A DNA stretch of 34,435 nt, from assembly GCA_016183775.1 (NCBI GenBank), contig JACPDY010000019.1:1-34435 (forward strand). The letters are read 5' to 3'. Positions within the stretch are counted from its first letter, which is position 1. The number at the start of each line of letters is the position of its first letter. This document shows positions 1 through 34,435 of the stretch, piece after piece. The position numbers and the translations under genes are program-made. A model generated the notes under the pieces. That model searched no databases. It worked only from the letters and a program-made list of their open reading frames with translations, and had not been told where the DNA came from. This DNA is from Bacteroidota bacterium (lineage in GTDB: Bacteria; Bacteroidota; Bacteroidia; JABDFU01).

Positions 1-142
1 GGTTGTCAGTAATCAATATGTGGTTGCCTGAAATAGCTTTTTGGTTTACCACAACTGACAACCAACAACTAAATCACGGCGTGCTCAAATTCACATTCAC
101 ACTACACCCATTTTTTATTAAGGGATGACATCGCTTCGAAGC
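1..142. repeat. 142-bp direct repeat, left copy
   Basis: Every base of 1-142 matches 5111-5252; identity stops at 143 (g here, c at 5253). The repeat probably extends left of the window, because the right copy is preceded by more of the same stem-loop sequence. It holds a tail-to-tail spacer (1-73), a remnant of the 3' end of an exported-protein gene (74-115) and the start of a palindrome (from 114). The two copies lie in the same orientation, 5110 bp apart, and bracket the first exported/helical gene pair. A mis-assembly at the window edge is an alternative explanation. Confidence 0.95.
74..115 (-). pseudogene. 3'-end remnant of an SBBP/SprB exported-protein gene
   Basis: Read on the minus strand this gives K-N-G-C-S-V-N-V-N-L-S-T-P-stop, exactly the C-terminus of the exported gene at the right edge of the window (33111) and close to the ends of the others. 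Here nothing coding leads into it: a palindrome follows directly, then the intact end of the next exported gene. It is therefore a detached 14-codon tail. The same remnant lies at 5184-5225, out of frame with the gene that runs into it. Confidence 0.8.
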
Positions 143-161
143 GATGTCATCCCTTAATAAA
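114..161. repeat. Perfect 48-bp palindrome
   Basis: The left arm 114-137 and right arm 138-161 are exact reverse complements, with no spacer, centred on TTC|GAA. It sits 9 bp beyond the stop codon of the first exported gene (stop at 171-173, minus strand). It could act as a strong bidirectional terminator or be a REP/MITE-like element. The left half plus five bases past the centre recurs at 5224-5252 with no right arm. A fold-back assembly error can also produce perfect palindromes, so biological reality is not certain. Confidence 0.85.
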
Positions 162-170
162 CCGGCAAAA

Positions 171-3100
171 TCATGGAGCGGTAAGGTTAATATTCATACT
201 GCATCCGTTTTTATCTGTAACCTTTACTATATAGTTACCAGGACAAAGTTGATTTTTATACCTGGTCACATATCCATCCGGCCAGGAGTAGGAGTAAGGA
301 CTTGTTCCTCCCGAAGCCGTTACCATCAGCCATTCTTTGCAACCGCACGCTACACAGTTAGCAGTACCTTTTGCAAATTGCCCTGATAGTGGAGGTGGTG
401 AAGTAAATGTCGCTGTTGATGTCGCTGTACAACCCTTGTTATCTGTTACAGTAACAGTATAAGTTCCTGCCGATAAACCTGAAACCTGGAACCCTGAACC
501 CTGAATCACACCACTCCAGTTATACATAAAAGCGGGACTGCCTCCCCCGGCTATTGCTGTTGCTGTTCCGTCATTACTTCCGTTACAGGATAAATTTGTT
601 GCGCTTATTGTTACTGTAACCGCAGGGTTAATTGTAATCGCGGTGGTTGAAGAAGCTGTCGCCCCGGTGTTATCTGTTATTGTAACTGTATAGGTTGTTG
701 ATGAAACAGGACATGGACTTATAGTTTGTGTTGTTTCGTTATTGCTCCATGTATATGTGTATGGGCCGGTGCCATTGCTTGCAGCAGCTGTTATGGTAGC
801 GCAGGTATTCGGGCAAATATCCGCCCCTGTCGCTGTAACTGTAATTCCTCCGCAAGGTGTGCCCGTGATCACAAATGTTGCAGTTCTTACCTGATTGCAA
901 TTACTTGTTGTTGTTACCGTGTAGGTCCCGGGACAAAGGCCGGTAATCGTATTAGAAGCTATTGTACTTAATGTTGAACTGCCATTGCTCCATGCATAAC
1001 TGTAGTCGGGCTCGCCGCAGGTTAAACTAATTGTTGCGGTGCCATTACACGGACTGCAGGAGGTTGCATTAACCTGAGATTGAGTATAAGCAGGTGTGAT
1101 AGGAATAAACTTCATTATGAAAGCATCGTGTATACCTGCGAAACCGCTTTGGTAGTATGCTCCGGCTGAATTCAATAATCCATTCGATGTCATTGTCTGC
1201 CATTCGCCAACAGCAAATAAATTATTATTCGCATCTGTTGTAACCGATGATCCAAAATCAATTCCAAAAGTTCCGGAAGTTCCGTTGTAGGTTGCCCATA
1301 GTCGGACGCCATTATTATTGAATTTCAAAATAAATACATCATCCTGCCCGCCCCCTCCGTAACCGGCCAAATACCCACCGCAGCCCGGATTCAGCGTTGG
1401 GAAATCCGTAGATTTAGTGCGACCTGTTACATAAACATTTCCGCAATTATCTACACATATTGCGGGTCCGTTGTATGTTGCGAATGGTTGGTCATCACTA
1501 CTTCCTCCGTAATAACTGCTCCATAAAAGAGCGTTGTTCGTTCCGCTGAATTTGGCTATGTAGGCATCACCAATAAATCCGGTACCGCCATTATATGTAT
1601 TATCGTAATACGCGCCTCCACCCGGATCTAAAGTAGGGAAGGAGGTATCAGTTGTTTTACCGGTGACAAAAATATTTCCACCGGCATCTACAGCGAGATG
1701 ATGCAGTACGCTAAAGCCAGGCCCTCCGAAATTTGTGGCCCAGGTAGATGCACAGGTCGTACTATTGAATTTTAGAATGAATGAATTTGATATTGTTTGA
1801 AAATACGCTCCACCTCCGGGGTTAAGAGTAGGAAAGGTTGGATTGCCGCCTGATCCTCCTACAAAAACATTTCCAAAAGCATCGCAGGCAATTGAATGCG
1901 CCTGGTCAAAACCGCTGCCTCCGTAGTAAGTTGCCCATACGCGTGCACCGTTAATATCAAATTTGAGTATAAATGCATCAATAGTGCCGTTTAATGCTGA
2001 CTGGTTGTATGCTCCCGCAAAGTTAAGGGTCGGGAAATTGGCTGAGTATGTTCTTCCGGCAATGAAAAGATTTCCGGCGGTATCAAATACTATACCGGTA
2101 CCATCGTCCAAAGCGCTTCCTCCATAGTATGTTGCCCATAAACGTGTTCCGCCATTAGAAAACTTAAGGATATAGGCATCGGCTGCTCCGCCTGTCGCGG
2201 CCTGATTGTATGCTCCGGCTTTGTTTAAGACCGGGAAATTGGTCGATTGAGAATACCCGGTTACAAAAATGTTCCCTGTTACGTCAACGGCAATTGAATT
2301 TGCTTCTTCATAGGAACTGCCTCCGTAATAGGTAGCCCATAAGCGAACGCCGTTGTTATCAAATTTTACAATCTGAATATCATGATCACCGTTGTTAGCG
2401 CCGGAGTAATAATTTCCAGTGGACGGGTTATAAACAGGAAAATTGGTTGATTTGGAATATCCACAGGCAAAAACATTTCCGGCGTTATCGGTTTTCACGC
2501 TTAAAAAGCCGTCATAACTATTCCCGCCGTAGTATGTTCCCCATACCAGCTGCGGGTCGATTATCAATGACTCTCCTATATTATAATTGTCAATAGCGAA
2601 ATGAATACGCGTTTCATAACCGTCTAGATTATTTCTTCTATCAGGACTTTTTACAAAATGCGTCGCTATTTCTTTGTCCTGCTGATAGCTTACAGGTGAT
2701 CTTTCGGTTAATGTGCCTGTGTTAGTCTTAATTTCTACTTCTCCGTTTCTGTTTAATCGTAAAGGCTCGGGAGAAGAATAGATCAATTCTATTTTTTTTA
2801 TATCCGCTCCGGGATGAACTATAAAATCATATTTTAAGCCTTTAGGGTCTGAATTATAAAGTACCCAATCAATGTCCGGGTAAATCTCCTTAATGATTAT
2901 TTTTTCAAAGCTGTGTATATCGGTAATTCCATCAGGGCAGTGACCTGAAAAATATTGTACGAAATCTGTACTCCGCCCTTCTTTTATAATATTTTCCCTC
3001 TTAATGGAAGCGCCATTTAAGGTCATGTCGATCCGATCCCATTTCATCTTCCTGTTTTCTTCGTCAGCTTCATCTTCTCCTTCTTCCATTTTCAGAAACA

Positions 3101-3356
3101 TATACGTAATTCCTTTTTCGGTTATATATATTTCCAAAGAAGGAGCATCTACTTTGAACAATACAAATGGTACAGTTTTTCCCTCCATATCAGTCAATTG
3201 CCCTTTGTTTTCAGTGAACCGGACCGGTTTATCGGTTATGTATTGACGGGTATCATTAGAAATTACAGAACCGACAGTTTTATGATCTCCATTGGCAACC
3301 ACATTTCCAATGACAGGCACAACTAATGCAATGGCTAAAATACGGTTCAAGAACAT
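171..3356 (-). CDS. Exported SBBP propeller / SprB-repeat protein 1
   Basis: This 1061-residue protein starts with a hydrophobic signal peptide (about residues 1-22, no lipobox). Next comes a DUF7948-like domain (about 45-267) with the typical FTENKGQ, 'GITYMF' and 'HPGAD' motifs, ending at IDPQLVW. I count seven blades opening with W-x-T-Y-Y-G-G-like strands (about 268-750), which is one complete SBBP propeller. SprB-type repeats (about 755-985) follow, with the pattern CNGSNDGTAT...GTYTVTVTDNKGC. The final 73 residues form the module shared by the whole family: LSGQF, then C-x2-C-G-C-KEW, PYSYSWPDGY, QLCPG and KNGCS, ending LTAP. There is no classical T9SS type A tail. It is divergent from the helical gene at 3562. 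Export is well supported; a role in adhesion or gliding-type surface structures is inference. Confidence 0.9.
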   Translation of the reverse strand: MFLNRILAIALVVPVIGNVVANGDHKTVGSVISNDTRQYITDKPVRFTENKGQLTDMEGKTVPFVLFKVDAPSLEIYITEKGITYMFLKMEEGEDEADEENRKMKWDRIDMTLNGASIKRENIIKEGRSTDFVQYFSGHCPDGITDIHSFEKIIIKEIYPDIDWVLYNSDPKGLKYDFIVHPGADIKKIELIYSSPEPLRLNRNGEVEIKTNTGTLTERSPVSYQQDKEIATHFVKSPDRRNNLDGYETRIHFAIDNYNIGESLIIDPQLVWGTYYGGNSYDGFLSVKTDNAGNVFACGYSKSTNFPVYNPSTGNYYSGANNGDHDIQIVKFDNNGVRLWATYYGGSSYEEANSIAVDVTGNIFVTGYSQSTNFPVLNKAGAYNQAATGGAADAYILKFSNGGTRLWATYYGGSALDDGTGIVFDTAGNLFIAGRTYSANFPTLNFAGAYNQSALNGTIDAFILKFDINGARVWATYYGGSGFDQAHSIACDAFGNVFVGGSGGNPTFPTLNPGGGAYFQTISNSFILKFNSTTCASTWATNFGGPGFSVLHHLAVDAGGNIFVTGKTTDTSFPTLDPGGGAYYDNTYNGGTGFIGDAYIAKFSGTNNALLWSSYYGGSSDDQPFATYNGPAICVDNCGNVYVTGRTKSTDFPTLNPGCGGYLAGYGGGGQDDVFILKFNNNGVRLWATYNGTSGTFGIDFGSSVTTDANNNLFAVGEWQTMTSNGLLNSAGAYYQSGFAGIHDAFIMKFIPITPAYTQSQVNATSCSPCNGTATISLTCGEPDYSYAWSNGSSTLSTIASNTITGLCPGTYTVTTTSNCNQVRTATFVITGTPCGGITVTATGADICPNTCATITAAASNGTGPYTYTWSNNETTQTISPCPVSSTTYTVTITDNTGATASSTTAITINPAVTVTISATNLSCNGSNDGTATAIAGGGSPAFMYNWSGVIQGSGFQVSGLSAGTYTVTVTDNKGCTATSTATFTSPPPLSGQFAKGTANCVACGCKEWLMVTASGGTSPYSYSWPDGYVTRYKNQLCPGNYIVKVTDKNGCSMNINLTAP

Positions 3357-3373
3357 GCTTGTGTTTATTTATA

Positions 3374-3406
3374 GCAAGTTACGTATAAAACCAAACAGCT
3401 TCCAAA
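3374..3406 (-). promoter_or_regulatory. Candidate promoter of exported gene 1
   Basis: On the minus strand TTTG (3403-3406) is followed after 21 bases by TAACTTGC (3374-3381), 17 bp before the ATG. This resembles the Bacteroidota consensus TTTG / TAnnTTTG. The same octamer with TTTG 20 bases upstream lies ahead of exported gene 5 (31357-31388), which strengthens the call. No transcription start is known. Confidence 0.5.
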
Positions 3407-3561
3407 CCAATTGAGGAGCGATTATTTCCTGTTCAGTATGTTTATGCACTTATAAAAATTTATGCTAATTTAGAACGGACAGATATGTTTTTGGGTTATC
3501 CAGATCCGGATTTTATTTCACATTGTTTTACATCAACTGATTTTTAATAGCTCCTATTCAA

Positions 3562-5082
3562 TTGAAACCGACAAACGACCTGTTCCTGCTTATAAAATCC
3601 CTTCATAAGAACGAGAAGCGGTATTTTAAACTATTCGCCTCATTTTATGAAAAGGATAAACAATACCTGAAGCTGTTTGATAAGATCAGCGCGATGGATG
3701 AATACGATGAAGGTTCATTGAAGAAGCAATTTCAATCCGGAGAATTTGCCCTGGCCAAGCACCGCTTGTATAAGATAATATTAAAAAGCCTGGTTGCATA
3801 TAATGATACGGATGATAACAATGACCTGAATCTGGAATTATATAAAGCCGGTATTCTGAAAAAAAAGCGATTGGATAATGAGTTTTTTAAGAGAATGACT
3901 GTTTTAAAAGAACGGGCTTTGAGTTTGGATAAATATGAAGCTGCTGCATATATTATATCAATTGAAAAAAACATAGCACTTGGTAAAGTAATTTATAAGG
4001 AATCATTTAAGGGGGTAACGGATTTTTTCGGAAACCTTTATACCGTCATTGACAGAAGCAAAGAGTTGAATAAATATCATGAGTTGTATTGGAGGGTTTC
4101 GATTGCGAATAATACCAATGACAAAATAAAAACAAAAAAAGTTTTTGATAACATCATTACTTCTGAATACCTGCAGGATGAATCAAAAGCTACGACCTTC
4201 AGGATGAAGATCTTTTTTCACAACACCTGGTCTGTTTATTACGATCACCTTGGAGATACGACAAATTCGTATAAAGAGATCATTAAACTGAAAGCATTAT
4301 TTGAAAAGCATCCCGCGATCATGGATGACAACCCAAATGAATACATGACCGTATTGTATAATTTATTCGAAAAGGCCATCACGCTTAAGCGATATAAAGA
4401 ATCGCGGCTTATAATAAATGATATCAACAAAGTGCCGACGTATGAAGATGAATCGGGGCTGTACAGAGAGTCTTTATCTCTCGCATGCACCTTAAAGTTG
4501 TATGCAAAAGTATTGCCTGAAAGATCAGAGACGTTTATTGATGATATTGTTTTGCGTAATGATATCCGTAAAAAATTATCAGGCATCCGTTCTCCTTTGC
4601 TGAGGATAGTAATTATGTTTCGTATTGCATACCTGTTATTTGTTTTCCGAAAGTACAGGCCGGCTACAAGCTGGTGCAACAGGATCATTGCTGAATTCGA
4701 CAACTATGAAGTGTTTGGTGAACTTACTGTAATGGTAAACATAATGCAGTGCCTGATTGGCTTTGATACGGGAGATCATGCCATTGTTGAAAGTATTATC
4801 CGTTCATTGTCCCGCCGAAAAAAATATTTAACCCAGAGAGAGAATAAAAAATATTTATTGTTAATTATTTCCTCTTTTGAAAAGCTGAATAAAGATCAAA
4901 CTAGAGAAAGATACAATCGTGAGTTATCTGTTCTCAAAGATAAACTCGAACACTTTGATAACTCAACGGATGAAATTATATTTGATTTTGTTGATGTTAT
5001 TTCATGGATAGAAAGCAAAACAGAGGATCGTCCTGTTGCTGAAATAATCCGAAAGAAAGCGGGTCACGTCAGGGCGCAGTAA
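3562..5082 (+). CDS. Cytoplasmic all-helical protein 1, unknown function
   Basis: I recognise this as a family found five times here but know no function for it. The 506-residue protein has no signal peptide or membrane segment and reads as helical throughout, like TPR-type repeats. Residues 5-25 carry the N-terminal signature NDLFLLIKSL..EKRYFKL, followed by YLKLFDKI, YDE and LYKIILKSL (to about residue 75). The C-terminus has the second family signature, VISWIESKTEDRPVAEII. Translation appears to start at TTG: this start matches the N-termini of the paralogues, and the next in-frame ATG is far inside the conserved region. It is divergent from exported gene 1 across 205 bp. A role as regulator or chaperone of that neighbour is inference only. 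Confidence 0.85.
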   Translation: MKPTNDLFLLIKSLHKNEKRYFKLFASFYEKDKQYLKLFDKISAMDEYDEGSLKKQFQSGEFALAKHRLYKIILKSLVAYNDTDDNNDLNLELYKAGILKKKRLDNEFFKRMTVLKERALSLDKYEAAAYIISIEKNIALGKVIYKESFKGVTDFFGNLYTVIDRSKELNKYHELYWRVSIANNTNDKIKTKKVFDNIITSEYLQDESKATTFRMKIFFHNTWSVYYDHLGDTTNSYKEIIKLKALFEKHPAIMDDNPNEYMTVLYNLFEKAITLKRYKESRLIINDINKVPTYEDESGLYRESLSLACTLKLYAKVLPERSETFIDDIVLRNDIRKKLSGIRSPLLRIVIMFRIAYLLFVFRKYRPATSWCNRIIAEFDNYEVFGELTVMVNIMQCLIGFDTGDHAIVESIIRSLSRRKKYLTQRENKKYLLLIISSFEKLNKDQTRERYNRELSVLKDKLEHFDNSTDEIIFDFVDVISWIESKTEDRPVAEIIRKKAGHVRAQ

Positions 5083-5104
5083 GGCAAATGGTTAATAGTT
5101 GAGG

Positions 5105-5179
5105 GTTGTTGGTTGTCAGTAATCAATATGTGGTTGCCTGAAATAGCTTTTTGGTTTACCACAACTGACAACCAACAAC
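5105..5179. terminator. Stem-loop between convergent genes
   Basis: The arms 5105-5120 and 5164-5179 are perfect 16-base reverse complements around a 43-base loop, which holds a smaller TGTGGT/ACCACA pair. The element lies between the stop of the helical gene (5082) and the end of exported gene 2, so it could stop transcription from both sides. There is no clear T-run, so a plain repeat is possible. Part of the same structure is at 1-63. Confidence 0.4.
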
Positions 5180-5252
5180 TAAATCACGGCGTGCTCAAAT
5201 TCACATTCACACTACACCCATTTTTTATTAAGGGATGACATCGCTTCGAAGC
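5111..5252. repeat. 142-bp direct repeat, right copy
   Basis: Identical to 1-142. Here the repeat runs straight into the coding sequence of exported gene 2. It includes that gene's apparent original last 14 codons (5184-5225, now out of frame) and half of the palindrome (5224-5252). The two direct copies could recombine to delete or duplicate the first cassette. Confidence 0.95.
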
Positions 5253-8200
5253 CCGGGCAGAGCTGATTTTTGTACCCGTTTACATAACCATCGGGCCAGG
5301 AGTAGGAGTAAGGGCGTGTACCGCCAGAGCCGTTTATCATCAACCATTCCTTGCAGCCGCAGCCTGCGCAATTGGCCGTGCCTTTTGCAAATTGTCCGGA
5401 CAAGGCGGGTGGAGCAGCTATTGTAACAGATGAAGTTCCTGTACAACCTTTGTTATCTGTTACAGTAACCGAATAGGTTCCAGCGCTTAAGCCGGAAACC
5501 TGGAACCCGGAACCCGGAGCTACATTACTCCAGTTATAGGTGAAAGGCGAAGTACCGCTGCTTCCGCTTGCCTGCGCCGATCCGTCATTGCTTCCGTTAC
5601 AGGTTAAATTTGTTGCATTGACTGTTACAGTAACCACAGGATTAATTGTCACAATTGCAGTTGAAGTGGCTGTAGCTCCTGTATTATCAGTTATAGTAAC
5701 AGTATATGTTGTTGTAGCTGCAGGACAAGGATTAATATTTTGGGTTGTGCCGCCTGTGCTCCATAAATAGGTATATGGTCCGGTGCCACCCACAGTGCTT
5801 GATGTAACTGTGCCGCATGATCCGGGGCAAACTGAGTTGCCCGTGGCAGTTACTGAAGGGCCTGTGCAATTTATGACAGTTATTGTACTTTTTATTGAGG
5901 TGTTACAGGTGCCGTCATTTACACTATGAGTTACAGTATAGGTTCCAACGGTTAGAAAGGCATACGAAAAATTTGTTGTCGTACCGCTTACATTGGCCGG
6001 TGTTATATTGGAAATGAGCCAATTGTAGGTTATTCCGGTGCCCGGTGGTGTACCTGTATTGGTAAAGTTTACATTACTTCCGATACAAACGGTTCCGTTA
6101 GGGGATTGTGTAAATGATGGATCTACAGGGCTTGTTGAGGGAGCGATGGTAGCTGTTGATGTTTGGGTACATCCATTGGCTCCCGTTACTGTTACTGTAT
6201 ATGTATCTGCACTCAAACAACAGCTGTAAGTGCTTTTGGTTCCATTAGACCAGGAATAGGTATATGGGCCTGTGGAACCATTTGCACTTGCTGTTGCACT
6301 GCCATTTGCATTATTACAGCTTGTGCCTGTTGAGCTTACGCTGACGGGAATTTGGGGTGGTTGAGATATGTTTACAGCTACTATTGACGTACAACTACCG
6401 GCATCTGTTATTGTGGCCGTGTATGTACCCGCACCGAGTCCAGTAGCAGTTGAGGTCGTGCTTCCGTTTGACCATGAATAGGTATATGGTGAGGTTCCGC
6501 TCAAAACTGAAATTGTTGCAGATCCATTGTTTGCGCCATAACAAAGCAGATTTGTTTTTGTTACGGATGTTGTTAATGCTCCGGTTGAGGTAACCGTAAC
6601 AACAGCGGTATCCTTATTGCAATTTACATCTGTAACAATTACACTATAGGTTCCGGCTGCAAGACCCGAGATAGAAGGGGTGGTTTGACCTCCGGGTATC
6701 CAATAATAGCTGTAGGAAGACATTCCACCGGAAATACTGGCTGTGGCAGTGCCAATATTACCATTGGTACAATTACCTGTTGGGGTTGCAGTTGCCGTTA
6801 CATCTAATGGGTCAAGTGTGCATGCAGATAAATTAACCGATGCAAGGAACCCATTTCCGCATGCAAGTATTTCTCCGAAATTTCCAAGGCATATATCATA
6901 AATGGCAGCCGAAGTTGCCGCGGATGCCAGGAAAGTAAGGTTGGGATCGTATTTGTAGACTGCATTTTGAGATGATACGTATACATTTCCGCATGTATCA
7001 GTTACGATCCCTGAATTACCGCTTGCGCTTGTAATTGCAGTTCCCCCCGGAATTGTAACTGTATTTATTAATGCACCATTGGTAATATTTCTTTTTTGCA
7101 GAATTGCACCATTGCTGACAAAGAGAAATTGCTTGCTGGCAGCAATTAAATGAAGGGAAACAGGATATGCCACATTTGTATATGATCCTGACCAATAAGT
7201 AATATTAAAACCACCGGAAGTGTTCCATAAATTACCCCAGCCGGGCCCGAACGCTCTTATTCTTGCTGTATTTCCTTGCTCGGCAGTAACACCATAATAA
7301 TTTCCATTTGGAGCTCTGATACAATCTCTCATATCCTCACTTGTTTGACCGATTATTGGATAACCACCAACCGAATATTGATAAACACCGGTTAATGGAT
7401 TAAAAATTTGTTCCGGAGCACCATTGTATCCTGTTGCATACAAAATGGTATTATCACAATCAAACAATATGCGGTAAGGCTCATCATTTCGTATGCCCGA
7501 GCTTGACCATATTAGAGCACCTGCCGAACTCACTTTAAAGAACGGGCTTCCGCATAAGCCACCGCCCGAAATATATACATCACCTTTCTGATCAATTTTC
7601 AGATCATCACCGTAGCAGCCTCTCCAATCATAACCACATGTTGGAGTAGGTACATATGTCCAGATCAAAGCTCCTGCGGAAGAGAATTTTTTCACTCTGA
7701 AGAAATTACCAAGGCCACCTCCGGTACCGCCTAAAATATATACATTACCGGCCTTATCCTTTTCTACTTCCAACGCTTTATTTGGTCCGGGTAAAGCAAC
7801 TCCGGTTGTCCATGGATCAATGATAACGGTGTTTTTTTTATTATAATTATTAAGTTTAAAAGTGACAATATTGTTTTCTGTTTCAAAGTCAGAGCCAATA
7901 ACGGACATATCCGAATGGTAAAAGGTAAACGGCGCATGATCAATGATGTCACCAATTGAAGTACTCAGGTGGATATTTCCGCTTTTATCTTTATAAATTT
8001 TTTCAGCACCTGTGTATTTCATTTGGATTTTTGAGGCATCAGCTCCGGGATGAAGAGTCAATGAATATTTCAAGCCTTCCTTTTTGTGGAAAATATATTC
8101 CAGATCAATACCAGGGTAAAGATTTTTATAAATTATTTTTTTAAATGCGGATGCTTTGTATGATTTTTTCTCATCTCCATATGTATAGTACTCCGGAACA

Positions 8201-8637
8201 ATATCCTGAGCAGTAATTTGAGCATGAGGGTTGGCATTCAACCATTGTAAATGGACAAAATGGGAATGACTCACCGTTTTTCTCACCATTTCCTTTTCAT
8301 AATTCTCTTCTTCAGCATGGGAAGTGAATTTTATATTATCTCTGCCGGTTTTATCTGGTTGATCGGTTCTGTCATAGCGATAGGTAAGGCCATCATTTGT
8401 AAAATAAACCTGAAGGCCATTGGAGTTGATACCATATTTTATACTTGTAGAAGTAAGATTGTTTTTATTGTTAAATTGTCCCTTGTTCTCAATAAATACT
8501 TTATCCTGAAAAATATCATTTCTTATCCAATCCTTTGATGTACCGTTTGAAACAGAAACCCCGAATTGAGCCATAGCCAGTGCCGACTTCAACAGGATCA
8601 GAATTAAAATTGAGGTAGTCGTTCTTAATTCTTTCAT
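5212..8637 (-). CDS. Exported DUF7948 / SprB-repeat protein 2, altered C-terminus
   Basis: The protein has 1141 residues, with a clear signal peptide (about 1-23, ending AMAQ). A DUF7948-like domain (about 45-270) carries VFIENKGQ and 'HPGAD'. The middle (about 270-620) is a propeller-like region but lacks the regular W-x-T-Y-Y-G-G blades of its paralogues; motifs such as KAGNVYILGG and CGNVYVSS suggest a diverged propeller. SprB repeats follow, with a PKD-like domain at about 836-922. The shared C-terminal module begins near 1077 (LSGQF, ANCAGCGCKEW). It is cut after QLCPG: eight codons are replaced by 25 unrelated bases (5226-5250), which shifts the frame and gives the unique end FEAMSSLNKKWV. 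The expected ending KNGCSVNVNLSTP still exists just downstream in another frame. The truncated module may impair sorting. It is divergent from the helical gene at 8844. Confidence 0.88.
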   Translation of the reverse strand: MKELRTTTSILILILLKSALAMAQFGVSVSNGTSKDWIRNDIFQDKVFIENKGQFNNKNNLTSTSIKYGINSNGLQVYFTNDGLTYRYDRTDQPDKTGRDNIKFTSHAEEENYEKEMVRKTVSHSHFVHLQWLNANPHAQITAQDIVPEYYTYGDEKKSYKASAFKKIIYKNLYPGIDLEYIFHKKEGLKYSLTLHPGADASKIQMKYTGAEKIYKDKSGNIHLSTSIGDIIDHAPFTFYHSDMSVIGSDFETENNIVTFKLNNYNKKNTVIIDPWTTGVALPGPNKALEVEKDKAGNVYILGGTGGGLGNFFRVKKFSSAGALIWTYVPTPTCGYDWRGCYGDDLKIDQKGDVYISGGGLCGSPFFKVSSAGALIWSSSGIRNDEPYRILFDCDNTILYATGYNGAPEQIFNPLTGVYQYSVGGYPIIGQTSEDMRDCIRAPNGNYYGVTAEQGNTARIRAFGPGWGNLWNTSGGFNITYWSGSYTNVAYPVSLHLIAASKQFLFVSNGAILQKRNITNGALINTVTIPGGTAITSASGNSGIVTDTCGNVYVSSQNAVYKYDPNLTFLASAATSAAIYDICLGNFGEILACGNGFLASVNLSACTLDPLDVTATATPTGNCTNGNIGTATASISGGMSSYSYYWIPGGQTTPSISGLAAGTYSVIVTDVNCNKDTAVVTVTSTGALTTSVTKTNLLCYGANNGSATISVLSGTSPYTYSWSNGSTTSTATGLGAGTYTATITDAGSCTSIVAVNISQPPQIPVSVSSTGTSCNNANGSATASANGSTGPYTYSWSNGTKSTYSCCLSADTYTVTVTGANGCTQTSTATIAPSTSPVDPSFTQSPNGTVCIGSNVNFTNTGTPPGTGITYNWLISNITPANVSGTTTNFSYAFLTVGTYTVTHSVNDGTCNTSIKSTITVINCTGPSVTATGNSVCPGSCGTVTSSTVGGTGPYTYLWSTGGTTQNINPCPAATTTYTVTITDNTGATATSTAIVTINPVVTVTVNATNLTCNGSNDGSAQASGSSGTSPFTYNWSNVAPGSGFQVSGLSAGTYSVTVTDNKGCTGTSSVTIAAPPALSGQFAKGTANCAGCGCKEWLMINGSGGTRPYSYSWPDGYVNGYKNQLCPGFEAMSSLNKKWV

Positions 8638-8702
8638 TTCCGAAGATTTAATTGTGTTAATTCAACCCTTACCTGAAAGATGTTATATCGTTTTTTTCTC
8701 GT

Positions 8703-8732
8703 AAAGAATGAAATGTGAACATTTCATTCTTT
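8703..8732. promoter_or_regulatory. 30-bp inverted repeat in divergent promoter region 2
   Basis: AAAGAATGAAATGT (8703-8716) and its exact reverse complement (8719-8732) are separated by GA. It lies mid-way between the divergent starts at 8637 and 8844. Such a long, nearly spacer-free dyad suits a dimeric repressor or activator site for both genes. A transcript hairpin is the alternative. Confidence 0.5.
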
Positions 8733-8843
8733 CACTTGTTTTAAATTAAATAAATAGTTCTCTTTTAGCAATTAAAATTTACTGTAAATTTACAATTCAA
8801 AGATATATATTAGTTTATACAATATTGTTAATCAAATATTTAA

Positions 8844-10403
8844 ATGACAAGAACAATTAATAAAAATAGCACTTCAGATAGCTTATTCGAACTGATCAGG
8901 TCATTAAATCCGACGGAGAAAAGATATATCAAGGTGCTAATGTCGAAAAATTCAGGCAGGAGTTATGAAAAATTGTTTGACGTGATCAACAAACAAAAGA
9001 TTTATAATGAATGGGAAACAAAAAGAAAGCTTAGAAACGAAACATATATCAGGCAGCTGGCAAGGATAAAAAACTATCTGTATGAATTCATTGTCGCGGG
9101 ACTTAATACATACCATGCCTCTTTTAGTCCAGGACTAGTACTGAAAAGATACCTGACCACGGTTGAGATACTATTCAGAAAAAAATTATTTGTCCAATGT
9201 AAAAAATACCTGCAAAAGGCGAAGAAACTCGCTTTACGATATAATGAATATACGGCTCTGCTGGAAATTCTGAACTGGGAGAGATCACTGATGGACGTCA
9301 GAGTAAATATAAAAAAAAGAATGACCGATCTTGATACTCACATTATACAGGAAGAAAATGTATTGAAGAAGATCTCCCGTAAAAATCAATATAGAAATCT
9401 GTATTTCAAGGCCTATTGGCTAATGTTGAAGGAGGGAGTGGCAAGAGGTCATAACGGATCGGGTGAAATGGAAAAAATAATAAAACATCCTTTCCTGACT
9501 GATACAAAAAATATAGTTGATGTTTCGACGCGAATAATGTATTTCGAAATACAGGCTTTTTACCGGCAATATGCCGGTAATTTTCCCCAGGCATATAATT
9601 ACAGAAAAAAGCTGATCGGATATTTCACCGAAGATCTTTTAAAAATACCGGAATACGTGCTCAGGTATAAAATGGCTTTGCATAATTTTCTTGTTATTTC
9701 TTCTTATTTGTCTAGGTACGATAGTGTTTATAATAATCTACTCGATCAGCTAAAAGCACTGTCAAAGAATAATGGCCTGTCTGATGTGGTGAAAAAGGAG
9801 ATCCCTGTTGCGGTTTTTGCATTTCAAACGGCAAAATATATTGGTGTAGGTAAATTCAGGGATGCGATCCATTTGATTGAGAATGATTTTGATGGACTGA
9901 GGCCTTTGATAAAGGCGGACAACGAGCTGATACAATTTTACGGACTTTTTTTTACGTGTTACTTTACAGTAAGTAATTATTCAAAGGCTTTGTTCTGGTT
10001 GAATAAGATCATTAATTATCCTCATTCAGATCACAGAAAAGATGTGTTATGTCTTGCCCGTATATTAAATATCATTACACATTACGAAAAAGGTAATTAT
10101 GATTTGATCGAAAATCTTACCCAGTCGACGCGGAGGTATTTTATAAGGGTTCGGCACCATTCTCTTTTTGAGGATCGTGTGCTTGAATTTTTCAAGAATA
10201 GAATGTATGAAATAAAGGATGAAGATGAACAGATCAGGGTATTCATTGATCTGAAGAAAGACCTGACCAGGATACTGAAAAAGGCAAAAGAGAAACTTGT
10301 ACTGGACTATTTTGATTTTATCTCGTGGCTGGAAAGTAAAATTGAGAATCGTCCGCTTATTGAGGTTGTTATTGAAAAGGCGAAGATAGTTGGTGATGGG
10401 TAA
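8844..10403 (+). CDS. Cytoplasmic all-helical protein 2, unknown function
   Basis: This 519-residue paralogue of the protein at 3562 starts at ATG. It has no signal peptide or membrane segment. The N-terminal signature reads SLFELIRSLNPTEKRYIK (about residues 13-30), then YEKLFDVI and IKNYLYEFI. The body is rich in Lys, Tyr, Leu and Ile and looks like stacked helical pairs. It ends with FDFISWLESKIENRP and a basic tail. The stop codon lies inside a short tandem repeat, so the last residues (GDG) are partly repeat-encoded. A 26-base stretch near the 3' end (10366-10391) is identical to the helical gene at 25033, hinting at exchange between paralogues. Function unknown. Confidence 0.85.
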   Translation: MTRTINKNSTSDSLFELIRSLNPTEKRYIKVLMSKNSGRSYEKLFDVINKQKIYNEWETKRKLRNETYIRQLARIKNYLYEFIVAGLNTYHASFSPGLVLKRYLTTVEILFRKKLFVQCKKYLQKAKKLALRYNEYTALLEILNWERSLMDVRVNIKKRMTDLDTHIIQEENVLKKISRKNQYRNLYFKAYWLMLKEGVARGHNGSGEMEKIIKHPFLTDTKNIVDVSTRIMYFEIQAFYRQYAGNFPQAYNYRKKLIGYFTEDLLKIPEYVLRYKMALHNFLVISSYLSRYDSVYNNLLDQLKALSKNNGLSDVVKKEIPVAVFAFQTAKYIGVGKFRDAIHLIENDFDGLRPLIKADNELIQFYGLFFTCYFTVSNYSKALFWLNKIINYPHSDHRKDVLCLARILNIITHYEKGNYDLIENLTQSTRRYFIRVRHHSLFEDRVLEFFKNRMYEIKDEDEQIRVFIDLKKDLTRILKKAKEKLVLDYFDFISWLESKIENRPLIEVVIEKAKIVGDG

Positions 10404-10440
10404 TCAGTAATCAGTGATCGGTAATCAGTAATCAGTGATC
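10399..10440. repeat. 21-bp tandem duplication after helical gene 2
   Basis: Two perfect copies of a 21-bp unit beginning GGTAATCAG occupy 10399-10419 and 10420-10440, followed by degenerate units to about 10472. The stop codon of the upstream gene (10401-10403) lies within the first unit. Related units recur at 33044-33080, at the equivalent position of another cassette. Confidence 0.9.
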
Positions 10441-10481
10441 GGTGATCGGTAATCAGTATAATTAGTAATCGGTTAACTCTA

Positions 10482-10497
10482 ACAACTGACAACCAAC
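10482..10497. repeat. Shared 16-mer at tail-to-tail junction
   Basis: ACAACTGACAACCAAC occurs here and at 51-66, 5161-5176 and 33088-33103. Each copy is shortly before the stop codon of an exported-protein gene or of its remnant. It marks four of the junctions and is absent from those at 15578-15624 and 26566-26640. Confidence 0.9.
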
Positions 10498-10511
10498 TAC
10501 TAATAACAAAT

Positions 10512-13500
10512 TCATGGCGCAGTAAGATTCACATTCACACTACATCCGTTTTTGTCTTTAATGTTTATGTTATATGTACCGGGACAAAGTTGATTTTTAT
10601 ACCTGTTCACATATCCATCGGGCCACAAATAAGTATAAGGGCTTGTGCCGCCTGTTGCATTTATCATTATCCATTCCTTGCAGCCACAACCAGAACAGTT
10701 GGCTGTGCCCTTTGTAAATTGACCAATTAAAGGTGGCGGTGAAGATATTACAGATGAATCGGTTTTAGTACATCCGTTTGCATCTATAACCGTGACTACA
10801 TAAGTTCCAGGACTTAGTCCAATAATAGTTGCTCCCGTTGCTCCATTACTCCAGGTATAATTATAGGCAGGCGTTCCACCAGAAGTGCTTGCGGTACCTG
10901 TACCGTTGTTACTTCCGCATGTTGCGGGACTTGAATTTGTCGAGAGTGAATTAAAATCGGGAAATATGGTAATAGGGCAACTGCCGGCATTTGCCGTTAC
11001 GCCGGTGACATCAGTAACTATACAACTATACTGTGTTGATATTAAAGGACAGACAGAATATGGACCCGATCCGTTTCCAATATTTGGTGTCCAATTATAT
11101 GTATAAGGTGGAGTGCCACCATTAACATTAACCAAGACCGTTTGACAATTACCCGAACACATTTTTGTACAAGGTCCTATTAACTGCGCGGTAACTGAAG
11201 AACAAGACGTGCCTGTGATAATAAATGAGGTGGTTTGCGTTTGATTGCAATTGCTTGCTGCTGTTACGGTGTAGGAACCTGGGCAAAGACCCGTAATAGT
11301 ATTAGAGGTTATCGAGCTATTTAATGTTGAGTTACCATTGCTCCAGGTGTAATTATAGTTTGGTTCGCCACAACTTATGTTAATAGTTGCACTACCATTA
11401 CAGGGAGCACATGTTGTAGAGTTTAACTGGCTTTGATTATAGGAAGGAATAGAAGGAATAAACTTCACAATATAGCCATCATCTAAACCATTGAAAGTTG
11501 CATCAAAATAAGTGCCTCCCCCGGGATCGGTTAAGGGATAAGTTGCCGGATTTATGGAGCCAATATTAATCCATTCTCCAGTGACAAATAAATTCCCAAA
11601 ATTGTCAAGCGCGATTGCTTCTCGATATTCTTCTCCATCTCCTCCAAAGTAAGTAGCCCACAATAAGGCGCCGGTATTGCTAAATTTGATAAGAAAAATA
11701 TCACCAGTAGAAATACCTCCATTGTAACTTGCATCATAATATTCGCACGAAGCATTTCCAAAAGTGAGTATATCGGTTGAAAAAGTTCTAAAACTCACAA
11801 ATACATTCCCACAAAAATCAATAGCAATGTTGTCGTATGTCGACATAATTTCCAGCTTACTCCCTCCATAACAGGTAGCCCATATAAGAAATCCTACGCT
11901 TGTAAATCTCAAGATAAAGGCATCCCCGCTTCCTGCCAAAGTTTGATTATACGCTCCTGCCCAGATAGTAAGTGGAAAATTGGGGGATGCTTCCCACCCT
12001 GTTACATATACATTATTGTTCCCGTCTATTGCAACAGACCACCCTTCGTCATCACTATTTCCTCCATAAAAGGTAGCCCAAGTGCGTGCTCCAGTGTTTG
12101 TAAATCGCAAGACGAAGGCATCCCATCCCCCTCCATAAGTTGGATCATTATAAGCTCCCGTCCAAGGTTGAAGTGGAAAATTTGGGGATGTAGTCCTCCC
12201 GGTTACATACACATTATTGCCTCCGTCTATAGCAATTGCGCACCCTTCTTCAAAGCCACTCCCTCCATAATAGGTAGCCCAGGTGAGTGCTCCTGTGTTC
12301 GTAAATCGTAAGATAAAGGCGTCCAAGAACCCCCCTCCATAAGTTGCATCATTATATGCTCCCACCCAGTTTTGAATTGGGAAATTAGTTGAAGATGTCA
12401 ATCCTGTTATGTACACATTATCACCCCCATCTATAGCAATGGAATATGACCGATCTTCATTATTTCCTCCATAATAGGTAGCCCAGATGCGAACTCCTGT
12501 GTTTGTGAATCGCAAGATGAAGGCATCTCCCAAAACTCCTCCTCCATAAGTTGGATCATTATACGCTCCCGCCCAAGCTTGAAGCGGAAAATCAGTGGAA
12601 CGTGTATTTCCCGTAACATACACATTATTGCTCCCATCTACAGCAATGGAATATCCATCATCGACATTGCTCCCCCCATAATAGGTCGCCCAAGAAAGAA
12701 TTCCGATGTTTGTAAATTGCAAAATAATGACATCGCCAGCCCCCCCCCAAACCGCATCATTATATGCTCCAGCCCTGGTTTGAATAGGATAATTAGAGGA
12801 ACTTGAATAACCCACTACATACACACTCCCATTATCAACTACGATACTCCTAAGGCCATCGAGCCCATTTCCGCCATAAATAGTAGCCCATACTAATTGT
12901 GGGTCAATTACCAATGAAGCTTTGAGATTTGACCCCGAGTACTCGGAGTGAGATGCGAAATTGAAACTAATCCCAACATTGTGTTGGTCAATTATGGTTT
13001 TTGTGAAACTGCACTCCACTTCAACATATGTCTCGTGCAAATAGGAATACGGCGCGTTTTCGGTAAGAGTACCCAGAGGGGTTTTGATATTTATGTTACC
13101 GTCAGGGTCAATTGTTAATGGATTTTCGCTTTCATAAATAAGTTTTATTTGGTTGTAGTCTGCACCTGGATGCACCACAAAATCATATTTCATCCCTGTT
13201 TTGCTACTACTGTAAAATACCCAGTCAATACCAGGATAAACTTCCTTGATAGTAATTTTTTCATACTGACGAACGTCGTAAATACCCTCGGGGCAGTGTC
13301 CGTAAAAATAATTGAAGTGTTCTGCACTTTCTCCTTCTTTAATAATGTTTTCTTTTTTAATACTTGCACCTTTTAAATGCATATTTACCCATGCCATTTC
13401 GGTTTTTACATTTTCTTCTCCCCCCTTTTCTTGTTTGCCTATTGCTCTCGAGTACTCTGCTCTAACTTTTTCTTTGTTTTCTTCTTCCTTGTCTATTAAC

Positions 13501-13817
13501 TGCCTAGTGTCTATTTCTTTGTTTTTTTCTTCTCCTTTCACAAACACATATGTCAAGCCGTTTTCGGTAATGTAAGCATCCATCCCCGGCGATGATGCTC
13601 TGAACAATACAAAAGACACGGGTTTGTAATCGCTATTCACCATCTGCCCTTTGTTCTCCAAAAATTTTACGGGCTGTCGAAGCATCCAGGAGCGAGCTTG
13701 CTCTTTGGTGATTTCTTTATTGGTTTCTTTTTCGGGTAAAGGCAATTTGTCATAGCTGCCTGCAAAGGTACTATCAGCTGTGAGCAGGGATGCGAAAAAT
13801 AAAATTATCTTCTTCAT
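10512..13817 (-). CDS. Exported SBBP propeller / SprB-repeat protein 3
   Basis: The protein has 1101 residues, with a signal peptide at about 1-20 (ending STFAG). The DUF7948-like domain (about 50-305) contains FLENKGQ and GLTYVF, interrupted by a Glu/Lys-rich insert near residues 95-130. Seven very regular SBBP blades (WATYYGG and variants, about 306-790) carry the GNNVYVTG and FILRFTNTG motifs; the blades are close to one another even in DNA, suggesting internal duplication. Three SprB-type repeats follow, then the shared terminal module (about 1027-1101) with ANCSGCGCKEW, QLCPG, KNGCS and the end NLTAP. It lacks the GSGFQVSGL motif seen in proteins 1, 2, 4 and 6. It is divergent from the helical gene at 14015. 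Confidence 0.9.
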   Translation of the reverse strand: MKKIILFFASLLTADSTFAGSYDKLPLPEKETNKEITKEQARSWMLRQPVKFLENKGQMVNSDYKPVSFVLFRASSPGMDAYITENGLTYVFVKGEEKNKEIDTRQLIDKEEENKEKVRAEYSRAIGKQEKGGEENVKTEMAWVNMHLKGASIKKENIIKEGESAEHFNYFYGHCPEGIYDVRQYEKITIKEVYPGIDWVFYSSSKTGMKYDFVVHPGADYNQIKLIYESENPLTIDPDGNINIKTPLGTLTENAPYSYLHETYVEVECSFTKTIIDQHNVGISFNFASHSEYSGSNLKASLVIDPQLVWATIYGGNGLDGLRSIVVDNGSVYVVGYSSSSNYPIQTRAGAYNDAVWGGAGDVIILQFTNIGILSWATYYGGSNVDDGYSIAVDGSNNVYVTGNTRSTDFPLQAWAGAYNDPTYGGGVLGDAFILRFTNTGVRIWATYYGGNNEDRSYSIAIDGGDNVYITGLTSSTNFPIQNWVGAYNDATYGGGFLDAFILRFTNTGALTWATYYGGSGFEEGCAIAIDGGNNVYVTGRTTSPNFPLQPWTGAYNDPTYGGGWDAFVLRFTNTGARTWATFYGGNSDDEGWSVAIDGNNNVYVTGWEASPNFPLTIWAGAYNQTLAGSGDAFILRFTSVGFLIWATCYGGSKLEIMSTYDNIAIDFCGNVFVSFRTFSTDILTFGNASCEYYDASYNGGISTGDIFLIKFSNTGALLWATYFGGDGEEYREAIALDNFGNLFVTGEWINIGSINPATYPLTDPGGGTYFDATFNGLDDGYIVKFIPSIPSYNQSQLNSTTCAPCNGSATINISCGEPNYNYTWSNGNSTLNSSITSNTITGLCPGSYTVTAASNCNQTQTTSFIITGTSCSSVTAQLIGPCTKMCSGNCQTVLVNVNGGTPPYTYNWTPNIGNGSGPYSVCPLISTQYSCIVTDVTGVTANAGSCPITIFPDFNSLSTNSSPATCGSNNGTGTASTSGGTPAYNYTWSNGATGATIIGLSPGTYVVTVIDANGCTKTDSSVISSPPPLIGQFTKGTANCSGCGCKEWIMINATGGTSPYTYLWPDGYVNRYKNQLCPGTYNINIKDKNGCSVNVNLTAP

Positions 13818-13846
13818 TGTAGTATTAAATTCGTGTTATTTCTTTG

Positions 13847-13854
13847 CAAAATTA
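13847..13854 (-). promoter_or_regulatory. Candidate -7 box of exported gene 3
   Basis: TAATTTTG on the minus strand matches the Bacteroidota TAnnTTTG box and lies 29 bp before the ATG. I find no TTTG at the expected spacing upstream, so this is half a promoter at best. Confidence 0.35.
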
Positions 13855-13919
13855 AAGGCGAGCTATGTTAATATAATGAGAAGCAATTATTGCTGAACAT
13901 AAATTTATGCTATTCTTGA

Positions 13920-13948
13920 TTGACATTCAATTAATAATATTATTTTTA
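13920..13948 (+). promoter_or_regulatory. Candidate promoter of helical gene 3
   Basis: TTG (13920-13922) is followed after 18 bases by TATTTTTA (13941-13948). The same octamer lies ahead of helical gene 4 (24992-24999). Transcription would begin near 13955, leaving a leader of about 60 bases that contains the hairpin at 13960-13997. Confidence 0.35.
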
Positions 13949-13959
13949 TAAGAACTAAT

Positions 13960-13997
13960 TATTGTATATTAATATATTATATAATTGATATACAATA
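13960..13997. promoter_or_regulatory. Imperfect inverted repeat before helical gene 3
   Basis: Fourteen-base arms 13960-13973 and 13984-13997 (TATTGTATATTAAT and its partner) pair with one mismatch around a 10-base loop. It lies 17 bp before the ATG at 14015. It could be an operator or a leader hairpin that affects translation. The region is very AT-rich, so chance is not excluded. Confidence 0.35.
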
Positions 13998-14014
13998 AAT
14001 TATATTTATTTATT

Positions 14015-15577
14015 ATGAGAAGATATATTAAATTTAATGATACAATTTTTAGCCTTGTCAAATCGCTCGATCTTGCCGAAAAGCGATTCCTGAAATCGGC
14101 TTTCATAAATCAAAATCATGGGAAAAAGAGCAATTCGGTTCTTCTTTTTAATATTCTTGACAAGCAAAAAGAATACAGCCGCAAACAGGTGAAGAAACTA
14201 TTCATGGAGCGGTGCGGAAGCAATAATATTTCCGTTGCAAGGTACCACCTGTATCGACTCATGATCAAAAGCCTGGTGACTTTTCACTTTTCAGATCGCA
14301 AAGACAATCAACTTCAGGAAGAAATAAATCATATCAAGATACTATACACTAAAAAATTATTCAAAGAGGCAGATAGTACAATACAAAAAGCAAAAAGGAA
14401 TGCCTATGACCAGGAAAATTATTATGGATTACCAGAATTGTTATATTGGGAAAAAAGATTGATCGGAAATTTTCCGAACCGGGAACAAGTCATGCCAAGA
14501 ATTACCAAGGCAATAGATGAACAAAAAGCAGTGTTTGATCAAATCGCTGAGATTGACAATCTCTGGATAAAGGTTGAACAAATGAATAATATTACCAAGT
14601 TAAACGTGGATATTGCCAACAGACCCGATTTGTTAAAACGAATTGAGAAAATAGTCGGTTCCGTTTCAAACGAGATACACCGCACATCATCTTCACTCGC
14701 CCGATTCTATTGGAGCGGTATTCACATGCAATATGCCGTGCTAACGAAAAACTCGGAAGCTGTGTTTCTCTATTCAAAAAGGGAAATTGAGTTTATGGAA
14801 GGTCGATCCCGCTTGATCCAGGCTTATCCATGGCGTTACCTAACTTATTTGAGTGTATATAATAATGCCTTGCGAATGATGAAAAAATATAATGAAGCAT
14901 TATCGGTCATTCGTAAAATGAAGTCTGAAATAGAACGGCTTAGTAAAACATTATCAGTTACCACAAAAGTTGAGTTTTATTCGCGCATTTACATACGGGA
15001 AATGAATATATATGCTGCAACTTTTGAATTCAATAAAATTATAGGATTGGTACCTGAAATAGTGCAAATGAAACAGGAATATAAAGGTAAGATTGTGGAT
15101 AATGATTTGAAAACAATTCAATACAATATCGCCTATGGATTTTTTTGTACAAGCCAGTACAGGAAGGCTCTGAGATGGGTTAATGATTTCACTCAAACAC
15201 AAAGCAAAGATGCTATTTCGGCAATTGATTTTTGGGGAAATACGCTACTTTTTCTTATTCATTATGAATTGGGTAATTATGAATTGCTGACCGGGCTCAT
15301 GAAGAAGTTTAAATTGTCAAGGCCGGAGGATAAACGAATGGCCAAAATTGGAGATGCAATTACACGGTTTATAGAAGAAGTGATCCCATTGGTAGGCAAC
15401 AATTTTGAATTTATTAAACATGTAAAGGCTTTGATAAAAGATTTCAGAAAAATTGAGGACGAAGAAGACTTCGATCATTTATTAGGAATAGATGTCCTTT
15501 CCTGGCTCCGATCGAAGGTGGAGAACAAACCGTTTGTCAGGATTCTGAAGGAACGATCGGGAGAATCTGATAATTGA
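14015..15577 (+). CDS. Cytoplasmic all-helical protein 3, unknown function
   Basis: A 520-residue member of the helical family. I chose the ATG at 14015 rather than the in-frame TTG at 13985. The TTG lies inside an inverted repeat, and the ATG restores the family's short N-terminus and the usual ~200 bp gap to the divergent gene. The N-terminal signature is TIFSLVKSLDLAEKRFLKS, then LLFNILDKQKEY and YHLYRLMIKSLVTF. The C-terminal signature is diverged: DVLSWLRSKVENKPFVRIL. There is no signal peptide or membrane segment. It converges on exported gene 4 with only 47 bp between stops. It is among the more divergent of the five copies. Confidence 0.85.
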   Translation: MRRYIKFNDTIFSLVKSLDLAEKRFLKSAFINQNHGKKSNSVLLFNILDKQKEYSRKQVKKLFMERCGSNNISVARYHLYRLMIKSLVTFHFSDRKDNQLQEEINHIKILYTKKLFKEADSTIQKAKRNAYDQENYYGLPELLYWEKRLIGNFPNREQVMPRITKAIDEQKAVFDQIAEIDNLWIKVEQMNNITKLNVDIANRPDLLKRIEKIVGSVSNEIHRTSSSLARFYWSGIHMQYAVLTKNSEAVFLYSKREIEFMEGRSRLIQAYPWRYLTYLSVYNNALRMMKKYNEALSVIRKMKSEIERLSKTLSVTTKVEFYSRIYIREMNIYAATFEFNKIIGLVPEIVQMKQEYKGKIVDNDLKTIQYNIAYGFFCTSQYRKALRWVNDFTQTQSKDAISAIDFWGNTLLFLIHYELGNYELLTGLMKKFKLSRPEDKRMAKIGDAITRFIEEVIPLVGNNFEFIKHVKALIKDFRKIEDEEDFDHLLGIDVLSWLRSKVENKPFVRILKERSGESDN

Positions 15578-15592
15578 CTGTCAATTTTTTTT
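15572..15592 (+). terminator. Intrinsic terminator of helical gene 3
   Basis: AATTGAC and GTCAATT (15572-15578 and 15580-15586) form a short stem with a one-base gap, followed by a T-run. The stop codon lies within the stem. The tiny loop and AT-rich stem make it weak. Confidence 0.4.
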
Positions 15593-15624
15593 ACAATAGT
15601 TTCTCAGAAAAGTACCATGTTAAA

Positions 15625-18600
15625 TCAGGGTGCGGTGAGGTTAATGTTTACACTACACCCGTTTTTGTCAGTAATATTTATAGTATACGATCCGGGACAT
15701 AACTGGTTTCTATACCTGTTAACAATTCCGCCTGAGGCTGGCCAGGAGTAGGAGTAGGGGTTTGTTCCGCCGGTGGCGGTTACCATTAACCATTCTTTAC
15801 AGCTACAGCCTGCGCAATTGGCTGTGCCTTTTGTAAATTGTCCGGACAAGGAGGGTGGAGCAGCTATTGTAACAGACGAAGTTCCTGTACAACCTTTGTT
15901 ATCTGTTACAGTAACCGAATAGATTCCTGCACTTAAACCTGAAACCTGGAACCCCGAACCCGGAACCACATTGCTCCAATTATAGGTGAAAGGAGCTGTA
16001 CCGCTGTTTCCTGTTGCAGTAGCTGAACCGTTTGTTCCACCATTGCAGGTAATATTTGATGGTGTCACTATAACTGAAACAGCAGGATTAACAGTAACCA
16101 CTATTGTAGTTGATCCGGTACACCCCCCATTGTTTGCTGTTAGAGTGTAAGTAGTGTTGCTAGTAGGGCTTACTGTTATTGCTGTTGTTGTTGCTCCCGT
16201 GCTCCACACATACGTACCGCCTCCGTTGGCTGTAAGTATTGTATTACTACCATTGCAAATGGTGGTTATACCACTGATGCCAGGTGTTACGCTTCCGCTA
16301 CCAGCTATCATTGTATAAGTGGCTTGTAAAGTATCATTACAATTCATATAAGCGGTTACGGTATAAGTTCCTGCACATAAACCGGTAACTGTATTGGTGG
16401 TGCTAGCAACATTCATCGTACTGCTGCCATTACTCCATACATAGCTGTAATTGGGATTACCACAACTCACATTTATTGTTGCACTACCATTGCAAGAGCA
16501 AGACGGATTGTTTTGAGATTGAATGAAGGAAGGAAAAATAGGTGAAAATTTACCAACAAAAGCGTCATCTCCGGTACCTCCTCCTTGATATACACCATCA
16601 AAATAAGCGCCGCCGCCCGGATCTTTTACTACTCCTCCAGGTAGCTGATATTCTCCTATAATAAAAAGATTCCTGTTCTGGTCAACAGCCAGATCTTCTC
16701 CCCATCCATACCCTTTTAATGAAACGCACCAATTAAATACCCTGTTGACATTAAACCAAGCTATAAACGGCACTTGGCAATTACTTCCACTCTTATCGTT
16801 TGCATAAAACGAACCACAGCCGGCATCTTTATACGGAAAGCCAGTTGTACATCCTCTACCAGTAATATACAAATTATCACAGTTATCAATGACTGCTCCC
16901 ATGAGACCAGTGCCTCTGCCATCGCCTCCAGACCCCCCAAAAAATGTTGCCCATACTTGTGCACCGGTGGGATCAAATTCAGATATAAATATATCATCCC
17001 CACCTGCTGAACCAATAATGTTATCAAAATATGCTCCTCCACCCGGATTAACTAATGGAAAACCATTGCTAGTGGTTCCAACAACAAAAAGATGATCCGA
17101 ACTATTCATAGCTAATACATCTGCCCAGCTATTTCCTGTTCCTCCCAGGTAAGTGCTCCATAGCAACTGGCCGGTTGTAGAAAATTCGGTTAAATAACAT
17201 GCCGCTAAAAATGTGTTTGAAGTTTTTACAGATTGGTTGTAAGCTCCAAGTTTATTTTTTATTGGCATATCGGATGACCGGGTAAAACCTGAAACAAAAA
17301 CATATCCATTGCTATTGGTAATTACACTTTGAGCCCTTTCAACTTCGGTTCCACCGAAATAAGTTGACCATTTAAGTTGCAATGAGGAATCAAATTTCAT
17401 AATAAAAGCATCATTTCCTTTATCAGTCTGTAAGTAGGAACCAGCATTTATTCCTAATAGAGGCAATGTTCCATTTAAAAAAGATAAAGACCCTGTTACT
17501 GTTAAGCCAACAATATATAAATTATCCATTTTGTCGATATGACCAGAATATGCATAGTATGTTCCTTTCAGATAGGTTCCCCATTGTCTGATGCCGGCAC
17601 TAGAAAATTTCAATACAAATCCCCTCCCTGTGTAAGATGGCTCAAAATAAGAAATCCCACCCGCTGATTGTGTAGGAAAGTCATTACACTCGGTGGTTCC
17701 AATAATAAATATATTTCCCTTGCTGTCAATTTCAATATCTTCTGCCCATTCCGTTTTCGCATCAATTCCGCCATAAAAAGTCGCCCATAATCTTTGCCCG
17801 GTATTACTGAATTTTAAAATAGTTATATCATGCGCTCTTCCTCCAAATGTATTTTTATAATAAGCCCCACCACCCATATCAAGAAGAGGGTAATCAAGAG
17901 ATGCTGTATAACCGCAGACAATAATATTGCCATTGCTATCAGTCGATATTCCATTAAAACCATCTAAATCATTACCAGTATAAAGGGTCAACCAGTCCAG
18001 TGCGGGATCAATAACAAGATTTTGCTTCAAGTCATACGATCCTAAATCAAATAAAATTTCCTTTGAAAAATTCTCTTGTGAATCTCCTTCTCTGGTTTTT
18101 ATTTCATATTTTGAAGAGATTATTGTTTTCTTTTCCTCTTCATAACATATCAGCTCTCCTTCATTCAGATTACCAAGTGGAGTAACTATATTTATAAATC
18201 TTCCATTTCCCGACTTCAATTTCCCATTTCCTTTATAAAGAAGTCTTATCATTTTCGGATCTGCTCCAGGCCGGACAATAAAATCCTGTTTAATCAAAGG
18301 CGGACTCTCATTTGAATGTTGTTTTATATATAACACCCAATCTATTCCGGGATATATATTTGTGAATGTAATTTTTTCATAAGTCTTTACATCGAAAATG
18401 CCTTGTGGAAAATAACCGGTATAATAATCTATTCTGCCCGTTTCAATGAGAGCACCCTTAACAATTTTATCCTTACTAATGGAGGCTCCTTCAAGTTCCA
18501 TATCTATTATACTAATTTCCATTCTTCGCTTTTTTCTATCACCCGGGAGTTGAATAGCATTGTTGCATATATCTTCCTCTTCTTTTTCCTCTCTTTTCGT

Positions 18601-18975
18601 AAATGCATATCTGAGTCCTGTGTTTGTTATAAAAATATTTAACCCTTTAAAGGTTAAACTGTATAAAACATTATTTGCTATTTCTCCTTTACTATTCAAA
18701 AGCTGGCCCTTGTTTTCAATAAAACCAACCGGGAGCTGGCGATTTTGCTGTTCCAGTTCTGATAAATTAACATTATCAGTTGTTCTGTTTTGTTTTATGC
18801 TAACATAGGCATTGACAGAAGAAGCTTCTTCCGACTGTGCCATTAAGCAATTAAAAGAAGAAAAAAACAGCAGCGAAAAAAGAAGGAGCCAAGATTCAAT
18901 TTTCTTTTCAATTCCTGAAATAGCCGAACCGAACTGGCTATTTATCTTTTTTGTTACATTGTATAATTTCGCCAT
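15625..18975 (-). CDS. Exported SBBP propeller / SprB-repeat protein 4
   Basis: The protein has 1116 residues. The N-terminus is long: about 28 mostly polar and charged residues precede the hydrophobic stretch (WLLLFSLLFFSSF) and a likely cleavage after MAQ near residue 47. No better Met start is visible. The DUF7948-like domain (about 80-322) has FIENKGQ; seven irregular blades (WATFYGG, WSTYFGG, WSTYLGG and weaker ones, about 323-800) follow. SprB-type repeats lead to the shared module (about 1043-1116) with ANCAGCSCKEW, QLCPG and NLTAP. PASGGIVNRY replaces the usual PDGYVNRY. Unlike its paralogues it has no divergent helical gene next to it; a three-gene minus-strand block starts 272 bp upstream. 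A 72-base stretch (15805-15876) is identical to the exported gene at 33111. Confidence 0.88.
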   Translation of the reverse strand: MAKLYNVTKKINSQFGSAISGIEKKIESWLLLFSLLFFSSFNCLMAQSEEASSVNAYVSIKQNRTTDNVNLSELEQQNRQLPVGFIENKGQLLNSKGEIANNVLYSLTFKGLNIFITNTGLRYAFTKREEKEEEDICNNAIQLPGDRKKRRMEISIIDMELEGASISKDKIVKGALIETGRIDYYTGYFPQGIFDVKTYEKITFTNIYPGIDWVLYIKQHSNESPPLIKQDFIVRPGADPKMIRLLYKGNGKLKSGNGRFINIVTPLGNLNEGELICYEEEKKTIISSKYEIKTREGDSQENFSKEILFDLGSYDLKQNLVIDPALDWLTLYTGNDLDGFNGISTDSNGNIIVCGYTASLDYPLLDMGGGAYYKNTFGGRAHDITILKFSNTGQRLWATFYGGIDAKTEWAEDIEIDSKGNIFIIGTTECNDFPTQSAGGISYFEPSYTGRGFVLKFSSAGIRQWGTYLKGTYYAYSGHIDKMDNLYIVGLTVTGSLSFLNGTLPLLGINAGSYLQTDKGNDAFIMKFDSSLQLKWSTYFGGTEVERAQSVITNSNGYVFVSGFTRSSDMPIKNKLGAYNQSVKTSNTFLAACYLTEFSTTGQLLWSTYLGGTGNSWADVLAMNSSDHLFVVGTTSNGFPLVNPGGGAYFDNIIGSAGGDDIFISEFDPTGAQVWATFFGGSGGDGRGTGLMGAVIDNCDNLYITGRGCTTGFPYKDAGCGSFYANDKSGSNCQVPFIAWFNVNRVFNWCVSLKGYGWGEDLAVDQNRNLFIIGEYQLPGGVVKDPGGGAYFDGVYQGGGTGDDAFVGKFSPIFPSFIQSQNNPSCSCNGSATINVSCGNPNYSYVWSNGSSTMNVASTTNTVTGLCAGTYTVTAYMNCNDTLQATYTMIAGSGSVTPGISGITTICNGSNTILTANGGGTYVWSTGATTTAITVSPTSNTTYTLTANNGGCTGSTTIVVTVNPAVSVIVTPSNITCNGGTNGSATATGNSGTAPFTYNWSNVVPGSGFQVSGLSAGIYSVTVTDNKGCTGTSSVTIAAPPSLSGQFTKGTANCAGCSCKEWLMVTATGGTNPYSYSWPASGGIVNRYRNQLCPGSYTINITDKNGCSVNINLTAP

Positions 18976-19247
18976 CTTTTTTTAATTTTAATTATCCTGT
19001 CAATAACATCCTGTGGTATAGCTGAGTTAAATTGTATAGTAGTAAATGTCTTTTTTAAAAGAAACAGATGTCAATCCAATTATTACGGGTTTCTTAGAAT
19101 AGCAAATCAAATAGTCTATGATGAAAACCTGGAAGCTGTTCAAAAAGTGACTATAGATGCCTCGTTTAAACAATCAAATGTTTCAATAAGACATTTATCA
19201 TCATTTCTTTATTAGACAAACATTAAATTACAAGCACTCATTTTTTA
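18976..19247. other. Gap where a divergent helical gene would be expected
   Basis: The other exported genes are faced by a helical gene about 200 bp away; here there is none. On the plus strand a frame stays open from before 19030 to a stop at 19213-19215. Its tail reads NYYGFLRIANQIVYDENLEA, then VQKVTIDASFKQSNVSIRHL. It has no ATG start and does not resemble the N- or C-terminal signatures of the helical family. It may be a decayed gene end or chance. I see no clear promoter for the exported gene here. Confidence 0.3.
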
Positions 19248-20306
19248 CTATTCTTTTATAAATTTTTGTGCCTGGTTTTTATCATTGGTATTAAATTTTA
19301 TAAAATAAACTCCAGCTGGTATTGATTCAATGTTAATCTCCGTTTTGGTCCCTTTTGGCAGTTTTTCTGTATATACATTTTGTCCCAGAATATTTATTAT
19401 TTCTATACTTCCATTTTCTGTTATAACCTTATCAAATTGAATGGAGATGAATTCACCAGCAGGATTAGGATAAAGACTAATTTGATTTTGGTATTGATCT
19501 GAATTATTTATTCCTGAAATGGCACAATAGTTTTGACAGAAACAATAAGTGACATTTGTTCCTACGGTTCCGCTTTGCGAATCAAATCCGGATGTGGGGT
19601 TACCTGTATCGCACATATCCAGCTTACCGGTAACTCCATAAATCCCAAGATTTGATGTTCCTTGTGCGACTTTAAATCCTCCGCATGAAACGGTTGAGCC
19701 ATTTACAGTTCCACTATTTGACCAGCCGCCTCCTACTGTTATCATCGTTTCAGTATAAAAAACCGAATTCGTGTGGAAAATGGAAAATCCATCTTCAACC
19801 TCCATGCATCCATAATTATCAACTTTACCGGGGTACAATGTATCTCCCAGACTAAAACCACCGCGAACCAGTATTTTTCCTGAAGAGGTATTGTTCAAAT
19901 ATCCATTAGTTATTACAGAAAATCCCTTGATGTTTATTTGTCCCCAATTATTTAAGGTATCCATATTGAAAACATTTAGACCATTAACAGATTTATAATT
20001 ATTGAAGATTCCCCGGTTTTCTATACCAGAAGCATCAATCTCGCCATAGTTATTTAATTCTCCCCCTCCCTGTATCTCAATACCGCTATTAATTATACCC
20101 TCATTGCATAATGTACCACCGGAATTTATAATTATTCCACCATTAATAACAATGGAAGGTGCAATGCAAACAGTTTGTCCTGAACTTACAATTATACCCG
20201 TTGATGTATTAGAAGTTATGGTGCTGGTACACCCCGTGCATTGTCCATAAATTAGATTTTGCGTTATAAGAAAGAAATTAAGGATGAGAATTTTTTTTGC
20301 TTTCAT
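19248..20306 (-). CDS. Secreted repeat protein with T9SS type A sorting domain
   Basis: The protein has 352 residues. A signal peptide (about 1-21, ending IYGQ) is followed by a Cys-containing start. Residues about 40-190 are a run of short Gly/Asn/Ile-rich turns such as 'GGIIINSGGTLCNEG', 'GELNNYGEIDASG' and 'DTLNNWGQINIKG', typical of a small right-handed beta-helix or solenoid. Cysteines near 235 and 255 may be disulphide-bonded. The last ~75 residues are a clear type A sorting domain: LYPNPAGEFISIQF, ILGQNVY and PAGVYFIKF, ending KFIKE. The T9SS would export it and link it to the cell surface or release it. It is the last gene of a three-gene minus-strand group, 52 bp after the lyase-like gene. 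Substrate or partner unknown. Confidence 0.85.
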   Translation of the reverse strand: MKAKKILILNFFLITQNLIYGQCTGCTSTITSNTSTGIIVSSGQTVCIAPSIVINGGIIINSGGTLCNEGIINSGIEIQGGGELNNYGEIDASGIENRGIFNNYKSVNGLNVFNMDTLNNWGQINIKGFSVITNGYLNNTSSGKILVRGGFSLGDTLYPGKVDNYGCMEVEDGFSIFHTNSVFYTETMITVGGGWSNSGTVNGSTVSCGGFKVAQGTSNLGIYGVTGKLDMCDTGNPTSGFDSQSGTVGTNVTYCFCQNYCAISGINNSDQYQNQISLYPNPAGEFISIQFDKVITENGSIEIINILGQNVYTEKLPKGTKTEINIESIPAGVYFIKFNTNDKNQAQKFIKE

Positions 20307-20358
20307 ATTTTTTGATTTTTGTTTATAGTTTGTTTAACTATTAAGAGTTGGTATTCAA

Positions 20359-22221
20359 TTATCTCTCAATTACTATTTTTCCATTTTGTATTTTATTGTT
20401 ATCATCAATAAGTTTTATAAAGTATAATCCATTAGAAAGATTACCTGTATTAAGATGAACAATATGTTCACCTGCCGGATAATTTTCTTGTTCAGCAATC
20501 GATTCAGCTTCCTGTCCTAAAACATTAAAAAGTTTAATAGTTAGATTTGCGGCTTCCGGCATTTCGAATTTGATATTGACTTCATTTTGAGCCGGGTTAG
20601 GATAAATATGAAATGAATTTTCATTTGCCACTAACTCATCAATGCGTGTGTTGATACCCCGTCTGGGTCCAATATATTTCCTTGCAATAACTACAGCGTT
20701 CATTCTGTAATTCATATTTACCTCAACAGGATCTACACCTCCATGATACCAATTGAGCCAGAAACCCTGAATACCCATTTCAGGATGGCGTCTCCAGCGG
20801 AAATTATTTCTTTCATAAGTTAAAACTCCATCCACCCAAACTTTATAAACCCCATCGAAGTTGGCTGTACCATTTCCTAAGGTATCATATGGACCGCTGA
20901 TAGAATTTACTTTTATATAATGCTCAATACAATACCATTTCTCTTTACTCAGAACAGTTCCATTCCATTTTATACCTTCTCCAAAAGGTCCCACCTGATC
21001 CAGGTGATACATGTATCCACCTACCCAGAACAAATCATCATATGGATTTCCGTCACCAAATTTTTTTCCTCCATGGCCACGTTCTGAGCATCCCTGATAT
21101 TCCCAACGATTATTTTTCCATTTTTTTAAACCGGTACCCGGACTTCCTCCATTTCCGGTAGTGGCTTGCCAATATCCTCCCTGTGCAGGGTTCCACCAAC
21201 CCATGCGAAGATCAAATCCCGGCATTTTATTAGCATCAACAGTAGATCCCCAGTTCTTCTCCAGGTAAACATAATACCTTGCGTAAAGTTCTGTTTCTAC
21301 CTTATCAGGAGTTCCATCAGCTTTTCCCCTGATCACATTGCGTTCGTACGAGCAACTGGATAATGATCCCACCGGAAAATCACCACGATAGTAAGTTGAT
21401 TGAGTGACAGGATCATATACCTGTGAATAGTTACCACTAGGACCACCTGAATTCCAAACGCTTTTACTTAAATCTGAAAAGTCCGCAGCAAATACAACAT
21501 TAGCATCTTGGTTAATATTTTTGTCCAAAGGATATTTTTGAGCGATTCCCATTATTGGGATTTTTCCATCTCCTCCATCCTTATAAGCGGGAGGATTGGC
21601 TTCCATTATATTGATCACTCCTGCAGTTTTTAAAAGTGTACAGTTTAATGTTAATATAGCGCTTGTTACTTTGGTCCCCTGAACACCTGATAAATCAAAT
21701 TGAACAATGGCAAACCAGGAGTCTCTTGATACACTAAATTTATCTCTGGTATCATAAACGGCAGAAGCTGTTGACCAATTTGCATTGGCGGAACAGGGAG
21801 GATTAAAAGTTCCTTTTTCAGTTTTAATTGTTAGTTTGGGACGATTTGCAACAGTGCTGCAGGTTCTTCCATCAAAAATAGTAGTATTGATCATTTTAGA
21901 TTGCAGATAAAATCCCCTGTTTAAGCCATTAGTGAGCCATCGCGCTACAAGCGTATCAACTTTAAAATTCACCCGACCGGTGGCTGAAACTGTTGTTGAG
22001 GTATATGGTATTGTACCTTGAGGTGTTTGTTTCGCATCCATCCAATCGCCTGTTACCGGGTTAACCCAGGGGAGTTCGAGTTTTACACTCCAGAAATTTT
22101 TTGTGGGTCCGCTTCCTCCATCCCAGCTTTTATAGTGTTGTCCACTTACTTTTAATGTTATAGTCATTATCGTGACTATAAATAGCATTGCTATGCTGTT
22201 TTTTAGAAGTGTCGCTTTCAT
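20359..22221 (-). CDS. Secreted polysaccharide-lyase-like protein with T9SS tail
   Basis: The protein has 620 residues, with a signal peptide at about 1-28 (ending VSGQ). Residues about 60-210 resemble a DNRLRE-type beta-sandwich (FKVDTLVARWLTNGLNRGFY, FAIVQFDLSGVQGTKVTSAI). Residues about 240-525 resemble the jelly-roll fold of alginate/glucuronan lyases of the PL14 type. Seen there are a strand with YARYYVYLEKNW, KMPGF, an aromatic Gly-rich stretch, GYMYHLDQ, KEKWYCIEHYIKVN, DGVYKVWVDG and FWLNWYHGG. The tail (about 540-620) is a T9SS type A domain with IYPNPAQNEVNIKF and NGLYFIKL. I cannot assign catalytic residues, so enzyme activity and substrate are open; a non-enzymatic glycan-binding role is possible. 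It lies 11 bp after the kelch gene, so they are very likely co-transcribed. Confidence 0.75.
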   Translation of the reverse strand: MKATLLKNSIAMLFIVTIMTITLKVSGQHYKSWDGGSGPTKNFWSVKLELPWVNPVTGDWMDAKQTPQGTIPYTSTTVSATGRVNFKVDTLVARWLTNGLNRGFYLQSKMINTTIFDGRTCSTVANRPKLTIKTEKGTFNPPCSANANWSTASAVYDTRDKFSVSRDSWFAIVQFDLSGVQGTKVTSAILTLNCTLLKTAGVINIMEANPPAYKDGGDGKIPIMGIAQKYPLDKNINQDANVVFAADFSDLSKSVWNSGGPSGNYSQVYDPVTQSTYYRGDFPVGSLSSCSYERNVIRGKADGTPDKVETELYARYYVYLEKNWGSTVDANKMPGFDLRMGWWNPAQGGYWQATTGNGGSPGTGLKKWKNNRWEYQGCSERGHGGKKFGDGNPYDDLFWVGGYMYHLDQVGPFGEGIKWNGTVLSKEKWYCIEHYIKVNSISGPYDTLGNGTANFDGVYKVWVDGVLTYERNNFRWRRHPEMGIQGFWLNWYHGGVDPVEVNMNYRMNAVVIARKYIGPRRGINTRIDELVANENSFHIYPNPAQNEVNIKFEMPEAANLTIKLFNVLGQEAESIAEQENYPAGEHIVHLNTGNLSNGLYFIKLIDDNNKIQNGKIVIER

Positions 22222-22232
22222 ATGTTTGGAGA

Positions 22233-24755
22233 TTAATAGTTTAAATAATTAATTTTTGCAGTGTAAATTTTTTCTTCCGTAATTAACCGAACAATATATA
22301 ATCCATCATCCAGGTTCTCCGCCTTAAATTGAACCTGGGCATCCTTCAATGAAGAAGTTAAATCCGCAACGAGTTTTCCTTGAATGTCAAATACCTGGAG
22401 TGTTGCGTTTTTGTAATTGATCGATGATGGCATATGAATAGTTGTAACTGAATTAAATGGATTAGGTGAAACGGCTAATGACCGGAGATCAATTGAATTT
22501 TCTTCGGTTGTTATAATAATATTTCCCAACCGGGTTGCATGTATTTCACTTCTTCCACCGGAATGCCAGATAATTTTTCGCTTGGGGTCATACATAAGAC
22601 CGGTGCTGATCCATTTGTTTTTTGCGCAATCGTATGCCAGGTTACCTCCAGGTTTTTGAATTTGATAAAGAATAATATCAAGATCAGGTATATAAACCGA
22701 CTCGCGGTAGAGGTCGCTACCCGTTGCCAGTGTGGAATCCGAAGGGTAAAGTCTGGTTACCTTGCCACTGGAGAAAACATATTCATAGATTTGTGCTATC
22801 TCAGAAGTTTTTCCCTTTACAGCTATAATGCGATCACGTTTAGAATCATAAACAACGCCGCTTTGATCAGCATAAAAAAGAGGCAGTATTCCCGTTTGTG
22901 GCAGTTGTTTCCATTTCAGACTATCGCCTGAAAAAAGATAGCTACTATTGTTGAACTGCCCATAAACACCTTTTGGGGTTGAACAAAGCCCTGCATTATA
23001 TCCGCCTCCATAACCACCGGAAGGGCCATGAATGTGTATGTTTTTGATCCAATCCGTTCTATCAGGATCATAGAGGTAAGTATGAGTTCCTTGAACATAA
23101 ACTATTTTGCGGATTTTCACATCATAAGCATACGCCTTAACAGTATGCGTGGGCATAAAAGGCCTCCCTCCAAATGAGAAAGGCCCGGGACTGGGATTCT
23201 CAAATGCATTGTATTCTATATAAAATTCAGGCCGATACCCGATAGTATAGCGGTTGTTTGGTATTGAATACTGGGTAACATCGTTTCCGCAATATCCTGA
23301 ATGTCCACCGGAAAATTTAATTATAATATCCCGATCAGTATCCAGTATGGTTGTGCCCCAGGCACGGTCTCCGTCAGGAATTTTAGGGGGACTAAGTTTC
23401 GTCCATGTATTCAAAGGCAAACTGACAAGAAAATTTTCGTTAGCGGTTTTATCCGGCGCAGGAACTCCATTTGTATACCAGGATGGTTCAGTAGAGCCTC
23501 CACGAGTAAGAACAAGATCTGAGGATACACCATATATAGTGGTACCCGATGCATCAATGATTGTAGGGTTACACGCCATTCTATAAGTATGATATGCGTA
23601 AATACTATTACTTATTTTTACAGAATCAGCAAGAGCGATAAGTGTATCTCCCGAATTTACTGCACACAATCCGCTCATAGTGGGATTAGCTAGGGGGTAG
23701 GTAGGTATAATTTCAGTCGTACCCAATCGCTTTACAAGAGCCCATATATTTGTGTTTGCATTGTAAGTCCATATTTCAGGTATTGTACCTGTTGTGAAAT
23801 TATATCCACCTACCATCACTACCTTATGACTTTTAGGCATATATAAGAGAGCATGACCTGCACGGGGTGTCGGACGTATAGGCGGGTTCTTTTTTGTCCA
23901 GGTACGTGTAACACAATTATAAACCCAGGTTTCATTTGTTAATTGATCACAATGATCACCGCCAAACATTATAATAACCTTATTGTCGGGATCATAAACC
24001 ATAGGGGAATTAATACGAGGAGGAGGTTCAACTGCAAGATTGAGCTTTTTCCATGACTTTGTTGCTGGATTAAATGTCCAGGTTCCCGGAGATCCATTTA
24101 ATTTGTCAGGTCCTACTCCTCCAAAGAGAACGATCTCCTTATTATACCTGTCGTAACATAATGATGCGTTTTTTAGAAAGCGTGCTGCGTTCCCGGTATT
24201 GGGATGCGTATTTACAGAGATCGTATCCCAGATACGTTTAGCAGGGTCATAAGTGAAGGTGGAATTATTAATATAAAAATATATCTTGCCATCAGTGGTA
24301 TTATAACAGAACTGCGAATAGCTTCGTGTGGTAAGCGATGCGCCAAGATTGGGCCGAAGGTAGCCCTCAATATTTTTTAATGCCCAGTAGTTAGTGCCAA
24401 ACACACTTTTTCCTATTTGACCATTGCCTTTTGTATAGCCAATGCTGTCGGCCCACACTCCGTATAGTGAATCATGGGGAAGAGCATTGATCCATCTGCC
24501 GAAACCAGGCTTGAAAGATTGTACACTATAAACAGAATTAACTCCTGATTCAGTTTGAGTGCCCAATGTGAGTACATATTCTTTTGTACCGGAAGAATAG
24601 GTGAAAGCAGGATATCCCCAGTTGCCAATCTGGTTATTGGTTATTTTTACCCATGTGTTCAGTTGAGCAAAAGCAGTATGATTATTCATTAAAACAAATA
24701 ATGTAATAATGAAAATCGTTGCGAATGGATAGTTTGGGTTTAGGTTTTTTTTCAT
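22233..24755 (-). CDS. Secreted kelch-type propeller protein with T9SS tail
   Basis: From the chosen start the protein has 840 residues. A Met 20 codons further upstream (24815) is in frame. I prefer 24755 because it begins directly with a normal signal peptide (MKKN... to AFAQ), and because a good TATATTTG box at 24820-24827 would put transcription start at about the upstream ATG. Kelch-like repeats with paired Gly (VLFGGVGP, IMFGGDHC, VMVGGYNF), each followed by W-T-(F/Y)-N and W, occupy about residues 200-385. A second propeller-like part runs to about 755. The tail (about 765-840) is a T9SS type A domain: VSPNPFNSVTTIHM, VFDIQGKLV, DGLYIVRL. It is the first gene of the three-gene group and probably binds glycan or protein at the surface. 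The function is inferred from fold only. Confidence 0.8.
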   Translation of the reverse strand: MKKNLNPNYPFATIFIITLFVLMNNHTAFAQLNTWVKITNNQIGNWGYPAFTYSSGTKEYVLTLGTQTESGVNSVYSVQSFKPGFGRWINALPHDSLYGVWADSIGYTKGNGQIGKSVFGTNYWALKNIEGYLRPNLGASLTTRSYSQFCYNTTDGKIYFYINNSTFTYDPAKRIWDTISVNTHPNTGNAARFLKNASLCYDRYNKEIVLFGGVGPDKLNGSPGTWTFNPATKSWKKLNLAVEPPPRINSPMVYDPDNKVIIMFGGDHCDQLTNETWVYNCVTRTWTKKNPPIRPTPRAGHALLYMPKSHKVVMVGGYNFTTGTIPEIWTYNANTNIWALVKRLGTTEIIPTYPLANPTMSGLCAVNSGDTLIALADSVKISNSIYAYHTYRMACNPTIIDASGTTIYGVSSDLVLTRGGSTEPSWYTNGVPAPDKTANENFLVSLPLNTWTKLSPPKIPDGDRAWGTTILDTDRDIIIKFSGGHSGYCGNDVTQYSIPNNRYTIGYRPEFYIEYNAFENPSPGPFSFGGRPFMPTHTVKAYAYDVKIRKIVYVQGTHTYLYDPDRTDWIKNIHIHGPSGGYGGGYNAGLCSTPKGVYGQFNNSSYLFSGDSLKWKQLPQTGILPLFYADQSGVVYDSKRDRIIAVKGKTSEIAQIYEYVFSSGKVTRLYPSDSTLATGSDLYRESVYIPDLDIILYQIQKPGGNLAYDCAKNKWISTGLMYDPKRKIIWHSGGRSEIHATRLGNIIITTEENSIDLRSLAVSPNPFNSVTTIHMPSSINYKNATLQVFDIQGKLVADLTSSLKDAQVQFKAENLDDGLYIVRLITEEKIYTAKINYLNY

Positions 24756-24819
24756 GGGGCGCTTTCTAATTATTATTCTTGTTCGGATTCTTTGTAATGC
24801 CTTGTGTTTACTCATTTAT

Positions 24820-24850
24820 CAAATATATGTTCAAAATACAGGCATTGCAA
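24820..24850 (-). promoter_or_regulatory. Candidate promoter of the three-gene T9SS-cargo operon
   Basis: On the minus strand TTG (24848-24850) is followed after 20 bases by TATATTTG (24820-24827), a full match to the Bacteroidota TAnnTTTG box. Transcription would begin around 24815, which fits translation from the ATG at 24753-24755. Confidence 0.55.
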
Positions 24851-24967
24851 TCCAGGTATTGTTCATTTTTAGAATATCAAGCTTTAATTTTTGGCATATA
24901 TTATAAAAAATAAGATAAGGTCTTAGCGAATAATGCCTATTTTATAATAATTTAAGCTGATTTTTAA

Positions 24968-24999
24968 TTTGTTGGAATTAATCTATATGTCTATTTTTA
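24968..24999 (+). promoter_or_regulatory. Candidate promoter of helical gene 4
   Basis: TTTG (24968-24971), 20 bases, then TATTTTTA (24992-24999), 33 bp ahead of the ATG at 25033. The spacing suits the Bacteroidota promoter; the second box differs from TAnnTTTG only at its last base. The same octamer precedes helical gene 3. Confidence 0.5.
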
Positions 25000-25032
25000 G
25001 ATAATCAGTGTTTTAAATTAACCTTATTTAAG

Positions 25033-26565
25033 ATGCCCAAGAACCCTTCCTCTAATCTTTTTGACCTGATAAAATCTTTAACCAAACAGGAAAAAATTTC
25101 GTTTACCCTTTATACTAAGAGGAATGAAAAAAAGCTTGTTTATATAAAGCTTTTTGAGACTATAAATAATCGGGGAGAATATAATGAGGAGTATATACGG
25201 AAGTTAATGGGCTTAACTTCTTCTCACCTTTCCGAACTCAAAAATTATTTATATAATCTTATACTCGAAAGCCTGGAAATCCATCACAAAGAAAGTAACG
25301 CAGAAATAATACTTCATCGTACAGTTATTCATATACATATTTTATATAAAAAAGGACTCTATTCCCAGTGTTTAAAGCTTGTTAAAAAGGCCTATAAGAT
25401 TGCTGAAGTTGAGGAAAATTTTTCGGTCATGACAGAGCTATATTATTGGGAATCTCTTTTAGCTCAGAAAAACAGGAATATTTTAGAATTAAAAAATGCG
25501 CTTAAAAATAAAGACCGGATCCGGGAATGTTTTACAAAAAACTACAATCTTTTTGAATATACAGAATTAAAACTTCAAGCAGCTTTGCTGATTGTTCAAC
25601 GGCAAATTTTTCTGAATAGGGCTGAAACTACAAAAGTTAATACTATTTTATCTCATAAACTCTTGAGCGATGGCTCAGGTATTATGTCCGATAAAGCCAG
25701 AGTACAATACTATCAAATAAAAAATGTATTGTTTGCTTCGCTTTGTGATTTTGTTTCTTCAAATCAAATCCTTGATCAGTTTATTCAATTTATGGAAGAC
25801 AAACAAGGTATTACATCATCCAATTTGAGCACCTATTGCAATACACTTCACAATAAAATTGTTTTTACGTTATCAATAAATAAATTCGAGGAAGCACAAA
25901 AAAATTTAAAAAAGCTTGATCATGCCATTATGTTAAAAAAACAGTTGGATAAAACAGATTTACATGTGACCTTGCTCTCGTATTATACATTATCTTCCGG
26001 TTTATATATTAAGACAGGTGAATTTCAGAAGGGGTTGGAATACATTTCCTTGCTGAAAAAGGATTTTATATTTAATAATTTGCCAAAATCCAAACAACTG
26101 ATCCTTCATCATAATTGCGCTTATCTTTTTATTGGCACTAATGCATTTCGTAATGCCCTTTCTGAATTAAATGCTATTGTTAACACAGCTACTGATGAAA
26201 GGAGTGATATTTTTTCATTTGCAAAAATCTTATTGCTTATAGTGCATTATGAGCTGAATAATATGGAGTTGTTAGAATCTCTTATTCGTTCAACGCTGAG
26301 GTATTTCCTGAAAAAAGGCAACCTTTTCAAGTTTGAAAAAGCCATTATAAATTTTATCGGAAAAAAGTTACCAAGGGTGAATGGCAAAAAAGAATTAATA
26401 GCGGCGTTTAAGGATTTGAAAGAAGAACTGATGTCCCTTTCACATGATTCCGTAGAAAAATCAGCGTTTGAATATTTTGATTTTATTTCATGGCTTGAAA
26501 GTAAAATTGAGAACCGTCCATTTGTTAAAATTGTTATTGAAAAGGCGAAGATAGTTAATGGTTGA
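25033..26565 (+). CDS. Cytoplasmic all-helical protein 4, unknown function
   Basis: A 510-residue family member starting at ATG, without export signal. The N-terminal signature is NLFDLIKSLTKQEKISFTLY, less conserved than in the others (EKISF for EKRYF). YIKLFETI, YNEEYIRKLM and LKNYLYNLILESL follow. Helical repeats fill the middle, and the C-terminal signature FDFISWLESKIENRPFVKIV is strong. It faces the kelch gene, not an exported SBBP gene, across about 217 bp from that gene's upstream Met. It may be the displaced partner of exported gene 4, separated by the three-gene block, or a true partner of that block. Its 3' end shares 26 identical bases (26531-26556) with helical gene 2. Confidence 0.85.
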   Translation: MPKNPSSNLFDLIKSLTKQEKISFTLYTKRNEKKLVYIKLFETINNRGEYNEEYIRKLMGLTSSHLSELKNYLYNLILESLEIHHKESNAEIILHRTVIHIHILYKKGLYSQCLKLVKKAYKIAEVEENFSVMTELYYWESLLAQKNRNILELKNALKNKDRIRECFTKNYNLFEYTELKLQAALLIVQRQIFLNRAETTKVNTILSHKLLSDGSGIMSDKARVQYYQIKNVLFASLCDFVSSNQILDQFIQFMEDKQGITSSNLSTYCNTLHNKIVFTLSINKFEEAQKNLKKLDHAIMLKKQLDKTDLHVTLLSYYTLSSGLYIKTGEFQKGLEYISLLKKDFIFNNLPKSKQLILHHNCAYLFIGTNAFRNALSELNAIVNTATDERSDIFSFAKILLLIVHYELNNMELLESLIRSTLRYFLKKGNLFKFEKAIINFIGKKLPRVNGKKELIAAFKDLKEELMSLSHDSVEKSAFEYFDFISWLESKIENRPFVKIVIEKAKIVNG

Positions 26566-26582
26566 GGGTTGTTGTTTTGATC

Positions 26583-26636
26583 ATTGGTCATTAGCGAATA
26601 GGAAATTTATACCATTACCAATGACTAATGACCAAT
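26583..26636. terminator. Stem-loop between helical gene 4 and exported gene 5
   Basis: ATTGGTCATTAG (26583-26594) pairs perfectly with CTAATGACCAAT (26625-26636) around a 30-base loop, in the 75 bp between the convergent stop codons. It is a plausible bidirectional terminator, though neither side has a long T-run. Confidence 0.4.
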
Positions 26637-26640
26637 TCTC

Positions 26641-29600
26641 TCACGGCGCGCTCAAATTCAGATTCACACTGCACCCATTTTTATCCTTAATATTTACGAT
26701 GTATGTTCCCGGGCACAGCCGATTCTTATATCTGTTCAGATATCCATCGGGCCAGGAATAGGAGTAGGGGCTCGTGCCGCCTCCGGCTGTTACCATTAAC
26801 CACTCTTTACATCCACATCCCGCACAGCTGGATGTACCTTTAGTGAATTGTCCGCTTAATGGAGTGGGCGAAGATAGTGTTGTAGCGGCGGTGTTAGTAC
26901 AGCCCTTGCTATCGCTTATTGTTAACGTATAGTTGCCGGCTGTTAGGCCTGTTGCTGTTGGACTGTTTTGTCCATTGCTCCAAATGTAGTTAAAAGGAGA
27001 GCTGCCGCCGCTTATGGTTGCCAGTGCCGATCCGGTTCCTCCGGCACACGTTATGTTTGTCGGAGTTATACTTGCTGTAGGAGCCGGATTAATGTTTATG
27101 ACAACTGTTGTGCTGGCCGTTGTTCCTCCTGCATCTCTGATGGTAAGTGTATAAGTGGTATTTGATAAAGGACACGGACTTATATTTTGTGTTGTAGCAC
27201 CATTGCTCCATGAATAGGTATATGGAGTTGTTCCTCCCGAAATACCGGATATTATATTGGCACAGGAGCCCGAACAAACGGGATTGCCGGAGGCTGTAAC
27301 CGTAATGCCGGTACAGTTGATCACTTTTACTGTAGATGTTGCTGTATTACTACACGTTGCTCTTGCAACAGTATGAGTGATTGTATATGTTCCTTCGTAT
27401 AAAAAGGAAGCTGAAAAATTTGCGGTGGTGCCGCTTACATTGGCCGGTGCGCCAATATTCCAGTTGTAGGTGGCGCCGGCGGTAGTTATGCCCGTAAAAT
27501 TTACAGGCGTTCCCGTGCAAACGGTTCCTGTTGGAGATTGTGTAAACGAGGCACCCGGAGAAATGATAATAGCCGCAGTTGTTGTGTTTGTAACACCCGC
27601 AGCATCTTTAACTGTAACCGTGTATGTGGCATCACTTGTCGCGCATGGAAAAATGGCAGCGGTTGTTGCACCTGTGCTCCAACTATATGTATACGGAGTC
27701 GTTCCTCCTGTTGCATTTGCGGTTATTTTCTTACTGCAATCTCCGCTGTTAGCGCAACCTCCTCCAAATGTTGCAGGGGATGGAACTCCGGAAGTACAAT
27801 TAACCACAACTAAAGTATCATCCTCAAACAGATTACAACTTCCCTGTGTTCCCTGGTGCCAGATTACATATGTTCCCGGGATATTGAATGTAAATGAGAA
27901 ATTAGTTGTAGTGCCGGAACCGCTTGCAGGTCCGCTTACCTGCCAGCTACCGCCTGTCATTGTACCCGTATTTGTAAATGTTACGTTTGTTCCGACACAA
28001 ACTACTTTGCCCGGAGAAATGGTAAATGTAGCTGTTGGAAAAGCTCCCTGTGCAACTGTAACGGTTGCAGTTTGTGAGCAGCCGCTTCCTCCATCTGTAA
28101 CATTCACTGTAAATACGCCGCTGTTTAATTGCGTTTGATTGGGATTTAAACGGCTGAACGAATTTACAGGTGGCAGCCAGGAGTAAGCATAAGTACCTGT
28201 TCCTCCCGTTATTGTTGGTGTTGCAGTACCTGTACCCAATGCTCCGCCGGGAGGACAGGTATTCGGAGTTGTGGCGATAGAGATCGTAAAAGGCGGATAT
28301 GTAGTGATGGTTATCGTTTTTGTTCCCGTACATCCGTTCGCATCGGTTGCTGTTACAGTATAAGTGCCGGGGGCCATGTTATAAACAGAAGATGAAACTT
28401 GTCCGCTGCTCCAATTGTAGCTGTAGGGGGATGTTCCATTGTTTACGGTTACGGAAGCGGTGCCGTTATTTACTCCGCTGCAAGCTGGATATATTGCAGA
28501 TGTAATAATATTTAAGATGGGAGAAATGGTCACATAAGTTGTATCCGTATGAGTTGTACCTGAGGCATCGGTTACTTTTACAAAGTAGGTAGTATTGGTG
28601 GATGGGCAAGGGTTGATGGTTTGCGTGGTAGCTCCTGTGTTCCAGCTATAGGTATATGGTGCGCTTCCGCTTGTACTGGCAGTTATCACGGGGCAGTTTC
28701 CGGTACAGATGTTCATTTTTTTTGGAATTCCGTTTATGTTGCAACTAAGTACCTTTATGGTATCTCTAAGGGTGTCTTTAACACATGTTGAAATTTTTTC
28801 AAGGATAAGTGTTACAACGTATGTACCGGGTGTATTATAAAGATGCGAAGCGTTATAAGTAGTGGCTGTACCACCATCGCCAAAATTCCAGGTATAATTA
28901 TCATAACCTGTACTTGAATTATTGAAGCTGGCAGAAAGCGGCGCGCAATTTTTTTTAGGTGATGCAGTGAAAGCGGCTACAGGAATTGTATTGGGAGTTA
29001 CAGGTGTAAATTTTATAAAATACATTTCGCGGTTAACACTTGCTGTATGAGGTTGTATGTAGGCTCCGCCTCCCGGGTTGACAAGTTGAAATCCTCCTGT
29101 TAACTCGGACCCAATCATCGCTGCAATATTGCCGGTTCCATCCACACTTATTGAATTAGGTTGTTCGGAATTAATATTGGTTGTACTCGGATCGATGTAT
29201 GTAGACCATAAGCCTGTGCCATTATTGTTAAATACTGCAATATGGCCTCGTTCCAACTGACATGCGCATGTAGCGGGAGGGCAGCTATAAGGAGAAGCAG
29301 GATTAATTACCGGAATATTTTGCGAATAGGTGCCGAAGGTGATATATATTCTACCTTCTTTATCAATAGCCAGGGAATTGTCCGCATCCCAGGTGTTATT
29401 ATAATCAGATTCTGAACCGCCATAGTAAGTTGCCCACATAAGCACTCCTGCGTTATTAAATTTCAGGATGAACAGATCCGGATAAATATATGCTGCCGGG
29501 CCATTGTTATGGATGTTATCGTAATAAGCTCCTCCGCCAGGGTTATATGTAGGTATATTAGATGATTCAGTATACCCCAGTACAAATAAATTTCCGCATT

Positions 29601-31308
29601 GGTCTGTTACAACAGAATATCCTTCGTCTGTTCCGCCCATACCGCCTGCACCGTTACCTCCATAATAAGTTGACCAGGTCAGGTTTAATGTCGAACTAAA
29701 CTTAATAATGAATGCGTCTGCCACTTTCCAGCTATTGCCACCATTAAACGTATTGTCAAAGAAGGCTGGTCCTCCCGGGTTCACAAGAGGCATGTTGCCG
29801 TCAGTAGATCCGGTTACGAAAACATTTCCGAATTTATCTGTTGTTATAGCGTTTCCAATGTCATTTTGGTTGCCGCCAAAGTATGTACTCCATAAAGGAT
29901 TTCCATTCCTGGTTAATTTGACAACAAAGGCATCTGCATTTCCACCACCGCCAAAAGCCTGCATATAAGCTCCACCCGGGTTGATCATTGGAAAATTAAC
30001 AGAATTGGTAAAGCCTGTTGAATAAATGTTTCCCTGAACATCCGATGTAATGGAGATTGCAATATCCATAGTACTTCCGCCCAGATAAGTTGCCCAGTTT
30101 CTTATTCCTGTATCTGTAAAACTAATGAGGATGGCATCGTTATTGCCATTGGCAGTTGCATCATACGCATTTGATGTAGGGAAATTGGTCGAGGTTGAAC
30201 TGCCGGCAATAAGAATGTTGCCAAGGTTATCCGCTTTTACCGACCATGATTGGTCGTCAGCGGTACCACCATAAAAAGTAGCCCATTGTTTAACTCCCCC
30301 GGTGGAGAATTTAAGAATAAAAAGATCAACAGTTCCGGCGACACCGCCCTGGAAGTAAGCGCCGCCAAACGGATTAAGAACAGGAAATCCGGATGTAGTA
30401 TACGATCCCCCGGATACAAAAATGTTCCCAATCCTGTCTGTTGTCATCTGGCATCCGCCATCTCCGCCTGAAGTTCCCCTGCTTACATGGTAAGTCGACC
30501 ACAACACACTTGGGTCAATAACAAGCGTGCCTTTGCCATCCCATTTTACATCGAAACCAATACATCCATTCTCGCCGATCAGGTAACGGGCATCTGTCTT
30601 TTGCCGATGACCATCCCGCTCAACATAGCAATACAGGTCGTTTTCTTCAATGGTGCCGTATGGTGTATGAATGATTAACCTCCCATTTTTAATTTCTGTT
30701 TTTTTCGCCCCTTCAATTTTAAACCGCACTTGTTTTATGTCCGCGCCTTCGTTGAGGATAAATTCATGCTTAAGGCCATTGTCGGAATTTTTTACCCTCC
30801 AGTCAATGTTTTTCCAAACTTCCCTGTACTGCACCTGTTTATAGTGAGGTACATGCGTGATGCCTTCCGGATGTTCCGCTGTATAATAATTTGTGTAAAA
30901 CAAATCTTTATCCGATTCAGTTATGAGAATATCCTTATTCATATTCTCTAATACAAGGTTTACTCTGTATGTATGTTCTCCTTTTACCTTTAAAAATTTG
31001 TCATCATCGTCTTTTTCCTCCTTTTTTCCGGGGATCAACGAATGAGGGTCATTATTAAGAGTGTCATATTCAAATTCACGATACACGTAACTGAGGCCCG
31101 ATCTGGTGAGGTATGTTTCTAATCCGTTGTTTTTACTCCTGTACAATACATTATCTGCCGGTTTTCCATCTGACGACAGAAACTGTCCCCTGTTTTTTTC
31201 GAAAAGTGATTCCGGTAATTGGCTGTCGGTATATTTATTGTTGCCGCCGGAAATATACTGGGCGGATGCGATAAACAGGGAAGTAATAAATGTATATTTT
31301 ATTTTCAT
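26641..31308 (-). CDS. Exported SBBP propeller / PKD / SprB-repeat protein 5 (largest)
   Basis: The protein has 1555 residues, with a signal peptide at about 1-21. The DUF7948-like domain (about 35-264) reads FEKNRGQ, a variant of the usual ENKGQ. Seven blades (WATFYGG, WATYLGG, WSTYFGG, WSTYYGG, WATYYGG and two weaker, about 265-775) follow. Next is a canonical PKD domain (about 778-855) with YTWNFGDGG and 'PGTYVVTLIL'. A long stalk of alternating SprB-type repeats and two further PKD-like units (FTISPGKVVCVGTNVTFTNT, FTQSPTGTVCTGTPVNFTG) reaches about 1480. The shared terminal module (about 1483-1555) has SSCAGCGCKEW, RLCPG and NLSAP. The extra 400-500 residues relative to its paralogues come from this stalk. 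It is divergent from the helical gene at 31525. Confidence 0.9.
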   Translation of the reverse strand: MKIKYTFITSLFIASAQYISGGNNKYTDSQLPESLFEKNRGQFLSSDGKPADNVLYRSKNNGLETYLTRSGLSYVYREFEYDTLNNDPHSLIPGKKEEKDDDDKFLKVKGEHTYRVNLVLENMNKDILITESDKDLFYTNYYTAEHPEGITHVPHYKQVQYREVWKNIDWRVKNSDNGLKHEFILNEGADIKQVRFKIEGAKKTEIKNGRLIIHTPYGTIEENDLYCYVERDGHRQKTDARYLIGENGCIGFDVKWDGKGTLVIDPSVLWSTYHVSRGTSGGDGGCQMTTDRIGNIFVSGGSYTTSGFPVLNPFGGAYFQGGVAGTVDLFILKFSTGGVKQWATFYGGTADDQSWSVKADNLGNILIAGSSTSTNFPTSNAYDATANGNNDAILISFTDTGIRNWATYLGGSTMDIAISITSDVQGNIYSTGFTNSVNFPMINPGGAYMQAFGGGGNADAFVVKLTRNGNPLWSTYFGGNQNDIGNAITTDKFGNVFVTGSTDGNMPLVNPGGPAFFDNTFNGGNSWKVADAFIIKFSSTLNLTWSTYYGGNGAGGMGGTDEGYSVVTDQCGNLFVLGYTESSNIPTYNPGGGAYYDNIHNNGPAAYIYPDLFILKFNNAGVLMWATYYGGSESDYNNTWDADNSLAIDKEGRIYITFGTYSQNIPVINPASPYSCPPATCACQLERGHIAVFNNNGTGLWSTYIDPSTTNINSEQPNSISVDGTGNIAAMIGSELTGGFQLVNPGGGAYIQPHTASVNREMYFIKFTPVTPNTIPVAAFTASPKKNCAPLSASFNNSSTGYDNYTWNFGDGGTATTYNASHLYNTPGTYVVTLILEKISTCVKDTLRDTIKVLSCNINGIPKKMNICTGNCPVITASTSGSAPYTYSWNTGATTQTINPCPSTNTTYFVKVTDASGTTHTDTTYVTISPILNIITSAIYPACSGVNNGTASVTVNNGTSPYSYNWSSGQVSSSVYNMAPGTYTVTATDANGCTGTKTITITTYPPFTISIATTPNTCPPGGALGTGTATPTITGGTGTYAYSWLPPVNSFSRLNPNQTQLNSGVFTVNVTDGGSGCSQTATVTVAQGAFPTATFTISPGKVVCVGTNVTFTNTGTMTGGSWQVSGPASGSGTTTNFSFTFNIPGTYVIWHQGTQGSCNLFEDDTLVVVNCTSGVPSPATFGGGCANSGDCSKKITANATGGTTPYTYSWSTGATTAAIFPCATSDATYTVTVKDAAGVTNTTTAAIIISPGASFTQSPTGTVCTGTPVNFTGITTAGATYNWNIGAPANVSGTTANFSASFLYEGTYTITHTVARATCSNTATSTVKVINCTGITVTASGNPVCSGSCANIISGISGGTTPYTYSWSNGATTQNISPCPLSNTTYTLTIRDAGGTTASTTVVININPAPTASITPTNITCAGGTGSALATISGGSSPFNYIWSNGQNSPTATGLTAGNYTLTISDSKGCTNTAATTLSSPTPLSGQFTKGTSSCAGCGCKEWLMVTAGGGTSPYSYSWPDGYLNRYKNRLCPGTYIVNIKDKNGCSVNLNLSAP

Positions 31309-31356
31309 ATTAAGGCTTGTGTTCGTTATTCCCGGTTCATTTTCTTTCGTCAGAAT

Positions 31357-31388
31357 GCAAGTTAAATCAGTTAAAAGGGATGAACAAA
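31357..31388 (-). promoter_or_regulatory. Candidate promoter of exported gene 5
   Basis: On the minus strand TTTG (31385-31388), 20 bases, TAACTTGC (31357-31364), 48 bp before the ATG. The same pair of boxes precedes exported gene 1 (3374-3406). Confidence 0.5.
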
Positions 31389-31416
31389 ACTTTTTTTTTA
31401 TTATCTTGTTGTTCTA

Positions 31417-31448
31417 AAATACATAAATTTATTTAAATTAATGTATTT
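31417..31448. promoter_or_regulatory. Imperfect 32-bp inverted repeat in divergent region 5
   Basis: The arms 31417-31431 and 31434-31448 (outer part AAATACAT / ATGTATTT) pair over 15 bases with one mismatch around TT. It sits near the middle of the gap between starts 31308 and 31525, like the dyad at 8703-8732. It is a candidate shared operator, though low complexity weakens the case. Confidence 0.4.
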
Positions 31449-31467
31449 CAATTAGTTATAAACTTAT

Positions 31468-31495
31468 TTTGCATATTTCAGATTGACTTAATTTG
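31468..31495 (+). promoter_or_regulatory. Candidate promoter of helical gene 5
   Basis: TTTG (31468-31471), 17 bases, TAATTTG (31489-31495), 29 bp before the ATG. It is one base short of TAnnTTTG, and the spacing is at the low end. Confidence 0.3.
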
Positions 31496-31524
31496 TTTGC
31501 TGTTACCCCAATAAATATTGAATA

Positions 31525-33042
31525 ATGAGTAAGAATAGTGAACTTTTCAACCTCGTCAAATCTCTTTCTTCATCCGAAAAAAGATATTTTAAATTGCAGG
31601 CTTCGGTGTTCAGGGAGAATGATAGTTTACTCTCCCTTTTCGACCTGCTTGACAGGCAGCAAAAATACGATGCAAAGGAAGTCTTAAAAGAATTTAAGAG
31701 CAAGAAAAAAGATAAACAGCTATCCGATACAAAAAACAGGTTGAATAATCTTATTCTGAAAAGTATGCGGGCATATAATGTCGCCAGGTCAGTGGATAAT
31801 CAACTTAATGTAATGTTTCAAAACATAAATTTTTTGCTTCAAAAAAAACTGTTGAGACAAGCGGAAATGGAATTATTAAAAGTGGAGCGATTGGCAACAC
31901 TGCATGAGAAGTTTAACTACCTGTTAGAGGCAATAGGTTTAAGGTGGAACTATTTCAATACGGATGTTAAGACAATGTATGCTACGCACGAGGAAGTGAT
32001 CAGGAAAATAAATAATGCGGCTCAATATCATCTGATGCTGGGCACTTTAGCTGAAGCAATTGCAAAAACGGGAACGGTGGTGCGCGATCAGAATAAGATC
32101 AAAAAAATAAAGCAGTCTGTTAATAATCCTTTGTTTAAAGATGAGCGTAAAGCCTTTACAAATTACTCAAAGATATATTACTTCCTCACACAATTTTTTT
32201 ATTACAGGACGATCGGTGATATGAGATCAGCATACAAAATGTCGGCACGTTTTGTCAAATACCTTGAAGATCAGCCGGCGTTTATAAATCAAAATCCAAA
32301 CGCGTATCGTTCAGCCCTGAATAATTATCTGGTAAGTCAATTGGATAATAGAAAATTCAACGATTTTTATGAGTGTATTGACAAGCTTAGGTTGATCGCT
32401 GATAATTACCCCAATGCAAATAATCATGAATTTGTTAACGCCGTGCAGTTGAGAGTTTTTGAATTAATGATGGAATACTACCTTGTTACTATGCAATTAA
32501 ATGAAGGAATGAGGCTTATCCCTGAAATTGAAAGTTGGTTGGATCAGTTAAAAGCAGTCAGGGAGCCCGGCATCGAGATCACTATATGTATGTCGATCGT
32601 GCAACTGTTGTTCATGGCTTCAAAATATACAGACGCGCTTAAGTGGCTAAACAGGATATTGAACCAAAGTCATGAAAATTATGCGATCGTTAAAGATGTT
32701 CATGCGTTGGCGCGGATCATGGATCTGCTGATCCATTATGAAATAGAGAATGTTGATCTGTTGGAGTACAGGTTGCGATCTGCTGAACGATTCCTGGTAA
32801 AAGAAGAAAGACATTTTAAATTTGAAAGTGAAATTATTTTATTCTTCAAAAAAAATCTTCATCAATTTTCAGAGAAAGATCGCATGAAAAAGGAGTTAAA
32901 TATATTGAAAGATAAGTTGAATAAGATTGTGAAAGATCCGCTTGAGCAACAGTTTCTGAATTACTTTGACTTTAATTCCTGGATAGAGTCTAAGATCCTG
33001 GACAGACCATTTGCAGAGGTTTTGCAGGAGAAGACTATGTAG
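31525..33042 (+). CDS. Cytoplasmic all-helical protein 5, unknown function
   Basis: A 505-residue family member starting at ATG; no signal peptide or membrane segment. It has the N-terminal signature SELFNLVKSLSSSEKRYFKL (about residues 5-24), then LLSLFDLLDRQQKYDAKEV and LNNLILKSMRAYNVA. The middle is a series of helix pairs rich in aromatic and basic residues. The end reads NYFDFNSWIESKILDRPFAEVL. With the protein at 3562 it shows the EKRYFKL motif in its fullest form. It is divergent from exported gene 5 (216 bp) and convergent with exported gene 6 (68 bp). Function unknown. Confidence 0.85.
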   Translation: MSKNSELFNLVKSLSSSEKRYFKLQASVFRENDSLLSLFDLLDRQQKYDAKEVLKEFKSKKKDKQLSDTKNRLNNLILKSMRAYNVARSVDNQLNVMFQNINFLLQKKLLRQAEMELLKVERLATLHEKFNYLLEAIGLRWNYFNTDVKTMYATHEEVIRKINNAAQYHLMLGTLAEAIAKTGTVVRDQNKIKKIKQSVNNPLFKDERKAFTNYSKIYYFLTQFFYYRTIGDMRSAYKMSARFVKYLEDQPAFINQNPNAYRSALNNYLVSQLDNRKFNDFYECIDKLRLIADNYPNANNHEFVNAVQLRVFELMMEYYLVTMQLNEGMRLIPEIESWLDQLKAVREPGIEITICMSIVQLLFMASKYTDALKWLNRILNQSHENYAIVKDVHALARIMDLLIHYEIENVDLLEYRLRSAERFLVKEERHFKFESEIILFFKKNLHQFSEKDRMKKELNILKDKLNKIVKDPLEQQFLNYFDFNSWIESKILDRPFAEVLQEKTM

Positions 33043-33043
33043 T

Positions 33044-33080
33044 CGGTAATCAGTAATCGGTGAACGGTAATCAGTAATCG
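33044..33080. repeat. Short repeats after helical gene 5
   Basis: CGGTAATCAGTAATCG occurs perfectly at 33044-33059 and 33065-33080, separated by five bases. It belongs to the same repeat type as 10399-10440 and starts directly after the stop codon. The shared 16-mer ACAACTGACAACCAAC follows at 33088-33103. Confidence 0.9.
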
Positions 33081-33110
33081 TTTACCAACAACTGACAACC
33101 AACAACTAAA

Positions 33111-34435
33111 TCACGGCGTACTCAAATTCACATTCACACTACATCCGTTTTTGTCTTTAATATTTATAAGATAAGATCCCGGGCAAAGCTGGTTTTTATA
33201 CCTGTTCACATATCCGTCGGGCCAGGAGTAGGAGTAAGGGCTTGTACCACCGTTTGCAGTAACCATTAACCATTCTTTACAGCCACAGCCTGCGCAATTG
33301 GCTGTGCCTTTTGTAAATTGTCCGGACAAGGAGGGTGGAGCAGCTATTGTAACAGATGAACTTCCTGTACAACCTTTGTTATCTGTTACAGTAACCAAAT
33401 AGGTGCCTGCACTTAAACCCGAAACCTGGAACCCGGAACCCGGAACCACATTACTCCAGTTATAGGTGAACGGAGTTGTACCGCTGTTTCCTGTTGCGGT
33501 GGCTGAACCATTTGTACCGCCATTACAGGTTATGTTTGTTGAAGTAACAGTAACCGAAACCGCAGGATTAACATTAACCGTAGCTGTGGTGGTAGCTGTA
33601 GTTCCACCTGCATCTCTTATTGTAACAGTATAAGTAGTAGTTGTAACGGGACAAGGATTAATGTTTTGTGTTGTGCTGCCGTTACTCCATGAATAAGTAT
33701 AGGGACTGGTACCGCCTGCGCCGGTTGATGTTACCGTTGCGCATGAACCCGGGCAGACAGAACTGCCCGTAGCAGTGACCGCTGGACCGGTAGCACAATT
33801 TATTACTTGTATCAGGTATAGTACGATGTTAGAACACCCTGCAGTTACTACGCTATGAAAAACACTATATGTTCCTGCAGTTAAAAATGTGTAGGAAAAA
33901 TCCGGAGATGTACCGCTGACACTTGCAGGTGCAGAAATGTTCCAACTATAGGTACCCGTAGTGCCTGTATTTACAAAGGTTATTTTTTGTCCGACACAAA
34001 TAGGTGAAGGGTAAGTAAAAGTCGCGGATGCTGGGCTTGTCCCGGTAATATTTACTGTTGAGGTACCTGTGCAGCCACCGGCATCGGTTACTGTTACTGT
34101 ATAAATTCCGGAAACAGGACAAGAAATATTTGAGCTCGGTTGACCTGTACTCCATAGGTATGTATAAGGCGCAGCACCACTAACATTTGAAACATACGCA
34201 TTTCCGCTTTGTGTGCACGTGATATGAGTGCCAATGATATTGAATGTCGGGCTCGCACTGCTGGCTATATTTACGGTGGCTGTGCCTATACAGCCTGCAT
34301 TATCTGTAACTGTTACAGTATAGATACCCGCATTTAGGCCGGAAATATTTTGAGTATTAAGGCCCCCCGGATTCCAACTATAAGTAAAAGGTGTGGTACC
34401 TGTCATGGTTACGACATTTACCTTAGCCGAGCCCT
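33111..34435 (-). CDS. Exported SprB-repeat protein 6, partial (start beyond window)
   Basis: The frame is open to the right edge, reading GSAKVNVVTMTGTTPFTYSW at the border, so the visible 441 codons are only the C-terminal part. They hold SprB-type repeats, one PKD-like unit (ATFTYPSPICVGQKITFVNT...GTYSVF), two more SprB repeats with GSGFQVSGLSAGTY, and the shared module at the end (LSGQF, ANCAGCGCKEW, PDGYVNRYKNQLCPG, KNGCSVNVNLSTP). By analogy the rest would be a signal peptide, a DUF7948-like domain and a propeller, with a divergent helical gene beyond. Its tail is identical to the detached remnants at 74-115 and 5184-5225. Confidence 0.9.
   Translation of the reverse strand, partial: GSAKVNVVTMTGTTPFTYSWNPGGLNTQNISGLNAGIYTVTVTDNAGCIGTATVNIASSASPTFNIIGTHITCTQSGNAYVSNVSGAAPYTYLWSTGQPSSNISCPVSGIYTVTVTDAGGCTGTSTVNITGTSPASATFTYPSPICVGQKITFVNTGTTGTYSWNISAPASVSGTSPDFSYTFLTAGTYSVFHSVVTAGCSNIVLYLIQVINCATGPAVTATGSSVCPGSCATVTSTGAGGTSPYTYSWSNGSTTQNINPCPVTTTTYTVTIRDAGGTTATTTATVNVNPAVSVTVTSTNITCNGGTNGSATATGNSGTTPFTYNWSNVVPGSGFQVSGLSAGTYLVTVTDNKGCTGSSSVTIAAPPSLSGQFTKGTANCAGCGCKEWLMVTANGGTSPYSYSWPDGYVNRYKNQLCPGSYLINIKDKNGCSVNVNLSTP

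Follow-up and report, generated by a model that had tools for sequence, protein, structure and literature searches.

The locus

The stretch of DNA analyzed here, hereafter the window, comprises 34,435 nucleotides at the start of a contig (C19) of the 4.54 Mb, 97.7%-complete assembly of a Bacteroidota bacterium. It contains an array of five genes for helical proteins (H), all on the plus strand, and six genes for exported proteins (S), all on the minus strand. The coordinates, the strands, and the S-H gaps of 205, 206, 197, and 216 bp given by the initial annotation were all confirmed. The features are, in order:

171-3356, minus: S1, with signal peptide, DUF7948, SBBP propeller, SprB repeats, and a 72-aa C-terminal module (C-module)
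3357-3561: S1-H1 divergent intergenic region, 205 bp, resembling the gap at G000:C11:~22 kb
3562-5082, plus: H1, BT_2802/RusR-like helical protein, TTG start
5212-8637, minus: S2, with DUF7948, PKD, SprB, and a C-module without its last ~20 residues
8638-8843: S2-H2 intergenic region, 206 bp, 80% identity with its MAG-335 counterpart
8703-8732: 30-bp palindrome, AAAGAATGAAATG-TGAA-CATTTCATTCTTT, candidate operator in the S2-H2 gap
8844-10403, plus: H2, 82% identical to its orthologue in MAG-335 (locus L032)
10512-13817, minus: S3, with DUF7948, SBBP (204-bp tandem repeat at 11857-12722), SprB, and C-module
13818-14014: S3-H3 intergenic region, 197 bp with the ATG start, 167 bp with the upstream TTG
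14015-15577, plus: H3, ATG start, with the TTG at 13985 as a possible alternative start
15625-18975, minus: S4, with DUF7948, SBBP, SprB, and C-module
19248-20306, minus: X1, exported protein with a T9SS type A tail
20359-22221, minus: X2, exported, T9SS type A tail, weakly polysaccharide-lyase-14-like
22233-24815, minus: X3, Kelch-repeat T9SS cargo, divergent neighbor of H5 across a gap of 217 bp
25033-26565, plus: H5, member of the H family with a BT_2802 match
26641-31308, minus: S5, 1555 aa, with DUF7948, SBBP, PKD, many SprB repeats, and C-module
31309-31524: S5-H6 intergenic region, 216 bp, 84% identity with its MAG-335 counterpart
31525-33042, plus: H6, 86% identical to its orthologue in MAG-335 (L044), structure model with pLDDT 88
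33111-34433, minus: S6, C-terminal part, with SprB/PKD and C-module, its 5′ end open at an assembly gap

Two details of the layout need correction. S4 and H5, described initially as a split pair, are indeed separated, namely by three genes for T9SS cargo, but the immediate divergent neighbor of H5 is X3 and not S4, and X3, X2, X1, and S4 are co-directional behind H5. Likewise, S6, taken for a partial unit, is incomplete at the window's end, but the gene resumes on the other side of a stretch of N, where a DUF7948 of its own is encoded; past S6, there is a ~1030-aa gene on the same strand, followed by one more S and one more H. S2 ends next to 142 bp that repeat the start of the contig exactly, and its truncated C-terminus possibly reflects an assembly join.

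The exported proteins and their terminal module

S1 to S5 match DUF7948 with 137-168 bits and carry SBBP and/or SprB/PKD in addition, with SprB above the cut-off in all five and also found in S6. None of the papers searched connects SprB repeats with SBBP. In domain content, these proteins resemble the DUF7948/SBBP/SprB exported proteins of Bacteroidota (type IX cargo, the SprB adhesin), from which they differ by the absence of the terminal type A tail: no Por_Secre_tail (PF18962/TIGR04183) was found at the S C-terminus, the matches within S being weak and internal. This tail is present on X1-X3 and at no fewer than 150 sites in the genome, which also encodes the SprA translocon gene, and in S its place is taken by the Cys-rich C-module of 72 residues.

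The C-module is flush with the stop codon in 75 of the 75 copies read. Amino acid identity among copies is 74% while identity at 4-fold sites is near-random (0.38, with 0.26 expected, in 15 copies from this genome), and therefore the module is held by purifying selection; the low 4-fold-site identity in these same copies also disfavors fresh gene conversion as the source of its conservation. Searches outside the genus returned ordinary SprB-type repeats only. The C-module is a previously undescribed C-terminal module, and we infer that it acts as a sorting, processing, or anchoring signal.

The helical proteins

The H proteins have ~505-530 aa and, as judged by eye, lack a signal peptide. A Pfam search assigned them to no family and found no known DNA-binding domain. 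The window members do match the NCBIfam model NF058569 BT_2802 (“ribose utilization protein”), with E values from 1e-25 to 1e-45 and alignments that mostly span positions 1-502 of the 502 in the model (that of H3 falls into two stretches), at scores of 89-154 bits, far below the curated cut-off of 550 bits. A relative from another genome (L222), encoded divergently from a ribokinase gene, scores 427 bits against the same model. BT2802 is, we assume, the protein named RusR. In B. thetaiotaomicron, RusR has been described as regulating the ribose operon BT2803-2809 (PMC12596196).

Accordingly, the initial statement that no described system has this pairing needs amendment, as H has kin in a family already on record, that of BT2802, with which it shares full-length homology, a size of ~500 aa, and a gene placed beside the operon served. 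It differs in having surface proteins as partners and in its ~80 copies, BT2802 having one or few; moreover, the window H genes are not at a ribose-utilization locus, their partners being S or other exported-protein genes.

Regarding structure, the AlphaFold2 model of H6 is all-helical. Its full-length fold matches, obtained with Foldseek, are generic TPR proteins (MalT domain III, RapF, PlcR, and NprR among them), all with E >0.001, and TPR matches at the sequence level are weak. The N-terminal 109 residues, modeled separately (pLDDT 87), matched no solved fold, the best E being 3.3. The invariant residues K19, L38, D482, W486, and K490 (H6 numbering) group at both ends of the protein. We read H as a cytoplasmic, putatively TPR-like protein family that is distant kin of BT2802. 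Its putative helical-repeat, sensor-like body would recall the TPR one-component regulators (MalT domain III, PlcR/NprR/Rap, RRNPP), from which H is set apart by the lack of a recognizable HTH, of a visible peptide gene, and of a significant fold match.

H6 also has a weak, sub-threshold match to CdiI_2 which, together with the many divergent variants in one genome, might suggest a toxin-immunity or self-recognition pair in which H guards against the S of kin. We regard this as highly improbable: S has no variable C-terminal toxin domain of the kind found in polymorphic toxin/CDI systems, no toxin domain was found, and the C-terminus of S is the most conserved part of the protein. The family also has metabolic-operon partners elsewhere (see below), and neither H nor S has a PADLOC match, nor H a match in PHROGs; for the same reasons of database matching, a phage or defense system was dropped.

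Recurrence across the genome and in close relatives

The array is not an isolated feature, because the same pattern recurs all over the genome. There are 94 H matches, 83 of them longer than 1 kb, and about 140 S genes (~146 matches to the C-module and 140 to DUF7948); reading frames that end in the C-module make up ~9.5% of the assembly, and H makes up 2.8%. A divergent DUF7948 gene lies within 1 kb of 56 of the 83 H genes, against a chance expectation of ~1.3. The recurring divergent S-H pair, which the initial annotation proposed to check by counting co-occurrence, is therefore real.

The usual layout is a single H followed, in the divergent direction, by one to four consecutive S genes. 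Where the upstream neighbor could be read, the H gene stands head-to-head with it in 72 of 76 cases; the divergent partner is S in 51 of these 72 and another gene in 21; most of the latter encode exported proteins, often ending in T9SS-like tails, and one is a leuA-like gene. With many surface-protein loci that each have a putative local regulator gene, this organization is reminiscent of the SusCD/PUL loci of Bacteroides, but no SusC/D was seen in the S units and the regulator family differs.

The closest named relatives are two metagenome-assembled genomes of uncultured Bacteroidia, JAEUTS01 MAG-335 and JADLGT01 SJ452, which likewise show the order C-module - H - DUF7948. The C-module is restricted to three of the six genus genomes searched, this one included, and the remaining three have no C-module, 0-7 H, and 1-42 DUF7948 genes.

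History of the pairs

It had been proposed that the two genes duplicated together as a unit and that their trees should match. Among 51 paralogous pairs, H distances and DUF7948 distances are uncorrelated (Mantel r 0.04, a value reached by 1153 of 5000 shuffles), with a positive control in which two stretches taken from one S gene do correlate (r 0.64, 26 genes). The paralogue trees of H and S are thus not congruent, and a strict co-duplicating unit is rejected among paralogues on the strength of these Mantel tests with their internal control. Nor is the array a product of fresh tandem duplication, since the window H proteins are only 20-28% identical to H1 while two of them have orthologues in another species at 82-86%.

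Between species the picture is one of stability. Twelve H genes of MAG-335 and SJ452 have a clear or near orthologue here, at 43-86% identity; in 11 of the 12 this identity is at least 58%, and the next best match is at 29-41% in most. The orthologous S partner is kept at nine of the 12 loci, two of them with a DUF7948 that is partial here; among the loci that do not keep it is that of H2, paired in the array with the atypical S2. Taken with the uncorrelated paralogue distances, this indicates that the pairs are stable across species and that the S genes have separate, deeper histories.

In a quick tree, the S-linked H genes are scattered. An AU test did not reject a single S-linked clade, the tree with this clade being even likelier (p 0.68), and for this reason repeated recruitment is not claimed. 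Forcing the H genes of the array into one clade costs 51 log units without formal rejection (p 0.097).

The H family elsewhere in Bacteroidota

H is present in 66 of the 247 genomes of a sample of the phylum, usually as a single copy. We read 58 H loci from 32 other Bacteroidota genomes, and in 48 of them (83%) the upstream neighbor is divergent, compared with 97 of 258 other genes in those loci (38%; p 2e-12), at a median gap of 190 bp. Leucine-linked loci were left out of a second test because they are orthologues of one another, and 29 of the 39 loci that remain are divergent (p 3e-6). The foreign partners comprise leucine-biosynthesis genes at 19 or more loci, PII genes at two, and a ribokinase gene at one, together with 15 exported or T9SS-like partners according to a crude signal-peptide rule. 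Leucine-linked H genes, with the copy from the genome studied here among them, form a single clade with support 1.0. None of the papers searched deals with TPR regulators next to leuA.

Outside the genus, no DUF7948 partner was found at any of the 58 loci, and the S-H pairing is consequently not exclusive. Across the phylum, most H homologues thus lie away from SBBP/SprB genes, an outcome that the initial annotation had named as evidence against a system; inside this lineage the opposite holds.

The same partners bear on the role of H, for which the initial annotation offered a dedicated regulator, a chaperone, or a secretion helper. A role of H in assisting S, as a chaperone in the cytoplasm, a secretion pilot, or an assembly factor, would accord with the TPR-like helical repeats of H, a type also found in chaperones, with the constant S-H adjacency in the genus, and with the conserved C-module of S. 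However, leucine-biosynthesis, PII, and ribokinase partners are cytoplasmic and need no export, several different S genes often lie behind a single H, and H distances do not track those of DUF7948, the propeller, or the C-module of S. We therefore consider a helper of this kind improbable, and the regulator is the one of these options that stands, as cytoplasmic partners fit it better than a secretion helper. Regulation of the neighboring operon is the simplest common denominator of the leucine, PII, ribokinase, and exported-protein partners, and the H family is probably a large group of locally acting gene switches that has hardly been studied.

The shared intergenic DNA

In all ten orthologous pairs compared, identity is higher across the S-H gap than at the 4-fold sites of H (mean 0.71 vs 0.55). 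Seven of the ten gaps have identities of 0.69-0.85, against a background of 0.49-0.57 for non-orthologous gaps, and the other three are near background (0.53, 0.54, and 0.61); the 3′ gaps are mostly less conserved than the S-H gaps. The best palindrome, at 8703-8732 within the S2-H2 gap, has AAAG...CTTT in this genome but AAAT...ATTT in MAG-335; both arms differ in a matching way, and the symmetry is preserved.

No motif or dyad common to the S-H gaps was found genome-wide, as would follow from a separate site for every H, but also from an H that does not bind DNA. A shared operator GTCAAA was considered and set aside, as it is over-represented in the gaps (15 vs 3.4) at positions that are not fixed. 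Dyads occur in six of 49 S-H gaps, no more commonly than in shuffles, and no RNA element was matched in Rfam. The Bacteroidetes promoter box TAnnTTTG is loosely placed, with 12 occurrences on the H strand and 14 on the S strand where 6 are expected. Across 36 intergenic regions of leucine-linked members, the consensus at the H start is TAC[AG]ATG (with T at -4 in all 36, with A at -3 in 33, and with C at -2 in 31), and 12 of these regions have a second element, TTAC[AG][AC]T, near -72. The head-to-head placement with a target and an intergenic region common to both is that of LysR-style regulators, from which H differs in being an unrelated protein family and in that the S-linked copies yielded no common binding site.

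These data also bear on the level at which H would act. Instead of being a DNA-binding factor, H could regulate at a step that follows the onset of transcription, by way of the S mRNA, translation, or RNA polymerase, as might be suspected from the failure to find a DNA-binding fold and from the conserved leucine-linked element that overlaps the start codon of H itself. The symmetry of the S2-H2 palindrome and the conservation of whole gaps suit a double-stranded DNA site better, and we deem action after initiation unlikely.

A last alternative is that the genes are divergent by coincidence, the S and H families having expanded separately at common hot spots and being functionally unconnected. 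The uncorrelated paralogue trees and the 21 H genes of this genome with non-S divergent partners would agree with it, but such an origin is difficult to reconcile with divergence at 72 of 76 loci here and 48 of 58 elsewhere, with gaps centered at ~200 bp, with conserved intergenic DNA, and with partners that are stable between species. This explanation is already disfavored, and we give it very little credence.

Interpretation and outlook

The reading as a private two-gene cassette gives way to one in which a widespread, regulator-like family was recruited for a repertoire of surface proteins. On the sequence evidence, the best explanation is, with fair probability, that H is a phylum-wide regulator family that stands head-to-head with the operon it controls and that was recruited here to the S repertoire. 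The family would have radiated to ~80 copies in a subgroup of the genus, most of them heading runs of one to four genes for large DUF7948/SBBP/SprB surface proteins. Each H would bind, or act at, the ~120-300 bp that separate it from its S run, and would switch that run according to a cytoplasmic signal, which the helical repeat body would sense; the S proteins would be exported by Sec, displayed at the surface, and processed via their common C-terminal module. The data show homology, gene arrangement, divergent placement throughout the family, pairs that persist between species, and constraint on both the intergenic DNA and the C-module; regulation of S by H, be it as activator or as repressor, the signal for it, and export of S through the T9SS are what we infer. 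An adhesin or surface-layer repertoire, of which few members are expressed at once, is plausible.

A bolder reading, which we advance tentatively and rate at somewhat less than an even chance, is that H is a phylum-wide regulator class of Bacteroidota with a new nucleic-acid-binding N-terminal domain, whose older members run leucine, nitrogen, and ribose operons, and which provides here ~80 separately addressable switches for ~140 surface proteins, the two sets together occupying over 12% of the genome.

In practical terms, a helical family of ~500 residues marks a probable target operon across Bacteroidota, including that of leucine biosynthesis in many families, and the genus-specific terminal module could serve secreted proteins as a novel signal for sorting or anchoring. 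If the proposed role of H is true, it would add a regulator class for the phylum and would account for the ability of a single bacterium to manage ~140 large surface proteins.

Repeats and gene ends in the window

The start of the contig is identical to the stretch behind H1 and S2, as an exact repeat of 142 bp, and the 72-residue Cys-rich C-terminal module of the surface protein S2 is cut exactly at this repeat, with half of a perfect palindrome adjoining the cut.

1-142 and 5111-5252, the two copies of the 142-bp repeat
120-155, whole copy of the palindrome
10393-10458, 8.4 copies of the heptamer repeat GTAATCA, lying between the 3' ends of H2 (plus) and S3 (minus), which converge here
11857-12722, in-frame tandem repeat of ~204 bp, 3.4-4.3 copies, SBBP part of S3

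The 142-bp repeat, about the length of one k-mer of 141, may represent an assembly join, or else a real rearrangement. The ~204-bp repeat is a blade duplication. At the window end, S6 is divided by a run of N (contig C19, 34436 onward; locus L168, about 437-474), and for this reason its halves are unreadable as one frame. Across this genome (G000), T9SS type A tails number at least 150, the S family not counted.

Other divergent partners of the helical family

Two H genes are divergent from mutually similar proteins of ~205 residues (VQEAVTTHQLDVVYRLRYKV...), which by eye appear acyltransferase-like and are a candidate further target class for H.

G000, contig C2, 62588 (L186), H divergent from ~205-residue protein
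G000, contig C93, 37839 (L179), H divergent from ~205-residue protein

A PII (GlnK-like) gene is divergent from H in two genomes of one genus (L207, L220).

A start-codon element in leucine-linked H genes

In many families, the H genes lying head-to-head with leucine-biosynthesis genes conserve TAC[AG]ATG at their start codon, and TTAC[AG][AC]T often recurs ~67 bp upstream of it.

L115, L190, L201, L204, L211, L212, L227-L246 and others, TAC[AG]ATG element upstream of H

These motifs are a candidate control element of the Bacteroidota leucine operon.

Follow-up and report, generated by a model that had tools for sequence, protein, structure and literature searches.

RusR-Related TPR Proteins, Expanded in a Bacteroidota Genus and Encoded Divergently from Secreted Proteins, as Candidate Local Regulators

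Introduction

A 34,435-nucleotide stretch of a Bacteroidota draft genome (GCA_016183775.1, contig JACPDY010000019.1), hereafter the window, carries five genes for related helical proteins of about 510 aa. Why would one bacterium keep so many diverged copies of such a protein, and what would each of them act on? The original prediction, made from the nucleotide sequence, proposed that the conserved ends bind a common partner or DNA, that the variable middle reads something specific, and that the proteins loosely resemble RRNPP regulators. Searching Pfam, PADLOC, and PDB by sequence, with the individual proteins or a profile built from them, yielded no match that could be used. A defence system was ruled out by the lack of PADLOC support and by the secreted-protein neighbours.

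Results and Discussion

Five Paralogues with Conserved Ends

Five open reading frames of 505–520 aa were confirmed on the + strand: gene 1 (3562–5082, 506 aa), gene 2 (8844–10403, 519 aa), gene 3 (14015–15577, 520 aa), gene 4 (25033–26565, 510 aa), and gene 5 (31525–33042, 505 aa). Their products are all-helical and paralogous, conserved at both ends and diverged in between. Aligned from end to end as a single family, the other window copies share 19–28% identity with gene 1. This likeness exceeds chance: a tblastn search of the same genome with the gene 4 protein gave 92 matches, the majority with an E of 1e-30 or lower. Start codons were assigned by rule. Gene 1 starts at TTG, where the reading MKPTNDLFLLIKSL aligns with the starts of relatives, e.g., MKPSDELFRLIRSL; for gene 3, the ORF caller places the start at a TTG at 13985.

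The contrast between conserved ends and a variable middle, originally read from the window copies, holds across 49 same-genome paralogues. The fraction of the modal residue was 0.66 in the first 20 columns and 0.61 in the C-terminal block, compared with 0.21–0.37 in columns 140–360, and it returned to 0.39–0.51 in columns 360–430. Invariant columns were F8, L10, S13, L14, E18, K19, L38, F39, Y48, and L69 in the N-terminal block and D478, S481, W482, S485, K486, and P491 in the C-terminal block. The family consensus agrees with the two signature motifs of the original prediction, and gene 1 itself carries a diverged form, DVISWIESKTEDRP. In gene 1, the predicted five-helix head (aa 1–88; 3562–3825, +), placed from alignments and the model of the gene 4 homologue, contains the conserved block LFLLIKSLHKNEKRYFK ... 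YLKLFDKI ... LYKIILKSL. The C-terminal signature, FDFVDVISWIESKTEDRP, lies at 4981–5034 (+) and was defined from the invariant columns of the alignment.

Homology to RusR

The profile NF058569 (BT2802 family ribose utilization protein) gave a full-length match in all 56 members tested. Four window proteins were shown individually, namely those of gene 1 (E 4e-28, full length), gene 2 (E 6e-45), gene 3 (E 3e-25), and gene 4 (E 5e-40), with three of them matching over residues 1–500. Gene 5 was assigned from the alignment and the NF058569 profile, and it grouped in the tree with L041 of a related MAG. Because all window proteins scored 89–154 bits (E 1e-25 to 1e-45), below the trusted cut-off of 550 bits, they are homologues rather than members of NF058569. 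This cut-off was reached in none of 296 genomes of the phylum, in a scan that scored the first four or so candidates from each.

RusR (BT2802), the sole studied member of the family, controls the rus PUL (BT2803–2809) for ribose use in Bacteroides thetaiotaomicron, according to PMC12596196, which cites Glowacki 2020. The search could have undercut the original prediction by matching a characterised family of another function; what it returned is a homologue described there as a regulator. This full-length homology, together with the divergent gene context described below, lends indirect support to the regulatory role originally suggested. The members nearest BT2802, L185 and L186 (464 and 430 bits), are divergent from rbsK and a sugar permease, as named from the neighbouring sequences, and this fits the expectation for a ribose system. 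The window proteins resemble the BT2802/RusR family in their equal size and in homology over the full 500 aa, and its closest members share the divergence from a target operon. They differ in their lower profile scores, in facing secreted proteins with no link to ribose genes, and in numbering ~85 copies where usually one to a few are found.

A Predicted TPR Body with a Basic Head

AlphaFold2 modelling of the gene 4 protein, with 56 relatives in the alignment, gave a pLDDT of 91 and a pTM of 0.84. The model consists of five helices (residues 5–84) followed by a helical-hairpin solenoid extending to residue 510. TPR Pfam models matched 24 of the 56 relatives, and the distinct head on a TPR-like body that had been anticipated is thus what the model contains. 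The body aligned best with RapI, Rap Phi3T, and NprR (VIA, Z 19–20, about 300 residues, rmsd 4.4–5.9). LGN (Z 19.0) and Rpn6 (Z 18.5) were tied or close, and because they score similarly, the body fold is not RRNPP-specific. The proposed RRNPP likeness therefore survives in that Rap and NprR lead the structural matches, but not as a specific relationship. The window proteins share with RRNPP regulators (Rap, NprR, and PlcR) the TPR-type C-terminal body, and with NprR and PlcR the order of head and then TPR, but no Xre-type HTH (HTH_3) was found in them by sequence. MalT, a STAND regulator, likewise contains a TPR superhelix (domain III; 1hz4, Z 17.4), whereas the window family has no NTPase domain, carries its head at the opposite end, and reaches only about 510 aa.

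The head, folded alone, reached a pLDDT of 86. Foldseek returned no significant match for it (E 2.6 or worse). Its VIA list was rich in sigma region 4 and LuxR-type HTH domains at Z 4–6.5, all below the noise line of 8; the best sigma4 rows aligned residues 17–90 with an rmsd of 1.9–3.6 and sub-threshold Z of up to 6.5. The Ebola VP30 C-terminal domain topped the list at Z 7.4, also under the threshold. Judged from these sub-threshold matches, the candidate HTH would consist of helices 52–59 and 63–89. When the head was compared with this genome's own sigma4 and LuxR domains by profile–profile alignment (hhalign), the probability was ~1%, slightly above that of TPR control windows, and no HTH family matched the five window proteins by sequence up to E 1. 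The original remark that no standard HTH could be seen holds at the level of sequence, but the structural matches, at sub-threshold scores, leave room for an HTH of the sigma4/LuxR type in the head. The net charge of the head is about +7, compared with +2 to +3 per 88 aa of the body. Taken together, DNA binding by the head is predicted as likely.

Divergent Secreted-Protein Partners

Each of the five window copies is divergent from a large secreted-protein gene across a gap of 197–217 bp. In four of these partners, DUF7948 is joined by repeats of the propeller, SprB, or PKD-like kind, and the remaining one is of the Kelch type and has a type IX secretion sorting domain. Gene 1 faces 171–3356 (−, 1061 aa, secreted, with DUF7948, an SBBP propeller, and SprB repeats) across 3357–3561 (205 bp), the divergent promoter region proposed as its control site. 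The corresponding divergent promoter region of gene 2 is 8638–8843 (206 bp), beyond which lies 5212–8637 (−, 1141 aa; DUF7948, SprB, and PKD, with a frameshifted tail). Gene 3 faces 10512–13817 (−, 1101 aa; DUF7948, SBBP, and SprB) across 13818–14014 (197 bp), a divergent promoter region with a 26-nt imperfect dyad at 13948–14009. The partner of gene 4, 22233–24815 (−), encodes a Kelch propeller with Por_Secre_tail (T9SS type A sorting domain) and is separated from it by the divergent promoter region 24816–25032 (217 bp). Gene 5 faces 26641–31308 (−, 1555 aa) across the divergent promoter region 31309–31524 (216 bp); this partner has a DUF7948 N-terminal region (match at C19:30511–31203) and SBBP-like, PKD-like, and SprB-like repeats.

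Other features accompany these genes. A likely operon at 19248–24815 (−) holds three T9SS cargo genes, beginning with 22233–24815 and continuing with 20359–22221 and 19248–20306. Its products are the Kelch propeller, a protein with weak Disaggr_repeat/collagen-binding matches, and a small protein, all with Por_Secre_tail. A perfect 24-nt palindrome with no loop (114–161), past the 3′ end of 171–3356, is a probable terminator, as is a 16-nt stem (5105–5179) between the convergent genes 3562–5082 and 5212–8637.

After split matches were merged, the 92 tblastn matches in the draft genome (4.54 Mb, 164 contigs, 97.7% complete) corresponded to 89 genes or fragments, and the genome holds about 85–90 family genes. 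First-look candidates came to 96 here, against no more than 14 in any other sampled genome. A family member was present in 76 of the 296 phylum genomes, usually with one to a few matches, on the basis of the first four or so candidates scored in each. The expansion was assigned to the genus because incomplete congeneric genomes have up to 42 matches. DUF7948 genes number 138 in this genome after merging, compared with at most 11 candidates per genome among those listed for the 295 others.

A divergent DUF7948 gene lies within 1 kb of 55 of the 89 family genes, against a chance expectation of 3–5 if 2500–3800 genes are assumed (binomial P about 1e-45 or lower), and within 3 kb of 65. The median gap from start codon to start codon was 208 bp in 49 cleanly read pairs. 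Nine more family genes, one of them at a distance of 1.2 kb, are divergent from Por_Secre_tail secreted proteins (eight of these passing the Pfam cut-off), and one copy, L165, is divergent from leuA. The presence of SprA makes a type IX system likely in this genome. A divergent family member is missing for 74 of the 138 DUF7948 genes, many of which lie in tandem behind one that has it. The original prediction had overlooked that these genes are paired with secreted proteins and how far the family has expanded.

Similarity among the putative regulators was uncorrelated with similarity among their cargo (Mantel r 0.04), with most distances near saturation, and co-evolution was consequently dropped as proof of pairing. 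The correlation between regulator and intergenic similarity was weak (r 0.116, 94 of 5000 permutations). L154 and L156 have close regulators (0.57) and similar cargo (0.59), and L119 and L129 have close regulators (0.51) and dissimilar cargo (0.28). Pairs of the latter kind may reflect cargo exchange, subject to the near saturation of most distances. Fragmented or interrupted family genes were seen at C88:11841–13278, C79:99619–99798, and C144:10370–10714, suggesting turnover by duplication and decay.

A leuA-Linked Orthologue and Its Conserved Element

A scan of named genomes gave 79 family loci in Bacteroidota and Ignavibacteria. The upstream divergent gene was leuA in 29 of the 79 and encoded a protein with a T9SS-like C-terminus, called by a simple pattern, in about 22; these are not rates, because the scan took the C-terminal motif as its seed. 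In further loci from the phylum sample, leuA was the divergent gene in 19 of 21. The leuA-linked proteins, including the copy in this genome, formed essentially one clade in the tree (5 label changes compared with 27 in shuffles), and this branch therefore looks like an old orthologue.

The leuA gaps share the element TTTTACAnTGTnTAAA, most often 74 bp ahead of the family gene. EM in 20 dissimilar gaps found it with a log-likelihood of 94, compared with 48–54 in shuffles. When its matrix was applied to 19 gaps of other genomes, some closely related and their loci thus not all independent, the summed best score was 216, compared with at most 113 in shuffles. The element is conserved across Bacteroidota leuA gaps (L066–L109, L165, L189–L206, and L209) and is partly palindromic and dyad-like; it is a candidate operator or promoter part. 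It was not enriched in the window. No operator common to the DUF7948 pairs of this genome was found, and dyad EM did not beat shuffles. The sole enriched motif in these pairs, GTCAAATCAA, was rejected as a shared operator and reads as the −33 element of the cargo promoter. TTGATANNCAA occurred close to family starts in 5 of 70 cases, compared with 0.2 in shuffles; it was chosen after looking and serves as a lead only. Short TTGATAnnCAA-like palindromes near or upstream of family starts (L064, L108, L114, L117, L130, L153, L158, and L159) are likewise a post hoc lead.

Proposed Role and Alternatives

The RusR homology, divergent position, fairly constant gap, varied targets, and leuA-gap element together favour one-component transcription regulators, each acting on its own divergent promoter and expanded in the genus to control the secreted repertoire locus by locus. 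We estimate the probability of this explanation at roughly two in three. The proteins would be cytoplasmic one-component regulators of a Bacteroidota-wide family, with RusR (BT2802) as its one studied member. The basic N-terminal helical head, probably an HTH, would bind the ~200 bp region shared with the divergent neighbour. Ligand or partner sensing would fall to the TPR solenoid. The conserved C-terminal block would probably be part of a common interface. Each copy would raise or lower expression of its own divergent target, presumably in a one-to-one match: leuA for the ancestral phylum-wide orthologue, rbsK and the sugar permease for the RusR branch, and secreted cargo for the remaining copies. 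Amplification at the genus level would then have set ~85 regulators facing 138 DUF7948 proteins, so that surface proteins could be switched separately.

TPR solenoids are protein-binding folds and most copies in this genome adjoin a secreted giant; the proteins could accordingly be cytoplasmic chaperones or secretion adaptors that bind the divergently encoded secreted protein, rather than transcription factors. Such a role would leave unexplained the phylum-wide orthologue facing leuA, a gene for a cytosolic enzyme, and it also sits poorly with the BT2802 branch facing rbsK and a permease. Because leuA, rbsK, and the surface proteins are so unlike as targets, a cis-acting regulator fits better than a protein partner. 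A divergent, fairly constant gap of ~200 bp is moreover the usual arrangement for a regulator and its target rather than for a chaperone–client operon, and RusR is reported as a regulator in PMC12596196. We consider a chaperone or adaptor unlikely. It is also unlikely that the family regulates without binding DNA itself, by a Rap-like body that binds another transcription factor or a head that binds RNA polymerase or RNA. In its favour, Rap proteins, which bind response regulators, head the list of structures similar to the body, and the HTH evidence for the head is sub-threshold. However, the head is basic, DNA-binding domains are frequent among its structural matches, the leuA gap holds a conserved element, and no second regulator gene recurred beside the family in the loci read.

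A further proposal, compatible with one-component regulators acting locally, concerns what the cassette array is for. It could be a repertoire for antigenic variation or kin recognition, with few cargo genes on at any one time and the regulators forming an exclusivity network. The 138 DUF7948 genes (at most 11 candidates among those listed for the 295 other genomes), the ~85–90 regulators, and the uncorrelated similarities of regulators and cargo would suit such a repertoire. That lack of correlation may instead reflect saturation, and among the 25 of 65 pairs listed from the inverted-repeat scan of the window, none was an obvious invertible promoter with long arms; we give this proposal low odds. 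PUL regulators and surface-layer or capsule switching in Bacteroides similarly place a local regulator beside its surface machinery at many loci per genome. These systems use other families, namely HTCS, ECF-sigma pairs, and invertible promoters, which were not found in the window.

More tentatively, and at somewhat less than even odds, one lineage may possess a surface repertoire switchable locus by locus through ~85 dedicated TPR one-component regulators of a little-known type, most of them divergent from a giant secreted DUF7948 protein. On this reading, the family would be the founder of a new TPR regulator class that has a head not of the Xre type and that ancestrally targets leucine biosynthesis across the phylum. 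A phylum-wide regulator family would gain RusR as its type member, and TTTTACAnTGTnTAAA in the leuA gap is predicted to be a control element for leucine biosynthesis. A genome with some 85 regulators and 138 surface proteins arranged as divergent units would offer a natural system for studying both the control of a surface repertoire and how regulator specificity diverges after duplication. In the literature searched, which mostly excludes subscription journals, we found neither a name for TTTTACAnTGTnTAAA nor an account of a genome with divergent regulators and surface proteins of this kind.

A Candidate Lineage-Specific C-Terminal Tail

DUF7948-type proteins end in a C-terminal module of ~71 aa, GQFxKGTANCxGCGCKEWLMV ... 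NRYKNQLCPGxYxINIKDKNGCSVNxNLxAP. Copies in the window, all on the − strand, lie at 174–401, 5233–5415, 10515–10742, 15628–15861, 26644–26868, and 33114–33341. About 150 matches were found in this genome, one copy was visible in a related MAG (L037), and none was found at E 1e-12 in the 295 sampled phylum genomes. The window copies share 74–86% aa identity with third bases near saturation, which points to protein-level constraint rather than recent gene conversion. The module is a candidate lineage-specific sorting or anchoring tail. In the partner of gene 2 (5212–8637), this tail is frameshifted (5212–5415, −) and ends in LCPGFEAMSSLNKKWV, whereas the other copies run on to NLTAP.
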